Positions 1 to 64,000 of a stretch of 64,000 nt of DNA are shown in pieces. The stretch's first letter is position 1. Each line of letters starts with the position of its first letter. The notes beneath the pieces were generated by a model, which ran no database searches, had not been told where the DNA came from, and saw only the letters and a program-made list of their open reading frames with translations. Origin of the DNA: Geodermatophilaceae bacterium NBWT11 (GTDB lineage: Bacteria; Actinomycetota; Actinomycetes; Mycobacteriales; Geodermatophilaceae). The DNA lies in the NCBI GenBank assembly GCA_014218215.1, contig CP043652.1:2542001-2606000 (forward strand). Direction: 5' to 3'. The translations under genes and the position numbers were made by a program.

Positions 1-392
1 CCGCCGGTGGCGGCCTGTCGATGGTCTTCACCCCGGTCGACCAGGCCGGCCCCGCCCGCCGCACGGCCGTCGCCGGTGCCGCGGTCGAGCTGGTCGCGAT
101 GCACAAGGTCGAGAACGACCACGGCATCGTCTCCGAGCCGTACCACATCGGCCGGGCCGGGAAGCTCCTGCGGATCGCCAAGGCGTGCACCGCCGCGGGC
201 GCGGTGGGTGCCACCGTGGTCGGCGGGCGGCGCTGGGGTGCCGTTGCGTCAGGGACGCTTCTCGCGGCTGGCTCGCTGCTGACTCGGTTCGGCGTCTTCG
301 ACGCGGGGATGGCGTCGAGCAAGGACCCGAAGTACGTCGTCGTCCCGCAGCGGGCGCGGATGGCTGCCCGGGAAGCGGCTGCCGCGGGCTGA
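1..392 (+). CDS. C-terminal part of NrfD/PsrC-like membrane anchor subunit (5' truncated)
   Basis: The frame is open from base 3, so the gene begins before the window; about 129 residues remain. A hydrophobic stretch (GAVGATVVGGRRWGAVASGT and the following LLAAGSLLTRFGVF) is followed by a short polar tail with DPKYVVVPQR. That tail matches my recollection of the C-terminus of actinobacterial NrfD-type polysulfide/formate oxidoreductase membrane subunits, which pass electrons between quinones and a molybdoenzyme iron-sulfur subunit at the membrane. The gene ends 93 bases before the polysaccharide locus and is probably the last gene of an unrelated respiratory operon. The assignment rests only on the tail, so it is moderate. 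Confidence 0.55.
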   Translation, partial: AGGGLSMVFTPVDQAGPARRTAVAGAAVELVAMHKVENDHGIVSEPYHIGRAGKLLRIAKACTAAGAVGATVVGGRRWGAVASGTLLAAGSLLTRFGVFDAGMASSKDPKYVVVPQRARMAAREAAAAG

Positions 393-473
393 GTCGGGCT
401 CCTCCGGCACGTGCGTGGGGGTGCGCCGAGATCCCGCGTGGGTCAGCACGCCCCGCAGCGGATCCGCCCGGTC

Positions 474-479
474 TAGGTT
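474..479 (+). promoter_or_regulatory. Putative -10 element for a leaderless transcript of the first glycosyltransferase
   Basis: TAGGTT fits the actinobacterial TANNNT -10 consensus and lies 6 bases before the GTG at 486. That would place the transcription start at or next to the start codon. No purine-rich ribosome binding site is visible before the GTG, which agrees with a leaderless mRNA. No good -35 is seen. Confidence 0.4.
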
Positions 480-485
480 CACCCC

Positions 486-1337
486 GTGCAGCAACGGGTG
501 AACCAGGCTCTGGCCGCCGTACGCACGGCGCGGGCGGTGAGCCAGCACGTGGCCGGGCGCAGACCCGTGACCGGTGGAGGCGCGTCGGGTGTCGTCGTCT
601 CGCTCACCACGCACGGGCGGCGGGTCCGCGGGGTGCACCGGACCATCGAGACGATCGCGGCCGGTGTGCTCCGGCCCGACCGTCTGGTGCTCTGGCTGGA
701 CCCCGCCGACCACGCGACACCGACCGATGCCCTCCGGCGGCTCGTCGACCGTGGTCTGGAGGTCCACGAGGCCCCGGCCGAGTGGGGACCGCACAAGAAG
801 TACCTGCCCTACTGCCTGGCGCACGCTGCTGACGGTGCACTGCTGGTCACCGCCGACGACGACGTCCTCTACCCGCGTCGCTGGCTGCAGGACCTGGTGG
901 ACGCCCACAGGGCGGACCCCGCGGCGGTCTGGGCGCACCGGTCGCGGATGATGCGGCTGACCGCCGACGAGTCCGTCCTGGCGCCGTACCAGGCATGGTC
1001 GTACTCGCGCAGCTCCGGTCCGTCGTTCGCGCGGGTGCCGATCGGCATGGGCGGCGTCGCCTACCCCGCCGTCCTCCAGGCTCGGCTGGCAGAGGGGGGT
1101 GCGAGCGTGCCCGACCTGGTGCGGCGCACCGATGACCTCTGGTTGCACCGGCACGCCCTGCGGGGCGGCTTCCCGGTGGGACAGGTCCGGGAGGTGGCCG
1201 CCGACTTCCCCGTCCAGTTGGGTTCGCAGGACTCGGCCCTGTTCCGGACGAACCTGAACGGTGGGAACGACCACGTGGTGAGCCGGCTCTACGACCCCGC
1301 CGACCTCGAGCTGCTGCGGGAGCACGCCCGGGGCTGA
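486..1337 (+). CDS. Glycosyltransferase, GT-A-like
   Basis: A protein of 283 residues without a signal peptide or membrane segment, so cytoplasmic. An early beta-strand/turn, VVVSLTTHGRR at about residues 36-46, precedes TIETIAAGVLRPDRLVLWLD and an acidic ADDDVLY motif at about 123-129. DDD is the metal and nucleotide-sugar binding signature of GT-A glycosyltransferases. The later DDLWLHRHAL segment could carry the catalytic acidic residue. It probably adds one sugar to the lipid-linked repeat unit. It begins the locus and is followed by a flippase gene about 150 bases on. The GTG start follows a TANNNT box at leaderless distance. The sugar donor cannot be read from sequence. Confidence 0.75.
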   Translation: MQQRVNQALAAVRTARAVSQHVAGRRPVTGGGASGVVVSLTTHGRRVRGVHRTIETIAAGVLRPDRLVLWLDPADHATPTDALRRLVDRGLEVHEAPAEWGPHKKYLPYCLAHAADGALLVTADDDVLYPRRWLQDLVDAHRADPAAVWAHRSRMMRLTADESVLAPYQAWSYSRSSGPSFARVPIGMGGVAYPAVLQARLAEGGASVPDLVRRTDDLWLHRHALRGGFPVGQVREVAADFPVQLGSQDSALFRTNLNGGNDHVVSRLYDPADLELLREHARG

Positions 1338-1492
1338 GCTGTGGGCGGTGTCATGGGCGGTGGCGCCGTCGTCGGAGCGGTCCGGGGGTTCTGGCTGACT
1401 ACTCTCGGAGGGGAGGGCTGCCGTCGCCGGTGCCGTTCGGGGCGTCCCGTGACGGGTGCCCGCCCGACGAGGGAAGAGGCCCCGGAACCCGC

Positions 1493-2755
1493 ATGGCCCA
1501 GCTCGAGACAGCCCGCCCACCGTCGCGGAACCGCCCCCCGGTCCGGCGGGTGCTGGAGTTCTACGGGCTGACCGCCGCCACGGCTCTGGCGCCGCTGGTC
1601 GCGCTGCCGGCGATCACGTCCTCGGCCGGTGCGTCCGGGTTCGCCGCCGTCGTGCTGGGTCAGACACTGGGCGCTGCGGCGGCCGTCGTCGTCCTCATGG
1701 GCTGGGGCCTGGTGGGGGCGCACGCAGTGGCGGTCCGGCGTGACTCGCCGGTCGAGCTCCAGGAGGTCTACTGGACCAGCCTGTTCACCCGGTTGGCGGT
1801 GGCTGCGGTCGTCCTGCCCGTCGTGGGCCTGATCGCCTTCCTGGTCGCACCCAGCCACGCCGCCGTCGTGGTCCTGGCCGCCGTCGGCTCCGGGCTCGTC
1901 GGGCTCACCAGCTCCTGGTACTTCACCGGGCTCGGGCGCAGTGGCCTCGTCGCGCTGTACGAGACGCTGCCGCAGGTCGCCGTCTCCGTGCTCGGTTCGG
2001 TCGCCCTCTGGTCCGGGATGCCGCTGATCGGGTTCCCGGTGCTCACGATCGTCGCGAACGTCCTCGCCGTGGTCCTGGCGTTCGTGCGGCTGCGCGGTGA
2101 CCGGGCCACCCGCACCGTCCCGGGCCCCCGGGCGATCGGGACGTCGCTGCGAGAGCAGTCCGGCCTGATCCTCAGCTCGCTGGCTGCCTACGCCTGGACG
2201 GGGTTCTCGGTCACCCTCGTGGCCACGGTCTCCCCCGCGTCGCTGGCGCTGTTCGCCGCCCTCTACCGCGTGCAGCTGCTCGGTCGGGCACTCCTCTTCC
2301 CGTTCAAGAACGCGCTGCAGAGCTGGGTCTCCGGCGGTGCCGACGAGGACCGCCCGGCCCGCACCCGCACCGCCGTGCTGGTCACCGTGGCCGCGGGGGT
2401 GCTGGTCGCCGTCGGGATGGCGGTCCTGACGCCGCTGTTGGACGGGGTCGTGTTCTCCGGGACCATCGAGGTCGGGTTCGGGCAGGCCTCGGCCATGGCC
2501 GTCTCCCTGGTCGTGGTGTCGATGTCGCTGGCGTTCTCGGCCTACGTGCTCGTTCCCGGGGGGCTGACCAGGATCATCGTCACGAGCACCGTGGCAGGTG
2601 CAGTCGTGGGCGTCCCGCTGCTCTTGGCTGGAGCGAACTGGGCAGGGGCGGTGGGGGCGAGCCTGGCCATCCTGCTCACCGAGCTCGTCGTGCTCGGCAG
2701 CGCCTTCGTCCTGTGGAAGCTGAAGCGGCGCCGGTTCACGGGGCCGGCGAGTTGA
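1493..2755 (+). CDS. Wzx-type polysaccharide flippase (MOP superfamily)
   Basis: A polytopic membrane protein of about 420 residues with repeated 20-residue hydrophobic blocks. The order of segments resembles the polysaccharide transport branch of the MATE/MOP superfamily, which flips undecaprenyl-linked repeat units across the plasma membrane. The frame stays open to a GTG at 1430, but ATG 1493 is preferred because GGGAAGAGG lies upstream and translation from there gives a short polar N-terminus before the first helix. Its 3' end overlaps the convergent membrane gene at 2736 by 20 bases. It is one of three flippase-like genes in the locus, which suggests more than one polymer. Confidence 0.8.
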   Translation: MAQLETARPPSRNRPPVRRVLEFYGLTAATALAPLVALPAITSSAGASGFAAVVLGQTLGAAAAVVVLMGWGLVGAHAVAVRRDSPVELQEVYWTSLFTRLAVAAVVLPVVGLIAFLVAPSHAAVVVLAAVGSGLVGLTSSWYFTGLGRSGLVALYETLPQVAVSVLGSVALWSGMPLIGFPVLTIVANVLAVVLAFVRLRGDRATRTVPGPRAIGTSLREQSGLILSSLAAYAWTGFSVTLVATVSPASLALFAALYRVQLLGRALLFPFKNALQSWVSGGADEDRPARTRTAVLVTVAAGVLVAVGMAVLTPLLDGVVFSGTIEVGFGQASAMAVSLVVVSMSLAFSAYVLVPGGLTRIIVTSTVAGAVVGVPLLLAGANWAGAVGASLAILLTELVVLGSAFVLWKLKRRRFTGPAS

Positions 2756-3443
2756 GCCGGCCGTTCCCGTCCGCGCGGACGCCGGGGTCAGGGTGCCGTT
2801 CCCGCATCGCTGCCACCACGACGAGCATCGCCACAAGGAACGACGCGCTGCCCAGCATCTCGAGGAGCTCCTCGGGGATCATCATCGCCGAGTACCCCGT
2901 CCGCTGGACGTCGCCGTCCCACTGCAGGAACTCGAGCACCTGGGAGACCACCCAGCAGACGGCACCGAGCACCCAGGTGCCCCGGAACGCGGGGATCGCC
3001 CAGTACCGGCGCAGGGCGAGGAGGAAGCAGACACCGGCCACAGCGAAGGCGGGGAGGTAGAGCACCTGCCAGTCGACCCCGGTCGTCGCTTCCAGGGTCT
3101 CGTGGAGCGCCGTGACCTCGTCGACGGCCATGAAGCACAGCAGGACCCCGACAGGGAGCACGGCCCGCCCGGAACGGTCTCGTCGCCAGACCCCCACGGT
3201 CGAGGTGCCGGCAGCCAGGAGCAGCAGGGCGGAGAAGACCGCAGCCCCACGCAGCTCAGCATCGAGCTCGAACCACTGGGCGGCGGCCACGTCGAGCCTC
3301 GCCAGGAACCCCGTGATCGCGAAGAGCGTGATGAGAGCCAGACAGACCACTGCCACGAGCACCGGCGGCCGGGGTGCCTCCATGGCCAAGGCCCCTGCTC
3401 GCCGGATGGTCGAGTACCGGGACGTGGGCGTGCCCAGCGACAT
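2736..3443 (-). CDS. Membrane protein of unknown function (EE-motif family, member 1)
   Basis: A protein of 235 residues with about six predicted membrane helices. Two polar motifs lie within helices: MAVDEVTALHETLEATTG near residue 105 and MIPEELLEMLGSASFLVAML near 195. The genes at 47659 and 50174 share this layout, with a His/Glu motif after helix 3 and a paired-Glu motif (EE..E) opening the last helix. I judge the three to be diverged paralogues. Buried acidic and histidine residues could mean ligand, metal or proton binding, but no function is claimed. ATG 3443 follows GAGAGG at good spacing. The upstream region carries a copy of the locus-wide palindrome (3467-3481). Confidence 0.7.
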   Translation of the reverse strand: MSLGTPTSRYSTIRRAGALAMEAPRPPVLVAVVCLALITLFAITGFLARLDVAAAQWFELDAELRGAAVFSALLLLAAGTSTVGVWRRDRSGRAVLPVGVLLCFMAVDEVTALHETLEATTGVDWQVLYLPAFAVAGVCFLLALRRYWAIPAFRGTWVLGAVCWVVSQVLEFLQWDGDVQRTGYSAMMIPEELLEMLGSASFLVAMLVVVAAMRERHPDPGVRADGNGRLNSPAP

Positions 3444-3466
3444 GACACCTCTCTCGGTCCAGGCTC

Positions 3467-3481
3467 GGCACTCGGCGTGAG
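3467..3481 (-). promoter_or_regulatory. Locus palindrome, copy 1
   Basis: GGCACTCGGCGTGAG matches the reverse complement of GTCACGCAGAGTGAC at 12 of 15 positions. It lies 24 bases upstream of the start codon of the minus-strand gene 2736. Confidence 0.4.
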
Positions 3482-3497
3482 TGAGGGCGCTCGCCTG

Positions 3498-3538
3498 GTG
3501 AACGCCCGATCAGGTGAACTGTTGGTCGGTTGTTCACC
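3498..3538. repeat. GGTGAAC direct repeats with inverted GTTCACC
   Basis: GGTGAAC occurs at 3498-3504 and 3513-3519 (15-base period), and its reverse complement GTTCACC at 3532-3538. The spacing would put the first two copies roughly on one helix face apart by about one and a half turns. This is a plausible operator cluster for the divergent promoters. Confidence 0.45.
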
Positions 3539-3799
3539 CGCTGTCAAGCTGGGTCGGCGCGCAGGTGCGTCGATGCCCCCTGACCCCGGTCTGCGCCGGC
3601 CACGTCCGTGCCCGACCACCCTCGGGGCGGCGGGAGCAGGGGCCTCCTGCGGCGGGCAGTTCGGCTGTCGGCCGCCGTGCGACCGGTGTCACTCCATAGT
3701 GCACCCCGGGTGGGGGACACTGAGGGTGATGATGATGCGTCAGTCAGTTGCGAGACCGTCCCGCTCCGGGTGGTCGGGAGACCGCAGGGGTGCGCTGTC

Positions 3800-4951
3800 G
3801 TGATCGCCGTGGAGGACGCCTCGGACGCGGCCGTACGCCACGCTCGGCTGCGCGTGCTGTTCGCGAGCCACACCCCGGAGAGCGGGGTCTTCCGGGTGGG
3901 CAGCCACCACCTGTCGCGGGAGTTCGCCCGGCAGGGGATGCAGGTCGGGCACATGTCCACTCCGCTGTCCCCGGTGAAGTTCCTGGGCCTCGGGAACCGG
4001 ATCGGCCTCCGTTCGCGGTTGTCGGCGACGCTCAGCGGCCCCACTGCGGACGCCGACGGGCGCATGTCCTCGGTCCCCTTCACCACGTTGCCGGTGCAGT
4101 TGACCGCTGGGTGGCCGGTCAACCTGGCGCTGCACACGGCCGTGCCGAGCCTCCGTAGGACGATCCGGGCGTCGGGTCTGGAGCGCCCGGACTTCCTGCT
4201 GATGGACCAGCCGATGTTCGCCGGCCTCGGTGCCATGGTGGGTGCCCGGACGACGGTCTACCGCCCGACCGACGTCTACACCGGTGAGCGCATGCGGGCG
4301 GCACAGGATCGTGCGCTCGCCGAGTCGGACGCCGTCGTCGCCACGTCGCAGGAGGTGCTCGACCGGCTGCCCTCCCGTGCTCGGGACCTGCCCAGCCTGG
4401 TGCTGCCGAACGGGGTGGACGCACCGTTCTTCCGTGGCGGACGAGCCAGGACCGTCGCCGAGGACGCCGTCGTCTACGTGGGCGCTCTGGACGACCGGCT
4501 GGACTGGGCCTGGTTGCGCGACCTGGCGAGATTGCGGCCACACGTGCGGTTCGACCTCTTCGGCCCTCCGCCGCCCGTCCGGCCCGACGGTCTGGGGGAG
4601 AACGTCCGGCTGCGCGGGGCGATCGACTACGCCCGGGTGCCGGCCGCCCTGGCTGGGTACCGGACCGCGTTGATGCCCTTCACCCCCGGGGTCACCAACA
4701 GCGGACGCAGCCCGATGAAGCTCTACGAGTACCTCGCTGCTGGACTCCGGGTGCTGGCCACCCCGCACTTCGCCGGCAGCAGCACCCCACCGCCGGGTGT
4801 GTTCGTGGCGGCGGATGCGAGCGCCGCTGCCGGCATCCTCCCCGGTCTGCTCGTGGCCGACGACCGCAACGAGGCCGGAGCCGAGGTGGCGGACGACCGC
4901 GACTGGAGCCACCGGTCGACGACGCTGTTGGACTTCCTGCTCACGCTGTGA
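3800..4951 (+). CDS. Glycosyltransferase, GT-B fold, TuaH-like
   Basis: About 383 residues with GT-B organisation. The N-terminal Rossmann strand LRVLFASHTPESGVF is followed by LLMDQPMFAGL and VYRPTDVY. The C-terminal domain has VYVGALDDRLDW, RLRGAIDYARVP and PMKLYEYLAAG, where the KLYEYLA block matches the nucleotide-sugar binding loop of the teichuronic-acid glycosyltransferase TuaH group. It probably adds a sugar to the lipid-linked intermediate on the cytoplasmic face. The frame is open to 3608, but GTG 3800 is chosen because AGGGG lies just upstream and conserved sequence starts shortly after it. The next gene, a beta-helix protein, is 126 bases downstream. Confidence 0.75.
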   Translation: MIAVEDASDAAVRHARLRVLFASHTPESGVFRVGSHHLSREFARQGMQVGHMSTPLSPVKFLGLGNRIGLRSRLSATLSGPTADADGRMSSVPFTTLPVQLTAGWPVNLALHTAVPSLRRTIRASGLERPDFLLMDQPMFAGLGAMVGARTTVYRPTDVYTGERMRAAQDRALAESDAVVATSQEVLDRLPSRARDLPSLVLPNGVDAPFFRGGRARTVAEDAVVYVGALDDRLDWAWLRDLARLRPHVRFDLFGPPPPVRPDGLGENVRLRGAIDYARVPAALAGYRTALMPFTPGVTNSGRSPMKLYEYLAAGLRVLATPHFAGSSTPPPGVFVAADASAAAGILPGLLVADDRNEAGAEVADDRDWSHRSTTLLDFLLTL

Positions 4952-4989
4952 CGTCTGGAGGCCCCACCCGTCGCCCCTTCGGGTGAGGA

Positions 4990-5008
4990 GGGGGCGCCTT
5001 CGGCCCCC
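4990..5008 (+). terminator. Possible hairpin terminator after glycosyltransferase 3800
   Basis: GGGGGC, a 7-base loop, then GCCCCC. There is no T-tract, as is common in high-GC genomes. A weaker CACCC...GGGTG hairpin precedes it. Confidence 0.35.
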
Positions 5009-5077
5009 AGCACCTCCAGTCCCACCGCTCCCACGTCGATGGGCACTCGAGAACACTCGAGTCCCAGGGAGCGCGTC

Positions 5078-6661
5078 GTGCACACAGATCAGACACCGTC
5101 GAACGTCGCCGGTCGGCGACGCCGACGGATCTTGATCGGGGCCACCCTCGTGGTGCTCGTCGGGGCCGGTGTCCCGAGCCTGACCTCGTCGCAGACCAGG
5201 CTGCCCGAGACCGGCGTCGTGTCGATGCCACCGTCCAGCCCGGCCGTGGCCCAGCCGTACCCGGTGGCGACCCAGGCCCGCGGGCAGGTCCCCGGCGACC
5301 CGGCCGGTGCCGGGACGTCGTCGACGACGCAGGCGCCGCCGACCACCGTCGAGGTCCCGGTCCCCGCCGCCGTGCCCACGCCCGTTGTGCCCGTCACCGT
5401 CCCGACGGCCGCACAGCCGGCGCCTGCACCGGCTCCGGCCCCCGACCCGGTGCCGGCGCCCGCCCCGGAGCAGCCGGTCGTCGTGGACCCGGTCGTCGTC
5501 GACCCGGGCACGCCCCCGGTCTCCGGCGACCCCACGACCGAGCCCGCACCGCCGTACGAGGGCGGTGACACCGACGCCGCCGTCCGGCTGTACTCGGTGA
5601 CGGAGTTCGGTGCCGTCGGCAACGGCGTCACCGACGACACCGCCGCCCTGCAGCGGGCCTTCGACGCAGCACGGGACGGCGACGTCGTCGTCATCCCCGA
5701 GGGCCGGACCTTCGTCCAGGCCGACGTCCTCACGGTGCGCCGGGACGGCATCACGATCACCGGCGGCGGCACCGTGCTCGCCACCCGTGAGGCCCGCTCG
5801 TCCTTCGTCCTGGCCGCCGACCGGGTGACCCTGGACGATGTGACGCTGCGCATCTCCGGGACCTCGAAGCGCTGGGACGCCTACGAGCAGCAGCGCCTGC
5901 GCATTGCCGGGCACACCGGGATCACCGTCCGGGACGTCGCGGTCGTCGGCTCGGCAGCCGCAGGCATGTACATCGGCAACGGGACGTCGAACTTCCTCAT
6001 CGAGCGGGTCGACGTCTCCAACACCCGCGCCGACGGGATCCACATGACCCAGGGCGCTCGGGACGGGCGGGTCGTGGCTCCCTACGTGCACAACGTCGGC
6101 GACGACGGCGTCGCCGTCGTGTCCTATCGAGGTGACGGGGCCCCTTGTACGCGCATCGAGGTGGTCTCTCCCCGGGTGGACGGCACGAGCGGCGGCCGTG
6201 GGATGTCCGTCGTGGGGGGCACGGACATCACCTGGCTGGACGTCGACGTCCGCAACACCTACGCGTCGGCCCTCTTCATCGCGGCGGAGGGCAACTGGGG
6301 CACCACGGGCGTGGCCCGGGTGCGGGTGCTCGGAGGGACCGTGGTGAACGCCAACGCCGACACCACGATCGACCACGGGTCGGTCATGCTCTACAACGGC
6401 ACCAGTGACCTGGCTGTGGAGGACGTGGTCATCTCCGACATCAACGTCTCCGGGTACCGCGGCACGATGAGCCGGGTGCTCGGTCTCATCGCCAACACCC
6501 CCGCCGGCGTGATCCGGAACATCTCCCTGCAGTCCATCACGATCACCGGTGACAGCCGGCCGGCCGCCCTCGTGGTCAACCAGCCGACGAGCCAGTTCGG
6601 GATGGCGGGCGTGACGCGCAACGGTGGCGGACTCCGACAGTCCGGGGGCTACTTCCGCTGA
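5078..6661 (+). CDS. Membrane-anchored or secreted right-handed beta-helix protein (pectate-lyase-3 superfamily), paralogue A
   Basis: About 527 residues. After a basic RRRRRI patch comes one hydrophobic segment (about residues 18-35), a signal peptide or anchor. A low-complexity Pro/Ala/Val linker (about 60-165) spaces out a C-terminal beta-helix. The helix starts with VTEFGAVGNGVTDDTAALQ, the typical entry motif of pectate-lyase-3/GH28-like folds, and continues as short repeats. The motif RWDAYEQQRLR and the block VSNTRADGIHMTQG are shared with the protein at 14213. The extracytoplasmic role is probably binding, cleaving or epimerising a polysaccharide; the catalytic residues are not identifiable to me. 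GTG 5078 has CAGGGAG 7 bases upstream. Confidence 0.75.
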   Translation: MHTDQTPSNVAGRRRRRILIGATLVVLVGAGVPSLTSSQTRLPETGVVSMPPSSPAVAQPYPVATQARGQVPGDPAGAGTSSTTQAPPTTVEVPVPAAVPTPVVPVTVPTAAQPAPAPAPAPDPVPAPAPEQPVVVDPVVVDPGTPPVSGDPTTEPAPPYEGGDTDAAVRLYSVTEFGAVGNGVTDDTAALQRAFDAARDGDVVVIPEGRTFVQADVLTVRRDGITITGGGTVLATREARSSFVLAADRVTLDDVTLRISGTSKRWDAYEQQRLRIAGHTGITVRDVAVVGSAAAGMYIGNGTSNFLIERVDVSNTRADGIHMTQGARDGRVVAPYVHNVGDDGVAVVSYRGDGAPCTRIEVVSPRVDGTSGGRGMSVVGGTDITWLDVDVRNTYASALFIAAEGNWGTTGVARVRVLGGTVVNANADTTIDHGSVMLYNGTSDLAVEDVVISDINVSGYRGTMSRVLGLIANTPAGVIRNISLQSITITGDSRPAALVVNQPTSQFGMAGVTRNGGGLRQSGGYFR

Positions 6662-6755
6662 CCGGGGCGGCGCATGGGATCCTCGTCCACGGTCCGGCGG
6701 GACGCGATGGGCCCGGCTGGGTCCATTCCGCTGGGCCGACGAGGAGGACGCAGCC

Positions 6756-7907
6756 GTGGCGGCAGACCCGCAGACCGACCCGCTCGAGGCAGGTGGGCCC
6801 GCAGCGCCGCGGATCACCCTGGTCCACGAACGCTTCACCGAGTTCGCCGGCTCCGAGGCCGTGGTCGAGCAGCTGGCCCGCCTGTGGCCGCAGGCCCCCG
6901 TCCTGGCCCCGGTCGGGATCCCCGGTGTCATGCCGGCCGACCTCGAGCCACGGGTGCAGACGACGGCGTTGAGCCGCCTGCTGCGGGGGGACTCCTACGC
7001 GCACCTCCTCCCGGCGCTCCCGGTTGCCGTGCGCCGGCTGCACGTGCCGCCCTCGGACGTCGTCGTGGCGTCCCACCACGCCTTCGCCAACCAGGTCGTG
7101 CACGCCACCGATGCCCCCGTCGTCTCCTACGTGCACTCCCCGGCCCGCTGGGTCTGGGACCCCTCCATGCGGGACGGCGAGGTGGGCGGCCGGGCCGGTG
7201 CACTGGCCCTGGGGCTCTTCGCCGCCGCCTACCGCCCGGTCGACGTCAAGGCCGCGGCGCGGGTGCACACCCTGGTCGCGAACTCCGAGGCGGTCGCCCA
7301 GCGCATCCGCGACTGGTGGCAGCGCGACGCCGTCGTCGTGCACCCGCCGGTGGACACCGAGGCCTACACGCCGGACCCGAGCATCCCGCGGGAGGACTTC
7401 TTCCTCCTCGCCGGCCGGCTCGTCCCCTACAAGCGCCCCGATCTGGCGGTGCGCGCCGCTGCCGCGGCGGGTGTGCCGTTGGTGGTCGCCGGCGACGGCC
7501 GGGCCCGTGCCGAGGTCGAGGCCCTGGCCGGCCCGAACACCACGTTCGTCGGCCGGGTGAGCGACGAGGGGCTGCTGGACCTGTACCGCCGGTGCGCCGC
7601 CCTGCTCATGCCCGGCGTCGAGGACTTCGGCATCGTGCCGGTCGAGGCGCAGGCCTGCGGAGCGCCCGTCATCGCCGTCGACGCCGGTGGGGCCCGGGAC
7701 TCCGTCGTCCCCGGGGTCACCGGCGAGCTCGTGCCCCAGCAGTCGACGCTCGCGGCCGAGGTCGACGTCTGGGCGGAAGCGCTGCGGGACTTCCAGCCCT
7801 CCCGTTACGAGGCGACGGGCGTGCGCGCCCACGCCGAGGGGTTCTCGCGGGCGCACTTCCGCGCGGCCATGGACGCCGTCGTGCAGGGCGTGCTCGCCGG
7901 ACGGTGA
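6756..7907 (+). CDS. Glycosyltransferase family 4 (WbaZ-like)
   Basis: About 383 residues with GT-B fold. The N-terminal ITLVHERFTEFAGSEAVVEQ, VVASHHAFANQVVH and VSYVHSPARWVWDP match the mannosyltransferase-like WbaZ/GT4 group. The C-terminal domain has FFLLAGRLVPYKRPDLAV, VVAGDGRARAEVE and the E-x7-E donor-binding region PGVEDFGIVPVEAQACGAP. It probably transfers a hexose such as mannose from a GDP-sugar; the donor is an inference. The frame runs to 6624 and would overlap the previous gene, but GTG 6756 has GAGGAGGA about 8 bases upstream and is chosen. Confidence 0.85.
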   Translation: MAADPQTDPLEAGGPAAPRITLVHERFTEFAGSEAVVEQLARLWPQAPVLAPVGIPGVMPADLEPRVQTTALSRLLRGDSYAHLLPALPVAVRRLHVPPSDVVVASHHAFANQVVHATDAPVVSYVHSPARWVWDPSMRDGEVGGRAGALALGLFAAAYRPVDVKAAARVHTLVANSEAVAQRIRDWWQRDAVVVHPPVDTEAYTPDPSIPREDFFLLAGRLVPYKRPDLAVRAAAAAGVPLVVAGDGRARAEVEALAGPNTTFVGRVSDEGLLDLYRRCAALLMPGVEDFGIVPVEAQACGAPVIAVDAGGARDSVVPGVTGELVPQQSTLAAEVDVWAEALRDFQPSRYEATGVRAHAEGFSRAHFRAAMDAVVQGVLAGR

Positions 7908-7973
7908 CCCTCCGGCGTCACCCGTTGGGAGGTCGGGAGCACCGAGACGGTTTCGTAGACGGCTGCTGAGCTC

Positions 7974-7979
7974 TATCTT
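7974..7979 (+). promoter_or_regulatory. Putative -10 element upstream of methyltransferase 8063
   Basis: TATCTT (TANNNT) lies in the AT-richer part of the 155-base gap, with a weak TTTCGT 17 bases upstream as a possible -35. A diverged GTGAC-N5-GTCAC palindrome follows at 8035-8049. Confidence 0.35.
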
Positions 7980-8062
7980 CGCCTTTCGAGACCGGGCCGA
8001 CTCCTCCTCCGTCTGGGGACGGGAGCAGTACCCGGTGACTGAGGGTCACGAGGAGAGCACGC

Positions 8063-8893
8063 ATGGACGACCTGACCGCTGCCTGGGACCAGCGGGTGGA
8101 GACCCTCGACCCGGTCGGGCACGCGACGCCGGTGGTCGCCGGGGCCGACCTGCGCAGCTACCTGGCACCGCGGACCGGCGCCGGTGCGGTCGTCCCCACC
8201 AGTTCGCTCGTCGGTCGCGCCCGCCGGGTCCTCGGGCCCCGCCAGCGTGCAGCCGTCAAGATCGCCGGGACCCGCATGATGGCCCCGCGGTCGGTCCGCA
8301 GGTTCCGGTCCCTGCTGGCCGGTGGCGAGCCGTTGCTGCTCAACCTGGGCAGCGGCACCTACAACGCCCCCGGCTGGGTCAACGTCGACCTCTGGGGGCT
8401 GCACCGCTCGTGGGGCGTCGACCCCGACGTCATCTGGGACCTCCGCCGCCCACTGCCGCTGCCCGACGGGTCGGTGCGAGGGGTCTTCCTCGAACACGTC
8501 CTGGAGCACCTGCCCGCCCCCGTGGGCCTGGCCGCGACCGACCAGGCCTTCCGTCTGCTCGAGCCCGGCGGCGTCCTGCGCATCTCGGTCCCGGACTTCG
8601 GCAGGTACGCCCTCACCTACGCCGACCGCGTGCGGGGCCTGCGTTCCGGCACCGATCTCATCGCCAGCGAACGCCCGGGCCGGCCCACGGAGCTGCTGGC
8701 CGTCGCCGAGGTGGTCTACGACCACGGTCACGTCTCCGTCTGGGACGCCGAGACCCTCATCGCGCTGATGCGGGCTGCCGGCTTCGTCGACGTGCACGAG
8801 TGCAGCTTCGGGTCGGGGGCCGTGCAGCCCGTACCCGACTCTCCCGCCCGGCGCGGCGAGAGCCTCTACGTCGAGGGCACCCGGCCCGCCTGA
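8063..8893 (+). CDS. SAM-dependent methyltransferase (class I)
   Basis: A soluble protein of 276 residues. Motif I is LLLNLGSGTYNAPGWVNVD at about 92-110, where the Gly-rich loop and the terminal Asp bind S-adenosylmethionine. FLEHVLEHLPAP (about 145) and LEPGGVLRISVPDFG (about 170) are motifs II and III of the Methyltransf_11 type. The first 85 residues carry no recognisable domain. It probably O-methylates a sugar in the repeat unit or a chain end; the acceptor is unknown. ATG 8063 is preceded by GAGGAGAG. The gene converges with the glycosyltransferase at 8900, with 6 bases between stops. Confidence 0.8.
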   Translation: MDDLTAAWDQRVETLDPVGHATPVVAGADLRSYLAPRTGAGAVVPTSSLVGRARRVLGPRQRAAVKIAGTRMMAPRSVRRFRSLLAGGEPLLLNLGSGTYNAPGWVNVDLWGLHRSWGVDPDVIWDLRRPLPLPDGSVRGVFLEHVLEHLPAPVGLAATDQAFRLLEPGGVLRISVPDFGRYALTYADRVRGLRSGTDLIASERPGRPTELLAVAEVVYDHGHVSVWDAETLIALMRAAGFVDVHECSFGSGAVQPVPDSPARRGESLYVEGTRPA

Positions 8894-8899
8894 ACCGCC

Positions 8900-9994
8900 T
8901 CAGCGGCCCGACAGCACCGCCGCCACCGTCTCGGCCGCCACGTCGTCCCAGCTGCGGGTCACCGCCGGCGGGGTGCGGGTCCCCACCGGGACGGCGAGGT
9001 GCTCGAGCGCGACGCGCGCCCAGCCGGCGACGTCGTCGGGGGCCAGGTGGACGGCGCGATCGCCGCTCACCTCGACGAGGGCGGCGTCGGTGGAGGTCAC
9101 CAGCGGGGTGCCCAGGTCGATCGCCTCGGCGGCCGGGAGCCCGAACCCCTCCGCGAGGCTGGGGGTCAGCACCACCGACGCGTGCTCGTAGGCCCAGCGG
9201 AGCACCCCGTCGGTGACGTCCTGCAGCTGGTGCAGGTTGCCCGAGGCGACCAGGGCGTCGAAGTCCGGCCCGTAGTCCTGCTCGCCCCACGGCGGCGGTC
9301 CGACCTGCAGCAGCACGGCGTCGGGGCGTTCGGCGGCGACGCGGCGCCACGCGGACACCACGGTCGGGAGGTTCTTGCGCGGCTGGGTGTCGCCCACGAC
9401 GAGTGCGAAGGGCCGGTCGGCCACCGCGGGGACCGGGACCGGCTCGCTTGTGCGCAACGCCGGGCTCGTGGCCAGCGGGACGACGGCGCTGCGCGGACGC
9501 GTGCCGGGCACCGAGACGACCAGTCGCTCACGCGTCGCGGCACTCACGCAGAGCAGCGTGTCCGCCTGCCGGATGGACGCCGCGTAGGGCTGGCGCAGCA
9601 GGGTGCGCTTCGCCGTCCCGAAGTCCTGCGGGCGGTCGTAGAGCAGCATGTCGTGCACGGTGAGCGCCGTGCGCGCGGCGACGCCGCAGGGGACCAGGTG
9701 CTTGGTGCCCTGCACGACGTCGAACCGGTCGCCGAGCGTCCGGCCCAGCAGGGCCCGCTCGTACCCGGACACGGCCAGCCCGGGCAGGCCCGGCAGCCGG
9801 ACCAGCCGGTCGGGGCCGTCCACGAGGTCCACGAGGCCGTCGGCGGCGGCCGGGTCGACGAGCAGGTGCAGGTCGACGTCGTCCCGCCGGCGGAGGGCCT
9901 TCGCGAGTTCGACGGTGTACCGGACGATGCCGCCGCCGCGGCCGCTGGCCGCGACGTGACCGGCCATGAGCAGCCACCGTGTGGGCGCGGTCAT
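8900..9994 (-). CDS. Glycosyltransferase family 4
   Basis: 364 residues with a GT-B fold. The N-terminus LLMAGHVAASGRGGGIVRYT is the Gly-rich acceptor loop, followed by VVQGTKHLVPCG. The C-terminal domain carries ALVVGDTQPRKNLPTVV and the donor site LTPSLAEGFGLPAAEAIDLG with the E-x7-E pair. It is the last gene of a minus-strand operon: co-polymerase 12232, GT2 11340, polymerase 9991, then this gene. The ATG at 9994 overlaps the stop of 9991 as ATGA, implying translational coupling. The frame stays open far upstream (to 11593), but that part is a shadow of the neighbouring genes. Confidence 0.85.
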   Translation of the reverse strand: MTAPTRWLLMAGHVAASGRGGGIVRYTVELAKALRRRDDVDLHLLVDPAAADGLVDLVDGPDRLVRLPGLPGLAVSGYERALLGRTLGDRFDVVQGTKHLVPCGVAARTALTVHDMLLYDRPQDFGTAKRTLLRQPYAASIRQADTLLCVSAATRERLVVSVPGTRPRSAVVPLATSPALRTSEPVPVPAVADRPFALVVGDTQPRKNLPTVVSAWRRVAAERPDAVLLQVGPPPWGEQDYGPDFDALVASGNLHQLQDVTDGVLRWAYEHASVVLTPSLAEGFGLPAAEAIDLGTPLVTSTDAALVEVSGDRAVHLAPDDVAGWARVALEHLAVPVGTRTPPAVTRSWDDVAAETVAAVLSGR

Positions 9995-11343
9995 CGGACG
10001 GCCTCCGGGACGCGGTTGCCCACCGCTGCCGGCGGCGCGGGGAACCGCCGGCGGGGGAGCGGTTGCCGGCTGACGCCCACGGGGCGCCCCACGTACAGGG
10101 CGACGGCCACCAGGCACACCACGGCGGGGACGACGCGCCCCTGGGTCCAGTAGAGGTACCGGGGGAGGTCGAAGAGACCGGTGACGACCATCGGGTAGAG
10201 CAGGGCGCCCATCGGGGAACCGTCGACGAAGCCCCGGTACAGCAGGCCGATCACCACGCCGCAGAGGACGAAGAAGAGGAACCCGCCGAGCAGGCCGAAG
10301 TCGACGAAGGGCGTGGTCACCCCGCCCGGGTTGTTGAACTCGGGGTTGCCGAACCGCTCCAGCACGTTCTGCGCCGTCACCGGCGCCGGGGCGGACAGCC
10401 GGTCGTACAGGCCGAGCTGGGCGATGCCGGGGGCCGACCAGAAGGCCGCGATCGAGTCCAGCGGCATCCGCCCCGGGTAGGGGTCGTGCACCAGGTGCAG
10501 CTGCCCGTTGTTGTACGACGTCGCGTAGTAGCCGGCCAACCGGATGAGGGCGAAGACGGGGAACGACTCGTCGGTCCGGGTCTTGAAGAACTGCCAGCTC
10601 CGGGAGAACTCGAAGGCGGCGAAGAGCAGGAACAGCAGCGGGGCCAGGACGAGGGGGGCGAGCCGGGCCGCGGCCCGCTTGCCCCGCCGCAGGGACCTGC
10701 CACCGGCGAGCACGAGGACGACGATCACCGGCACGGACACCTCGACCAACGCCAGGCGCTCGCTGGCGATGAACGACCGGAGCAGGCTGAGGAAGAAGAC
10801 GAACCCCAGCTGGGCGGCGAGCCGCCGGTCGCGGCCCTGCAGCAGCAGGTACGTCGCGACGATGACGAAGGCGATGCCGACCTGGGTGAGCGTGGTGATG
10901 CCGGCGACGCCGGACAGCTGCTCCTTCAGGTCGCCGCTGTAGTTGCTCTGGCTGAACACCGCGTTGAAGACGTCCGCGGGACGCAGGCCGTTGGACGCGC
11001 CGACGGCGAAGTACAGCAGGTAGCCCACCATCGTGAGCCAGAAGAGCGCCTGACCGGCCGAGTACAGCCGGCGGGGGACCACGCCGGGGGAGCGGACCAG
11101 CCGGCGCTTGCCCGACGGGGCGAGCGAGGCGGTCACGGCGGCGGTGGCACCCAGCACGAGCACCGTGACCGCGATGAGCAGCAGGGTCTCCCCGGTGACG
11201 GACTTGGGGGAGCGGTAGAACAGCCGGAACGCGTTGTCGTCGAGCCGGGCGGTGAGCAGCAGCGTGATCGGCACGACGAGGGCCAGCGCGCCCACGGGGG
11301 AGATCCACCAGGTGCCGCCCCGACGGCGGACCGGCGCTGTCAC
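9991..11343 (-). CDS. Wzy-type O-antigen/oligosaccharide polymerase
   Basis: A polytopic protein of about 450 residues with some eleven or more hydrophobic segments. A long extracytoplasmic loop (roughly residues 255-350) contains HDPYPGRMPLDSIAAF, a feature of Wzy-type oligosaccharide repeat unit polymerases. These join flipped repeat units on the outer face of the membrane. Low sequence conservation of the class limits certainty. The frame is open to 11388, but GTG 11343 overlaps the preceding stop as GTGA and is preferred. It lies between a GT2 and a GT4 in a minus-strand operon headed by a Wzz-type protein, the expected partner. Confidence 0.7.
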   Translation of the reverse strand: MTAPVRRRGGTWWISPVGALALVVPITLLLTARLDDNAFRLFYRSPKSVTGETLLLIAVTVLVLGATAAVTASLAPSGKRRLVRSPGVVPRRLYSAGQALFWLTMVGYLLYFAVGASNGLRPADVFNAVFSQSNYSGDLKEQLSGVAGITTLTQVGIAFVIVATYLLLQGRDRRLAAQLGFVFFLSLLRSFIASERLALVEVSVPVIVVLVLAGGRSLRRGKRAAARLAPLVLAPLLFLLFAAFEFSRSWQFFKTRTDESFPVFALIRLAGYYATSYNNGQLHLVHDPYPGRMPLDSIAAFWSAPGIAQLGLYDRLSAPAPVTAQNVLERFGNPEFNNPGGVTTPFVDFGLLGGFLFFVLCGVVIGLLYRGFVDGSPMGALLYPMVVTGLFDLPRYLYWTQGRVVPAVVCLVAVALYVGRPVGVSRQPLPRRRFPAPPAAVGNRVPEAVR

Positions 11344-12239
11344 GACCGTGACCCCACCGGCAGCTCGCGGGGGCGACGGTCGGTCCACCCGGCCCAGGTC
11401 CCGCGCAGGTAGGCGAGGTCAGCCCGGGCCAGGTTCCGCTGGCCTCGCACCCGACGGACCACGGCCCCGACGACCTTGCGTGCCGAGTACCAGGCCAGCA
11501 GCCACCGGGGCAGCCGGTGCAGACGCCAGAGGTGGCCGTTGCCGCAGCCGTAGCGGAGCATCTTGCGCTCGAACGCCGCGTCCGCGTCGTCACGGGGCTC
11601 GTCCTGCAGGACGACGAGCTCGGGCACGTACTGCACCCGTCCGCCCCCGGACAGGACCCGGAGCAGCAGGTCGGACTCCTCGCCGGCGCCGTACCAGCCG
11701 GCCGAGCCCACGCCCATGCCCTCGTCGAAGTGCCCGACCCTGTCGATCACGTCCCGGCGGAAGAACATCGTGCTCATGATCGACGTCTTCATGAAGTTCG
11801 TCCGGGTGACGGGGCCACCGGTGGAGGGCCACCGCAGCATCGACGGACGGCGGTCCAGGGTCTGCTGCTGACCGCTCAGCCCGGACAGCCCCGGGTCGGC
11901 GGCGAAGGTCGCGACGACGGCGGACAGGGTGTCCGGTGGGAACCAGCAGTTGTCGTCGGGGAAGCCCACGAGGGGGGCGGTCGCCACCTCCAGGCCGGCG
12001 TTGCGGCCCACGGAGGCGCCCCGGCCCGACGTGGTGGCGACCCAGCGGAAGGCAGGGTCACGTTCCCGCAGCACGGTGGCGCAGGACTGGTCCGCGCTCT
12101 GGTCGCAGACGACCAGCTCGACCAGGTGCGCGGGGACCGTCTCCTCGATCGAGGTGATCAACCGGTCGAAGTCGACCGGCCGACCCACCGTGCTGACGAC
12201 CAGGGAGAGCGCCGGTGCGGCGTCGACCTGCTCAGCCAT
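11340..12239 (-). CDS. Glycosyltransferase family 2
   Basis: 299 residues with a GT-A fold. LSLVVSTVGRPVDFDRLITS at the N-terminus and LVELVVCDQSAD form the nucleotide-binding half. GRGASVGRNAGLEVA leads to the metal-binding region VGFPDDNCWFPPD (a DDN in place of DxD). GAGEESDLLLRVLSGGGRV is the ExD-type catalytic region. The C-terminal 80 residues are basic with hydrophobic patches and may touch the membrane. It probably adds a sugar to the lipid-linked unit. The start overlaps the 3' end of 12232 by 8 bases and the stop overlaps 9991, so the operon is tightly coupled. Confidence 0.85.
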   Translation of the reverse strand: MAEQVDAAPALSLVVSTVGRPVDFDRLITSIEETVPAHLVELVVCDQSADQSCATVLRERDPAFRWVATTSGRGASVGRNAGLEVATAPLVGFPDDNCWFPPDTLSAVVATFAADPGLSGLSGQQQTLDRRPSMLRWPSTGGPVTRTNFMKTSIMSTMFFRRDVIDRVGHFDEGMGVGSAGWYGAGEESDLLLRVLSGGGRVQYVPELVVLQDEPRDDADAAFERKMLRYGCGNGHLWRLHRLPRWLLAWYSARKVVGAVVRRVRGQRNLARADLAYLRGTWAGWTDRRPRELPVGSRS

Positions 12240-13932
12240 GCCGCGGCCGGGCGACCACGTTCGGTGCCTCGGGACGGACGACGGGCATCTCCTCGGTCAC
12301 CGGGGCCGCGTCGACCTCGGGTCGACGGTCCTGGGCCTCGGCGGCGCGACGACGGTGTCGACGGCTCTCCGCGGCCTCGTCCTCGAGGGGCTGGCGGTCC
12401 GAGGAGGACGACGCGGATCGTGCCGCTCCCCGCGGGAGGCGGTTGACCAGCACGCCGGCGGGCGTGGTGCCGGCCGCGTGCAGGATCTGCACCGCCCGGT
12501 CGACGTCGACCACCCGGGACGAGCCCACGGCGGCGACGACGAGGGTCTCCCGGCACTGACGGGCGGCGCGCACGCCCTCGTCGGAGACGTCCAGGGGAGG
12601 GGCGTCCACGACGACGGACCAGCCTGCGGCGGTGGCCGTGGGGACGAACCCGTCGGGCAGGAGGTCGTCGATGCTGCGGGCGTCGGCGACGTGGTCGGTC
12701 GTCGCCTCGCCCAGGACGAGCACCAGCAGGCCGGGCACCGGCGTCGTCCGCAGGCCGTGGACGACCACGAGACCGGCGACCGGGTTGCTCGGGGTGAGCG
12801 TCAGGTCGACGTGGTCCTGCAGGCCCCCGACGCCGTCGGCGACCCCCGGGCCGTCGGAGGTGACGAGGACGGTCTTGCCGCGGCGGGCGGCGTGCAGGGC
12901 GTGGGCGACGGCGGTGAAGGTGGCGCCGACCCCGGGGGTCGCCGCGACGACGGCGAGGGAGCCGCCGTTGACCGGGCCGGCGGGGAGCTGGAGCGCCTGC
13001 AGCTGCACGGCCCGGAGGAGGGCGGCGGACCGGCGCGGGGCCGAGGCCGAGGGCAGGTCGGGGCTCAGCACCGGGACGCCGAGGTTGGCGACGTCCTGGT
13101 CGTCGCGCACCCGGCCACGCAGGGCGGAGACGACCGGTGCCAGGACGGCACCGAGCAGCGCGCCGAGGAGGACGGCGGCCGCGATGGTCAGCACGTTGTC
13201 CGACACGGCCCCGCTGGGCAGCACGTCGGCCTGCTGGATCTGGCCGGCGATCTGGCTGGTGTCGGCCGCGGCCCGCTGCAGGGTGTCCCGCGCGTTGAGC
13301 AGGTCGACGCTCTGCTGACCCAGGGCACCGCGCTGCTGCTCGTTCGAGTCGAAGCCCGTGATCGGGGGGTCGGGCAGCGCGGCGATCGCCTGCTCGTTGG
13401 CCGTGATCTGGCTCTGCACAGAGGCCAGGACGGCGTTGATGCGGTCAGTCAGCCGCTGGACGCGGCCGGCGATGTACACGTCGGCGGCGGTCTGGGCCTG
13501 AGCGAGTGCGCCGGCCCGGTCCGGGGCGGTCGAGGTGATGTTGATGACGTTGGAATCGCCCACGCGGGCCGCTTCGAGATCGACCTCGGCGAGGTCGATC
13601 CCCAGGGTCGTGGCGACCTGGGTGGACAGGTCGGTGCCGTTCAGGTAGACCAGCTCGGTCTCCACGTAGGTGGCGTTCCTGGCTGCAGCGTCACCGCCGA
13701 CGGTCCCGGTGAGGGGGTTCTCCACCGCGTCCGGGTCGGCGTAGCTCTGGACCAGAGCCTCGGCGCTGACCGGCCTCTCGGCGGTCGCGGCCAGCGCGAC
13801 GCCCCCGGCTCCGAGCACCAGCGCACCGACCAGGGCTCCCACGAGCAGGCGACGGCGGCGGCCCGAACGGGCCGGGCGCCCGGCGCGGGCGTCTGCCACC
13901 TCGTCGGTGGGCAGGGGAGTCGGGGTGGTCAC
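12232..13932 (-). CDS. Wzz-type polysaccharide co-polymerase with degenerate BY-kinase domain
   Basis: 566 residues. The first helix is at about 28-48, then an extracytoplasmic domain with a helical part (AQTAADVYIAGRVQRLTDRI), a second helix at about 244-268, and a cytoplasmic domain. This is the Wzc/CapA-CapB layout that controls chain length. In the P-loop position (about residue 325) the sequence is ATPGVGATFTA, without the GK[ST] lysine, although the following KTVLVTSDGPG and VVVDAPPLDVSDEGV segments keep the ParA/BY-kinase shape. The charged tail has no tyrosine cluster. Autophosphorylation is therefore unlikely. It heads a minus-strand operon divergent from 14213. Confidence 0.8.
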   Translation of the reverse strand: MTTPTPLPTDEVADARAGRPARSGRRRRLLVGALVGALVLGAGGVALAATAERPVSAEALVQSYADPDAVENPLTGTVGGDAAARNATYVETELVYLNGTDLSTQVATTLGIDLAEVDLEAARVGDSNVINITSTAPDRAGALAQAQTAADVYIAGRVQRLTDRINAVLASVQSQITANEQAIAALPDPPITGFDSNEQQRGALGQQSVDLLNARDTLQRAAADTSQIAGQIQQADVLPSGAVSDNVLTIAAAVLLGALLGAVLAPVVSALRGRVRDDQDVANLGVPVLSPDLPSASAPRRSAALLRAVQLQALQLPAGPVNGGSLAVVAATPGVGATFTAVAHALHAARRGKTVLVTSDGPGVADGVGGLQDHVDLTLTPSNPVAGLVVVHGLRTTPVPGLLVLVLGEATTDHVADARSIDDLLPDGFVPTATAAGWSVVVDAPPLDVSDEGVRAARQCRETLVVAAVGSSRVVDVDRAVQILHAAGTTPAGVLVNRLPRGAARSASSSSDRQPLEDEAAESRRHRRRAAEAQDRRPEVDAAPVTEEMPVVRPEAPNVVARPRHG

Positions 13933-14212
13933 CGGTGCATCCCTCCGTCGAGGTGGGTCCGACGCCGTGTGGCGGCGTCCTTCTGCGGGCTGAGCTGGGC
14001 CAACGACACTCTCCGACCTCCAGGTCTGATCGTCGTCGCGTGCCGCGTGGGTACGCTGGGGACTTCACGCCTCCCGCCCCCGTGGCGGGATCAGACCGGC
14101 CCAGTATCCACGAGCTGGGCACTGGAGCGGGCGCGACGACGCGTCTGACGTCCCTCATGAGAGGCACGTCTCGCCCGGTCGACCGCCCCCCTCCGACGAC
14201 GGGAACTCCCGG
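13933..14212. promoter_or_regulatory. Divergent promoter region between co-polymerase 12232 and beta-helix gene 14213
   Basis: 280 non-coding bases. GACGCCG (13961-13967) and CGGCGTC (13973-13979) form a 7-bp stem with a 5-base loop, 29 bases before the minus-strand start, possibly in its leader. TACGCT at 14052-14057 fits TANNNT for a plus-strand promoter. Only a weak match to the locus palindrome is seen near 14,005, so I do not call it. Confidence 0.35.
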
Positions 14213-15505
14213 ATGCCCTCGCACAGATCCCCCTCTTCCGAGCTCGGCGAGGCCCCGCTGGCCGCCGGTGCGCCGGAGGCCGATGCCCCCGGGACCGGCC
14301 CCGCCGGCTCCCGCCGCCTGCTGGTGCTCGGGATCGTCATCGCGCTGCTCGTCGTTGCCGGCGGTGCCTGGTTCCTCTTCGGCCGGGGGGACGATGCCGA
14401 GCCCACCGGTGCGGACACCCCACCGCCGGTCGACCTGGCTTCTGCGCTCACCGTCGAGGAGTTCGGTGCCGTCGGTGACGGCACCACCGACGACACCGAG
14501 GCCGTCCAGGCCGCTCTCGACGCGGCCGACCCGGGTCAGGGCGTTCTCTTCGCCGAGGGTGCGACCTACGCCGTCGACGACGTGCTCACCGTCACCACCG
14601 AGGGTGTCGTGCTGACCGGTGGGGGCACGCTGCTGGCCACCGACGAGCAGCTCTCCTCGCTCACCATCAGCGCCGACGACGTCGTGGTGCAGGACCTGAC
14701 CCTGGCCGTCGAGGAGACCAGTCAGCGGTGGGACGCCTACGAGCAGCAGCGCCTGCGTCTCGACGAGCACTCGGGCATCGTCGTGCGTGACGTGCGGGTC
14801 ACGGGGTCTGCCGCAGCCGGCATCTACGTCGGAGGGACCACCGACTTCGTCCTGGACGCCGTCGAGGTCAGCAACACCCGGGCCGACGGGATCCACATGA
14901 CCCAGGGGGCCAGCGACGGTCGCGTCCTGTCCCCGCTGGTGCGTGACGTGGGCGACGACGGCGTGGCCGTGGTCTCCTACGCCCCCGACGGCGACCCCTG
15001 TGCCCGGATCGAGGTCGTCTCCCCGGTGGTGGAGGGCTCGGACGCCCGAGGGGTGTCTGTGGTGGGCGGCGAGGACGTCACCTTCACCGACATCCAGGTG
15101 TCGGACACGGCTGCTGCCGGTGTCTACATCGCTGCCGAGGGCAGCTACGACACCGCCGGGGTCATTGGCGTGCGTGTCGAGGGCGGCACCGTGACGGGCG
15201 CCAACACCGACTCCGACACCGACCACGGGGCCGTGCTCGTGTTCAACGGCACCGAGGGCCGCACCATCGAGGACGTCGAGATCTCCGGTCTGGAGCTGCG
15301 GGACACCCGTGAGGACGCCTCGCGGTGGGTGGGCCTGCTCGGGGGCAGTGGCGGAGAGATCACCGACGTCCAGCTCACCGGTCTCGCACTCGACGGTGAC
15401 GGGCCGGGCACCCTGCTCGAGAGCAACGAGGACAGCACGGACTTCAGCGCGCAGGACTGGACCCGCGACGGCGAGGCCGTCGAGGACGAGAAGAGTTCAC
15501 CGTGA
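14213..15505 (+). CDS. Membrane-anchored right-handed beta-helix protein, paralogue B
   Basis: 430 residues. A cytoplasmic stub of about 38 residues is followed by one membrane segment, LLVLGIVIALLVVAGGAWFL, and an external beta-helix starting at VEEFGAVGDGTTDDTEAVQ. RWDAYEQQRLRL, VSNTRADGIHMTQGASDGR and VGDDGVAVVSY are nearly identical to the protein at 5078, so the two are paralogues with different tethers: a long Pro/Ala linker there, almost none here. It probably acts on, or binds, the polymer outside the membrane. Its stop overlaps the start of the aldo/keto reductase gene as GTGA, which puts it at the head of a plus-strand operon running to 20266. Confidence 0.75.
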   Translation: MPSHRSPSSELGEAPLAAGAPEADAPGTGPAGSRRLLVLGIVIALLVVAGGAWFLFGRGDDAEPTGADTPPPVDLASALTVEEFGAVGDGTTDDTEAVQAALDAADPGQGVLFAEGATYAVDDVLTVTTEGVVLTGGGTLLATDEQLSSLTISADDVVVQDLTLAVEETSQRWDAYEQQRLRLDEHSGIVVRDVRVTGSAAAGIYVGGTTDFVLDAVEVSNTRADGIHMTQGASDGRVLSPLVRDVGDDGVAVVSYAPDGDPCARIEVVSPVVEGSDARGVSVVGGEDVTFTDIQVSDTAAAGVYIAAEGSYDTAGVIGVRVEGGTVTGANTDSDTDHGAVLVFNGTEGRTIEDVEISGLELRDTREDASRWVGLLGGSGGEITDVQLTGLALDGDGPGTLLESNEDSTDFSAQDWTRDGEAVEDEKSSP

Positions 15506-16443
15506 GCTCCGTGCGTCCCGTCTTCGGCACGGCCCAGCTCGACGGTCTCGCCGACGACCGTCGATCGGGCGCCCTGCTCGACGCGGCGTGGGAGGCGGGG
15601 TTCCGCGCCTTCGACACCGCGCCCTCCTACGGGGGCGGCCGCGCAGAGGCCCGCCTCGGGGCCTTCCTGGCCGGCCGTTCCGAGTCGGTGCTGGTCAGCA
15701 CCAAGGTGGGGCTGGCTCCCGCCCTCGGTTCGCGAGCCGGTGGCAAGAAGCTCGTCAGCATCGCCCGTCGCGTCCTGCCGACACGGGTCACCCGGGCCCT
15801 CAAGGCCAAGTCCCAGTCCTCGATGCGGGGCCGCTTCGACCCCGATGCGGTCCAGTCGTCGGTGGAGGCCTCGCTCCGACTGCTGGGGGGCCGGATCGAC
15901 CGGCTCCTGCTGCACGAGGTCCGCGCCGAGGAGATCACGGACGACCTGCTCGCCCGGTTGGCGGCGTTGCTCTCTCGAGGTGACGTCGGCGCCGTCGGTG
16001 TGGCGACACAGAACGACGCGGCCGCGGCAGCCGTGCGCCGGGGCGGGGAGCTCGTCACCGTGGCCCACCTGGCGGTCGGGGTCCTGGACGCGCCGGTCCC
16101 GCTGCCCAGCCACGTGACGACCCGGGTGGGCCACGGCCTGCTCGGCGGTGGAGGGTCGCACCTGCGGGCGATGGAGGCCGTCCTGGTCTCGGACTCCGAT
16201 GCCCGCCAGGAGTGGCATGCCGCCGCCGCAGGTACCCGCTACGCCGGGGCGGGCGGACTGCCCGCCGCCCTGGTGGCCGCTGGTCTGGCCCGGGACGTCA
16301 CCGACGTGCTGGTCGCCACCACCCGCGTCGAGCGTGTGGCCGTCAACCTGGCCGCGGTGGGGGGAGACCCCCTCACTCCTGACCTGGCTTCCGCCGTGCG
16401 GTCGCTCGCCGCGCGGACGACGCGGGGCACCACCCCGGACTGA
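15502..16443 (+). CDS. Aldo/keto reductase family protein
   Basis: A cytoplasmic protein of 313 residues with the TIM-barrel AKR fold. Candidate catalytic residues are Asp38 and Tyr43 (FDTAPSYGGG), Lys68 (VSTKVG) and the His in RLLLHEV, so the full D-Y-K-H tetrad is kept. AKRs reduce carbonyls with NADPH. In polysaccharide loci they may reduce keto-sugars or act with an oxidoreductase; here a GMC flavoenzyme lies 2.2 kb downstream. The lack of a signal peptide separates it from the exported protein it is translationally coupled to (GTGA overlap). Substrate unknown. Confidence 0.8.
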   Translation: MSSVRPVFGTAQLDGLADDRRSGALLDAAWEAGFRAFDTAPSYGGGRAEARLGAFLAGRSESVLVSTKVGLAPALGSRAGGKKLVSIARRVLPTRVTRALKAKSQSSMRGRFDPDAVQSSVEASLRLLGGRIDRLLLHEVRAEEITDDLLARLAALLSRGDVGAVGVATQNDAAAAAVRRGGELVTVAHLAVGVLDAPVPLPSHVTTRVGHGLLGGGGSHLRAMEAVLVSDSDARQEWHAAAAGTRYAGAGGLPAALVAAGLARDVTDVLVATTRVERVAVNLAAVGGDPLTPDLASAVRSLAARTTRGTTPD

Positions 16444-16487
16444 GGACCCGGCCGCCCCGGTCACACCGCGGCACCCGTGGGTCCCGT

Positions 16488-16493
16488 TACAGT
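16488..16493 (+). promoter_or_regulatory. Putative -10 element upstream of HAD protein 16537
   Basis: TACAGT fits TANNNT in the 93-base gap. The start codon at 16537 has a strong AGGAGG-type ribosome binding site, so an internal promoter with a short leader is possible. Confidence 0.35.
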
Positions 16494-16536
16494 CTCCGCC
16501 GCGCGGTCGTGGGACCGGCGTCACGGAGGAGGTCTG

Positions 16537-18591
16537 ATGCGCACCATCGCGTCGTTCGACGTGTTCGACACGGTGCTCGTGCGGATGACCGGCACCCCCC
16601 GCAGTGTCTTCGAGGCCGTCGGCCGTCAGCTGACCTCGGAGGGCGTCACCGGGTGTTCCCCGACGGCCTACGCCGCCGCCCGCGAGGCTGCGGTCGAGGT
16701 GCTGACCGTGGACAAGGCAAGACACCCGACGCTCGCCGTCATCGCTCGGGAGACAGCCGCCCGGCTGGGTCTGCCACGCGATGCCGCTGACCGCTTGGCC
16801 GAGGCGGAGGCGCAGGTGGAGGCCGAGGGTCTCGTCGCCGTGCCCGGCATGGTCGAACGGCTCGAGGCCGAGCGGGTCGGGACCGGTCACGGCGTCGTCT
16901 TCGTCTCCGACACGTGTCTGTCCTCCCGCTGGTTGCGGGACGTCCTGGGGGAGCGAGGGCTCTTCCGTCCGGGCGACGCCGTCTACGTGTCGTGCGAGGC
17001 CGGCGCCAGCAAGCAGCACGGGGGCCTGTTCGCCGCCGTTGCTGCGGACCTGGGGGTGCCGCCGGCGACGATGAGCCACCACGGTGACGACCGCTGGTCC
17101 GATGTCGCCCACGCCCGCCTCGCCGGCTGGCGCGCCACCTGGCTGCCCCAGGGTGCGTTCACCGCACGCGAGCAGGCACTCCTGCACCGTTCGGACGAGA
17201 CCGACGGCGCGACTGCGCGGTTGGCCGCCGCCGCCCGGTACGCCAGGCTCGCCGCTGGTCACCGCGGTCTCGTGGACGAGGCGGCCGACGTCGTCGGGAT
17301 CGCCGGATCGGTCGCGGCACCCGTGTTGGTGGGGTTCGGGCTGTGGGTCCTCGGGCAGGCGAGGCAGCGGGGTCTGGACCGGCTGTACTTCATGTCGCGC
17401 GACGGCGAGCTGCTGCAGCAGGTGGTGAGCCGGCTGGCCGACGCAGCCGGGATGGCGATCGACTGCCGCTACCTGTACGGCTCGCGTCGTTCCTGGCAGC
17501 TGTCCGCCCGTGGTGGCGCGCGGGCCGACGACTCACGCCGCCCCTGGGTGCCCGACCAGGAGACTGCAGCGAACAAGACGCCGCGCCAGCTGCTGGCACT
17601 CATCGACCTGCGGCCGGAGGACCTGGCGGGCTCAGCCGTGAGCGGCCTGAGCGCTGCCGGCCGTGCCGACCGGCCCTGTGGTGCGGGGTTGGCCGGGGAG
17701 ATCGTCCGTGCCGTCGCCCAGGAGCCGCTGGCCGGCATCGCGCGGGAACGCGCACGGTCGGGAAGGGAACGGCTGCTCCGCTACCTCGACCAGGAGGGCG
17801 TCACCGACCCCTCCGCTCGGGTCGCCCTCGTCGACGTGGGGTGGAGCGGGAAGGCCGCGCGGGTCTTCGAGGACGTGCTGGCCGGCACCGATCGCCCGCT
17901 CCCCGTGGCTCACCTCTACGTGGGCCTCACGCGGGCAGCCCCCGAAGCGATGGGTCCCGAGCTCTTCGAGCGCTCGGAGGGCTGGATGATCGACGGGGGC
18001 CGTGGCCGGGTGCCCGACGGTGACGCCGAGGACTTCGTCCGCCTGATCGAGACCCTGTGCATGGGCGCGGAGGGCACGACCGTCGGGTTTGCCGACGAGG
18101 GCGCCCGGGTGGTCCCCGTCCTGGCCCACGAGCGCAATCCGGAGACCGACCGGTGGCGTTTCGAGGAGTACCGGACCGGGGTGCTGGACGCCGTCGATGC
18201 CTATGCCCGAACCGACCCAGGCCCGGCCGCGGACCTCGCCGTCGACCTGCGGTCGGCCACCTGGGCCCCGCTGCTCGGGCTCTGGCGCCGGCCGTCTCCG
18301 GCCGAGGCGCGTGCCTGGGGTCGCCAGCCCTTCGGCGACGACTTCGGCAACGACCACGCCGTCCCCCTGGCCAGCCCGATGACCGTCCGCAGGGTGTTGG
18401 CCCGACTCGGTGTGCGAGCCGGTGAGTGGCGTGAGCCGACCTACTGGCTGCCGGGGTCACTGGTACTGACCCCGTCACCCCTGCGGCCGGTGCTGGCGAC
18501 CGTCGACCGAGGGGAGCGGGCGGTGCCACGGTTGCGGCGCCTGCCGAGACGGCTCCGCGCGGAGTGGGTCCTGCGACACGGTCGACGCTGA
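16537..18591 (+). CDS. HAD-superfamily protein of the COG5610 type with large C-terminal domain
   Basis: 684 residues. The N-terminal HAD domain starts FDVFDTVLVR (Asp8 nucleophile and Asp11), with VVFVSDTCLSS as motif II and SHHGDDRWSDV as the acidic motif IV near residue 190. The remaining roughly 430 residues, including LYFMSRDGELLQQV, SRRSWQLSARGG and VDVGWSGKAARVF, are typical of predicted hydrolases found with glycosyltransferases in surface-polysaccharide loci. A phosphatase role on a sugar-phosphate or lipid carrier is possible but unproven. ATG 16537 follows GGAGGAGG; the longer frame to 16477 has no such site. It sits between an AKR and a GMC oxidoreductase. Confidence 0.75.
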   Translation: MRTIASFDVFDTVLVRMTGTPRSVFEAVGRQLTSEGVTGCSPTAYAAAREAAVEVLTVDKARHPTLAVIARETAARLGLPRDAADRLAEAEAQVEAEGLVAVPGMVERLEAERVGTGHGVVFVSDTCLSSRWLRDVLGERGLFRPGDAVYVSCEAGASKQHGGLFAAVAADLGVPPATMSHHGDDRWSDVAHARLAGWRATWLPQGAFTAREQALLHRSDETDGATARLAAAARYARLAAGHRGLVDEAADVVGIAGSVAAPVLVGFGLWVLGQARQRGLDRLYFMSRDGELLQQVVSRLADAAGMAIDCRYLYGSRRSWQLSARGGARADDSRRPWVPDQETAANKTPRQLLALIDLRPEDLAGSAVSGLSAAGRADRPCGAGLAGEIVRAVAQEPLAGIARERARSGRERLLRYLDQEGVTDPSARVALVDVGWSGKAARVFEDVLAGTDRPLPVAHLYVGLTRAAPEAMGPELFERSEGWMIDGGRGRVPDGDAEDFVRLIETLCMGAEGTTVGFADEGARVVPVLAHERNPETDRWRFEEYRTGVLDAVDAYARTDPGPAADLAVDLRSATWAPLLGLWRRPSPAEARAWGRQPFGDDFGNDHAVPLASPMTVRRVLARLGVRAGEWREPTYWLPGSLVLTPSPLRPVLATVDRGERAVPRLRRLPRRLRAEWVLRHGRR

Positions 18592-18673
18592 GGCCCGGTC
18601 CGGTCCCGGGCGACCCGGCCGGGCGCGGCACAATGGGGCCCTCCAGAACGTCTACCTCTGTGAGGCCGCACCG

Positions 18674-20266
18674 ATGATCATCGACCTCGACACCGCCGGG
18701 CAGGTGGCACTGGGCCGCCTCGACCCGCAGGCCACGCTCGTGGTCGGTGGTGGAGCGGCCGGCCTGGCAGTGGCACTCGGCCTGGAGGACCTCGGGCGCC
18801 CCGTCGTCCTGCTGGAGTCGGGCGGGGACCCGCGCGACGTCGAGGCGCAGGCCGCCTCCTCGGAGCTCAACGTCGGCCAGGTGTCCGGTGCCCCCTACCG
18901 CGGGCTGGAGGGCGGCCGGGCGCGGGTGCTGGGCGGGGCCACCCAGCTCTGGCACGGGCAGTGCACCCGATTGCGGGACTCCGACCTGGCGGTCCGTCCG
19001 TGGGTCCCCGGGAGCGGCTGGCCTCTGGGGCCGAGCGACCTGGAGCCCTGGTACACCGCAGCCGAAGCGTGGTTCGGGCTCAGCGGCCGTGGCTACGACG
19101 CGGAGCGGTGGGCCGAGCACCGTTCCGTGAGCCCCATCCCCTGGTCACCGGACAAGCTCCAGGCAGACTTCAGCGAGTACACGATCACCCCGCACCTGGG
19201 GAGCAAACACCGCCGCCGGCTGACCCGCTCCAGCACGGTCACCACCGTGCAGCACGCCACCGTGGTCGGTGTCCTGGTCGAGGAGCAACGAGCGGTCGGA
19301 GTGCGGCTGCGGGACCGCTCCGGTGCGGAGGTCGAGCTGCGGGGCGGTCGGGTCGTGCTCGCCGCCGGCGCGATCGAGAACGCCCGGATCCTCATGCTGA
19401 GCGACCCCGAGGGCATCGGGCTGGGCACCGGCCGCGGAGTCACCGGGCGGTACCTGCAGGACCACCCCGTGGTGGAGACGCTGGAGATCCACCCGACGCG
19501 ACGGTCCTGGTTGCAGGACCGGACCTCGCACCTGCACCGGGGCCGCCGTCGCCTCTACCCGAAGGTCCGTCTCAGCCGGGCCGCCCAGGAGGGTTCGCGG
19601 CTGGTGGCGGCCAACGCCGTCCTGGTGCACGAGCACGACGACCCGGGTCTGGAGGCCGTCCGCCGACTGCTCGGATCGGCGGTCGCGCGGACCCGCCCGG
19701 AATCCCTGCGCCGGGACGTCGTCCGGGCCGTGGGCTCGGTGCCTGCGGTCGCCCGGACGGCCTACCGGCGGTGGGTGCGCGGGCTGTCGGCTGGGCGGCC
19801 GTCGTCCTCGGTGCGTCTGCAGATCTGGCTGGAGCAGGTCCCGGACCGGGAGAGCCGGGTGACCCTGGGCGCGGCCTCGGACCCCCTCGGCCTCCCCGTG
19901 GCCGACGTGCGCTGGCGCCTGGCGGACCAGGAGATCGAGACCAGTCGCGTCTTCAGCCGCTGGGTCGCCGACGACCTGCGGAGCGCCGGCCTGGCCGAGG
20001 TCACCGAGCTGCCTGCGATGGTCGACGACGCGGCATGGCGCGCCCAGGTGGTGGACGCCTACCACCCGGCGGGGACGACCCGGATGAGCGTGGACCCCGC
20101 TGAGGGCGTCGTGGACACCGACAGCCGGGTACACGGTCTCGACGGGTTGTTCGTGGCGGGCAGCAGCGTCTTCCCCATCGCCGGCTACGCCAACCCGACG
20201 TTGACGATCGTCGCGCTCAGCCTGCGGCTGGCCCATCACCTGGCGGGGTTGCCGGCCCGCCGCTGA
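18674..20266 (+). CDS. GMC-family FAD-dependent oxidoreductase
   Basis: 530 residues. The FAD dinucleotide fold is VVGGGAAGLAVALGLE at about 23-38, with the Glu of LLESGG at the end of the second strand. The C-terminal GMC domain contains AYHPAGTTRMS, carrying the candidate catalytic His, and SSVFPIAGYANPTLTIVALS. GMC enzymes oxidise alcohols of sugars or other polyols. No signal peptide is seen, so it is probably cytoplasmic and may oxidise a sugar nucleotide or lipid-linked sugar. It is the last gene of the plus-strand run starting at 14213, and it converges with glycosyltransferase 20288, 21 bases apart. Confidence 0.8.
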   Translation: MIIDLDTAGQVALGRLDPQATLVVGGGAAGLAVALGLEDLGRPVVLLESGGDPRDVEAQAASSELNVGQVSGAPYRGLEGGRARVLGGATQLWHGQCTRLRDSDLAVRPWVPGSGWPLGPSDLEPWYTAAEAWFGLSGRGYDAERWAEHRSVSPIPWSPDKLQADFSEYTITPHLGSKHRRRLTRSSTVTTVQHATVVGVLVEEQRAVGVRLRDRSGAEVELRGGRVVLAAGAIENARILMLSDPEGIGLGTGRGVTGRYLQDHPVVETLEIHPTRRSWLQDRTSHLHRGRRRLYPKVRLSRAAQEGSRLVAANAVLVHEHDDPGLEAVRRLLGSAVARTRPESLRRDVVRAVGSVPAVARTAYRRWVRGLSAGRPSSSVRLQIWLEQVPDRESRVTLGAASDPLGLPVADVRWRLADQEIETSRVFSRWVADDLRSAGLAEVTELPAMVDDAAWRAQVVDAYHPAGTTRMSVDPAEGVVDTDSRVHGLDGLFVAGSSVFPIAGYANPTLTIVALSLRLAHHLAGLPARR

Positions 20267-20287
20267 GCAGGTCACGCTCCGAGGGCC

Positions 20288-21316
20288 TCATCGCGGGCCG
20301 CCCCACTCCCCGCGCTGGTACACCTCGGTGAGCCGGTCGACGTGTACGCCGAGACTGAACTCGGCTCGCTGCAGCTCCTGCAGTTCGCGTCCGTACGTGG
20401 CCCGCCGGGTGGGGTCGTCGGCCAGGGCCCAGAGGTGGTCGGCGGCTGCGTTGGCGTCCCCGGCGGGGAAGAGCGTCGCTCCCGCGGCGGTGCCGACGGT
20501 CTCGGGGTTGCCCCCCGAGGCCGAGGCGACGACGGGGAGACCGAAGGACATCGCCTCCAGGATGCTGAGCCCGCAGGGCTCGGCGAGGGCCGGGGCGAGC
20601 AGGACCCCCGACGTCCGGAATGCGTCGGTGGGGTCGGGGAGCCAGCCGACGAAGTCCGTGCTGTCTGCGACACCGAGCTCGCGGGCCAGCTGCTCCAGGG
20701 GGTCCCGCTCGGCACCGTGGCCGGCGATGACCAACGTCCACCCACGGTCGGCGAGACCGGACAGGGCCCAGGCGCGGATGCCGGTCTCGGTGTCCTTCTC
20801 CGGGGCCAGTCGGTGTGCCATGAGGACGACGTGCTGCCGGTCAGGACTGGTGTCCGGCTGCTCCCGCACCCCGTTGAGCAGCACGACGTCGGAGGCAGGC
20901 CGGACCTCGTCGGACACGAACCGGCTCACCGCGATCTCACGGTGGAGCGCCCGGCGCACGAGGGGCGCCAGGCGCTGGGCGCGGGGACCGTGGCCGCGCG
21001 GGGCGGTCAGGTGACGGGTGGAGAAGCGCCGCCCGCGGTTCACGGGTGCTGCGGCCAGCGCCACGAAGTCGGCCTTCGTGATGTGGCTGTGCACGACGTC
21101 CCGCCGCCCCTGCCGGACCAGTGCCCGCAGCGCGTCCCGGGGCGTGGCACCGGGGTGCCACTCGACGGCGGGGGTCAGCAGCCGCTGCATGGACGCCGGG
21201 TCACCCCCGACGACGGACACGTGATGGCCGCGGCGTGACTGCTCAGACGCGACCTCCACGACGTAGCGCTCGAGGCCGGCGAACTGGTCGGTGCCCACGA
21301 CATGGGTGATGCGCAG
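20288..21316 (-). CDS. Glycosyltransferase family 4, probably with a CTG start
   Basis: About 342 residues with GT-B fold. VVGTDQFAGLERYVVEVA is the acceptor loop, VVHSHITKADF follows, and VVLMAHRLAPEKDTETGIRA plus PALAEPCGLSILEAMSFG (E-x7-E) form the donor site. The first ATG/GTG/TTG start is GTG 21298, but that would cut off the first beta-strand. Six codons upstream is CTG 21316, giving LRITHVVGTDQFAG, the usual family N-terminus, with a perfect AGGAG (21327-21323) six bases before it. I therefore prefer the rare CTG start. It converges with the GMC gene and follows the flippase 21394 on the same strand with a gap of 77 bases. Confidence 0.8.
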   Translation of the reverse strand: MRITHVVGTDQFAGLERYVVEVASEQSRRGHHVSVVGGDPASMQRLLTPAVEWHPGATPRDALRALVRQGRRDVVHSHITKADFVALAAAPVNRGRRFSTRHLTAPRGHGPRAQRLAPLVRRALHREIAVSRFVSDEVRPASDVVLLNGVREQPDTSPDRQHVVLMAHRLAPEKDTETGIRAWALSGLADRGWTLVIAGHGAERDPLEQLARELGVADSTDFVGWLPDPTDAFRTSGVLLAPALAEPCGLSILEAMSFGLPVVASASGGNPETVGTAAGATLFPAGDANAAADHLWALADDPTRRATYGRELQELQRAEFSLGVHVDRLTEVYQRGEWGGPR

Positions 21317-21393
21317 TTGACTCTCCTGGTGTTCCGGGGTCAGCCCGCTCGCCGACAGCGGCGGCCAGGCTAACCGTCCGACGGTCCGCCGGG

Positions 21394-23034
21394 CTAGCCC
21401 CGGTGCCTACCCCCGGCCGTGGTGGGGGCCGTGCGGGCCGGTCGGGGTGACAAGCCGGCGAAGGCGCGTCCGACCGGGCCGGGCAAGGTCCCGGCCAGCC
21501 ACGCGGTGTCCTCCCGGCCCACCAGCCCGAGGAAGCGGACGGTCACCGCGAGCACCAGGCCGAAGGCGACGACCGCCAGCACGACACCGGCGAGACCGCC
21601 GACCAGGAGGAGGGTGCCGTGCGCAGCCCCGCCCGCAGCCAGGGCGATGGCCGTGGTCACGGCCAACCGGCCCGGGCTGATCTCCAGCCGGATGCCGCGG
21701 CGGTGGGTGTGGACGGCGATGAGACCCGCGGACACGGCTGCGGCGCCTAGCGAGGCCACCACGGCACCCGAGGCTGCGAACGGGGGCACCAGCGTCCACG
21801 CGAGGGTGATGTCGACGACGGCGCCTGCTCCTCCCGCGATGAGCACCGGGCGCAGGTGGCCGGTACCGGTCCACAGCGCGCTGTAGAGGTGCCCCAGCGG
21901 CAGGATGAGGAGCGTGAGGCCCAGGAGGCGCACCAGGGTGCCGGCCTCGGCGAAGTCCTCCCCGTACGCGGTGGTGACCAGCCGTGGGCCGATGGCGATG
22001 GTGCCTGCGGTGAGGACCAGGTTGACGGCCACCACCACGCGGGCGGCCCTGCTCAGAGCAGCCGTGACCGATCCGGGGTCGCGGGCGTGCCGGGCTGCGA
22101 TGGCCGGCATCGACGCCCCGATGAGCGCTGCGGAGACCATCGTCGGGATGCCCACGACGTTGAAGGCCACGGAGAACATGGCCACGGTCTCCGGGGAGTG
22201 GAACCAGTCCAGGAAGACGAGCTCCAGGCGGCGCTCGACGATCTGGGTGATGAGGACCGAGAGGGAGAACATCGACCAGAGCCGCAGTACCGGGGCCCAT
22301 GCGGGACGGTCCGTGCCAGCCACCGACGGGGTCTGGGTGCGGCGGTCGACCCGGCGCAGCACGAGCAGCAGCACGACGGCCACCACCAACTGGGCTGTGA
22401 AGACGCCCTCGATGCCCAGGCCGGCATAGACGGCCGCGATGGCGAGCGCAGGGCTGACGGCCTGCGCGACCAGCCTGCGGGACGCCGTGGGCCCCCACCC
22501 GTGCCGGGCGATGTCGCGGCTGGCGTGTGCCCAGCCGATCGAGTCGACCATCGCGGTGGCCGCGGCCAGGAACCACAGCGCCTGGTAGTCGCTGCGGGCG
22601 AACCCGATCGACACGAGCAGCAGCGCCGACACGAGACCACCGGTCAGGTGGGCGGCGAAGGACCAGCGCGACAACCAGGCGAGCCGGTCCCGGTCGTCCC
22701 CGGCGTTCGTGGCCGCCAGCATCTGCACGCTGGCGGAGGTGAACGAGAAGATGAGGACGGACACCATCAACGAGTTCACGTACGCGACCAGGCTCTGCTG
22801 GCCCAGAACGGCGGGACCCAGCTCGCGGCTCACGACGACGGACAGCACGAGGGTGGCGCCCATGGGGAGGACGGCCGAGGCCGCGTTCCAGAGTCCGCCT
22901 GCGAACGCACCCTTCCGGGTGTCCAGTCCGCTCTGCACCGCTGGCTCGGTCGTCCCCGTGGCGGGGTCGTCGAGCTGGACGCCGACGACAGGAGCAGCCC
23001 GCGTGCCCGTTTCCGAGCGGTCCGAGGGTTCCAC
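21394..23034 (-). CDS. Wzx-type polysaccharide flippase
   Basis: About 546 residues with some 12-14 hydrophobic segments after a polar N-terminus of about 35 residues, followed by FAGGLWNAASAVLPMGATL, a typical first helix of the polysaccharide MOP family. It probably flips the lipid-linked repeat unit across the membrane. The frame is open to 23199, but GTG 23034 follows GAGGGGGA and avoids an unlikely Cys/Arg-rich extension. It is the second flippase in the locus and forms a minus-strand pair with glycosyltransferase 20288. Confidence 0.8.
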   Translation of the reverse strand: MEPSDRSETGTRAAPVVGVQLDDPATGTTEPAVQSGLDTRKGAFAGGLWNAASAVLPMGATLVLSVVVSRELGPAVLGQQSLVAYVNSLMVSVLIFSFTSASVQMLAATNAGDDRDRLAWLSRWSFAAHLTGGLVSALLLVSIGFARSDYQALWFLAAATAMVDSIGWAHASRDIARHGWGPTASRRLVAQAVSPALAIAAVYAGLGIEGVFTAQLVVAVVLLLVLRRVDRRTQTPSVAGTDRPAWAPVLRLWSMFSLSVLITQIVERRLELVFLDWFHSPETVAMFSVAFNVVGIPTMVSAALIGASMPAIAARHARDPGSVTAALSRAARVVVAVNLVLTAGTIAIGPRLVTTAYGEDFAEAGTLVRLLGLTLLILPLGHLYSALWTGTGHLRPVLIAGGAGAVVDITLAWTLVPPFAASGAVVASLGAAAVSAGLIAVHTHRRGIRLEISPGRLAVTTAIALAAGGAAHGTLLLVGGLAGVVLAVVAFGLVLAVTVRFLGLVGREDTAWLAGTLPGPVGRAFAGLSPRPARTAPTTAGGRHRG

Positions 23035-23435
23035 GGGTCCCCCTCTCGTCCTCTGCCACCGGTTCTTCCGAGGTCGGCACCAGGGTAGGCGTGCCAGGGG
23101 CGCCGGCTCGAGCTCGTTCAGGCGACATGGGTTGCAGGGGACGCCACGCCCGACATGACGGGAGTCACTCAGGTAGAGGTGTCGAGTCGCCCAGATCACT
23201 CTGGGTGGAGCCTCGGGGTGAGCACGCCCCCTGTCACTCGACCCAGAGTGACGATTTGTGCACGAAGCGTCTACGAGCGGCCCCGATCGTGGTCATCCAT
23301 CGGGTGACGATGCTCGCTTGCGGTGTCGTTCCGTGACGAGGGCAGATAGCTTGGGACCCGTCAGCGAGCCCAGCGTCGGGCCGGACCGGAGGGCACCTGC
23401 GTGCCCTGATCCCATGCCTTCGGGGGCGTTCAGAC
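23035..23435. promoter_or_regulatory. Divergent intergenic region with large inverted repeat
   Basis: 401 non-coding bases between flippase 21394 and glycosylphosphotransferase 23436. It contains an exact 11-bp inverted repeat (23196-23206 with 23241-23251), within which lies a tighter palindrome: GTCACTC, 6 bases, GAGTGAC at 23233-23252. TAGCTT at 23347-23352 is a possible -10 for the plus-strand gene. Parts are AT-richer than the flanking genes. Confidence 0.55.
23195..23252. promoter_or_regulatory. Locus palindrome, divergent pair (copies 2 and 3)
   Basis: The site at 23195-23209 matches the reverse of GTCACGCAGAGTGAC at 12 of 15 positions, and the site at 23238-23252 matches the forward motif at 11 of 15. 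Together they form the large inverted repeat of this region and could bind two regulator dimers. Confidence 0.5.
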
Positions 23436-24950
23436 TTGCTCTTCACCCAGGACCACCGGCCCAGTGGGCCCGCGCACCGGCGTCTCAACGCCCGAGCGGC
23501 CACCGCCCGACTCCGGGGCGAGGGCACCGACGCCCGCCGCGCGTGGCGGACGACCTACCGCCGCAGCATCGCGACCGGCGACGTCCTCGCCGCCACGGCC
23601 GCGACGGCCGTGAGCTACCTCTTCCACTTCGGTCCGGCTGCGCCGGTCACCGCGGTCTCCCAGCCGGCCGCCCGCTGGTTCGCGCTGCTCATGCCGGTCG
23701 TGTGGCTGCTCGTCATGGGGGCCTCCCGCTCCTACGAGGAGCGGTTCCTCTGGATCGGCCCCGAGGAGTACCGCCGGGTGTTCCGCGCAGCCCTCATGCT
23801 GCTCGCCGGCGCCGCGCTGGTGTCCTGGGCGCTGAAGCTGGACCTGGCCCGCGGGTTCGTCATGACGGCGATCCCGTTGGCCGCGGTCCTCACGCTGGCC
23901 CAGCGCTGGGTGCACCGCAAGATCCTGCACCGCCGTCGCACCGCCGGTGAGCACGTGCAGACGACGATCATCGTCGGCCACCGCAGCGCCGTCGCCGCGC
24001 TGCACGAGCAGATCGACCGCGAGGCCCACCACGGCTACCGCGTCATCGGCTGCCTCGTGCCCCCGGCGGTGGGCGGCACCGTCCCGCCGTCCTTCGACGG
24101 TCTGCCCGTCCTGGGTGACCTGTCGATGGTCGCCGAGGTCGTCAGCGACTACCAGGTCGACACCGTCGCCGTGCTGCCGTGCCCCGAGCTCGACGGTCCG
24201 GCGCTGCGCAGCCTGGGCTGGGAGCTCGAGTCCACCAAGGCCGAGCTGCTGCTCGCCCCGGCCGTCACCGAGGTCGTCGGCACCCGGGTGGCCATCCGCC
24301 CGGTGTCCGGCCTGCCCCTGCTGCACGTCGAGCGCCCCGAGTTCGGTGGGCCCCGCCGGCTGGCCAAGACCGCCTTCGACAAGGTGTCGGCCTCGCTGCT
24401 GCTGCTCGTCCTGCTGCCGGTCTTCGTCGCCATCATGATCGCGATCAAGGTGACGAGCCCCGGCCCGGTGTTCTACCGCCACGAGCGCGTGGGCCTGGAC
24501 GGTCAGCCGTTCCACGTCCTGAAGTTCCGCAGCATGGTGCCCGGTGCCGACCGCCAGGTCGACACGCTCTTCCTGCAGAACGAGGGCAACGACGTCCAGT
24601 TCAAGATGAAGAGCGACCCGCGGGTGACCGGGGTCGGTGCGTTCCTGCGCCGCTACTCCCTCGACGAGCTGCCGCAGCTGCTCAACGTCCTCGGCGGCAG
24701 CATGTCGCTGGTCGGCCCCCGCCCGCACGTGACGCGCGAGGTAGAGCAGTACGGCCACGACATGCGCCGCCGCCTGCTGGTCAAGCCGGGCATCACCGGC
24801 CTGTGGCAGGTCAGCGGCCGCTCGGACCTCTCGTGGGACGAGTCGGTGCGCATCGACGTCCGCTACGTGGAGAACTGGTCGCTGTCCTTCGACTTCATGA
24901 TCCTGGCGAAGACCGTCGGCGCCGTCGTCCGCAGCTCCGGGGCGTACTGA
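23436..24950 (+). CDS. Polyprenyl-phosphate glycosylphosphotransferase (WbaP/WcaJ type), first copy
   Basis: 504 residues. About four hydrophobic segments are followed by a CoA-binding-like fold ([18 protein letters not shown]), one more hydrophobic stretch ([20 protein letters not shown]) and the bacterial sugar transferase domain. Its signatures are [46 protein letters not shown] and [17 protein letters not shown]. The enzyme starts repeat-unit assembly by moving a sugar-1-phosphate from a nucleotide sugar to undecaprenyl phosphate at the cytoplasmic face. The TTG start lacks a clear ribosome binding site, so the exact N-terminus is uncertain. A 14-bp terminator hairpin follows. Confidence 0.88.
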
Positions 24951-24973
24951 CCCCCAGCAGCACCTGAGTTCGC

Positions 24974-25005
24974 ACCGGCCCGGACCTGCCCAGGTCCGGG
25001 CCGGT
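24974..25005 (+). terminator. Strong hairpin terminator
   Basis: A perfect 14-bp stem (24974-24987 with 24992-25005) with loop GCCC lies 23 bases after the stop of the glycosylphosphotransferase gene. There is no T-run, but the stem is very stable. Confidence 0.75.
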
Positions 25006-25094
25006 CTGCGTCCTACCCAGGGTCACCACCCGGACGGGTGGAGTCGCCCGGCCGTGGACTACACACGGCACCCGGTCCTGCCGATGATCGGCTC

Positions 25095-25256
25095 ATGGTC
25101 CTGATGCTGCTGGTGTGGGTGTTCGCCGCGATCACCCTGGCGTTCGTGCTCGGTGCGGCCGTCCGCATGGCCGACCACCACGAGGCGTGCGACCTGTACC
25201 TGGACGACGTCCTGGCCGTGGCACACGGCGGCGTCGCCGTCCCCGCCGACCGCTGA
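25095..25256 (+). CDS. Small single-pass membrane protein (53 residues)
   Basis: ATG 25095 opens a frame of 53 residues: one hydrophobic helix (MLLVWVFAAITLAFVLGAAV) and a short acidic/His tail (MADHHEACDLYLDD). The codons show the strong G/C third-position bias of real genes nearby. I see no clear ribosome binding site and do not recognise the protein. It lies behind a terminator and converges with the LCP gene 25281, 24 bases apart. The frame continues to 25038 with a less convincing start. Confidence 0.4.
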   Translation: MVLMLLVWVFAAITLAFVLGAAVRMADHHEACDLYLDDVLAVAHGGVAVPADR

Positions 25257-25280
25257 CCCACTGGCAGCCGGCAGCCCGGC

Positions 25281-26408
25281 TCAGTTGGGGACGGCGTCCA
25301 GCGCCTCGTCGGTGAACTCGTCGGCGTTCTGGCTCAGCGAGTCCGACTGCAGGTAGCCCCACATCCGCTCGGCGGTCGTGGTGTCCAGGTAGACGACGCT
25401 CGCGGCGCCCTCGGTCCCGGTGCCCAGCACGGGCGCGGTGAAGAAGTCGATCCCGTCCGGGGTGACGCCCCGGGCGGAGAGGGCCAGGGACAGCAGGCCG
25501 CCGTTGCCGAGCGAGTCGTCGACGGCGATCGAGCTGGTCACCGCGAGGAGCACCTCGTCGAGCTGTCCCGGGCTGGAGAACGTGCCCTGCTGGAAGAGCT
25601 TGGTGAACAGCGACCGCAGGTAGTTCTGCTGCCGCCGGACGCGGTCGAAGTCCCCGCCGGGCAGGTCGTAGCGCTGGCCCACGTACCAGCGGGCCTGGTC
25701 GCCGTCCAGGTGGTTCGTGCCCTGGGTGAAGGTGTACGGTCCCCAGCTGGTGGTCTCGGCGACCTCGACGTCCACCCCGCCGAGGGCGTCGGTCATCGAG
25801 ATGAGGCCCTCGAAGCTGATCGCGGCGTAGTGGTCGATGCGCACGCCGGTGAGCTGCTCCACCGTCTGGACCAGCAGGCTGGGCCCACCGAAGGCGTAAG
25901 CGGCGTTGATCTTGTTCTTGCCGTGCCCCGGGATGTCGACCCACGAGTCGCGGGGGATGGACACGACCTGGACGTGCTGCCGGTCGCCGGACAGCCGGGC
26001 GATCATGATCGCGTCCGACCGAGCATCGGGGAGCTCCCCGCCGGCGATGTCTGCCCGGGTGTCGGACCCGACCAGGAGGAAGGTGACCGGCTCGGCGTCC
26101 GTGCCGTCCTCCGGCGTGGCCGGTGCGGGACGGCTCTCGGGGTCCAGGCCGGCGAAGACGTCACCCACCCGGTCGATGTTGCCGGCGTAGCGGTCGGTGA
26201 GGTACCAGGCGGCACCGCCGACGACCAGGGCCATGACCAGGGTCAGCACGCCGAGGCCGACAGCCAGGCGGCGCAGCACCGAGCGACGGCGAGGTGGCGG
26301 CGGGCTGTCACGCTCGTCGACGGCGGCTGTCGTGTCCTCGGTCGACGTCACCGCGCCGTCCAGCGGACGTGGGTCGGCGTCGGCCGTTCCTGGCTGGTCG
26401 TCGTCCAT
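25281..26408 (-). CDS. LytR-CpsA-Psr (LCP) family cell-wall polymer ligase
   Basis: 375 residues. A polar N-terminus is followed by one membrane helix (LAVGLGVLTLVMALVVGGAA, about 47-66) and an external LCP domain. FLLVGSDTRADIAGG, RSDAIMIARL, VQVVSIPRDSWVDIPGHG and KINAAYAFGG are the conserved blocks; the Arg and Asp residues in them bind the pyrophosphate and metal. LCP enzymes transfer undecaprenyl-linked polymers to peptidoglycan, so this gene probably anchors one of the polymers made here to the wall. ATG 26408 follows GGGGGAGA; the frame is open to 26471 without such a site. It lies between the two glycosylphosphotransferase genes. Confidence 0.9.
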   Translation of the reverse strand: MDDDQPGTADADPRPLDGAVTSTEDTTAAVDERDSPPPPRRRSVLRRLAVGLGVLTLVMALVVGGAAWYLTDRYAGNIDRVGDVFAGLDPESRPAPATPEDGTDAEPVTFLLVGSDTRADIAGGELPDARSDAIMIARLSGDRQHVQVVSIPRDSWVDIPGHGKNKINAAYAFGGPSLLVQTVEQLTGVRIDHYAAISFEGLISMTDALGGVDVEVAETTSWGPYTFTQGTNHLDGDQARWYVGQRYDLPGGDFDRVRRQQNYLRSLFTKLFQQGTFSSPGQLDEVLLAVTSSIAVDDSLGNGGLLSLALSARGVTPDGIDFFTAPVLGTGTEGAASVVYLDTTTAERMWGYLQSDSLSQNADEFTDEALDAVPN

Positions 26409-26943
26409 GGTCTCCCCCGTCGGTTCGCGCCGACGGTACGGCGGGAGGGCTCCGGGGCGCTCAGGGGTCACCCGTCAGGGTGATTCGCGGCCCAGCAGGG
26501 TCAGAGCCCGGGTCGACGCTGTCCGCACCGGCAGGCGTAGGTGCTCCCGTGGTCCAGCCACTCCGGCCCTGACCAGCGGAACCAGTGCAGGTGTGTCCTC
26601 TGCAGGATGCGCACCGCCTGCTCGCCTCCTGGTGGGTTCGATCACGGGCGGGTTCGCCCGGGGTGATCCTGCCTCCTCGCAGGGGACCCGGCTGCGTGGT
26701 CCCGCGGGGTGTCGCGGCCTGCCGCTCAGGGGTCGTCACTGGCAGTAGTCGGGTGTCAGGGGCCGGCGGGAGTGCGTGTTCACCTCCCGGCTACCCGAAC
26801 GGGTGGGGCAGTCCACGATCCCTTGTCTTTGCTGTCACGGAGGGTCACTATTCGACCGGACCAGAGCTGAGGACCTGCACGTCAACGACGAGCACCCATC
26901 GAGCTCGACAGAAGTGGTCACGTGGAGTGAGAGGTCGGGGGAG
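26409..26943. promoter_or_regulatory. Long divergent intergenic region (LCP 25281 / glycosylphosphotransferase 26944)
   Basis: 535 bases with no supported gene, although reading frames pass through. It holds one direct-repeat form of the locus palindrome (26834-26848) in an AT-richer patch that begins TTGTCT at 26824. If the second glycosylphosphotransferase starts upstream of 26944, part of this region is coding. Confidence 0.4.
26834..26848 (+). promoter_or_regulatory. Locus palindrome, copy 4
   Basis: GTCACGGAGGGTCAC matches 12 of 15 positions of the motif. Here the two halves read as a direct repeat (GTCAC, 5 bases, GTCAC). It lies 96 bases before the preferred start of gene 26944. Confidence 0.45.
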
Positions 26944-28527
26944 ATGCTCGCGGGTTCAGGTGGGGGTACACCGGGCGGTTCGCGGTCTGCTGCGGCGCTC
27001 ACAGAGCGTGCGGTGTGGACGAGGACTGCGCGCCGCGCGGACCTGCGTGTCCTGACCACTCCCGTCACGCAGGTCCCGGGGACCCCGGCTCACGGGGCAC
27101 CCGCGGCGCCCCGTGCCCTGCACCCCCCGGTCGGCGGCACCCCGCCGTGGGCCCGCCGGTACCTGGCCGCCCTCGTGGGTGGCGACGTCCTCCTCGGAGC
27201 AGCAGCCGGTGCGGTGCTCGTGGGTGAGGTCATGGCCACCCCGCGGAGCGCTCTCCTCTGGGCCTGCCTGCTGCTCCCGGTGCTGTGGCCGGCGCACGTC
27301 GCGCTCGCTGGCGGTTACGCCGCCCGGGTCGCTGCCCTGGGCCGGGAGGAGCTCTCCCGGGTGCTGCGGGCCGGCCTGGCCGCCCTCGCCCTCGTCGGGT
27401 TCGCCTCCTACGCCTTCGAGCTGGAGCTCTCCCGCCGTCTCGTCGTCCTGGTCCTGCCCGCCCTGGTGCTGGCCTCCCTGGTGCTGCGCTACGCGGCCCG
27501 AGCACGGCTGCGGGCCCTACGGCGCTCCGGGCGGTGCACCAAGCGGGTGCTCCTCGTGGGCCGCGGGCAGGCCGTGCTGAGCCTGGCGGAGCGGCTGGCC
27601 GCCGATCCGTCCTCCGGTCTCGTCGTCGTCGGCGCCTGCGTCACCGACCCCGACCGGCGGCACGTGGCCGGCGTCACCGGCCTGCCGGTGGCCGGTCTCG
27701 CGGACGTCGCGGCGACCGCTGCCGACCTCGGCGTGGACACCGTCGCGGTGACCAGTGCCAGCGAGACCGCGGCCGAGTACCTGCGCCGCCTGTCCTGGCA
27801 GCTCGAGGGGTCGGGCCTGGAGCTGCTGGTGGCGCCCGGTCTGATCGAGGTGGCCGGTCCGCGGCTGCACATCCGCCCGTTCGACGGGCTGCCGCTCCTC
27901 GCCGTCGAGCAGCCCCGGTTCGAGGGCTGGCGGCGCGTGGTGAAGGCCCTGGTGGACCGCGGCCTGGCCCTCGCGGCCCTGGTCGCCCTCGGGCCGCTGC
28001 TGATGGTGCTGGCCGTGGCGGTGCGCTGCGACAGCCCCGGCCCGGTGTTCTTCCGCCAGGAGCGGGTGGGCAAGGACGGCCACACGTTCTCGATGATCAA
28101 GTTCCGCAGCATGGTCGTGGACGCCGAGGTGCAGCTGGCCCGCCTGCGCGAGACCAACGAGTCCGACGGGCTGCTCTTCAAGATGCGGGCCGACCCCCGG
28201 ATCACCCGCACGGGCCGGTGGCTCCGGCGCCTGTCCCTCGACGAGCTGCCCCAGCTCTTCAACGTCCTGGGCGGCTCGATGTCCCTGGTCGGCCCCCGAC
28301 CGCCCCTGCCGGTCGAGGTGGCCCGCTACGACGGCTCGATCACCCGACGGCTGCTGGTCAAGCCGGGCCTGACCGGCCTGTGGCAGATCAGCGGTCGGAG
28401 CGACCTGTCATGGGAGGAGTCGGTCCGCCTGGACCTGCGCTACGTGGAGAACTGGTCCCTGGCCATGGACGCCTCGATCCTCTGGCGGACCACCCGTGCG
28501 GTCCTCTCCTCCTCCGGCGCCTACTAG
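26944..28527 (+). CDS. Polyprenyl-phosphate glycosylphosphotransferase, second copy
   Basis: About 527 residues with the same layout as 23436: four N-terminal helices, a CoA-binding-like region (RVLLVGRGQAVLSLAERL), a helix, then the sugar transferase domain with [37 protein letters not shown] and [17 protein letters not shown]. The C-terminal halves are much closer than the N-terminal halves, so the two copies may share the lipid substrate but differ in sugar or regulation. ATG 26944 has GAGAGG 8 bases upstream; the frame is open to 26776, so a longer N-terminus is possible. It is followed by 28601, 29800 and 30576 in an apparent operon. Confidence 0.85.
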   Translation: MLAGSGGGTPGGSRSAAALTERAVWTRTARRADLRVLTTPVTQVPGTPAHGAPAAPRALHPPVGGTPPWARRYLAALVGGDVLLGAAAGAVLVGEVMATPRSALLWACLLLPVLWPAHVALAGGYAARVAALGREELSRVLRAGLAALALVGFASYAFELELSRRLVVLVLPALVLASLVLRYAARARLRALRRSGRCTKRVLLVGRGQAVLSLAERLAADPSSGLVVVGACVTDPDRRHVAGVTGLPVAGLADVAATAADLGVDTVAVTSASETAAEYLRRLSWQLEGSGLELLVAPGLIEVAGPRLHIRPFDGLPLLAVEQPRFEGWRRVVKALVDRGLALAALVALGPLLMVLAVAVRCDSPGPVFFRQERVGKDGHTFSMIKFRSMVVDAEVQLARLRETNESDGLLFKMRADPRITRTGRWLRRLSLDELPQLFNVLGGSMSLVGPRPPLPVEVARYDGSITRRLLVKPGLTGLWQISGRSDLSWEESVRLDLRYVENWSLAMDASILWRTTRAVLSSSGAY

Positions 28528-28600
28528 CGCCCCCGGAGCCCCGGCCACTGCCGGCTCCGCACCCGCCTTCCCCCGAATCGACAGAGAAGCGAGACCAGCC

Positions 28601-29803
28601 ATGCGCATCGCCCTGGTGGGCACCCGAGGGGTGCCTGCGGCCTACGGAGGGTTCGAGACCGCCATCGAGGAGGTGGGGCAGCGCCTCGTCCGCCGTGGGC
28701 ACGACGTCGTCGTCTACTGCCGCACCACGCCCGACTCCCCGGCCGAGCTCCCCTCCACCCACCTCGGCATGGAGCTGGTGCACCTGCCGGCAGCCCGCAA
28801 GCGGGCTCTGGAGACGCTCTCGCACACGGCCCTGTCGGTGGCGCACCTGGTCACGCACCGCACCGACGCGGCGTTCGTCTTCAACGCCGCCAACGCGCCG
28901 CTGCTGCCGGTCCTGCGGGCCGCGCGGATCCCCGTCGCGACCCACGTGGACGGCCTGGAGTGGAAGCGCACCAAGTGGAGCGGCACCGGCAAGCGGTACT
29001 ACCGCGCCGCCGAGTCCCTCGCCGTCCGCTGGTCGGACGCGCTGATCTCCGACGCCCAGGGCATCGCCGACTACTACACCGAGGAGTTCGGGGCGCCCAC
29101 CGACCTCATCACCTACGGGGCTCCGATCATCGACCCGCCCGCCGACCGGCTGGCCGAGCTCGGCCTCACCGCCCGCGGCTACCACCTCGTCGTCGCCCGC
29201 TTCGAGCCCGAGAACCACGTCGCCGAGATCGTCGCCGGCTACGCCGCCAGCGGCGCCACCCACCCCCTCGTGGTCGTCGGCTCCGCGCCCTACTCCGACG
29301 AGTACACCCAGCGGGTGCACGGCCTCGGCGACGAGCGGGTGCGCTTCCTCGGCGGGGTCTGGGACCAGGAGCTGCTGGACGTCCTCTACGCCCACGCCAC
29401 CTCCTACCTGCACGGTCACTCCGTCGGGGGCACCAACCCCTCGCTGCTGCGGGCGATCGGTGCCGGCGCGACCGTGCTGGCCTACGACGTCTCCTTCAAC
29501 CGCGAGGTGCTCGGCATCTCCGGTCGCTACTTCTCCGGTGCCGACGACGTGCCGGCCCTGCTCGTGCGGGCCGAGAACGACCCCGAGAACGCCCGCAAGC
29601 GGGGCGCGCAGGCCCTCGAGCGGGCCGCGGCCTACGACTGGGACGTCGTGGCCGCCGCCTACGAGGACCTCGCGGTCCGGCTGGCGGCCCGGGCCTTCCC
29701 GCGTCGCCGTCCGGCCGGACGGCGAGCCCGCCAGGCCCTGCCCGTCCCGGTCGACCGTCCCGTGGCGCAGGACGGCCCCGCCGGCCTCCGGTCCGTCGCG
29801 TGA
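28601..29803 (+). CDS. Glycosyltransferase with DUF1972-type N-terminus (rhamnosyltransferase-like)
   Basis: 400 residues. The start MRIALVGTRGVPAAYGGFET is the hallmark of the DUF1972/GT4 group, which includes rhamnosyltransferases acting second in capsule repeat assembly. THVDGLEWKRTKWS and the donor region YLHGHSVGGTNPSLLRAIGA follow. It probably adds the second sugar after the glycosylphosphotransferase upstream; donor identity is an inference. ATG 28601 matches the family start. The stop overlaps the next start as GTGA. Confidence 0.88.
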   Translation: MRIALVGTRGVPAAYGGFETAIEEVGQRLVRRGHDVVVYCRTTPDSPAELPSTHLGMELVHLPAARKRALETLSHTALSVAHLVTHRTDAAFVFNAANAPLLPVLRAARIPVATHVDGLEWKRTKWSGTGKRYYRAAESLAVRWSDALISDAQGIADYYTEEFGAPTDLITYGAPIIDPPADRLAELGLTARGYHLVVARFEPENHVAEIVAGYAASGATHPLVVVGSAPYSDEYTQRVHGLGDERVRFLGGVWDQELLDVLYAHATSYLHGHSVGGTNPSLLRAIGAGATVLAYDVSFNREVLGISGRYFSGADDVPALLVRAENDPENARKRGAQALERAAAYDWDVVAAAYEDLAVRLAARAFPRRRPAGRRARQALPVPVDRPVAQDGPAGLRSVA

Positions 29804-30579
29804 CCGCCACCCTGCCGGCCCCGGCCCGCCCGTCGGCCGACGAGACCGTCCGCGACACCGTGCGCCGGCTCGCCGGAGCCCAGAAGGGCGCGCAGGGTGC
29901 GCCCGCGTACTCGCGCTTCGTCAACCGCCCGATGGGCCGGGTGCTGGCCGCCGTGGCCTTCCACCGCGGGCTGACCCCCGACGGCGTCACGGGCCTCAGC
30001 GCCGCCTGCAGTGCCGCCGGGCTGGCCCTGATCGCGCTCGCTCCGCACACCGTGCTGACCGGGGTGGCCGTGGCGGTCCTGCTGGTGCTCGGCTACGCCC
30101 TGGACTCCGCCGACGGCCAGCTGGCGCGGCTGCGCGGCGGCGGGTCGCCCGCGGGGGAGTGGCTCGACCACGCGGTCGACTCCGCCAAGGTCGTGGCGAT
30201 CCACCTGTGCGTGCTGATCGGTCTCTACCGCACGGGTGAGCTCGCCCCCGGGTGGCTCCTGGTCCCGATCGGCTTCGCCCTCGTCGCCGTCGTCCACTTC
30301 TCCCTGACGCTGCTGAACGAGTCGCTGCGGGCCCAGCACGGTGCCCGCACCCGGGCGTCCCGCGGCCAGGGACGGCCCAGCGTGGTCCGTTCGCTGCTCG
30401 TCGCCCCCACCGACTACGGGGTGCTCTGCCTGGTCTTCCTCCTCCTGGGGGCGACGCCGGTGTTCCTCGCCGGTTACGGTCTGTTGGCAGTCGGCTCCGC
30501 CGGGTACGTGCTGCTGGCCCTGCCGCGGTGGCGGCGTGAGATGGCGGCCCTGGGCCGCCGGGACGGGACGACGTCGTGA
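29800..30579 (+). CDS. CDP-alcohol phosphatidyltransferase family protein
   Basis: 259 residues. An N-terminal amphipathic part of about 65 residues precedes about six membrane helices. The signature is DSADGQLARLRGGG followed by GEWLDHAVD, which keeps the D-x2-DG-x2-AR-x(8,9)-G-x3-D-x3-D metal-binding motif. Family members exchange CMP from a CDP-alcohol for another alcohol, making phosphodiesters. In this locus it might make a phosphodiester-containing lipid or polymer rather than a phospholipid. A TagD-like cytidylyltransferase (47095) could supply a CDP-alcohol. GTG 29800 overlaps the previous stop by four bases. Confidence 0.85.
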   Translation: MTATLPAPARPSADETVRDTVRRLAGAQKGAQGAPAYSRFVNRPMGRVLAAVAFHRGLTPDGVTGLSAACSAAGLALIALAPHTVLTGVAVAVLLVLGYALDSADGQLARLRGGGSPAGEWLDHAVDSAKVVAIHLCVLIGLYRTGELAPGWLLVPIGFALVAVVHFSLTLLNESLRAQHGARTRASRGQGRPSVVRSLLVAPTDYGVLCLVFLLLGATPVFLAGYGLLAVGSAGYVLLALPRWRREMAALGRRDGTTS

Positions 30580-31232
30580 GCTCTCCTGCTGCGTCTGCCC
30601 GCCGCCCCTCCCGACGACTGCTGGTGCTGCTCGGGCTCGGGGTCGTCGTCCTCGTCGTGCTGGTCGTGGCCCTCACCGGTCGCGGCGGCGGGGATGCGAC
30701 CGGTCCGGCTGCGAGCGGGAGCAGTGCGGCTGCCGCGTCGTCCTCCGCGGCGTCGGGTTCGGCCCTACCTCCGCCGACCAACCCGCCCACCCCGGAGCCC
30801 ACCGGCCCGACGGCCGACGCGACGGCCCTGCCGCCGACGCTGGACCCGGTCGGTCTCGACGACGAGGCCGCCGTCGGGGACGGGGTCACCGGACGGCTGG
30901 TCTCCATCGAGGCCGTGCAGGGCGACGGCGAGGGCGTCGGCAACGTCGACGGGCCGTCCCTGCTGGTGACCGTCGAGCTCACCAACGGCACCGACGGGCC
31001 GCTCTCCTTCGACGCCGCGGTGGTCGAGGCCTACACCGGTCCCGACCTCGCCCCGGCGACGCTCCTGGACGACGCGCAGGCCTCCCCGCTGCGGGGCACC
31101 GCCGCCCCGGGGGAGTCCCTGACCGGGAGCTACGTCTTCTTCGTGCCCGAGGACCAGCGGGACGACGTCACGGTGCAGATCGGCTACCAGGCAGGCGCGC
31201 CCTACCTGGTGTTCACCGGCAGCGCCTCCTGA
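30576..31232 (+). CDS. Membrane-anchored extracytoplasmic protein, DUF4352-like beta-sandwich
   Basis: 218 residues. One membrane helix (LLVLLGLGVVVLVVLVVALT, about 15-34) is followed by a Ser/Ala/Pro linker and a compact domain of about 120 residues. That domain contains LLVTVELTNGTDGPLSFDAA and GSYVFFVPEDQRDDVTVQIG, a pattern typical of DUF4352-type immunoglobulin-like domains. These are often found with secretion or surface systems but have no known enzymatic role. Its start overlaps the stop of 29800 (GTGA), so it belongs to the 26944-31232 operon. Confidence 0.6.
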   Translation: MSSPAASARRPSRRLLVLLGLGVVVLVVLVVALTGRGGGDATGPAASGSSAAAASSSAASGSALPPPTNPPTPEPTGPTADATALPPTLDPVGLDDEAAVGDGVTGRLVSIEAVQGDGEGVGNVDGPSLLVTVELTNGTDGPLSFDAAVVEAYTGPDLAPATLLDDAQASPLRGTAAPGESLTGSYVFFVPEDQRDDVTVQIGYQAGAPYLVFTGSAS

Positions 31233-31300
31233 TTGGTCCGGCCACGCCCGGACCTCCGCTCCACCCCGGTTCCTGAACCGTTCCTGACTGCATCTCTTCA

Positions 31301-31315
31301 GTCACGCAGAGTCAT
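31301..31315 (+). promoter_or_regulatory. Locus palindrome, copy 5
   Basis: GTCACGCAGAGTCAT matches 13 of 15 positions of the motif, with the second half in direct orientation. Confidence 0.5.
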
Positions 31316-31393
31316 GGACCCGCACCTTTGCGGTCGCCTGACCTGCAACTTCACTCGATCGAGGCGCGCTCACCCCTGGTGTTCCCGCGTCCG

Positions 31394-31408
31394 GTCACGC
31401 ACAGTCAA
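31394..31408 (+). promoter_or_regulatory. Locus palindrome, copy 6
   Basis: GTCACGCACAGTCAA matches 12 of 15 positions. It starts 67 bases before the preferred TTG start of the LamG-PKD gene. Confidence 0.45.
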
Positions 31409-31460
31409 CGCCGATGCCGGGCGCCTGGGGGCATGCCGGCCTGCGAGATCGAAGGACCCA

Positions 31461-34400
31461 TTGCGCACCACAGCACTGTCCGGCACCTGGCGCATCGCCG
31501 CCGCGGGCGTCCTCTCCCTTCTCCTCCTGCTCGGCTCGTTGGCCGGCGGCGCCCTCCCGGCGCGCGCCGACTCCATGCCCGTGGCGGACATGACGACCGG
31601 GAAGACCGCGCCGACCACGGTGACCGCCGACGCCCTGCCGACCACGCAGATCAACGGCGTCGTGTGGGACCAGGCGGTCGTCGGGAACACCGTCTACGTC
31701 GCCGGCCGGTTCACCACCGCCCGGCCGGCCGGGGCTGCCGCGGGCACGAGTGAGGTGTCGCGCAACAACCTGCTCGCCTACGACCTCCGCACCGGGGTGC
31801 TGGTCTCGTCGTTCAACCCCAACCTGAACGCCCAGGCGTGGAGCCTGGCCACCAGCCCGGACGGGCGGACGCTGTACGTCGGCGGTGAGTTCACCCGGGT
31901 CGGTACGGCCACCCGGAACCGGATCGCGGCCTTCGACACCGCCACGGGCGCCCTCACCTCCTTCGCCCCGAGCGTCTCCGGCGTCGTGAAGGCCATCGCC
32001 GCCACCTCCTCAGCCGTCTACTTCGGCGGCACGGTCTCCGCCGTCGGCAGCACGAGCCGCAGCCGCCTGGCGGCCGTCTCGCCGGCGGGCACCCTGCTGC
32101 CGTGGGCCCCGGTCCCCGGCGTCGGCCCGACCGACGGCAACTCGCTGCCGAACAACCCCACCCGCAACGCGCAGACCAGCAACGAGGTCAAGTCCATCGT
32201 CGTGACCGGGGGCGGCAGCCAGGTCGTCGTCGCCGGACACTTCTACACGCTCAACAACCAGCCCGCCTCGGGCGTCGGGGCCCTCGACGGCGCCACCGGT
32301 GCCACCCGGCCCTTCGCCATGGGCACGATCGTGACCAACCAGGGCGTCAACTCCGCGGTCTACAGCCTCTCCACCGACGGCACGAACGTCTACGGCACCG
32401 GCTACGACTACTACGGCCCCGGCAACCTGGAGGGCTCCTTCTCCGCCGCTGCCGACGGCGGTGCCCTGCAGTGGGTCAACGACTGCCACGGCGACACCTA
32501 CTCCAGCGTCCCCTTCAACGGCGCGCTCTACATGGCCGGTCACCCGCACACCTGTGAGGCCATCGGCGGCTACCCCGAGCAGGACCCGCGGGTCAGCAAG
32601 TACGCCACCGCCGTCTCCTTGACCGCCGAGGGCACCAACGCCTGGGGCTTCAACGGTGCCCCGGCCCCCCAGCTGCTGCACTGGTACCCCGACCTCAACG
32701 TCGGCTCGGTCTCCGGGTCCTACCAGGCCGGCTGGGACGTCGCCGCCGCCGGTGACTACCTGCTCTACGGCGGGGAGTTCACCCGCGCCGGCAACACCGG
32801 CCAGCAGGGCCTGGTCCGCTTCGCGATGCCCACGGCCGCGCCGAACAAGGTCGGGCCCGTGTCCGACGCCGGCATCACCCCGACCGCGGTCTCGGTCGCC
32901 GCGGGGTCGGTCCGGGTCTCCTGGACCTCGGCCTACGACAACGACAACCAGCAGCTCACCTACCGCGTGACCCGGTCGGACAAGCCGAACGCCCCGGTCT
33001 ACGAGACGACGGCTCCCTCCAGCTGGTGGAACCGGCCGGCCCTGGGCTTCGTCGACCGGACCGTGGTCGCGGGGACGAACTACACCTACCGCGTGGCCGT
33101 CAGCGACCCCTTCGGGAACACCACCACCCGGGGCAGCGTCACGGTGCGGGCCTCCTCGGCCGCCCTGTCCGACTACTCGACCCGGGTGCTCGCCGACGGC
33201 GCCACCGGCTACTGGCCGCTGGAGTCGCTGACCGGCAGCACGAGCTACGACTACGCCGGACTGTCCGACGTCACCGTCGCGCCCGGTCTGACCGCGGCCG
33301 CCGGGTCCCCGACGGGCACCACCTCCCTGTCCGGTGACGGCAGCACCGCCGCCCGCGGCACGGCCGGGGCCACGGGCGCCCGCACGGTCGCTCCCGACAC
33401 GTTCAGCCTCGAGCTGTGGTTCAACACCACCACCACCGAGGGTGGCCGCCTGGCAGGCTTCGGCAACGCGGCCAACGGCGACAACGGCTCCTACGACCGT
33501 CACCTGTACCTCGACCGCCTGGGCGTCCTGCGCTTCGGCGTGTACCCCGGCAGCGTGCAGACGGTCAGCTCGCCGTCGGCGCTCAACGACGGGCGTTGGC
33601 ACCATGTGGTCGCCGAGCTCTCCCCGGCCGGCCAGGTCCTCTACGTGGACGGCGTGCGGGTCGGCGCCAACAGCCGGGCCACCACGGGCCAGCCCTACAC
33701 CGGCTTCTGGCAGGTCGGCGGCGGCAACATGGGCGGCTGGCTCGGCTCGGACGACTTCGAGTACACCGGTCAGCTGGCCCAGGTCGCCGTCTACCCGACC
33801 GCCCTGGACACCGCTGCGGTGCGAGCCCACTACACGGCCACCGGCCGGACCGTCGACGTCGTCGCGGCCCCGACCGACCCGTACGGTGCCGCTGTCGCCG
33901 CCGACGGGCCGACGACCTTCTGGCGCCTGGACGACGCGGCCGGCTCCGGGCGCGCCGCCGGTGTCAGCGAGAGCGGTGCCACCGGCACCTACACCGGGGA
34001 CGTCACCCGACGCACCCCCGGTGTGTCGCTGCCGGGCACCACGTCCTCGGCCATCGACCTGGACGGCCGCGGCGGCTACGTCGTCGCCGACCAGCGGGTG
34101 GCCAACCCGACCACCTTCTCGACGGAGGTCTGGTTCAACACCACCTCCACCCAGGGTGGACGCATCATCGGCCTGGGCAACAGCCAGGACGCCTGGAGCC
34201 AGAACTACGACCGCTTCGTCTACATGTTCAGCGACGGCCGGGTGCGGTTCGGGGTCTGGGCGCCGGGTGAGGCGGTCATCGACAGCCAGCGCGCCTACAA
34301 CGACGGGGACTGGCACCACGTGGTCGCCACCTTCGGCGCCGGCGGCATGGCCCTCTACGTCGACGGGGCCCTGGTCGGCACCAACACCAACACCTCGGTG

Positions 34401-37187
34401 GACGGCTACGACGGGTACTGGCGGCTGGGTTCGGACAACATCTGGGGCGGGGCAGCGACCGCGGCCTTCGACGGTCAGCTGGACGAGGCCGCGGTCTACG
34501 ACCGGGCACTCACCCAGCAGCAGGTGAGCGCGCACTTCGCGGCCGCCGCGCAGACGGCGACGGTCGCCCCGACCCGGCCGGCCGACGCCTACGGGGCTGC
34601 GGTGTACGACTCCAACCCCACCCTGTTCTGGCGGATGGACGACACCAGCGGCAGCGCGGCCGCGGCCGCGGCGCCCGCCGGTGGCCGTGGCACCTACGCC
34701 GGGGGTCCCGGTCTCGGGGCCACCGGCCCCCAGCTCGCCGGGACGTCCGCCAACCGGGCGGTCGCCTTCGACGGGACCGACGACGGGCTCTACAGCCGTA
34801 CTCCTGTCGCCAACCCGACCTCCTTCACCACGGAGCTGTGGTTCAGCACCACCTCCACCCGGGGCGGGAAGCTGATCGGGTTCGGGGACCGCCAGACCGG
34901 TCTGAGCGGCAACTACGACCGGCACGTCTACCTCGAACCGTCCGGCCAGGTGAGCTTCGGTGCCTACACGGGGCAGACGAACATCGTGACCACCCCGGCC
35001 GCGTACAACGACGGTCAGTGGCACCAGGTCGTGGCCTCCATGGGTGCCGACGGCATGCGGCTCTACGTCGACGGGGCCCTGGTCGGCTCCAACGGCAACA
35101 CCGGGGCGCAGGCCTACACCGGGTACTGGCGGGTCGGCGGTGACTCCAGCTGGTCCGGCGACCCCTACGTCGCCGCCACGATCGACGAGGTCGCCGTCTA
35201 CGACCGGCAGCTCTCGGCGACCGAGGTCAGCACCCACCACCGGGCCTCCGGTCTGGGTCCGGACGCCGTGCCGGTCTCCCGGTTCACCTCGACGGTGGAC
35301 GAGCTCGCCGTGGTCGTCGACGGCTCGACGTCCGCCGACGTGGAGGGCCCCATCGCCTCCTACGCCTGGGACTTCGGGGACGGCACCACGGCCACCGGCA
35401 CCCCGGTGTCCCACCGGTACGCCACCGCAGGTGACCACCAGGTGACGCTCACGGTCACCGACTCGAAGGGCCAGCGGGCCACCTCGACCCAGACGGTGAC
35501 CACCACCGCTCCCGTGCCGAACTCAGCACCCGTGGCGTCGTTCACCGACACCACGGACGCGCTGGCGGTCTCCCTCGACGGCACCGGCTCCTCCGACACC
35601 GACGGTGCCGTGGCCACCTGGGCCTGGGACTTCGGCGACGGTTCCACCGGGACGGGCGCGACGGTGAGCCACACCTACGCGGCCGAGGGCACCTTCGTCG
35701 TCCGGCTGACCGTGACCGACGACGACGGCGCCTCCACGACGGTGACCCGCTCGATCACGGTCACCGCACCGAACGAGGCGCCCACCGCCGTGGCGACGGT
35801 GACCCCGACCTTCCTGGCCGTGGCCGCCGACGGCCGGTCCTCGGTCGACCCGGACGGGTCGATCGCCTCCTGGGCGTGGGAGTTCGGCGACGGCGCCGTG
35901 GCCACCGGGTCGACCGCGACGCACACCTACTCCGGGGCCGGCACCTACACCGTGACCCTCACCGTCACCGACGACGAGGGTGCGACCGGTCGCACCACCA
36001 GCAGCGTGACCGTGGCACCGCAGCCGCCGCCGAACCAGGCGCCGACCGCGGCCTTCACGGCACCGGTCACCGACCGCACGGTGCAGGTGGACGGCAGGAC
36101 CTCCACCGACTCCGACGGCCAGGTCGCGACCTGGGCCTGGACCTTCGGGGACGGGGCCTCGGCCACCGGCGCCACCGCGTCGCACACCTACACCGCGGCG
36201 GGCACCTACACGGTGACCCTGACGGTCACCGACGACGACGGCGCCACCGCCGTCCTGAGTCGGGACGTCGTCGCCACGGACCCGCCCAACCAGGCGCCGA
36301 CCGCGGGTGCCAGCGTGCAGGGCGCCGGGCTGGACGTCACCGTGGACGGCCGCACCTCCGCTGACGCGGACGGCCGGGTCGTGGCGTGGGCCTGGACGTT
36401 CGGGGACGGGGCCTCGGCCACCGGTGCCACCGCGTCGCACACCTACGCCGCGGCGGGCACCTACACGGTGACCCTGACGGTCACCGACGACCGTGGGGCC
36501 ACCGGCTCCACGACCCGCTCGGTCACCGTCAGCCCGGCCGCCCCGGCCGTCCTCGCCTCCGACGCCTTCGGGCGGACGGTGACCGGGGGCCTGGGTCAGG
36601 CCGACACCGGTGGCGCATGGGTCGCCAGCTACGGCGCGGCCCGGTTGTCGGTGACGCCGGGGGTGGCCCAGCTGGCGCTGACGTCGCCGACCAACCAGAC
36701 CGGTGCCTACCTGGCGGGGGTCTCCTCCACGGCCGTGGACCTGCGGACGTCGGTGGCGCTGTCCGGCCCGGTCACCGGCGGTGGCACCACCGTCTACGTG
36801 GCAGGCCGCCGGGTGGGGCTGAACCAGGAGTACCGGCTGCGCCTGCGCTTCCAGTCCAACGGAGCGGTCGGGGTGGCCGTGACGCGGCTGGCCGGCTCCG
36901 CGACGGAGACCCTGATCGGCGGCGAGGTGACCCTGCCGGGTCGCTACACCGCGGGCCAGGTCCTCCAGGTGGACCTGCGGGTCTCCGGTTCGGGGACCAC
37001 CACGGTGAGCGGTTCGGTCTGGGCCGACGGGGCGACCGCTCCGGTGACGCCCACGGTGACCCGGACCGACACCACCGCGTCGCTGCAGGCGCCGGGCTCG
37101 GTGGGTCTCACGGCCTACCTGTCTGGTTCGGCGACCAACGGGACCGTCGCACGGTTCGGCGCACTCACGGTGACCGAGCTGCGCTGA
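31461..37187 (+). CDS. Giant secreted LamG/PKD multidomain surface protein (1908 residues)
   Basis: A signal peptide (about 1-37, ending ALPARADS) is followed by a propeller-like region (about 40-460) with repeats such as TLYVGGEFTRVG and AVYFGGTVSAVG. An Ig/FN3-like segment (463-563) comes next, then three LamG/concanavalin-like domains (about 570-795, 803-1027, 1037-1260; each has ELWFNTT/ELWFSTT and a WHHVVA/WHQVVA strand). Five PKD domains follow (about 1270-1693; WDFGDGT, HTYAAAGTYTVTLTVTDD). The last domain (1696-1908) is unnamed. LamG domains bind glycans and PKDs act as stalks, so it is probably an adhesin or matrix protein for the polymer made here. No LPXTG motif or C-terminal helix is present. 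TTG 31461 has GAAGGA upstream. Confidence 0.85.
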   Translation: MRTTALSGTWRIAAAGVLSLLLLLGSLAGGALPARADSMPVADMTTGKTAPTTVTADALPTTQINGVVWDQAVVGNTVYVAGRFTTARPAGAAAGTSEVSRNNLLAYDLRTGVLVSSFNPNLNAQAWSLATSPDGRTLYVGGEFTRVGTATRNRIAAFDTATGALTSFAPSVSGVVKAIAATSSAVYFGGTVSAVGSTSRSRLAAVSPAGTLLPWAPVPGVGPTDGNSLPNNPTRNAQTSNEVKSIVVTGGGSQVVVAGHFYTLNNQPASGVGALDGATGATRPFAMGTIVTNQGVNSAVYSLSTDGTNVYGTGYDYYGPGNLEGSFSAAADGGALQWVNDCHGDTYSSVPFNGALYMAGHPHTCEAIGGYPEQDPRVSKYATAVSLTAEGTNAWGFNGAPAPQLLHWYPDLNVGSVSGSYQAGWDVAAAGDYLLYGGEFTRAGNTGQQGLVRFAMPTAAPNKVGPVSDAGITPTAVSVAAGSVRVSWTSAYDNDNQQLTYRVTRSDKPNAPVYETTAPSSWWNRPALGFVDRTVVAGTNYTYRVAVSDPFGNTTTRGSVTVRASSAALSDYSTRVLADGATGYWPLESLTGSTSYDYAGLSDVTVAPGLTAAAGSPTGTTSLSGDGSTAARGTAGATGARTVAPDTFSLELWFNTTTTEGGRLAGFGNAANGDNGSYDRHLYLDRLGVLRFGVYPGSVQTVSSPSALNDGRWHHVVAELSPAGQVLYVDGVRVGANSRATTGQPYTGFWQVGGGNMGGWLGSDDFEYTGQLAQVAVYPTALDTAAVRAHYTATGRTVDVVAAPTDPYGAAVAADGPTTFWRLDDAAGSGRAAGVSESGATGTYTGDVTRRTPGVSLPGTTSSAIDLDGRGGYVVADQRVANPTTFSTEVWFNTTSTQGGRIIGLGNSQDAWSQNYDRFVYMFSDGRVRFGVWAPGEAVIDSQRAYNDGDWHHVVATFGAGGMALYVDGALVGTNTNTSVDGYDGYWRLGSDNIWGGAATAAFDGQLDEAAVYDRALTQQQVSAHFAAAAQTATVAPTRPADAYGAAVYDSNPTLFWRMDDTSGSAAAAAAPAGGRGTYAGGPGLGATGPQLAGTSANRAVAFDGTDDGLYSRTPVANPTSFTTELWFSTTSTRGGKLIGFGDRQTGLSGNYDRHVYLEPSGQVSFGAYTGQTNIVTTPAAYNDGQWHQVVASMGADGMRLYVDGALVGSNGNTGAQAYTGYWRVGGDSSWSGDPYVAATIDEVAVYDRQLSATEVSTHHRASGLGPDAVPVSRFTSTVDELAVVVDGSTSADVEGPIASYAWDFGDGTTATGTPVSHRYATAGDHQVTLTVTDSKGQRATSTQTVTTTAPVPNSAPVASFTDTTDALAVSLDGTGSSDTDGAVATWAWDFGDGSTGTGATVSHTYAAEGTFVVRLTVTDDDGASTTVTRSITVTAPNEAPTAVATVTPTFLAVAADGRSSVDPDGSIASWAWEFGDGAVATGSTATHTYSGAGTYTVTLTVTDDEGATGRTTSSVTVAPQPPPNQAPTAAFTAPVTDRTVQVDGRTSTDSDGQVATWAWTFGDGASATGATASHTYTAAGTYTVTLTVTDDDGATAVLSRDVVATDPPNQAPTAGASVQGAGLDVTVDGRTSADADGRVVAWAWTFGDGASATGATASHTYAAAGTYTVTLTVTDDRGATGSTTRSVTVSPAAPAVLASDAFGRTVTGGLGQADTGGAWVASYGAARLSVTPGVAQLALTSPTNQTGAYLAGVSSTAVDLRTSVALSGPVTGGGTTVYVAGRRVGLNQEYRLRLRFQSNGAVGVAVTRLAGSATETLIGGEVTLPGRYTAGQVLQVDLRVSGSGTTTVSGSVWADGATAPVTPTVTRTDTTASLQAPGSVGLTAYLSGSATNGTVARFGALTVTELR
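36132..36236 (+). repeat. PKD-encoding direct repeat, unit 1
   Basis: This 105-base segment recurs at 36387-36491, 255 bases on, with very few differences; both encode the WTFGDG...TLTVTDD core of PKD domains 4 and 5. Recombination could delete or duplicate a whole in-frame PKD domain of 85 codons. Confidence 0.7.
36387..36491 (+). repeat. PKD-encoding direct repeat, unit 2
   Basis: Second copy of the repeat at 36132-36236, in the same reading frame. Confidence 0.7.
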
Positions 37188-37203
37188 CCGTCCGTCACCG
37201 TCA

Positions 37204-37241
37204 TCCGGGCGGCACCGACCCCAGGGTCGGTGCCGCCCGGA
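37204..37241 (+). terminator. Strong hairpin terminator
   Basis: A perfect 17-bp stem (37204-37220 with 37225-37241) and a 4-base loop lie 16 bases after the stop of the giant surface protein. It separates that gene from its paralogue downstream. Confidence 0.8.
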
Positions 37242-37296
37242 CCCGTCTCCGCTGTCCCCTGACCGGGTGACCGCGGGCAGGTGCCACTCGGACGGG

Positions 37297-37311
37297 GCTA
37301 CCGAGAGTGAC
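37297..37311 (+). promoter_or_regulatory. Locus palindrome, copy 7
   Basis: GCTACCGAGAGTGAC matches 11 of 15 positions. It lies in the 140-base gap between the terminator and the second LamG-PKD gene. Confidence 0.35.
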
Positions 37312-37359
37312 CTGCAGCGGTCATGATGGGTCGCCGACGGACCCACCCGTCGGTTCGCG

Positions 37360-37374
37360 CTCACGGATGGTGAC
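37360..37374 (+). promoter_or_regulatory. Locus palindrome, copy 8, at the start of the second LamG-PKD gene
   Basis: CTCACGGATGGTGAC matches 11 of 15 positions and is a true inverted repeat (TCAC, 5 bases, GTGA). It ends 6 bases before the GTG start, so a bound protein would block translation initiation or a very short-leadered transcript. With the following TGAACG it resembles the copy at 46912. Confidence 0.4.
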
Positions 37375-37380
37375 TGAACG

Positions 37381-40300
37381 GTGTCTTTCTCCTCGCGTCG
37401 GACGTGGCTCTCCCGCCTCCTGGCCGTGTCCGTCGTCGGCCTCGTCGTCGCGGCCACCCCGTCCATCGCGACCGCCGCCGAGCAGCCCTCGGCGGGCGCT
37501 CCGCCTGCCGCGGCGACCACGGTGGCCGCGGACGGACTCCCGACGGTCCAGATCGACGGCGTGGTCTGGTCCCAGACGGTCGTCGGCACCACCGTCTACG
37601 TTGCCGGGCGCTTCGCCAACGCGCGGCCTGCCGGCGCCGCACCGGGCACCTCCCTGGTGCCCCGGGCCAACCTGCTGGCCTACGACATCCGCACCGGCGT
37701 GCTCGTCCCCGGGTGGGCCCCGTCGCTGAACGCCCAGGCGTTGACGATCACCGCGTCCCCGGACGGGTCGCGCATCTACGTGGGCGGTGACTTCACCACC
37801 GTCGACGGCCAGACCGCCCGGCGCATCGCAGCCCTGGACCCGACGACCGGTGCTCTGGTCCCGGACTTCCGGCCGGCCGTGACGGCGTCCGTGCGGGCCA
37901 TCGTCGCCACCGCCGACACCGTGTACGTCGGCGGTGACTTCAACGCGGTGGGCAGCGCCTCGCGCCTGCGTCTGGCGGCGTTCGACCCGGCCGGGCAGCT
38001 CCTGCCGTGGGCCCCCGGCACCGGCGTCGGCCGCAACCGCGACGGCAGCGTCGCCGCCGGTGCCGGCGTGAGCGCGCTCGCCCTGGTCGGCGACCAGCTG
38101 GTCGTCGGCGGTCGGTTCGGCTCCATCAACGGCACGGCGACCAGCGGCGTGGGTGCGGTCTCGGCGACCACCGGGGAGGTCCGCCCCTTCGCGGTCGGGC
38201 AGCGCATCACCAACCAGGGTGACGACTCCGGCGTGACCAGCCTGACCACCGACGGCACCACCGTGTGGATCGGCGCCTACGACTTCTCCGGGCCGGGCAA
38301 CGCCGAGGGGGTCGTGGCCGCCCGGGTGGCCGACGGCTCGCTCGTGTGGGACGCGGACTGCCGCGGTGACACCTACTCCACCTTCCCCGTGGGGGGAGCG
38401 GTCTACGTCGCCGGCCACCCGCACGTCTGCAGCAACATCGGCGGGTTCCCCGAGGTGACCCCCCGGGTCAGCCGCTTCGGGATCGCCTACTCGCAGGCGA
38501 CCACCGGGACGGTGGGCACCGGGACGTGGGGCAACACGGCCTTCCGCGGTGCCCCCGCCCCCTCGGTGCTGGACTGGTACCCGACCATCACCCCCGGCAC
38601 CTTCACGGGGCAGGGCCAGGCCGGTTGGAGCGTCACCGGCACCTCGGAGTACGTGCTCTACGGCGGGGAGTTCCCCCGGGTGAACTCCGTCGGCCAACAG
38701 GGCCTCGTGCGGTTCGCCGTCCGATCGCTGGCACCGAACCGGATCGGCCCGGTGGCCGGGAGCCTGGCCACCCCCACCGTGACCGCAGGCGGGGCCGGCG
38801 TCCTCTCGGTCGGCGTCACCACGACGTCCGACAGGGACGACCGGAACCTGACCTACTCCCTGTACCGGGACGGTGACACGGCCACCCCGGTCGCCACCCA
38901 GGTCGTGGACTCGATCTTCACCACCCCCCGCACCGTCACCCTCCACGACCGGGGGCTGGCGCCGTCGTCGACGCACACCTACGTCGTCCGCGCCCAGGAC
39001 GCCTGGGGCAACACGGTCACCAGCCCGTCGTCGTCGGGCACGGTGAGTGCCGAGCCGCTGCCGTCGGCCTACACGCAGACCGTGCTGGCCGACGGCGCGA
39101 CCTCGGCCTGGCCACTGGGCTTCCTCACCGGTTCCACGAGCGGTGACGCCACCGGGGCCGCGCCCCTGACCGTCGGCTCGGGCGTGACCCGGCAGGCGAC
39201 CGGGGCGGTCGCCGGCGACGCCGGCGGGGCCTTCGCGCTCGGCGGCACCGCGTCCTCCCGGATGGTCGCCGGGGCTGCCCAGGGTGCCCGCAGCGCGCCG
39301 CAGACCTTCTCGCTGGAGTTGTGGTTCTCGACCACGGCGACCACGGGCGGGCGGCTGGCCGGGTTCGGCAACTCGGCCACCGGCAGCAACACCAGCTACG
39401 ACCGGCAGGTCTACCTCGACGCCGCCGGCCGGGTCCTCTTCGGCGTCTCGAGCGGGAGCCGGCAGGTGTTGGCCAGCCAGGCCGCCTACAACGACGGGGG
39501 ATGGCACCACGTCGTGGCCTCGCTCGGGCCACCGGGACCTCGCTCTGGGTGGACGGCGTCCTCGTCGGCACCGCACCCGCCGTGACGTCGGCTGCGGCCT
39601 ACGCCGGCTGGTGGCAGATCGGCGGCGGACCGCTGAGCAACTGGCCCAGCGCCGGCGCCACCGACCTCGTCGGCGCGGTCGACGCCGTCGCGGTGTACCC
39701 GACGGTGCTCGACCAGGCCACGGTGCGGGCCCACGTCGGGGCCGCCGGGGCGACCGGGCGGTGGACCTCGCCGCCCGCCGACCCCTACGGGGCCGCGGTG
39801 TTCGCCGACCGGCCGTCGCTGTCCTGGCGGCTGGACGAGTCGTCGGGCACCCGGGTCGCCGGTTCCCAGCCCGCCGGGGACGGCGGCACGGGCGTGCTCC
39901 TGGGCGGGCCGTCGCTGGGCGCGGCGGGTGCCACGGACACCCCCGGCCGGGCGGCGGGCACGGCCCTGGCCCTGGACGGCAGCAACGACGTCCTCGCCAC
40001 GGTGGCCTCGGCCGCGGCTCCGGGCACGTCCTCCCAGGAGCTGTGGTTCGCCACGACGACCACCCGCGGCGGCGGCCTGATCGGCTTCGGCAGTTCCCAG
40101 AGCGGGACGTCGAGCACCGCCGACCGGGTGCTCGCGATGCGCACGGACGGGCGACTGAGCTACACCGCCAGTTCGTCGCTCGTGAGCACCCTCACGGTCA
40201 CCTCGAGCTCGGCGTACAACGACGGGCGGTGGCACCACGCCGTCATCAGCACCGGGGCCGCCGGCACCGTGCTCTACGTCGACGGGCGGGCAGTGGCCAC

Positions 40301-41630
40301 CGACTCGCGCACCGTGGGCCGGTCGATGACCGGGTGGTGGCGGGTCGGCGGTGACCGGGGCACGACAGCGACCGGCACGTGGTTCGCCGGTCGCGTCGAC
40401 GACGTCGCCGTCTACCCGACGGCTCTGTCCGCGGCCCAGGTCGCGGCGCACTGGGCCGCAGCGCAGGTGGTGCCCAACCGGGCCCCGACCGCGTCGTTCA
40501 CCGCGACGGCCGCCGACCTCTCCGCGACCGTCGACGCCCGTGCCTCCTCGGACTCCGACGGCTCCGTCGTCGGCTGGGCGTGGGACTTCGGCGACGGCGG
40601 CACCGCCACCGGGGCCACGGCCACCCACACCTGGTCGACCGCAGGGGACTTCGTGGTGACGCTCACGGTCACCGACGACGACGGGGCCACGGCCACCACG
40701 ACGCGCACGGTCACGGCGAGCCTGCCGGTCAACCGGGCCCCGACCGCGGCCTTCACCGCGTCCTCCACCGACCTCACCGTGGCCCTCGACGGGTCCGGGT
40801 CGACGGACCCGGACGGCGTCGTGACCGGCTTCTCGTGGGACCTGGGCGACGGGACCACGGCCGTGGGGCCGCAGGTGCAGCACGCCTACCGGGCACCGGG
40901 GGACTACCCCGTCGTGCTGACCGTGACCGACGACCGCGGGGCGACCGCCCGGACGACACGTCAGCTGACGGTCACCGCGCCCGCCGTCTGGACCGTCGCC
41001 TCCGACGCCTTCGCGCGCACCACGAGCGGAGGACTGGGGACGGCCGACGTGGGCGGGCCCTGGAGCTCGCTGAGCGGCGCCAGCCGCACCTCCACCGCCG
41101 ACGGCGCGGCCGGTTTCGCGCTGACCGCGCCCGGGACCGCGGCTGCGGCCCACCTGGGGCTCGTCTCGGTCCCCGGCGTGGAGGTCGCCACGTCGGTCTC
41201 GGTGGCCACGGCACCGACCGGCGGAGGCACCTACGCCTACGTGACGGGCCGCCGGGTGGGCCCGGACCTGGAGTACCGCCTGCGGCTGCGCTTCCTGCCC
41301 GACGGCTCCGTGCGGGCCGGGGTCACCCGGCTCGCCGGCAGCGCCAGCGAGACGCTCCTGGGAGCGGAGACCACCGTGGCCACGGGTCTGGCCCCGGGTG
41401 CCCGCCTGCAGGTGCGCCTGCAGGTCACCGGGGTGGGGACCACGGCCGTCACGGCCAGCGTCTGGGCCGACGGCGGCGCCGCGCCGGTGACCCCGTCGCT
41501 GAGCCGGACCGACACCACGGCGGCGCTCCAGGCGGCCGGGAGCGTGGGCCTGGGGTCCTACCTGACCAGCTCGTCGACCGCGGCCACCGCGGTCCGGTTC
41601 GGGCCGTTGCGCGCCAACGGGCTGGCGTGA
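37381..41630 (+). pseudogene. Second LamG/PKD surface protein, frameshifted at about 39,526
   Basis: A paralogue of 31461: signal peptide, propeller-like region with IYVGGDFTTVDG, Ig/FN3-like segment, two LamG domains, two PKD domains (40480-40980) and the same C-terminal domain, about 1416 residues if intact. The frame from 37381 leaves the homology at CTCGGG (39523-39528) inside the first LamG and stops at 39585. The correct sequence (ATGTSLWVDGVLVG) resumes one base back in the frame ending at 41630. One missing G in the GGG run explains this. Either the gene is split or the base call is wrong. The downstream part keeps normal codon bias, so any mutation is recent. Its stop overlaps flippase 41627 (GTGA). 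Confidence 0.75.
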
Positions 41631-42889
41631 CCGGAGCCCCCACGTCCTCCCGCACGGCGTCGCGACCCGACCGGGCCTCCGGTCGCGGCCGCCTCGTCGG
41701 CGCTCTGGTGGGCCAGGGCACGTTGGCCGCCTCCGGTCTGCTGTTGCAGGTGGTGGCCGCGCGGGAGCTCGGTGCTGCCGGGCTGGCCGCGTTCTCCGTC
41801 GGCTACGGCGCGATCGTGCTGGCCACGTCGGTGAACAGCGGGCTGGTCGGGGACTCCCTGACCGTCCTGGACCGGCACCAGCACGGCGTGCGGGCCGCGT
41901 TGCACGTGCTCGCCCTCGGGGTGGCCGTCGTCGCCGGACTGGTCGGCGGGGTCGCAGCAGCCCTGGCCGGGTGGGGGGGTGTGGCTGCCGGGCTCTGGGT
42001 GGGGCTCGCCGCGCTGGCCTTCGTGCTGGAGGACGTGCTGAGGCGGCTGCTCATGGCGGCCGGGCGGTACTGGCGGCTCCCCGCGGTCGACCTCGGAGGG
42101 GCCGCGGTCTCCCTGGCGGTCGTCGTGGCCCTCGCCCCCGGTGGCGTGGGTCTGGTCGACCTGTTCGCGGCCCTGGCGGTCGGGCAGACCACGTCGGTGG
42201 TGGTGGCCCTCGTGCTGCTGCCCCGCGGCGAGCGACCGGGGGGTCCCTGGCGAGGGGGTGACCTGCGTCCGGTGGTCGCCTTCGGTGCGTGGCGGGCCGC
42301 CGGCCAGGCGGTGCGCCCCGGCACGCTCACGCTGGTCCGGGTGGTCGTCATCGGGGCAGCCGGAGCCGCCGCCTACGGCCCCGTCGAGGCCGCCCGCGTG
42401 CTCACCGCGCCCACCCTCGTGCTGGTGGCCGGGGTCGGGTCCTTCCTGCTGCCCTGGTTCGCCGCGGCCCGGGACCGCCCGCAGCAGGAGCTGCTCCGGC
42501 GTGCCGACCGGGCCGCGGTGGCCGCTGCCGGAGCGACCGCGCTGGTCGTCGTGGGCACCGTGGCGCTGCTGCCCTGGCTGGGGCCCCTGCTGTCGGGCGG
42601 GGAGTACGCGGTGCCCCTGGTCGCCGTCCTCGGGTGGGGGCTCTACGCCGTCACCGGTGCGGTCCTGCTGCCCTACGCCGGCCTGGCCTCGGTCCACCGC
42701 GCGCAGCGGGCCGTGCTGGGCTGGCGGGTCGTCGAGCTGACGGCGCTGCTGGGAGTCGCGGCCGTCGTGCTCGTCCACCCCGGGGCGGCTGCGGCGGCGC
42801 CGGCCGTCCTGGCGGCCGGCCCGCTGCTCGCTGCGGTCGGTGTCCGGTGGCGGGTCCTGGTGCCCCGGGTCCGGACCGCGCGGGTCTAG
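41627..42889 (+). CDS. Wzx-like flippase / polysaccharide export membrane protein
   Basis: About 420 residues, mostly hydrophobic, with 12 or more predicted helices. The start LVGALVGQGTLAASGLLLQV resembles the first helix of MOP-family polysaccharide transporters, and RYWRLPAVDLGGAAVSLAVV and FLLPWFAAARDRP fit later segments. It probably flips a lipid-linked unit across the membrane; sequence is divergent from the flippases at 1493 and 21394. The GTG start overlaps the stop of the broken LamG-PKD gene by four bases, so a frameshift upstream could reduce its coupled translation. It overlaps the convergent 42886 by four bases. Confidence 0.75.
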   Translation: MTGAPTSSRTASRPDRASGRGRLVGALVGQGTLAASGLLLQVVAARELGAAGLAAFSVGYGAIVLATSVNSGLVGDSLTVLDRHQHGVRAALHVLALGVAVVAGLVGGVAAALAGWGGVAAGLWVGLAALAFVLEDVLRRLLMAAGRYWRLPAVDLGGAAVSLAVVVALAPGGVGLVDLFAALAVGQTTSVVVALVLLPRGERPGGPWRGGDLRPVVAFGAWRAAGQAVRPGTLTLVRVVVIGAAGAAAYGPVEAARVLTAPTLVLVAGVGSFLLPWFAAARDRPQQELLRRADRAAVAAAGATALVVVGTVALLPWLGPLLSGGEYAVPLVAVLGWGLYAVTGAVLLPYAGLASVHRAQRAVLGWRVVELTALLGVAAVVLVHPGAAAAAPAVLAAGPLLAAVGVRWRVLVPRVRTARV

Positions 42890-44058
42890 ACCGTCGGGTC
42901 CTGCCCGCGTCCGGGGGCGGCCGTCCCGACCACCTGCGCCACGATGGCGTCCCGGTAGCGCTGCAGCCCGAAGCGCTCCCGGGCCGAGCGGTTGCCGGCC
43001 CGGGCCAGGTGGTCGGCGGACCCGGGGTCGGTGAGCAGCTGGTGGACGGCGTCGGCGAGAGCCGCCGGGTCGTCGGCCGGCACGGACCGGCCGGTGACCC
43101 CGTCGGTCACGATCTCGCGCAGGCCCTGGACCGCGCTGGCCACCACCGGCCGCAACGCCAGCTGGCCCTCGACCGCCACGTTCCCGAAGGGCTCGGCGCG
43201 CGAGGGCACCAGCACCACGTCGGCCGCGGCGAGCGCCGGCCAGGTCGGTGAGGTGTACCCGGCCAGGTGCACGTGACCGGCCAGGTCGGGGCGGGCGGCC
43301 CGGTCGCGGAGCTGCTCCTCGAACCACTCGTAGCCGGGGAAGACGGTGCCGCACAGCTGCAGCTCGACGTCCACCCCGCGGGCCCGGAGCAGTGCGGTGG
43401 CCTCCACGGCGACGTCGCTGCCCTTGCGCGGGGCCAGCCGGCCGACCAGGACGAGCCGGGCCGGCCCGTCGCTGCGGGCGGGGGCGCTGGGCGCCTCCGG
43501 GGGGCCGGCGACGCCGTTGTGCACCACCCGGGTGCGGCGGGCCAGTTGCGGGACCGCGCCGAGCAGGGCCTCCGCGGCGGCGTGGCTGTTGACCACGACC
43601 CGGTGGGCCAGCAGCAGGGGGGCGTTGAGCACCCACCGCTGCCACCGCGGGAGGTCGGTCTCCGCCTCGTGCACGTGCACCAGGACGGGGACGCGGGCGA
43701 GACGGCACAGCGGCAACCACGCCGGCAGCGTCACGGTGTTGACGTAGACGACGTCCGCCGCGGTGCGGCGGAGCAGCCGCCAGGCCGGCGGGCTGGAGGT
43801 GAGCACGGACCGGACGAGGGTGAGGGCACCACGCGGACGCAGCAACGACTTGCGAAGCACGGGCACGGGCAGCACGACGACGGTGGCGCCGGCGGCGGCC
43901 AGGCGTGCGGTCAGCGGGCCCTCGCCGGGGAGGGTGACCGTGACGGAGCAGCCGGCCGCGGTCAGGGCGGCGACGCTCTCCACCAGCTGGAGGTCCGATC
44001 CGTACAGGTCTGCCGAGGGGTGCGCGACCAGCACACGGAGGCGGGCGTGCTCAGCCAC
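42886..44058 (-). CDS. Glycosyltransferase family 4
   Basis: 390 residues with GT-B fold. VLVAHPSADLYGSDLQLVES is the N-terminal acceptor loop and VVYVNTVTLPAWLPLCR follows. VLVGRLAPRKGSDVAVEA, VHLAGYTSPTWPALAAADVV and LVPSRAEPFGNVAVEGQLAL (E-x7-E) form the donor site. It probably extends the repeat unit. It is the last gene of the minus-strand run 45280-44051-42886, whose members overlap by 4-8 bases. Confidence 0.87.
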   Translation of the reverse strand: MAEHARLRVLVAHPSADLYGSDLQLVESVAALTAAGCSVTVTLPGEGPLTARLAAAGATVVVLPVPVLRKSLLRPRGALTLVRSVLTSSPPAWRLLRRTAADVVYVNTVTLPAWLPLCRLARVPVLVHVHEAETDLPRWQRWVLNAPLLLAHRVVVNSHAAAEALLGAVPQLARRTRVVHNGVAGPPEAPSAPARSDGPARLVLVGRLAPRKGSDVAVEATALLRARGVDVELQLCGTVFPGYEWFEEQLRDRAARPDLAGHVHLAGYTSPTWPALAAADVVLVPSRAEPFGNVAVEGQLALRPVVASAVQGLREIVTDGVTGRSVPADDPAALADAVHQLLTDPGSADHLARAGNRSARERFGLQRYRDAIVAQVVGTAAPGRGQDPTV

Positions 44059-45283
44059 GACTGCCCACCGCCTGGCTGCGCGGGACGTCGGCCGGGACGG
44101 CGACGTCCTCCCGGGTGCCCCGTTCGCCCGCCAGGGCGAGGGTCAGAAAGACCACCAGTGCGGGAGTGGCGTCGAACAACCCGCTCTCCAGGAGGCTGCG
44201 GACGACCACGAAGCAGAGCAGCCCCGCCGCGAGGGGCCACAGCTGCGGGGGCAGGGTGCGCAGGCCCCGCGCACACGCCACGACCCAGCCCGCCGCGACG
44301 AGCAGCCCGACGAGGCCCGCCTGCACGAAGACCGACACCCAGCTGCTGTCGAGCAGCTGCTCGTTCCACCACTGGCCGGCCACGGGGATGAGCTTGACCG
44401 AGAGTCCGGCCCCCATCGCCCACTGCCAGGCCGAGTCCGCCCAGTCCAGTGCGGCGGACCACGCGATGAAGCGGGAGTCCAGGGTGCTGTTGCCCGAGGC
44501 GTCGGTGCGCTCGGCGAAGGAGACCACCAGGTCGGTGGACGCCAGCACGAGCACCCCGGCCGTCACCGCGGCCCCCAGCCCGACCACGAGTCCCACCTGG
44601 GGGCGCCGCAGCCGGACGGCGGCGACCAGGACGGCGAGGAGGGCGACCGCCAGCGAGGTGCGGGAGCCGGTCAGCCACAGCACGCCGAGCGCAGCCGTTG
44701 CGACCACGGCGTGCGCGGGCCGGCCCTGCCCCAGGAGGGCGGGCCAGGCGGCACCCAGCAGGACGATGCCCGCCAGCAGCGCGATCTCGTTGGGGTTCAG
44801 CGGGGGGATGCCCCCGAAGAGACGTCCCTCGGCGATGCTGGGCAACCCCGTCAGGGCGGCGAGGCCCCCGACGATCCCGCAGGCCCAGACGGTGGCGACG
44901 AGCACCTCCTGGGCGCCCAGCGCGCGGACCAGCAGCCGGACGGTGACGGCGAGGAGGGCCACCCGTACGGCCACCACCGCGCTCGGGAGGAGCGTCCCGT
45001 GTTCGGCCGCGCCGAGCACGCTGGCGGTCAGCAGGACCGCCAGCGCCACGAGAGAGGCCGTACCCACCCGCCGCCCGGCGCCTCGCCGGGAATCGAGGAG
45101 CGCGGCCAGGCCGAGCGCCAGCAGGCTGACCAGTGCCTTGGCCGCGACGACCGGGTCGACCCCGCCGGCGAACACCTCGCCGCGCCGCCAGGCCACCGAC
45201 CCGGCGACGACCAGGAGGAGCGCCAGCAGACCGGGGGTGCCCGGCCGGGCGAGCAGGCGGGGCGTCGTGGCCGGCGTGGTCAC
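44051..45283 (-). CDS. O-antigen ligase/Wzy_C-family membrane protein
   Basis: 410 residues with about 11 helices. PPLNPNEIALLAGIVLL and LTGSRTSLAVALLAVLVA are the characteristic Wzy_C/WaaL-family motifs (N-x-N-x-x, GSRT), and a large external loop (about residues 235-300) contains DSRFIAWSAALDWA. Family members polymerise flipped repeats or ligate polymer to an acceptor outside the membrane; sequence alone does not separate these. It is the second polymerase-type gene of the locus and lies in an operon with its own co-polymerase. It overlaps neighbours by 4 and 8 bases. Confidence 0.82.
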   Translation of the reverse strand: MTTPATTPRLLARPGTPGLLALLLVVAGSVAWRRGEVFAGGVDPVVAAKALVSLLALGLAALLDSRRGAGRRVGTASLVALAVLLTASVLGAAEHGTLLPSAVVAVRVALLAVTVRLLVRALGAQEVLVATVWACGIVGGLAALTGLPSIAEGRLFGGIPPLNPNEIALLAGIVLLGAAWPALLGQGRPAHAVVATAALGVLWLTGSRTSLAVALLAVLVAAVRLRRPQVGLVVGLGAAVTAGVLVLASTDLVVSFAERTDASGNSTLDSRFIAWSAALDWADSAWQWAMGAGLSVKLIPVAGQWWNEQLLDSSWVSVFVQAGLVGLLVAAGWVVACARGLRTLPPQLWPLAAGLLCFVVVRSLLESGLFDATPALVVFLTLALAGERGTREDVAVPADVPRSQAVGSRG

Positions 45284-46761
45284 CGCAGGCGCGGGCGCGA
45301 GGGCGTGGAACGGCTGCCCGACGACTGCGCAGGCTGTCGGCGGGAGGGTGCCGTCGGTCGTCGGCCGCCCGATCCGTTCTTCTTCCCCGTGGTCGCCGCC
45401 GGGGGCGTCGCGGACGCCGGGGCGGGCTCGCGCTCACTGCTGGGCTCGACGCCCTCCCCGGCAGTGCTCGCCGCGCCCTGACGCTGGGACGCCGTCTCCG
45501 GGGTCAGAGGTGCCCAGGCCGTGTCCGTGGCCGACCGCTTCGGACTCGTGGACGACGCGCCGGTCGTGGTCGGGTCCCCCTCGGGCGGGAAGAAGCCCTG
45601 ATCGGCCGTTGCGGGACCGGCGGGGTCGGGAGCCGGTGCCTGGTGCTCCGTGGTCCCTCGGGTGGGCCGCCGCTGGCGACGGACGGGGCGGGTCAACAGC
45701 ATCGCCACCGTGGAGGCCTCGACGCCGTCGAGCACCTGCCCCAGCTCGAAGACGTCCACCCGGTGTGCGCTGCCCACGGGGCAGACGACGACCACACCGT
45801 CGCTGTCCCTGGCCTCGTCACGCCACCTGCTCAGGGCGGCGTCCGCCGGGACGACGCGGAACTCGATGTCGGGCTGCCCCGACGGGCCGTCGGTGGGCGA
45901 GCCGGGGGAGTGGCTCGTGGGGGCGCTGTAGACGGCGGACAGGCCTCGTGCACACAGGACCCGGATCAGGGAGGCGACCAGGTCGTCGACGGCTGCGCCG
46001 CCCGCGGCTGTCGGGGCGACCAGGACCACGCGCTGCGGCCCGTCCTGGGCCCGTCGCTCGATGCGCCGGGCCAGCACCTGCGCCGCCCGGTCCGCCGGCT
46101 CCTGGCGGGTGGGCGGAGCGACGACCTCGGGGGCCGTCGGACCCCAGGCCCCACGGGCGTCCTCCACCGACCACACCCGCCGGTCCCAGCGGTCCCGGAG
46201 CACGGCGGCGGCCAGTCCGGCCCCGGCTCCACAGACCAGCCCGAGCAACAGCAGCAGGGACACCTGCGGGCTGGAGGGGCTGGTGGGCACCACGGCGGGG
46301 TTGGTGACGCTCAGGGCGACGGGACTGGTGCCCGCGTCGGTGGTCTCCAGCCGGCTGACCGTCGAGCTGAACTCCTCGGCGACGGCATCGGCGATGCGGG
46401 CGGCGAGCTGGGGGTCGCCGTCCACGACGGAGATGTTGATCTGCGAGGTGTCGACCGGGTTGACGGCCGTGACCTGGGTGCGCAACGCGGTCAGCGACAG
46501 GTCCAGGTCCAGCTCGTCGAGGACCGGCTCGAGCACCTCGGCACTGCTGGCGACGTCGGGGTAGCTGCGCACCCGCTGCTGGACGAACTGCGAGCCGGCC
46601 GTGCCGTCCTGCGTGCTGGAGACGAACACCTGGGTGGTGGCGGTGTAGGCCGTGGGGGTGATCGCGGCGACGGTCCCCGCCAGGGCGAGCCCGATGACCA
46701 GGCACGCCGCCCACCACCGCCAGCGGCGCGTCAGCACCGCGGCGTACTCGCGCAGCTCCAC
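45280..46761 (-). CDS. Wzz-type polysaccharide co-polymerase with degenerate P-loop domain
   Basis: About 493 residues. The N-terminus VELREYAAVLTRRWRWW leads to helix 1 (about 17-36) and an external Wzz domain (TTQVFVSSTQDGTAGSQFVQ), then helix 2 (about 165-187) and a cytoplasmic domain. At the Walker A position (about 240-250) the sequence is VAPTAAGGAAVDD, with no GK[ST]; GVVVVCPVGSAHRVDVFELG corresponds to a later BY-kinase strand. A Ser/Thr/Pro/Arg-rich tail of about 130 residues has no tyrosines. Length control without kinase activity is the likely role. GTG 46761 has GGAG 6 bases upstream; the frame is open to 46947. Confidence 0.78.
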   Translation of the reverse strand: MELREYAAVLTRRWRWWAACLVIGLALAGTVAAITPTAYTATTQVFVSSTQDGTAGSQFVQQRVRSYPDVASSAEVLEPVLDELDLDLSLTALRTQVTAVNPVDTSQINISVVDGDPQLAARIADAVAEEFSSTVSRLETTDAGTSPVALSVTNPAVVPTSPSSPQVSLLLLLGLVCGAGAGLAAAVLRDRWDRRVWSVEDARGAWGPTAPEVVAPPTRQEPADRAAQVLARRIERRAQDGPQRVVLVAPTAAGGAAVDDLVASLIRVLCARGLSAVYSAPTSHSPGSPTDGPSGQPDIEFRVVPADAALSRWRDEARDSDGVVVVCPVGSAHRVDVFELGQVLDGVEASTVAMLLTRPVRRQRRPTRGTTEHQAPAPDPAGPATADQGFFPPEGDPTTTGASSTSPKRSATDTAWAPLTPETASQRQGAASTAGEGVEPSSEREPAPASATPPAATTGKKNGSGGRRPTAPSRRQPAQSSGSRSTPSRPRLR

Positions 46762-46911
46762 CTGGACTCCGTCCCCCTGGGGGACGCCGCGGGGTGTCCG
46801 CGGCGCCTCTGACCGCAAACGTACGTCGCAGACCCGCCCGCGGACGGCTCTCGAGCCGTCTCGCCACCCGGACGGGGGACGAGGTCGCCGGACCGCGCGG
46901 ACGGAGGACGT

Positions 46912-46926
46912 CTCACGCAGAGTGAC
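46912..46926 (+). promoter_or_regulatory. Locus palindrome, copy 9 (best match)
   Basis: CTCACGCAGAGTGAC matches 14 of 15 positions and has a clean TCAC-N5-GTGA inverted repeat. It lies 151 bases from one divergent start and 169 from the other. Confidence 0.55.
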
Positions 46927-47019
46927 TGAACGAGTCCGCGGTGTCATGCGGGTGCGAGCGCCTGGGCTGCATGTTCTCGCCGATGGGCCTCACACGTACG
47001 GGTGGAGGAGGTCGTCGTC

Positions 47020-47050
47020 GTGACACAGAGTGCAGAATCTGTCCTAGGGT
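47020..47050 (+). promoter_or_regulatory. Putative promoter of cytidylyltransferase 47095 overlapping motif copy 10
   Basis: GTGACACAGAGTGCA (47020-47034) matches 11 of 15 motif positions. It covers the possible -35 TGACAC (47021-47026), 18 bases before -10 TAGGGT (47045-47050). Confidence 0.5.
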
Positions 47051-47094
47051 CAGGTCGATGGTCCGACCCGGGCCGCCCACCACCTGGAGGACCC

Positions 47095-47556
47095 GTGACC
47101 GTCGTCGGATACGCACCCGGCGCGTACGACCTGTTCCACATCGGCCACCTGAACGTGCTGCGGCACGCGGCGGACAACTGCGACCACCTGATCGCCGGTG
47201 TGGTCGCCGACGACGTGCTGGTGCGGACCAAGGGCAAGGCCCCGGTCATCCCGCTCTCGGAGCGGATGGAGATCGTGGGCGCCCTGCGTTTCGTGGACCA
47301 GGTCCACGCCGAGGTCGTGCCGGACAAGGTGGAGACCTGGCGCCAGGTCGGCGGCTTCGACGTCATCTTCAAGGGCGACGACTGGCGGGGGACGGCGAAG
47401 GGCGACGCCCTGGAGCGGGACTTCGCCGCCGTGGGTGTCCGGGTGCACTACTTCCCGTACACGATGCACACGTCGAGCACGATCCTCCGCAAGGCCCTGA
47501 CCGCCATCGACCGTCCGGAGCCGGTCGGCCGCGTGGCGCGCGCGCTGACCAACTGA
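47095..47556 (+). CDS. TagD-like adenylyl/cytidylyltransferase (glycerol-3-phosphate cytidylyltransferase type)
   Basis: 153 residues, a single nucleotidyltransferase domain. GAYDLFHIGHLNVL carries the HxGH nucleotide-binding motif at about 15-18, FKGDDWRG matches the GDDWxG block of TagD, and HTSSTILRK takes the place of the RTEGISTT motif. TagD makes CDP-glycerol from CTP and glycerol-3-phosphate; a related alcohol phosphate is possible here. Together with 29800 it could feed a phosphodiester step. GTG 47095 follows GGAGG. It is monocistronic-looking, divergent from the co-polymerase, and marks the end of the polysaccharide locus. Confidence 0.82.
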   Translation: MTVVGYAPGAYDLFHIGHLNVLRHAADNCDHLIAGVVADDVLVRTKGKAPVIPLSERMEIVGALRFVDQVHAEVVPDKVETWRQVGGFDVIFKGDDWRGTAKGDALERDFAAVGVRVHYFPYTMHTSSTILRKALTAIDRPEPVGRVARALTN

Positions 47557-47658
47557 CCGCACGACCGGTCGGTCCTCGGCGTGGGTCTTCACCCGAACGG
47601 GTGACGGTGCGGGGCGCCTGTCCCCACTGCCCCCGCGCGGGACGGTAGACAGCACAGC

Positions 47659-48396
47659 GTGTCCACCGTCGTCGCCCCACGGGCGCGTGTCCGCCGGCCG
47701 CCGGTGCCCCGGTGGGCCTGGCGGTTGGGCGGGGTCGTCGTAGGCCTCGAGATCGTGGGCTTCCTCCTCCGGGTGCTGCACGCCCCCCGGTGGATCTCCC
47801 GACCGTTGTCCATGGAGCTCCCCTTCTCGGCTCCCCGGCTCCTCATCGCGGCCGTCTTCGTCGCCGTCGCCGTCGCCGCGCTCTCCGGGGCTGCACGGCT
47901 GAGGGGACGCAGGACCTGGTGGACCGCCATCGCCGGAGTCGCTGCGCTCGTCGCCGTCGTCAAGGCGGGCAGCGTCGTGCACAAGGTCGTCCTGGAGGCC
48001 ATCGACGGGTACGCGCACCCGGTGCGGACCCTGCTGCTCTCCGGGTCCGTCGCTGCCGCCGGGATCGCCTGGTTGTGGTGGCTGAGCCGCGACGACCGCC
48101 GTGACCGTCGACGGGTCCTCACCTGGTTCGCCGTCTACGCGGGGGCATCGGTGGGCCTGTCCACGGTCTCAGGCGTCGTCGAGAGCGCCCTGGGCCACGG
48201 ACACCCGCTGACCGCGGCGGCGGCACTGGTGGAGGAGGGCACCGAGGGCATCGCAGCGGTCGGACTGCTCCTTGCCGTGCTCCTGGGTGTCGCACCCAAG
48301 CTCGTCCTCCCGGCCGGCTGGAGCTTCCGCCGCCAGGACGACGAGGGGAGCCCGGAGCCGGTCGAGGCCGACCGGAGGACTCAGCCCCGCAGCTGA
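47659..48396 (+). CDS. Membrane protein of unknown function (EE-motif family, member 2)
   Basis: 245 residues with about six helices. VKAGSVVHKVVLEAIDG after helix 3 and ALVEEGTEGIAAVGLLLAVL at the start of the last helix match the motifs of 2736 and 50174 in order and spacing. The tail is charged. Function unknown. TAGACA (47646-47651) lies 7 bases before the GTG, and no ribosome binding site is visible, so the message may be leaderless. The 3' end overlaps the convergent PHP gene by 16 bases. Confidence 0.65.
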   Translation: MSTVVAPRARVRRPPVPRWAWRLGGVVVGLEIVGFLLRVLHAPRWISRPLSMELPFSAPRLLIAAVFVAVAVAALSGAARLRGRRTWWTAIAGVAALVAVVKAGSVVHKVVLEAIDGYAHPVRTLLLSGSVAAAGIAWLWWLSRDDRRDRRRVLTWFAVYAGASVGLSTVSGVVESALGHGHPLTAAAALVEEGTEGIAAVGLLLAVLLGVAPKLVLPAGWSFRRQDDEGSPEPVEADRRTQPRS

Positions 48397-49406
48397 TCCG
48401 GCGCCCGGGTGTTGACGACCCGGTCTGCACCGATCCCCGCCTGCACCGCCCGCTCGCACCCGGCGCCCTGCCAGTCCAGCTGCCCCGGTGCGTGCGCGTC
48501 GGTGTCGATCGAGAACTCGCAGCCGATGTCGGCGGCGAGCTGCAGCAGGCGCATCGGCGGGTCCAGCCGCTCGGGGCGGGAGTTGATCTCGACGGCCACG
48601 CCGTGTTCGAGGCAGGCGGTGAACACGGCCTCGGCGTCGAAGGTGCTCTCCGGGCGCGGGCGCTGCGTCTTTCCGCCGGCCTGCTGACGCTCGACCAGCA
48701 GCCTTCCGGTGCAGTGCCCGAGGACGTCGGTGTGCGGGTTGGTGACCGCGGCCAGCATCCGCTCGGTCATCTGCGCCTTGGCGGCGCGCAGGTCGGAGTG
48801 CACGCTGGCGACGACGACGTCCAGCCGTGACAGCAGGTCCTCGTCTTGGTCCAGCGAGCCGTCGGCCAGGATGTCGCACTCGATCCCGGTCAGGATGCGG
48901 AACGGGGCCAGCTCGGCGTTCAGTTCGGCGACCACGTCCAGCTGGCGTTCCAGTCGCTCCGCGGTGAGCCCGTTCGCGACGGTCAGCCGGGGGGAGTGGT
49001 CGGTGAGCGCCAGGTAGTCGTGGCCGATGTCGCGGGCCGCCTCGGCCATCTCACGGATCGGGCTGCCGCCGTCGGACCAGTCGGAGTGGGTGTGCAGGTC
49101 GCCCTTGAGCGCCGCCCGCAGCTCGGCGGCGGGGCCACTGAGCTCCTCGGGCACCTGCTCGTCCTCGACGTCCTGCAGGTACGAAGGGACCTTCCCGGCG
49201 GCGGCCTCGAGGATGACGGTCGCCGTCTTGTCGCCGATGCCGGAGAGGTCCTTCAGCGTCCTGGTCCGCACCCGGTGCTCGAGCTCACCGTCAGCCATCC
49301 GGTCGACGACGGCCGCCGCGGTGCGGAACGCCTTCACCCGGTAGGACGGCTCGCGGGCGCGCTCCAGGAGGAAGGCGATCCTCCGGAGCGCGCCCGCGGG
49401 TGTCAT
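48381..49406 (-). CDS. PHP-domain phosphoesterase with N-terminal helix-hairpin-helix
   Basis: 341 residues, cytoplasmic. The first 90 residues hold a DNA-binding-type helix-hairpin-helix (LKDLSGIGDKTATVILEAA). The PHP domain then has DLHTHSDWSDGGSP, YLALTDHSPRL, GIECDIL, VVASVHSD, VLGHCTG and FSIDTDAHA, the full set of His/Asp/Glu metal ligands. The layout equals the C-terminal half of PolX with its hairpin motif but without the polymerase domain. Nucleic acid or small phosphoester hydrolysis is the likely activity. The upstream DoxX-like gene ends 12 bases before ATG 49406. Confidence 0.85.
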   Translation of the reverse strand: MTPAGALRRIAFLLERAREPSYRVKAFRTAAAVVDRMADGELEHRVRTRTLKDLSGIGDKTATVILEAAAGKVPSYLQDVEDEQVPEELSGPAAELRAALKGDLHTHSDWSDGGSPIREMAEAARDIGHDYLALTDHSPRLTVANGLTAERLERQLDVVAELNAELAPFRILTGIECDILADGSLDQDEDLLSRLDVVVASVHSDLRAAKAQMTERMLAAVTNPHTDVLGHCTGRLLVERQQAGGKTQRPRPESTFDAEAVFTACLEHGVAVEINSRPERLDPPMRLLQLAADIGCEFSIDTDAHAPGQLDWQGAGCERAVQAGIGADRVVNTRAPDQLRG

Positions 49407-49417
49407 GCCGGTGGTGC

Positions 49418-50005
49418 TCAGAGCCCGGCGGCCTTCTTGGCAGCCTTGGCCTGCTTGCGGATCTTGCGCCCGGTGCGGCCACGGGCGGCCTTCTTCTGTG
49501 CCTTCTCGGCCTTCTTCGAGGCCTTCTCGAACTTCTTCTCGGCCTTGTTGATCGTGCGCTCGCTGACGTTCTTCACGCGCCAGCCGGCCGAGGGCTTGCC
49601 CTCGGTGTCGACGGCGGCGATCAGCAGACCGCCGAGCAGTCCGGCGTTCTTCAGGAAGTGCGCCTGGTTGCTGAACTTCTTCTCCGGGTCGCTGTCCTCC
49701 CAGAAGCGGTGCCCGGCCAGCGTGGTCGGCACGATCGACGCGGCGAGGGCCAGGGCGGACAGCCGCGGGAAGACCCCGAGCGCGAACGTGGCGCCGGCGC
49801 CGACCTTGATCCCGGCATCGACCTTCACCCACTGCTCGACGTCCTTGGAGACCTCGACCGGGAGCTGCTTGTCGGCCTGCTCCGCGAGCTGACCGACGAT
49901 CTTGGTGGCGCCCGGAACCCGGCTCTGGGGGTTCCGCAGCGTGCTGATGCCCCCGTACACGAACGAGGAGGCGAGCAGCGGCCGAGCGATCCGGCGGACC
50001 AACAT
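49418..50005 (-). CDS. DoxX-family membrane protein with Lys-rich tail
   Basis: 195 residues. Four hydrophobic segments in DoxX order (IARPLLASSFVYGGISTLRN; AGIKVGAGATFALGVFPRLS; ALALAASIVPTTLAGHRFWE; NAGLLGGLLIAAVDTEG) are followed by a strongly basic tail of about 45 residues rich in Lys-Ala pairs. DoxX-like proteins are linked to membrane redox or thiol stress; no direct function can be assigned. ATG 50005 has AGAGG 8 bases upstream, and an in-frame ATG at 50023 has no such site. The basic tail might touch nucleic acid or anionic lipid. Confidence 0.8.
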   Translation of the reverse strand: MLVRRIARPLLASSFVYGGISTLRNPQSRVPGATKIVGQLAEQADKQLPVEVSKDVEQWVKVDAGIKVGAGATFALGVFPRLSALALAASIVPTTLAGHRFWEDSDPEKKFSNQAHFLKNAGLLGGLLIAAVDTEGKPSAGWRVKNVSERTINKAEKKFEKASKKAEKAQKKAARGRTGRKIRKQAKAAKKAAGL

Positions 50006-50173
50006 GGGGAGTACCTCTTCCATCGACGACGTCGGCGGGTCCTGTGCCCGCGGTGACCGCCGGGCAACCCTCGTCAGGACCGTAGTGACGTCCGGTGGGG
50101 GACGCCTGGGGAGACCCTGGGTGTGACCGACGGCGCAGGTCCCGGCCCGGCCCGGGGCGCGCACACTGGTCAG

Positions 50174-50866
50174 GTGACCCCGCGACCGGCATCTCCCGGT
50201 CCGCGGGACGACACGTGGTTGTGGGCCCTCGTCGGGCTGGCACTGGGGTTGTTCTCCCTGGGGTTCCTGGTCCGGTGGCGGTGCGCCGTGGGGTCCTGCC
50301 CCCTCCCGGGCCGGGAGTGGATCGTCGACCTGGACGCCATCGGCGGGCTGCCGCGGTTGTTCACCACCGCGGTCTTCGCCGCGACCGCGGTGGCTGCCGC
50401 CGTCGCTGCGGTGCAGACGCGGGGGACGTCCCGGCTCTGGTGGAGCGCCGTCACGGCGATCGGCGCGGGGCTGGTCTTCGCCAAGCTCGTGAGCGCGCAC
50501 TCGGTGCTGGAGACCTCCGACGGGACGACGCTGACCCTGCTCGTGGGGACCGTCTGCACCGTCGTGGGTCTGCCCGCACTGTGGGCCGCAGGCCGTGCGT
50601 GGGGGGTCGCCGGCAGCGGGCTCGTCGTGCTGGGACTGGCCGTCTACGCGGTGGCCGCCCTGGGTCTGGACGTGGTCACCCGGACGGTCGCGGTCGTGCA
50701 GCCCCAGCCGCTGCCCCTGACGGCTGCCACCTTCGTCGAGGAGCTCGGGGAGGCGCTGACCGCGGTCGCGTTGCTGGGGGCCGTCGCCCGGGCCAGGGCG
50801 CGGCGTCGCCTCGGCGGGCGAGGGCAGCACGCCGGCAGCGGCCGGCTCAGTCGTACGGGTTCGTGA
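50174..50866 (+). CDS. Membrane protein of unknown function (EE-motif family, member 3)
   Basis: About 230 residues with about six helices. LVFAKLVSAHSVLETSDG and ATFVEELGEALTAVALLGAV repeat the two motifs of 2736 and 47659. An Arg-rich tail ends the protein. CACACT at 50162-50167 lies 6 bases before GTG 50174, a leaderless spacing; the frame also opens at GTG 50123. The 3' end overlaps the convergent 50847 by 20 bases. Function unknown. Confidence 0.6.
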   Translation: MTPRPASPGPRDDTWLWALVGLALGLFSLGFLVRWRCAVGSCPLPGREWIVDLDAIGGLPRLFTTAVFAATAVAAAVAAVQTRGTSRLWWSAVTAIGAGLVFAKLVSAHSVLETSDGTTLTLLVGTVCTVVGLPALWAAGRAWGVAGSGLVVLGLAVYAVAALGLDVVTRTVAVVQPQPLPLTAATFVEELGEALTAVALLGAVARARARRRLGGRGQHAGSGRLSRTGS

Positions 50867-51746
50867 GGACGGCGCCCGCTTCTAGGACGGCGAAGGTGAC
50901 CGCAGGCCCGTCCGTGGTGGTCGTGCCCGGGACGGCGACCTGCGCGCCGCCGTCGACGCTGAACGTCGCACCCCAGGTGACCGTGACGTAGGCCGTGTAG
51001 CTGCCGGACGAGTAGTCGTGGGTGACCGTCTGTCCGGGGTAGGGGGCGCCGGGGTCGGTGCTGGTGAGGGTGGTGCCGTCGCCGGTGTGCCAGGTGTAGG
51101 ACTGCGCCCCCGCCACGATCACGACCTGGAAGCCCCGGATGTCGACGGTGAACGTCTGCTGCGTCGGGCTGTCGGTGAAGAAGATGACCGGCAGCCCGAC
51201 CAGCCCGTTGCCCGGGGGCTGCTGCTGGGTTACCAGCTCGGGCAGCGGGAGCGTCTGGAAGTAGCGGAAGACCTCGTCGGGGGACGGCGGGGGATTCAGG
51301 TCGGTGACATCGACGCAGCTGAGGCCTTCGTTGGTTGGGGGCCCGTAATTCGCGCCTGGGACGGCCCCGGGAGCGGGTGCGAGTCCGTCGATGGCTGCCG
51401 CATCTCCCTGCACGACCCGGCGGCTGATGACGTAGAACTGCGTGACTACGCGTCCTTCGATCTGTACGCAGGGTTCAAGACCGACCTCGCAAGCTCCTTG
51501 CGGGCCGTCAGTGAAGTCGCACGGCCGCACCAACTCGTAGGTACGCAACGTGGGGGTCGCGAAGCTAGCGCTCCGTACTGCGTCACCCGGTGCCCCCGAC
51601 ACGACAGCGGTCGTGACGCTCCCCTCTCCGATCGACACATCAGCCGAGGGCGGGGGGCATGTTGCACCGAAGCAGGCAAGGGCAGGTGTAGGAGCGAGGA
51701 CGGCAACGGCTACCAGCACAGCCACGACAAGCGACGTGCGCCTCAT
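50847..51746 (-). CDS. Secreted protein with PKD-like domain
   Basis: 299 residues. A signal peptide (LVVAVLVAVAVLAPTPALAC, cleaved before or at Cys) is followed by a unique region and a C-terminal beta-domain (AQSYTWHTGDGTTLTSTD, VTHDYSSGSYTAYVTVTWGA) of PKD type. TWHTGDG and the HDYSSGSYTAYVTV strand give the fold. No catalytic motif is visible. The ATG overlaps the previous gene stop (ATGA), so it is coupled to lipoprotein 51743. Codon third positions are less G/C-rich than in neighbours. Surface-exposed, function unknown. Confidence 0.7.
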   Translation of the reverse strand: MRRTSLVVAVLVAVAVLAPTPALACFGATCPPPSADVSIGEGSVTTAVVSGAPGDAVRSASFATPTLRTYELVRPCDFTDGPQGACEVGLEPCVQIEGRVVTQFYVISRRVVQGDAAAIDGLAPAPGAVPGANYGPPTNEGLSCVDVTDLNPPPSPDEVFRYFQTLPLPELVTQQQPPGNGLVGLPVIFFTDSPTQQTFTVDIRGFQVVIVAGAQSYTWHTGDGTTLTSTDPGAPYPGQTVTHDYSSGSYTAYVTVTWGATFSVDGGAQVAVPGTTTTDGPAVTFAVLEAGAVLTNPYD

Positions 51747-52312
51747 TCGAAGAGCAAGCTCGTGGTAATCCATGCCTGGCTGGTAGTGGACCAGGTCATC
51801 GAGGCCGATGTTGGTACCCCAAAGACGGCATCTTCGCTGCGATCGGGGAGCGCCTGACCCTGGGCATCGGTCGCAGAGACCGCGGTTTGGTCGACTGTTG
51901 CAGAGAACTCGGCGAGCAGGTCGTTGACGGCAGGAGGTGCAGAGGCAGCAACCGTTATCTCGCCCCCCTGGAACGAGATGCCCTCAAGTGCGTCGGCGTC
52001 CGATTGGTCTGCAAAGAACGTGCAGAGCTCGCAGTCCTGGCTGAGTTGGCGCAGTGGCCCCCCGTCTACGCCAGCCTGGCGCCCGATGAGAGACAAGTAG
52101 TAGCGGAACGCAGCGTCCGCGCCCGAGGCCGTTTGCTGGCGAGCCTCGTCAGGCACTGGAAAGTCCGCCGGCCCCAACGGCTCGAGAGTCGCCTCCGCGG
52201 ATGCAGAACCCGACGCCGTCGGCAGCGTCCCGTTCGCCTCCTGCCCCCGCGAACACCCGGAGGCGAGCAGGGCAACAGCACAGCCCACCGCCAGCACAGA
52301 CCTGACCCGCAT
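51743..52312 (-). CDS. Lipoprotein, DUF6318-like
   Basis: 189 residues. VLAVGCAVALLASGCSRGQE is a lipobox signal with Cys20 as the lipidated residue. A Ser/Ala linker leads to a domain with FPVPDEARQQTASGADAAFRYYLSLI and CELCTFFADQSDADALEG, which I recognise as the actinobacterial DUF6318 lipoprotein pattern. Function is unknown. It pairs with the PKD-like secreted protein 51746 downstream, so both may work in the same envelope structure. TAGACT on the minus strand (52353-52348) is a possible -10. Base use here is less GC-biased than average. Confidence 0.7.
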   Translation of the reverse strand: MRVRSVLAVGCAVALLASGCSRGQEANGTLPTASGSASAEATLEPLGPADFPVPDEARQQTASGADAAFRYYLSLIGRQAGVDGGPLRQLSQDCELCTFFADQSDADALEGISFQGGEITVAASAPPAVNDLLAEFSATVDQTAVSATDAQGQALPDRSEDAVFGVPTSASMTWSTTSQAWITTSLLFE

Positions 52313-52397
52313 CTCACGCCCCCGCGTCTCCCGACAGAAGTCACGGGAGTCTATGCAGGTCAGAGGCCTGAGACGACCCCCGCTGTGGACAAGGGGA

Positions 52398-53822
52398 TCA
52401 GCGGTTGCAGTACACAGTCAGCCGCTGACGCTTCGTGAACGTGAACGACGTGGCGGCCGACCCGGTCTCCCCGTCGTAGGCCACCGTCTGCGGCCCCGAC
52501 CGGGACTCCACCCGCAGCTGCTCCACCTGGAACTGCGCGTACGAGCGGCTGTGCTCGCTCACCCCCAACAGCGTGGCGAGCACCGCCCGGGTCCGGCCGA
52601 AGCGCAGGTCGGCCCGCAGGTACTGCACGTCCAGCATCCCGTCGGCCAGGGACGGGCGCCAGGCCGGTGACAGTCCCCGCGGGGTGTAGACGCCGTTGCC
52701 GACGAAGAGGATCCACGCGCGGATCGGCTGCCCGTTCACGACCAGCTCGATCGGCGACCCGGTCCGCAGCACCTGGCCCGCCGCGACCGTCAGCGCCGCC
52801 CACTTGCCGATGCGGCCCTTCATCGCGTCCCGCCGTCGCACCATCTCCGGGTACAGCCCGATGCTCGCGGTGTTCAGGAACGACGTCCCGTTCACCGTCG
52901 CCACGTCCACCTGCACCCCGTGCCCAGCCTCGACCGCCTGCGCCGCCTCCACCGGCGTCGCCACCCCGACGTCCCGCGCGAAGTGGTTCAGCGTCCCGGC
53001 CGGCAGGACCGCCAACGGCAGCCCGTGGGTGAGCGCCACCGCCGCGGCCGCTGCGACGCTGCCGTCGCCGCCGGCCACGCCCAGCGCCCGCGCACCGTTC
53101 TGCGCCGCCTCGGTCAGCACGTCGGTCACCGACTGCGCCGGCGTGATGTCGACGACCGTCGCCCCGGGCAGCAGGCCCTGGATGTCCTCGGCCGGGTCGT
53201 AGTCCTCCCGGCCCGAGCGCGGGTTCACCGCCACGGTGAGCCCCTCGCCCCGGGGGAGCGCGGGCGCCGCGAACGACGTCCGCACCTTCGCCGGCGTCGT
53301 CGGCCGCACGTGCCACCAGTGCTGGCTGGCCGCCGCGATCGCACCCCCGACCGCCATCCCGGCCAGCACGTCACCGGGGTAGTGCACGCCCACGTGCACC
53401 CGCGAGTACCCGACCCCCAACGCCACCGGCGCGACCAGGGCCCCGGCCCACGCGCTCTCCATGGCCACCCCGGTCGCGAACGCCGCCGCCGACGCGGAGT
53501 GCCCGCTCGGGAACGACAGAGTGGTGAGCTCGCGGTCCAGCGCCCGCGAGGACAGCGCCCCGCTCTCGGGCCGCCCCCGCCGGAACACCGGCTTGAGGAC
53601 GACGTTCACCAGCGCGCTGGACACCGCCATCGACCCCAGCCCCCGGATCGCCGCCCGCCGGGGTGCGCCCTGCTTGGCGGCCAGCACGAGCCCGACCCCC
53701 ACCCAGAGCTTGCCGTGGTCGGCCAGCTCGGACAGCCGGCGCAACGTCCCGTCGGCGCGCGTCTGGGGCAGGCGGTGGACGGCGGCCTGCAGGCGGGCGT
53801 CGAGGCGGCGGGGAGAAGGCAC
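52398..53822 (-). CDS. PAP2 phosphatase - diacylglycerol kinase-like fusion
   Basis: 474 residues. Residues 1-190 are a membrane PAP2 domain: KPVFRRGRPES, LSFPSGHSASAAAF and YSRVHVGVHYPGDVLAG are the three phosphatase motifs. Residues about 195-474 form a DAGK-type domain with GVAGGDGSVAAAAAVALTHG, LPAGTLNHFARDVG and GMLDVQYLR. Such fusions are known in actinobacteria and could combine dephosphorylation and rephosphorylation of a lipid such as polyprenyl phosphate or phosphatidic acid. That would tie to carrier-lipid recycling for the polysaccharide locus, but this is inference. It is apparently a single gene; no other coupled gene is seen. Confidence 0.88.
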   Translation of the reverse strand: MPSPRRLDARLQAAVHRLPQTRADGTLRRLSELADHGKLWVGVGLVLAAKQGAPRRAAIRGLGSMAVSSALVNVVLKPVFRRGRPESGALSSRALDRELTTLSFPSGHSASAAAFATGVAMESAWAGALVAPVALGVGYSRVHVGVHYPGDVLAGMAVGGAIAAASQHWWHVRPTTPAKVRTSFAAPALPRGEGLTVAVNPRSGREDYDPAEDIQGLLPGATVVDITPAQSVTDVLTEAAQNGARALGVAGGDGSVAAAAAVALTHGLPLAVLPAGTLNHFARDVGVATPVEAAQAVEAGHGVQVDVATVNGTSFLNTASIGLYPEMVRRRDAMKGRIGKWAALTVAAGQVLRTGSPIELVVNGQPIRAWILFVGNGVYTPRGLSPAWRPSLADGMLDVQYLRADLRFGRTRAVLATLLGVSEHSRSYAQFQVEQLRVESRSGPQTVAYDGETGSAATSFTFTKRQRLTVYCNR

Positions 53823-53945
53823 GCGACGACGCTACGACGCCGACCTGGGCCCTCACCCCTCCGAGGGACGACGGGTGCGGACCCGCCGTGCACCGGTCGA
53901 TGGGAGGGGGACGCCATCTCCACCACCACGAGGGACTGACACGAC

Positions 53946-54968
53946 GTGCGCACCAGGGTCCGACTGCTCCCACTGCTCGCCGCCACGCTGATCGGCGCGA
54001 CCGCCACCGCGGGCCCCGCGCTGGCCGAGGTCGCGCCGACCCCGGCGCCGGCCGAGGAGACGGCGCCGACCCCTGCCCCCGAGCCGGAGCCCGTCACCCC
54101 GGCGCCCTCGCCCGCCCCGGCACCAGCACCGGCACCGGCACCGGTCCCCGTCCCGGCGCCCCAGCCGGCCCCCGCCCCCGAGCCGGCCCCCGCCCCGGCA
54201 CCTGCCCCCGAGACCGCGGCCCCGCAGACGCAGCAGGCCCCGGCTCCGACGCAGCGCGCGACCCCCCGTCCGACCACCCAGGGCACCGGCTCCAGCCGCC
54301 CGTCCCAGCAGCAGGGTCCCGTCGTCGTCCCCGAGCAGCCCAGCACCGGCGGCTCGGCGGAGGCCGACACCGCGACCGCGCTGGCCGCCACCGCGGCCAC
54401 GGCCGCCACCGACGGCGCGCGGCACGCCGCGGAGGCCGAGGCCGGTCAGCTGCTGGCCGCCGGCTACGCCGACCGGGCCAACGCCGCGGCCCTCGCCGAC
54501 GCCACGTACACCCGCGACCAGGTCGCCGCCGCGCTCGCCGACGCCAGCACCGCTCGCGACCTCCTCGCCGACCAGGTCACCGCCGTCACCACCTCGGTCG
54601 AGCAGGCCCAGGCCGCCCTGGCCACCGCTGTGGCGAACCGCGACCAGGTCCTCGCCCTCCCACAGGGGGCCCGCGGTGTCGCCGCGCAGGCCGAGTACGT
54701 CGCCCAGGTCGTCGCCGCCGCGCAGGTGTCGGTCGACCGGTCGGCGGCCGCACTGGCCTCGATCGGCTCGTTCACCGCGCCCGTCGACGACGCCGTCCGC
54801 ACCCTGAGCGCCCTCGCCGATCGGCTCGACCCGGCCGCCAGCAGCACCCCGCTGCCCGACGTCGCCGCGGTCTACGCCCTCGGCGGGGTCGTGCTCCTCG
54901 GGGTCGGCGTCGCCGGGGTGGTCGGCATCGGCCACGTCCGGACGACGCCGCGCCGCCGGATGGCCTAG
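53946..54968 (+). CDS. Secreted Pro/Ala-rich protein with coiled-coil part and C-terminal membrane anchor
   Basis: 340 residues. A signal peptide (LLPLLAATLIGATATAGPAL) is followed by about 115 residues of Pro/Ala/Glu repeats, a helical, probably coiled-coil, region (residues about 150-300) and a membrane helix near the C-terminus (VVLLGVGVAGVVGIG) with an Arg-rich cytoplasmic tail. The layout suggests a stalk protein spanning the wall. I do not recognise a family. GTG 53946 is the only good start near the signal peptide. The stop overlaps the convergent CGNR gene by four bases. Confidence 0.65.
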   Translation: MRTRVRLLPLLAATLIGATATAGPALAEVAPTPAPAEETAPTPAPEPEPVTPAPSPAPAPAPAPAPVPVPAPQPAPAPEPAPAPAPAPETAAPQTQQAPAPTQRATPRPTTQGTGSSRPSQQQGPVVVPEQPSTGGSAEADTATALAATAATAATDGARHAAEAEAGQLLAAGYADRANAAALADATYTRDQVAAALADASTARDLLADQVTAVTTSVEQAQAALATAVANRDQVLALPQGARGVAAQAEYVAQVVAAAQVSVDRSAAALASIGSFTAPVDDAVRTLSALADRLDPAASSTPLPDVAAVYALGGVVLLGVGVAGVVGIGHVRTTPRRRMA

Positions 54969-55492
54969 CTCTTCTGCCGCGCCCGGTACGCCGCCACCGA
55001 CGACCGGGACGCGCAGGTGTTCGAGCAGTACCGCCGGCTGGCGTTGCGCGAGGTGTCCACGTAGACGTTCCCGCATCCCTCGGCCGCGCAGACCCCCAGC
55101 CGCTGCCAGCCGTGCTGCACGACCACCTGCGAGAGGCCCATCGCCACCGTGGTGGTCAGCTGCTCCAGCGCGCCGGCCTCTGCGGCGGCGTAGTGCAGGT
55201 GCAGCTCGCCGTCGTGGTCGGTGGCGTAGGGCTTCGGGGCCGCCATCGCGAGCAGCGCGTTGAGCCGCGCCACCACCTCGTCCTGGGACTCCGCCAGCGC
55301 CACCTCGCGCACGAGGTCGGCGGTCTCGGCGACCGCGCGGGCCTGCCGCGCCGTCAGCTCGAGCGCCGTCCCGTCGGTGAACCACTCGTCGTGCGCGGTC
55401 AGGAACTCCGGCACCCAGGAGTCCGTCTGGTCGGCGTTGGCCAGGTCGATCGCCAGCTCGACGGCGTTGGAGCCGTAGTCGTCGTAGTCCAT
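54965..55492 (-). CDS. CGNR zinc-finger transcription regulator (ABATE domain)
   Basis: 175 residues. The N-terminal ABATE-like domain (ELAIDLANADQTDSWVPEFL) is followed by the C-terminal zinc finger CAAEGCGNVYVD...RRYCSNTCASR. The four cysteines are kept, but the CGNR signature is CASR, so the naming residues differ. Such proteins are stress or metabolic regulators, often autoregulated. It is divergent from the MFS transporter 55620, and the 127-base gap holds several CCCTACG repeats. ATG 55492 follows GGGAGGGT. Confidence 0.82.
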   Translation of the reverse strand: MDYDDYGSNAVELAIDLANADQTDSWVPEFLTAHDEWFTDGTALELTARQARAVAETADLVREVALAESQDEVVARLNALLAMAAPKPYATDHDGELHLHYAAAEAGALEQLTTTVAMGLSQVVVQHGWQRLGVCAAEGCGNVYVDTSRNASRRYCSNTCASRSSVAAYRARQKS

Positions 55493-55533
55493 CAGGACCC
55501 TCCCGCCGTGTAGGCGTCGTCACGCATTTGACT

Positions 55534-55614
55534 CCCTACGAACCGGCTCGTACCGTCGGGAACACGTAGGGGGCCAACGGTGGTTTGCACCCTACGATTC
55601 CCCCTCTCGTACGT
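55534..55614. promoter_or_regulatory. CCCTACG operator-like repeats between CGNR regulator and MFS transporter
   Basis: CCCTACG is at 55534-55540 and 55590-55596, its inverted form CGTAGGG at 55565-55571, and TCGTACG at 55608-55614. The first and second copies pair as an inverted repeat, and the third is in direct orientation. This fits autoregulation and control of the transporter by the CGNR protein. Confidence 0.55.
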
Positions 55615-55619
55615 TCGAA

Positions 55620-56834
55620 GTGAGCTCCGTCATGCGCCAGTACCTCACCGTGTGGCGGCTGCCGTCCGCCCCGGTGCTGCTCGTCGCCGGCTTCGCCGGT
55701 CGGCTGCCGTCCGCCATGGTCCCCCTCGCGCTGCTCCTGCTGGTGCAGCAGCAGACCGGTTCCTACGCCGTCGCGGGCCTGGCCTCGGCCACCTACGGCA
55801 TCGCGATGGCGGTCATGGCCCCCGTGCTCGGCCGGCTGGCCGACCGCCGCGGCGCCCGCGTCATCCTGCTCTCCCAGGCCGTGGCCTACCCGCTGCTGCT
55901 GGTCGTGCTGGCCTCCACCGTGCTGACCACCACGTCGGTGCCGCTGATGGTGGCGGCCTCGGCCGCCGCCGGCATGAGCACGCCGCTGGTCAGCGGCACC
56001 GTGCGCGCGCTGTGGTCCCGCGTCGACCCCCGGGTCCGCCCCACCGCCTACGCCCTGGACGCCACCACCACCGAGCTGGTCTTCGTCGCCGGCCCCACCA
56101 CGGTCGCCGCGCTCACCCTGCTCGCCAGCCCGGTCGCGGCCATCGCGCTGGCCGGCGTGCTCACCGTCGTCGGCACCCTGGGCATCGCGTTCTCCGGCGC
56201 CATGCGCGCCTGGCAGCCCGCCGTCCCGGTGCAGCGCAGCCTGTTCTCCACCGTCCGGGTGCCGGGCATGCCCCGCGTCCTGGTCAGCGGCACCGCGCTG
56301 ATGCTCGCGTTCGGCGCGATCGAGGTCGCCGTCCCGGCGTTCGCCGACGCCGCAGGCAGCCCCGGGCTGTCCGGCGTGCTGCTCGCGACCTGGTCCCTCG
56401 GGTCGGTCGCCGGCGGGCTCTGGTTCGGCGCCCGGGTGCTGTCGGTCTCGCTGCCGCGGCTCTACCGCTGGGGCCTGCTGGGGACGACGATCGGCATGGT
56501 GCCGCTCGCCGCGGTCTCCAGCCCGCTCGTGCTCGGTGCGCTGCTGTTCCTGGGCGGCACCGCGATCGCCCCGACGCTGACCGTGCAGAACTCCCTGGTC
56601 GGCTCGATCGCCCCGGCCGACGCCACCACCGAGGCGTTCACCTGGCTGTCGACGATCGCGTTCGGCGCCTCCGCGGTCGGAGCGGCCGTCGGCGGGGCGA
56701 TCGTGGAGACCTCCTACGGCGTCGGTGGCGCGCTCGTGATGGCCGCGACCGCGGCTGCGCTGGCCGTCGCGGTGACCCTGCTGCCGGGTCGGCGGGTGCC
56801 GGCGCCGGTCGTGCGCGAACCCGTCGCGGCCTGA
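55620..56834 (+). CDS. MFS transporter
   Basis: 404 residues with 12 hydrophobic segments. The loop between helices 2 and 3 reads GRLADRRGARVIL, the A-motif of the major facilitator superfamily, and LRVDPRVRPTAYALD-like and TAIAPTLTVQ-like regions follow. No substrate is indicated; drug/toxin or small-molecule export is typical when paired with a divergent regulator. GTG 55620 is preferred over ATG 55632 because GAAG precedes it, but either is possible. A 7-bp hairpin follows the stop. Confidence 0.85.
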   Translation: MSSVMRQYLTVWRLPSAPVLLVAGFAGRLPSAMVPLALLLLVQQQTGSYAVAGLASATYGIAMAVMAPVLGRLADRRGARVILLSQAVAYPLLLVVLASTVLTTTSVPLMVAASAAAGMSTPLVSGTVRALWSRVDPRVRPTAYALDATTTELVFVAGPTTVAALTLLASPVAAIALAGVLTVVGTLGIAFSGAMRAWQPAVPVQRSLFSTVRVPGMPRVLVSGTALMLAFGAIEVAVPAFADAAGSPGLSGVLLATWSLGSVAGGLWFGARVLSVSLPRLYRWGLLGTTIGMVPLAAVSSPLVLGALLFLGGTAIAPTLTVQNSLVGSIAPADATTEAFTWLSTIAFGASAVGAAVGGAIVETSYGVGGALVMAATAAALAVAVTLLPGRRVPAPVVREPVAA

Positions 56835-56840
56835 GGCACC

Positions 56841-56856
56841 CCCCGGGAGCCCGGGG
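56841..56856 (+). terminator. Short GC hairpin after MFS gene
   Basis: CCCCGGG (56841-56847), loop AG, CCCGGGG (56850-56856). It lies 6 bases after the stop and has a very tight loop. Confidence 0.4.
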
Positions 56857-56869
56857 TCGGAGGCGCTGG

Positions 56870-56875
56870 TAGTCT
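56870..56875 (+). promoter_or_regulatory. Putative -10 element for the tRNA pair
   Basis: TAGTCT fits TANNNT and lies 37 bases before tRNA-Ser, with no strong -35. Confidence 0.35.
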
Positions 56876-56911
56876 TCATCCTCGGTGCTCCCGGGGGAAC
56901 CTGGAGCCCGG

Positions 56912-57000
56912 GGAGGCTTCGCCTAGTCCGGTCTATGGCGCCGCACTGCTAATGCGGTTTGGGTTTTGGCCCATCCCGGGTTCAAATCCCGGAGCCTCCG
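56912..57000 (+). tRNA. tRNA-Ser (anticodon GCT)
   Basis: 89 nt. Acceptor stem GGAGGCT (56912-56918) pairs with AGCCTCC (56993-56999), discriminator G. The anticodon arm is CCGCA-CTGCTAA-TGCGG, giving anticodon GCT (AGY codons). A long variable arm, as expected for class II Ser tRNA, precedes the T arm CCGGG-TTCAAAT-CCCGG. CCA is not encoded. Confidence 0.95.
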
Positions 57001-57025
57001 CGCAACAACTGAACAGCACCACCAG

Positions 57026-57098
57026 GCACCCGTAGCTCAACGGATAGAGCATCTGACTACGGATCAGAAGGTTAGGGGTTCGAATCCCTTCGGGTGCA
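57026..57098 (+). tRNA. tRNA-Arg (anticodon ACG)
   Basis: 73 nt. Acceptor GCACCCG (57026-57032) pairs with CGGGTGC (57091-57097), discriminator A. The anticodon arm is TCTGA-CTACGGA-TCAGA, giving anticodon ACG; A34 needs editing to inosine to read CGC. T arm AGGGG-TTCGAAT-CCCTT (G-T closing pair). The tRNA deaminase-associated gene at 63446 is in the same window. Confidence 0.95.
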
Positions 57099-57119
57099 CG
57101 TCTGGTTGAGACAGCGCCG

Positions 57120-57147
57120 GCCCCCGCACTCCTCGGAGTGCGGGGGC
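57120..57147. terminator. Bidirectional hairpin terminator
   Basis: A 13-bp perfect stem (57120-57132 with 57135-57147) with a 2-base apex, between tRNA-Arg and the convergent dehydrogenase gene. It can serve both directions. Confidence 0.7.
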
Positions 57148-57166
57148 TGACGACTGTCCGGGGGTC

Positions 57167-58633
57167 CTACAGCGGGAAGCTCACGTACTTCGTCGACAGG
57201 TACTCGGCCAGGCCCTCGTGGGCGCCCTCGCGGCCCAGGCCCGACTGCTTCACGCCGCCGAACGGGGCGGCCGGGTCGCTGACCACGCCGCGGTTGACGC
57301 CGACCATGCCGAACTCCAGGGCCTCGGAGAGGCGCAGGCCGCGCGCCAGGTCCTGCGTGAAGACGTAGGCGACCAGCCCGAAGGGCGTGGAGTTGGCCAG
57401 CTCGAGCACCTCGGCGTCGTCGGAGAAGGTCGCGATCGGGGCGACCGGGCCGAAGGTCTCCTCGACCACGGCGGCCGAGCCCGCGGGCACGTCCACCAGC
57501 ACGGTCGGCGGGTAGAAGAAGCCTGGACCGGACGGCCGGGTGCCGCCGGTGACCACCCGGGCGCCCGCCTCGACGGTGGCCTGCACGATCCGGTCCACCT
57601 TGGCGACGGTCTCCTCGTTGACCAGCGGACCCAGGCCGACGCCCTCGTCGTCCCCACGCCCGACCTGCACCGCGCCCATCCGAGCGGCCAGCTTCTCGGC
57701 GAACGCGTCGGCGACCGAGGACTGCACGTAGAAGCGGTTGGCCGCGGTGCAGGCCTCGCCGCCGTTGCGCATCTTGGCCAGCATCGCGCCGTCGACGGCG
57801 GCGTCGAGGTCGGCGTCGTCGCAGACCACGAACGGGGCGTTGCCGCCGAGCTCCATGGAGGAGACCAGCACCTGGTCGGCGGCCTGCTTGAGCAGGATCT
57901 TGCCCACCTCGGTCGACCCGGTGAAGCTGATCTTGCGCAGTCGGGGGTCGGCCATCGCGGTGGCCACGACGTCCTTCGCGTTCAGCGTGGGGACGATGTT
58001 GACCACGCCGTCGGGCACCCCGGCCTCGGCGAGCACCTGGGCCAGCAGCAGCGCGGTGAGCGGGGTGTCCTCGGCCGGCTTGACCACCACGGTGCAGCCG
58101 GCGGCGATGGCGGGGCCGAGCTTGCGGGTCAGCATCGCGGCCGGGAAGTTCCACGGCGTGACCAGCAGGCAGACCCCGACGGGCTGGCGGGTCACGATCG
58201 TGCGGGTGCCGCCGGCGGGCGCGACCCGGTAGTCGCCGTCGATGCGCACGGCCTCCTCGGCGAACCAGCGGAAGAACTCCGCGGCGTAGGTCAGCTCGGC
58301 CTTGGCGTCGGCGGTGGCCTTGCCGTTCTCCCGGGTCATCAGCAGCGCGAACTCGTCGGCCCGGGCGGTCATCGCCTCGAACGCCCGGCGCAGCATCTCC
58401 CCGCGCTGACGGGGCGGGGTCGCGGCGAACCCGGGCAGGGCGGCGTGGGCGGCGTCGACCGCGGCGGTCACGTCGTCGGTGGTGCCGTCGGCGACGGTGG
58501 CCAGCACGGTCTCGTCGGCCGGGTCGAGCACGTCGAAGGTCGCCCCGGACGACGCGTCGCGCCAGCTCCCGCCGATGAACACGCCGGTGGGCACGGGGGA
58601 GGAGATGCCGGGGATCTGCACGTCGGTCGTCAC
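57167..58633 (-). CDS. gabD: NAD(P)-dependent succinate-semialdehyde dehydrogenase
   Basis: 488 residues, the usual length of the aldehyde dehydrogenase superfamily. Key blocks are VTPWNFPAAMLTRKLGPAIA (cofactor), MELGGNAPFVV with the general base Glu, and RNGGEACTAANRFYV with the catalytic Cys. The end PFGGVKQSGLGREGAHEG is typical of the GabD subgroup, which oxidises succinate semialdehyde to succinate in GABA catabolism. The substrate is inferred from subgroup motifs. ATG 58633 is the natural family start. It stands alone; the MSMEG_0570-type gene lies 28 bases upstream on the same strand. Confidence 0.85.
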   Translation of the reverse strand: MTTDVQIPGISSPVPTGVFIGGSWRDASSGATFDVLDPADETVLATVADGTTDDVTAAVDAAHAALPGFAATPPRQRGEMLRRAFEAMTARADEFALLMTRENGKATADAKAELTYAAEFFRWFAEEAVRIDGDYRVAPAGGTRTIVTRQPVGVCLLVTPWNFPAAMLTRKLGPAIAAGCTVVVKPAEDTPLTALLLAQVLAEAGVPDGVVNIVPTLNAKDVVATAMADPRLRKISFTGSTEVGKILLKQAADQVLVSSMELGGNAPFVVCDDADLDAAVDGAMLAKMRNGGEACTAANRFYVQSSVADAFAEKLAARMGAVQVGRGDDEGVGLGPLVNEETVAKVDRIVQATVEAGARVVTGGTRPSGPGFFYPPTVLVDVPAGSAAVVEETFGPVAPIATFSDDAEVLELANSTPFGLVAYVFTQDLARGLRLSEALEFGMVGVNRGVVSDPAAPFGGVKQSGLGREGAHEGLAEYLSTKYVSFPL

Positions 58634-58661
58634 CGGGTCATCCCACCACCACCGGCCCCGC

Positions 58662-58943
58662 TCAGCAGCGGCGGAAGCCCGCCACGGTGACCTCGCCGTC
58701 GGCGAACCCGGCTGCCCGGGCCTCGATGCCGGCCAGCGTCGCCGCCGCCCGGGAGCAGGGGAACCCCCACCGCGCCTGCACCCGGTCGCTGGCGGTCCGC
58801 ATCGCGTCCCGGCTCAGCGCCACGAACTCGGCCACCGGGTAGGGGTGCCCGACGGTGAACACGTCCTCCACCACCAGGGACGGCGAGTACACCCACCCCG
58901 AGCGTCCGTCGGGCCAGTGCACGTCGAACTCCACTTCCGGCAT
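58662..58943 (-). CDS. MSMEG_0570-family nitrogen-starvation response protein
   Basis: 93 residues. VEFDVHWPDGRSGWVYSPSL, VVEDVFTVGHPYPVAEFV and RWGFPCSRAAATLAGIEARA match what I know of the MSMEG_0570 family, usually clustered with a nitrilase, a radical SAM enzyme and a flavoprotein. None of those partners is nearby here. No enzymatic motif is visible; the single Cys lies in FPCSRA. ATG 58943 lacks a good ribosome binding site but gives the family N-terminus. Confidence 0.75.
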   Translation of the reverse strand: MPEVEFDVHWPDGRSGWVYSPSLVVEDVFTVGHPYPVAEFVALSRDAMRTASDRVQARWGFPCSRAAATLAGIEARAAGFADGEVTVAGFRRC

Positions 58944-59074
58944 GGGGACGAGTGTGGGGCGGGGCGCCGGTCCTGGCGGTCTGGCCGCGTTGGTCGGCTG
59001 CGCTCGTCGGTGAGGAGCCTTCGTTTGCCGGCTGCCCCGCCCACGACCACTGTGACGCAGGACACACAGCGCCG

Positions 59075-60355
59075 TCAAGACCTGCGCAGCACCTCCGGGG
59101 AGAGCTGGTCGACCGAGGTGTGCCCGGTGAGCCCGAGGGTCAGGTCGAACTCGCCGACGACGTCCTCGACCACCTGGCGCACACCCGCCTCCCCGGCCAG
59201 GCCCAGCCCGTAGACGTAGGAGCGGCCCAGCAGGCAGGCGCGGGCGCCGAGCGCGACGGCGACGAACACGTCGGCGCCGCTGCGCACCCCGCTGTCCAGC
59301 AGCACCGGCACCCGGCCGTCGACCGCGGCCAGGACGTCGGGCAACGCGTCCAGCGCGCCGATCGAGCGGTCCACCTGTCGGCCGCCGTGCGTGCTGACCA
59401 CCAGCCCGTCGACGCCGGCGTCCACGGCCTGACGGGCGTCGTCGGGGTGCAGGACCCCTTTGAGCAGCATCGGCAGCCGGGTCTGGGCACGCAGCCAGGC
59501 CAGGTCGGTCCAGGTGATCGAGGGCCGGGAGTAGATGCCCAGGAAGGTCTCGACGGCGGCCCGGGGGAGCGGGGAGCGCAGGTTCTCCCGCAGCGACCCC
59601 GGCCAGGCCCGGGCCATCCCGACCATCGCGGCGACGGCGGCCGCGGTGGGTCGGGGCTGCGGTCCGCGCGGCCCGGCGGCGGCCGCCCGCTCCTCGACGA
59701 GCCGGCGGAACACCGGGTCGGAGGTGTACTGCGCGATGCCCTTGCCCAGGGCGAACGGGAGGTGGCCCAGGTCCAGGTCCCGCGGACGCCAGCCCAGCAT
59801 CGTGGTGTCCAGGGTGACGACGACGGCCTCGCAACCGCTCGCCTCGGCCCGGCGCAGCATCGAGGTCACCAGCTCGTCGGACGTCGACCAGTACAGCTGC
59901 ATCCACCGCGGCGAGTCGCCCATCGCCGCCGCGGTCGTCTCCATCGGCACCGAGGCCTGGTTGGAGAACACCATCGGCACCCCGGTGGCAGCCGCAGCCC
60001 GGGCGACGGCGAGGTCGGCGTCGCGGTGCACCAGCTCCAGCGCCCCCACCGGGCCGAGCAGCAGCGGGGCGGGCAGGCGTCGTCCGAACAGCTCGACGGA
60101 GGTGTCCCGTGCGCTGACGTCGCGCAGCACCCGCGGCACCACCTGCCAGCGGTCGAACGCGGCCCGGTCGGCGCGCACCGTCGACTCCCCGCCCGCGCCG
60201 CCGGCCACGTACCCCAGCGCCCGTGCGGTCAGCTTCCGCCCGGCCGCGGCGGCCAGCCGGGTGTGCACGGTGGGGACCGTCGGACGGCGGCCGTAGACCC
60301 CTGCCCGGTAGACCTCGTCCTGCCGCCGCCGTCCGGTCCCTGCGCCTGCGCTCAT
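59075..60355 (-). CDS. FMN-dependent alpha-hydroxy-acid oxidoreductase (lactate 2-monooxygenase / lactate dehydrogenase type)
   Basis: 426 residues, TIM-barrel FMN enzyme. [20 protein letters not shown] and [20 protein letters not shown] are N-terminal substrate/FMN strands. [20 protein letters not shown] and [20 protein letters not shown] (Lys to FMN) follow, and [18 protein letters not shown] carries the catalytic His and Arg. The long N-terminus and the insert around 225-285 resemble lactate 2-monooxygenase. Which oxidant is used (oxygen or quinone) cannot be decided. It is divergent from the secreted protein 60503. Confidence 0.82.
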
Positions 60356-60502
60356 GGCCCGACGCTAGTGACCGGCGCCACCCCGTGCGGCGCGGCCGAC
60401 ACGCCCGGGAACCCGGTCACGACTCGACAACCCTGGGTGGTCAGCGGGGATGATGGGCGGGGAACACAGCAGGGACGAGCAGGACGACGGGGGTGGGGAG
60501 CA

Positions 60503-61603
60503 GTGCGCAGCGCAGTGTCGGCGCACCGGTCCGTGCTGCTCGTGGTGCTCGCGGCAGCCCTGGTCGTCGGCCCGGTCGGCCCCGCGTGGGCGGCGCCGGT
60601 GGAACCCTCCCCGACGGCGAGCGCGACGCCCACCCCGAGCCCGGCGCCCGCCCTCGTGGCACCGGCCTCCGCACGGCTCACGTACGGGCCCAACTGCGTC
60701 GACGGGTACGTCCGCGTCGAGGTCACGGCCGGCAGCGAGGCCGCGACCGTCGAGCTCACCTACGACGGTGCACCGGCCGGCGACCAGGCGTCCCTGGACC
60801 CGGGGCAGACCGTGGTGCTCGAGGGCGCCGAGGTCGACTGGGGGACGTCGGTCGAGATCGCCGTCGCGGTCACCACCGCCGCCGGCCCGCAGTCCCCGAT
60901 CGTCATCGGCTCCCGGGTGCGCCCCAGCGAGGCCGACTGCGACGCGGTTCTCACGCCGCCGCCGACGAGCCCGCCGACCACGACGCCGACCATGGGCACC
61001 ACCCCGCCCAGCAGCAGCGCCCCGACCACGGCCCCGCCGTCGACGATCCCGGTCCCGACCACCCCGCCGTCGTCGTCCGGTCCGTCGTCGACCGGGCCGT
61101 CGACCACCCCGCGGCCGACCACCCCGAGCCCGTCGACGTCCGCCCCGACGACCCCGGCCACCCCGTCGACACCGGGCAGCCCGAGTGGTCCGCTGGGCGG
61201 TTCGTCCTCGAACGGGCAGGTCTCCCCGGGCAGCGTGGTCACCATCCGCGGCACCGGGTTCACCCCGGGCGAGCAGGTCACGGTGACGCTGGCCGGCGCC
61301 GTCACGCCGCTGGCCACGGTGACCGCCGACTCCGACGGCGCGGTCGAGGCGGTCGTGCAGATCCCGCAGGACACCGACCTGGGTGCCGCCGTCGTCCAGC
61401 TGGTCGGGGTGCAGTCGGCCCAGACCGCGGGGGTCGATCTCGAGGTCGCCGCCGTCGAGGTGCCCGCGGCGACCGGCGGCACGCCGTGGCCGCTGCTCGC
61501 TGCCGGGCTGGGGCTGCTCGGGGTGGCCGTCGCGCTGGCCTCGGCCGCGGCCCGTCGTCCCCGGCGCGACGACTGGCAGGCGCCGGGCGGCGCCCCCAGC
61601 TGA
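60503..61603 (+). CDS. Secreted IPT-like surface protein with Thr/Pro/Ser linker and C-terminal anchor
   Basis: 366 residues. A signal peptide (VLLVVLAAALVVGPVGPAWA) is followed by a beta-domain of about 100 residues with two Cys (GPNCVDGYVRVEVTAG), a long Pro/Thr/Ser linker, then an IPT/TIG-like domain (GSVVTIRGTGFTPGEQVTVT). A C-terminal membrane helix (WPLLAAGLGLLGVAVALAS) with Arg-rich tail acts as an anchor. No LPXTG motif is visible. It is probably a wall-spanning exposed protein. GTG 60503 has GGGGAG just upstream. Confidence 0.7.
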   Translation: MRSAVSAHRSVLLVVLAAALVVGPVGPAWAAPVEPSPTASATPTPSPAPALVAPASARLTYGPNCVDGYVRVEVTAGSEAATVELTYDGAPAGDQASLDPGQTVVLEGAEVDWGTSVEIAVAVTTAAGPQSPIVIGSRVRPSEADCDAVLTPPPTSPPTTTPTMGTTPPSSSAPTTAPPSTIPVPTTPPSSSGPSSTGPSTTPRPTTPSPSTSAPTTPATPSTPGSPSGPLGGSSSNGQVSPGSVVTIRGTGFTPGEQVTVTLAGAVTPLATVTADSDGAVEAVVQIPQDTDLGAAVVQLVGVQSAQTAGVDLEVAAVEVPAATGGTPWPLLAAGLGLLGVAVALASAAARRPRRDDWQAPGGAPS

Positions 61604-61617
61604 TCGCGGGGGGCGCC
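61589..61617. terminator. Hairpin between convergent genes 60503 and 61629
   Basis: GGCGCCCCC (61589-61597) pairs with GGGGGCGCC (61609-61617) across an 11-base loop. It overlaps the last codons and stop of 60503. Confidence 0.5.
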
Positions 61618-61628
61618 GGCCAGGACCG

Positions 61629-61880
61629 CTACTGCAGGTAGCTCTCCACCTGGGACTCCGGGCGGTCGTCGGCCTCGGCCGGGTCGTTGCCGTACTGGCG
61701 CTTGGCCCGCCGCTGGCGCAGCAGGTCCCAGGCCTGGTCGAGGTGCTTCTCCAGCTCGGCCATCCGGGCGCGCTGGTCCTCGCCGTGCTCGGCGGCGCTC
61801 TCGCGGAGCTGGTGCTCCTCCTCGACGAGGCTGTGGATGCGGCCGAGGACGTCGGCCTCGGTGGGGTCGGGTGCGGTCAC
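61629..61880 (-). CDS. DUF2630 family protein
   Basis: 83 residues, charged and helical. EADVLGRIHSLVEEEHQLRE, ELEKHLDQAWDLLRQRRAKR and the end VESYLQ are the DUF2630 pattern. Family members are short, conserved in actinobacteria and of unknown function. GTG 61880 has GAGG 8 bases upstream. Confidence 0.85.
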   Translation of the reverse strand: MTAPDPTEADVLGRIHSLVEEEHQLRESAAEHGEDQRARMAELEKHLDQAWDLLRQRRAKRQYGNDPAEADDRPESQVESYLQ

Positions 61881-61936
61881 GGGGTGGCCTCTTCTCGTCG
61901 TGGGTGAGCCCCCACCCTGCCCCTCCGGGCGCCGGC

Positions 61937-62857
61937 CTACGCCCCGGCGGGCACCCAGCCCTCCACGAAGGCGGCCAGCCGCCGGTCCACCGCGCCGCCG
62001 GCGCGGCCCAGCGCGAGCAACGCGGCCCGGTCCAGCGGCACCCGCACGGTGCGCCGCTGCGCGGACCGCCCGGTCACGACGGCGTGCCCGGCCTCGACCA
62101 GCTCGGGCCACGGCCGGTCCAGCTGGGCCCGCACCGCGTCCAGCGCGGCCGCCGTCGGCCCGGCGTTGCCCTCGACCATCGCGGTGACGAAGGCCGGGTC
62201 GCTGCCGACCACCCGCGTGCCGCTGGAGAAGCTGCCGGCAGCCAGCCCCAGGGTGAGCGGGCCGGCGTCACCCGCGGCCGCCGCGAGGGCGGCGGCCAGC
62301 AGGTGCGGGACGTGGCTGATCGCGGCGACCGCGGCGTCGTGCTCGGCGGCGGTCACCGGCACCACCTGGGCGCCGACGGCCAGCGCCAGCTCGGCGACCC
62401 GCAGCCAGCGGGGCAGCTCGGTGTCGGGCTCCAGGCAGACCGCCCAGCGGGCACCGCGGAACAGCTCGGGGTCGGTCGCGGCGTGCCCGCTGCGCTCGGT
62501 GCCGCACATCGGGTGCCCGCCGACCACCCGGGTGCCGAACCGCTCGCGCAGCGCGGCCAGCACCGGCGCCTTCACCGAGCCCAGGTCGGTGACCGTCGCG
62601 TCGTCGTCGACGTCCAGGTCCTCCAGGGCGGTGGCCAGCGCCGGCAGCGGGGTGGCCAGCACGACCACCCCGGACAGCTCCCGGCCGACGGTCACCCCAC
62701 GCGCAGCGGCGGCGTCTCGGGCGGCCGGGTCGGTGTCCCAGCCGGTCACCGGCCTGCCCGCGGCCACCAGCGCGGCGGCCAGCGACCCACCCAGCTGGCC
62801 CAGCCCCACGACGGAGACCGGGGGCGCGGGCATGGTCGGCACCGGGAGCCGGCTCAC
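61937..62857 (-). CDS. tyrA: Prephenate dehydrogenase
   Basis: 306 residues. A Rossmann fold starts at VSVVGLGQLGGSLAAALVAA, with the Asp of GWDTDPA indicating NAD+ preference. VTDLGSVKAPVLAALRERFG, GGHPMCGTERSGHAA and the helical dimer half (VTAAEHDAAVAAISHVPHLL) complete the TyrA type. It makes 4-hydroxyphenylpyruvate from prephenate in tyrosine synthesis. No ACT domain is seen. GTG 62857 overlaps the thioesterase stop (GTGA); ATG 62833 is an alternative start. Confidence 0.88.
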   Translation of the reverse strand: MSRLPVPTMPAPPVSVVGLGQLGGSLAAALVAAGRPVTGWDTDPAARDAAAARGVTVGRELSGVVVLATPLPALATALEDLDVDDDATVTDLGSVKAPVLAALRERFGTRVVGGHPMCGTERSGHAATDPELFRGARWAVCLEPDTELPRWLRVAELALAVGAQVVPVTAAEHDAAVAAISHVPHLLAAALAAAAGDAGPLTLGLAAGSFSSGTRVVGSDPAFVTAMVEGNAGPTAAALDAVRAQLDRPWPELVEAGHAVVTGRSAQRRTVRVPLDRAALLALGRAGGAVDRRLAAFVEGWVPAGA

Positions 62858-63447
62858 CGCAGCTCGTCCGGGGCCGGCGTCGGGCCGGCGGGGCGGGTGC
62901 CGGGCCCGCCCACCGGCGGGGGTGGCGGGGGAGCGGCGTCGGCGTCGACCGGGGTGAGCTGCATCGTCGGGGGAGCGGCGGGGCCGGCCAGCTCCCAGTC
63001 GCGGTCGGTGCGGAACACCCGGGCCAGCGCGATGGCCACCATCCGGCCGTCCTGGGCGCGCGCCTCGATGCGGTAGACCGCCGTCCGGCTGCTGCGGTGC
63101 AGCTCGGTGCCCTCGGCGACCAGGTGGTCACCCGGGCGGCCGGGGGCCAGGAACTCGGTGTGCACGTCCTGGGCGACGGCGACCGTGCCGTGGCTGTTGC
63201 TCACCGCGGCGTGCACCACGTCCAGCAGCGCCATGGTCGCCCCGCCGTGCGCCGTCCCCACCGCGTTGAGCTGTGCCGGGCCGACCGTCATCGACGCCCG
63301 GGCGTACCCCGGTGCCACCTGCTCCAGGGTGATGCCCAGGTGGGCGGCCAGCGGGTCGGCGGCCAGGGCAGCGAACAGCGCCGGCGGGACGTCGGGGGCG
63401 GGCGCGGTGCTGTCGGGGTCGGCCACGTCGGCGATGATCGCACCCAT
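62854..63447 (-). CDS. PaaI-type hotdog-fold thioesterase
   Basis: 197 residues. VGTAHGGATMALLDVVHAAV is the 4HBT/PaaI motif with the catalytic acid, and VAVAQDVHTEFLAPGRPGDH plus RSSRTAVYRIEARAQDGR give the second strand pair of a hotdog fold. Family members hydrolyse aryl- or acyl-CoA thioesters. The Pro-rich C-terminal 45 residues are extra. It is coupled to tyrA by a four-base overlap, so aromatic thioester chemistry is possible but not shown. Confidence 0.82.
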   Translation of the reverse strand: MGAIIADVADPDSTAPAPDVPPALFAALAADPLAAHLGITLEQVAPGYARASMTVGPAQLNAVGTAHGGATMALLDVVHAAVSNSHGTVAVAQDVHTEFLAPGRPGDHLVAEGTELHRSSRTAVYRIEARAQDGRMVAIALARVFRTDRDWELAGPAAPPTMQLTPVDADAAPPPPPPVGGPGTRPAGPTPAPDELR

Positions 63448-63955
63448 GAGCGACCCGATGACCGGCCCGATGACCGAGGTGCTGCCCTCCTGGGCCGTGC
63501 GGGTGGAGAAGCAGTCCGACCGCTGGGTGGTCGAGCTGCTCGCCCAGGACGCCTCCGACGAGCTGCCGGTGCTCGAGCGCGCGCTCGGCGAGCCGGGTGC
63601 GAGCTGGCCCGGGCCCTACGTGTTCGTGGTCGACACCCGGCTGTACTTCGTCGCCCTCACCCACGGTCCGGGCGGGATGGTCCGCGCACTGATCAGCGAC
63701 GTGACCCTGCAGGAGTGGGTGCTGGCCAGCGAGGTCGTGGAGCGCTACGGCATCGAGGTCGACGAGGACGCCACGGACGACGACGACGAGGACGGCTTCC
63801 CCGCCGGCGACCTGGACCTCTTCTCCGACGGCGGGCTGCCGGCCGCCGAGCTCCAGCCGATCCTCACCGCCGACCTCTGGGCCGACGAGATGGTCGCCGC
63901 GATCGCCACCCGGCTCGGCTTCGCCGACGAGCTCGCCGCGGCGATCGCGCCGTGA
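63446..63955 (+). CDS. tRNA adenosine deaminase-associated protein
   Basis: About 169 residues. SWAVRVEKQSDRWVVELLAQ, PYVFVVDTRLYFVALTHGPG and LQPILTADLWADEMVAAIAT match the actinobacterial family found next to the tRNA adenosine deaminase gene; its own role is unknown. The middle has an acidic run (DEDATDDDDED). Starts at 63446, 63458 and 63470 are all in frame; the deaminase itself may follow outside the window. tRNA-Arg(ACG) at 57026 is the expected substrate of such editing. The start overlaps the divergent thioesterase start codon. Confidence 0.8.
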   Translation: MSDPMTGPMTEVLPSWAVRVEKQSDRWVVELLAQDASDELPVLERALGEPGASWPGPYVFVVDTRLYFVALTHGPGGMVRALISDVTLQEWVLASEVVERYGIEVDEDATDDDDEDGFPAGDLDLFSDGGLPAAELQPILTADLWADEMVAAIATRLGFADELAAAIAP

Positions 63956-64000
63956 CCGTCTCCGCGGTCGTCTTCGACCTGGGCGGGGTGATCACCACCA
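63952..64000 (+). CDS. HAD-family hydrolase, N-terminus only (3' truncated)
   Basis: The 16 residues left, VSAVVFDLGGVI and a few more, contain the DxxGV nucleophile motif of HAD phosphatases (FDLGGV). GTG 63952 overlaps the previous stop by four bases, so it is cotranscribed with 63446. Confidence 0.7.
   Translation, partial: MTVSAVVFDLGGVITT

Follow-up and report, generated by a model that had tools for sequence, protein, structure and literature searches.

In Gram-negative bacteria exopolysaccharide genes are controlled by c-di-GMP via regulators such as VpsT and FleQ, and in many of these organisms a high level of the messenger usually raises polysaccharide. The locus described here resembles such systems, since a second messenger would act on polymer transcription, but the protein family differs and the predicted sign is reversed (high c-di-GMP would repress), which we count against our main reading. 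The host belongs to the Geodermatophilaceae, a family of arid soils and rock. Among actinobacteria, the exopolysaccharide clusters of Actinoplanes missouriensis are comparable in their developmental timing; there the regulator TcrA was tested and did not control the four clusters, and the accessible part of that study names BldD once, in the reference list (PMC13390465). The BldD-(c-di-GMP) regulon of Streptomyces is characterized by the box TNAC(N)5GTNA and by the c-di-GMP signature RXD-X8-RXXD of the protein (both from the available text of PMC4151990). On the function of BldD outside the spore-forming Streptomyces line, the available portion of a review offers only conjecture for simpler actinomycetes (PMC4255298). 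Among the matches listed in searches of titles and abstracts, no link of BldD or c-di-GMP to polysaccharide genes of Geodermatophilaceae was found.

The window, i.e. the whole analyzed stretch of 64,000 nucleotides from Geodermatophilaceae bacterium NBWT11, comprises a polysaccharide locus in which the initial annotation had recognized a recurring imperfect palindrome of 15 bp. Its sequences are present at the coordinates listed there and all 11 sites are intergenic according to gene calls from our own codon-usage caller; at 23195 fewer than the ascribed 12 of 15 letters match. Counting raw 15-mer matches with up to three mismatches is not significant (6 in the window versus 4.43 expected, with 29 of 100 shuffles reaching 6) and was superseded by the published consensus together with controls. 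The motif GTCACGCAGAGTGAC agrees with TNAC(N)5GTNA, and this consensus is found in the window. For the longer form TNACNCWGNGTNA (nTnACnCWGnGTnAn) the sites 31302 and 46913 are perfect as well, whereas several other window boxes carry one or two mismatches (Table 1).

Table 1. Boxes, second palindromes and genes of the locus in window coordinates
Feature	Position	Strand	Remarks
BldD box, perfect	31302..31314		upstream of LamG/PKD gene g26; 20.6 bits
BldD box, 1 mismatch	31395..31407		proximal to g26; 16.3 bits
BldD box, perfect	46913..46925		gap of the divergent pair g32 (Wzz)/g33 (cytidylyltransferase); 19.6 bits
BldD box, 1 mismatch	47021..47033		over presumed -35 of g33; 12.5 bits
Presumed -10 (TAGGGT) of g33	47045..47050	+	11 nt past box; from sequence
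BldD box, 1 mismatch	26835..26847		upstream of sugar transferase g22; 16.3 bits
Weaker second BldD box, 2 mismatches	26918..26930		upstream of g22; 10.9 bits
BldD box, 1 mismatch	23196..23208		gap of the divergent pair g18 (flippase)/g19 (sugar transferase); 14.3 bits
BldD box, 1 mismatch	23239..23251		between g18 and g19; 12.4 bits
Weak BldD box, 2 mismatches	37298..37310		upstream of g27; 11.6 bits
Weak BldD box, 2 mismatches	37361..37373		near g27 start; 12.8 bits
BldD box, 1 mismatch	8036..8048		directly upstream of methyltransferase g8; 15.7 bits
BldD box, 1 mismatch	25013..25025		gap after g19; adjoins E2-like palindrome at 25027; 10.2 bits
Candidate BldD box, 2 mismatches	3717..3729		gap g4/g5; absent from initial list; 12.7 bits
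E2 palindrome	26792..26805		43 bp before g22 box; 17.0 bits
E2 palindrome	46991..47004		30 bp before g33 box; 15.4 bits
E2 element	37256..37269		42 bp before g27 box; 9.9 bits
Weak E2 element	31352..31365		43 bp before proximal g26 box; 8.3 bits
g19, exopolysaccharide polyprenyl glycosylphosphotransferase	23436..24950	+	start uncertain
g22, exopolysaccharide polyprenyl glycosylphosphotransferase	27013..28527	+	start uncertain
g26, 1908 aa, Laminin_G_3 and PKD domains	31461..37187	+	
g27, marginal DUF5122 propeller match	37381..39585	+	
g32, Wzz-type chain length determinant	45280..46761	-	
g33, cytidylyltransferase family, TagD-like	47095..47556	+	below TIGR01518 cut-off

With at most one mismatch TNACNCWGNGTNA occurs at 10 places in the window (5.69 expected; 10 or more in 6 of 100 shuffles) and nine of them are intergenic, intergenic DNA being 10.3% of the window. 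The 179 symmetric scrambles of the pattern have on average 0.6 intergenic window places, and only TCACNNWNNGTGA, which represents a box sub-form, reaches nine. At two mismatches the number of window places equals chance (73 versus 74.6 expected). Comparison of densities, proposed in the initial annotation as a check, favours the locus, with nine intergenic places in 6.9 kb of the window versus five in the 31.5 kb of intergenic DNA within 400 kb sampled from this genome. Perfect places number 11 in the whole genome versus one for the reversed pattern, two of the 11 falling in the polysaccharide locus (outside the window annotation covered the nine perfect places only), and nine genomes of the genus, this one included, have 7–15 perfect places versus 0–2.

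Conservation, the other check suggested at the outset, speaks for the sites too. For 21 relatives that share the locus, hand-picked from those carrying g22 and g33 on a single contig, 82 of 105 sites are intergenic and 23 coding, while intergenic DNA makes up 51.8 of 529 kb; perfect sites are exclusively intergenic (16 versus 0). Scrambles reach a mean of 5.1 in this intergenic DNA and one of 179 attains 82. Most of the relatives' sites precede the sugar transferase g22, LamG/PKD genes and the cytidylyltransferase g33. A box with at most one mismatch is found in 23 of 31 promoters of g26, 14 of 22 of g22, 17 of 20 of g33, 7 of 20 of g32 and 2 of 6 of g27, compared with 2 of 122 background promoters. 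Sites thus precede polymer and LamG genes both here and in relatives, as would be expected from the common regulator suspected in the initial annotation. A matrix built from the relatives only gives at least 11.6 bits to 10 of the 11 listed sites, its sharpness being partly a matter of construction because the underlying sites were preselected at up to one mismatch; 3467 falls short (8.1 bits), whereas 8035, previously regarded as a weaker form, is strong (15.7 bits). Further sites that had escaped the list are located at 3716, 25012, 26917, 26998 and 37184 (9.9–12.7 bits). An origin of the copies by chance or from the composition of intergenic DNA would be in line with the raw 15-mer and two-mismatch counts, neither of which exceeds shuffles, but the enrichment is absent from scrambles (bar one sub-form), from coding DNA and from the background sets of intergenic DNA and promoters; these controls rule it out at the consensus level and leave it a negligible probability. 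The repeat is real, and its signal lies in fixed letters and location, not in the raw motif count.

A box with at most one mismatch lies upstream of g33 in 25 of 30 loci (scrambles: mean 1.1) and upstream of g22 in 19 of 30 (mean 1.5). Two of the five g33 orthologues without a box at this threshold are from the window's own genus, and these two hold a two-mismatch box at the same place. The sub-form TCACNNWNNGTGA equals the box at g33 (25 of 30 each) and surpasses it at g22 (25 versus 19 of 30) and across the relatives' intergenic DNA (108 versus 82), so the inner C..G of the longer pattern may matter less than the outer letters. At order level g33 promoters have boxes in 2 of 18 cases (scrambles: mean 0.7, maximum 3) and in named outgroups in 1 of 48, i.e. 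not above chance outside the Geodermatophilaceae. One scramble reaches 26 in the survey with named outgroups; the survey kept the best 80 of 552 relatives and, as L216-L218 repeat L012-L014, it overlaps with the 30-locus g33 count.

The spacing of half-sites gives the box its identity together with the consensus. TNAC/GTNA pairs in intergenic DNA of the window are separated by five nucleotides in eight cases, by four in one and by six in none, and between the genes of relatives N5 prevails over N6 with 83 to 13. The mixture of direct and inverted copies noticed before is confirmed, the 50 intact sites being divided into 25 and 25, a parity to be expected if the differing letter is an N of the BldD consensus. 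The suggestion of MtrA-type sites is correct in so far as GTNAC half-sites and some direct-looking copies occur, and MtrA or another OmpR-type response regulator could be considered as reader of the GTNAC repeats, because half of the intact sites have the direct orientation of MtrA targets in Streptomyces and Mycobacterium and because an MtrA site at bldD shows a gap shorter by one nucleotide (in the accessible text of PMC5650626). Moreover, N6 pairs are denser in the relatives' intergenic DNA (13 in 51.8 kb) than in genes (7 in 477 kb). The S. coelicolor MtrA consensus, as given there, has N6 between GTNAC cores (PMC5650626), whereas the copies here are mostly N5 and as often inverted as direct; GTNAC-N6-GTNAC itself is found neither in the window (0) nor more than twice in relatives' intergenic DNA, against 2 and 19 for the N5 form. 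MtrA is thus less likely than BldD and, in our view, very improbable.

For the single dimeric regulator encoded elsewhere that the initial annotation had postulated, BldD fits as a prediction. The genome encodes one copy, about 1.4 Mb from the locus, which scores 287.9 bits against the equivalog NF050110 (cut-off 250), and an orthologue is present in 55 of 57 genomes of the family. Its translation (L001) contains the signature as RHD-YNGKVLSI-RAED, which suggests that it would respond to c-di-GMP in this organism, and GGDEF domains give 27 matches in the genome. Boxes at GGDEF genes were considered too, but five of 27 fetched loci had a site with up to one mismatch and no pattern was seen. It is conceivable that the boxes are read by another member of the XRE family or by an unrelated dimeric regulator whose half-site resembles that of BldD, as a motif alone cannot name a protein and as TNAC/GTNA half-sites spaced by N8 (25 cases, the form of E2 treated below) indicate that related readers may exist. 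We regard this as quite improbable: the BldD-like C-terminal domain (PF21179) has one match in the genome, the DNA-binding domain is identical to the solved chain 2ewt in 58 of 71 positions, and bldD itself is preceded by boxes. In this genome a one- and a two-mismatch box stand 41 and 64 bp before the match. Among 30 loci of the family, bldD is preceded by boxes with at most one mismatch in 20, against 0 of 30 for coding DNA and a scramble mean of 0.8 (none of 179 reaching 20). Shared with the Streptomyces regulon are the consensus of the box and its spacing, a single BldD orthologue with the signature, boxes before bldD and the presence of GGDEF proteins. The present case differs in that the targets found are the polysaccharide locus and LamG/PKD proteins, in that the boxes stand at a fixed distance from a second palindrome, and in that g33 boxes were seen in Geodermatophilaceae only.

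We therefore interpret the motif, with a probability of roughly 0.7, as the operator of a BldD that represses the locus when c-di-GMP is high. Where the boxes lie at g33 and g22 suggests repression rather than activation. At g33 a TANNNT follows 11 nt after the box in 13 of 37 sites, and at g22 a TTGAC precedes it by 12–13 nt in 12 of 45, the -10 of g22 being set by eye from a spacing of 17–18 nt; the boxes thus overlie the presumed -35 (g33) or the spacer/-10 (g22), the position of a repressor. Among 57 boxes of g26 and 11 of g27 no common offset of TANNNT or TTGAC exists, so at LamG promoters a repressor position lacks this support and repression is extrapolated. BldD might bind the boxes and yet activate, or its effect might depend on the promoter, with high c-di-GMP raising polysaccharide and adhesin. 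Many promoters indeed have a second box off the presumed core promoter (43–108 bp apart in the window), LamG promoters are without the box-to-core geometry, and overexpression of bldD in S. clavuligerus raised bldN, bldM and chaplin-related expression (in the available part of PMC13102240). On the other hand, a dimer bound to the g33 and g22 boxes should block the polymerase, and the developmental targets in S. coelicolor are described as repressed (PMC4255298, accessible text); activation is unlikely. Helical phasing of box pairs, suggested by window spacings of 43, 63, 83, 93 and 108 bp, is unsupported across 41 distinct spacings (resultant 0.16–0.27 for periods 10–11).

In the predicted repression mechanism BldD, an XRE-family regulator, would dimerize on tetrameric c-di-GMP and at high levels of the messenger occupy the boxes at sugar transferase, LamG/PKD and cytidylyltransferase promoters, where it would exclude RNA polymerase and switch polymer and surface proteins jointly. 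A drop in c-di-GMP would release the boxes, and a putative activator on a second palindrome near -60 could then drive the genes. Of 56 promoters examined in relatives, 33 have this palindrome, E2 (CACCCGATCGGGTG), 29–31 or 41–44 bp before a box (4.6 expected from random placement; background 0 of 122), distances that were chosen post hoc on overlapping promoters. E2 alone is not specific, with 57 one-mismatch places genome-wide versus 46 for the reversed pattern and scores of at least 6 in 34 of 122 background promoters too, and its claim therefore relies on the constant spacing between E2 and box. We tentatively propose, at somewhat less than even odds, a composite module of the Geodermatophilaceae in which E2 and a BldD box at 30 or 43 bp exert reversed-sign c-di-GMP control of polymer genes, of those for LamG/PKD adhesins and perhaps of pilus genes. 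If true, the BldD regulon would have been rewired from sporulation to a surface coat, and E2 would indicate another regulator acting on the same genes. The family-wide operators permit a direct test of whether c-di-GMP via BldD times coat and surface proteins. A second peak is formed by E2 elements 51 bp after the box (10 of 133 pairs), the box in question probably being the upstream one of two.

The informative letters of the 15-bp imperfect palindrome, which the initial annotation had collected by eye, correspond to the BldD box published as TNAC(N)5GTNA (PMC4151990), and its copies are regarded here as candidate BldD operators. The sequences listed at that time were all found in the intergenic DNA of the window, but the raw count of the 15-mer is close to chance (6 matches against 4.43 expected with three mismatches allowed). 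A longer form of the box is TNACNCWGNGTNA. Over the whole genome, a single contig of 4,594,226 bases with the window at C1:2542001-2606000, it occurs perfectly at 11 places compared with 1 for the reversed pattern; two of these 11 lie inside the polysaccharide locus and seven of the other nine between genes according to our own gene calls. With up to one mismatch the window contains 10 places, nine of them in the intergenic DNA that makes up 10.3% of its length, while 179 symmetric scrambles gave a mean of 0.6 intergenic places and the only one to reach nine, TCACNNWNNGTGA, is itself a sub-form of the box. At two mismatches no excess over chance is seen in the window (73 vs 74.6). The gaps of the window are richer in such places than a background sample of twenty 20-kb segments of this genome, with 5 places in 31,507 intergenic bases (besides 15 coding ones) compared with 9 in 6,894 in the window; a box is present in 2 of 122 background promoters. 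Furthermore, a matrix derived from relatives with the window left out placed 13 of its 14 top window hits between genes.

The genome encodes one protein with a BldD C-terminal domain. It scores above the NCBIfam BldD equivalog cut-off, matches solved BldD-type domains (58 of 71 residues of the DNA-binding domain are identical to a solved chain) and carries RHD-X8-RAED; 27 GGDEF matches are found in the same genome. Of 57 family genomes 55 have an orthologue and the remaining two are incomplete; boxes precede bldD in 20 of 30 loci vs 0 of 30 coding starts (scramble mean 0.8). The initial annotation had been reminded of MtrA-type sites by the direct repeats among the copies. BldD is favoured over MtrA by the N5 spacing of the half-sites that prevails in the relatives (83 vs 13 for N6), although the MtrA paper (PMC5650626) records a single site whose gap is shorter by one nucleotide. 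Direct and inverted copies are equally frequent (25 vs 25), as expected since the letter in which they differ is N in the BldD consensus. Among titles and abstracts searched with BldD, exopolysaccharide, c-di-GMP and Geodermatophilus no paper tied BldD or c-di-GMP to polysaccharide genes of this family.

Close relatives (E <= 1e-50) of the cytidylyltransferase g33 occur in 34 of the 57 family genomes searched, NBWT11 counted, and in 5 of 9 of the genus; the locus is therefore not universal. Among 30 g33 loci, the box (up to one mismatch) lies within 250 bp upstream in 25, perfect in 10, vs 0 of 30 over the initial 250 bases of the coding region, with scrambles averaging 1.1 upstream; TCACNNWNNGTGA likewise reaches 25 of 30, and in some close relatives the boxes at g33 are all degenerate. 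For the sugar transferase g22 the box is found within 500 bp upstream in 19 of 30 loci (four perfect; coding 1 of 30; scramble mean 1.5) vs 25 of 30 for TCACNNWNNGTGA. Over 21 relatives possessing the locus (529 kb), 82 intergenic vs 23 coding places were counted at up to one mismatch, and 16 vs 0 perfect ones; scrambles averaged 5.1 intergenic places, with TCACNNWNNGTGA (108) the one surpassing 82. With the window's own promoters counted, a box is present in 23 of 31 promoters of g26-like LamG/PKD genes, 14 of 22 of g22, 17 of 20 of g33, 7 of 20 of the Wzz-type g32 and 2 of 6 of g27 (marginal DUF5122). Conservation in relatives, a check that the initial annotation had named, did not refute its reading. 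Among the best 80 of 552 g33 relatives the nearest named ones are Klenkia brasiliensis, K. taihuensis (Klenkia belongs to Geodermatophilaceae) and a Modestobacter isolate with 88% each, and the box is present in 25 of 32 Geodermatophilaceae-like loci (including three metagenome bins labelled otherwise), compared with none of 10 loci from Cellulomonas-type and other Micrococcales, neither of 2 from Nakamurella and 1 of 36 mostly from Streptomyces. The link between g33 and the box is therefore seen in the family and absent from the outgroups tested.

In g33 promoters 13 of 37 boxes have a TANNNT exactly 11 nt behind them (0.09 expected), and in g22 promoters TTGAC lies 12-13 nt ahead of 12 of 45 boxes, with a weak -10, placed by eye, overlapping the box end. 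At g33 the box thus overlies the presumed -35, at g22 the presumed spacer and -10, and from these offsets it may act as a repressor site. Since neither signal occurs around 57 g26 and 11 g27 boxes, this reading is confined to g33 and g22. Helical phasing of box pairs was also tried and found unsupported.

A second palindrome, E2 (consensus CACCCGATCGGGTG), was discovered in g33 promoters. A matrix derived from 28 g33 loci, the window's own left out, was applied to 56 promoters of g22, g26 and g27 in the relatives, and in 33 of them E2 precedes a box by 29-31 or 41-44 bp vs 4.6 under random placement (maximum 16 in 2000), a test not fully independent because the distances were picked after the promoter-offset analysis. 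Distance 43 alone accounts for 23 of 133 pairs, and 0 of 122 background promoters show such spacing. Within the window itself E2 and box stand 43 (g22), 43 (g26), 42 (g27) and 30 bp (g33) apart, with a faint case of 42 at the flippase gene g18. Judged from the offsets, E2 keeps a similar distance to the presumed -35 in g33 and g22 promoters, near -60, where activators typically bind. Outside the window, the arrangement before a type II/IV secretion ATPase gene (T2SSE, L214) hints that pilus or secretion genes might share E2/BldD control, and the two-component neighbours in L207 and L210 are possible clues to the E2 pathway.

Location of genes and sites (unprefixed coordinates refer to the window, L-numbers to stretches outside it)
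Feature	Position	Description
Polysaccharide genes	about 1.5 to 47 kb	flippases and glycosyltransferases among them
g10		oligosaccharide polymerase match
g19	23436-24950	exopolysaccharide polyprenyl glycosylphosphotransferase; two boxes in upstream gap
g22	27013-28527	exopolysaccharide polyprenyl glycosylphosphotransferase, 47% identical to g19; two boxes in upstream gap
g26 and further frame	frame at 39321	LamG/PKD proteins
g32		Wzz-type protein
g33		cytidylyltransferase
Perfect E2	47590-47603	CACCCGAACGGGTG between g33 and g34; no BldD box called beside it
Gene-free gap	51414-52397	longest of the window by own gene calls, 984 bp
Box pair	L001 2003-2038	BldD-like, 23 bp apart, directly upstream of NBWT11 bldD
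Perfect box	L002 2001-2013	between TetR-type regulator and glycosyl hydrolase family 6 gene
E2	L207 1496; L210 1480	intergenic, before response-regulator receiver gene pair and histidine-kinase-like gene
E2-like palindrome and box	L214 1533-1560	13.9-bit BldD box, starts 15 bp apart, upstream of T2SSE
E2 and two weak boxes	L215 1465-1600	upstream of Ser/Thr/Pro-rich repeat stretch (by eye); no Pfam match for the gene called there
Sugar transferase	G003:C20:147972-149312, minus	another sugar transferase, in a same-genus genome without close g33
Perfect box	G003:C20:149617	TCACTCTGCGTGA, upstream of this transferase, 305 bp from the start of its match
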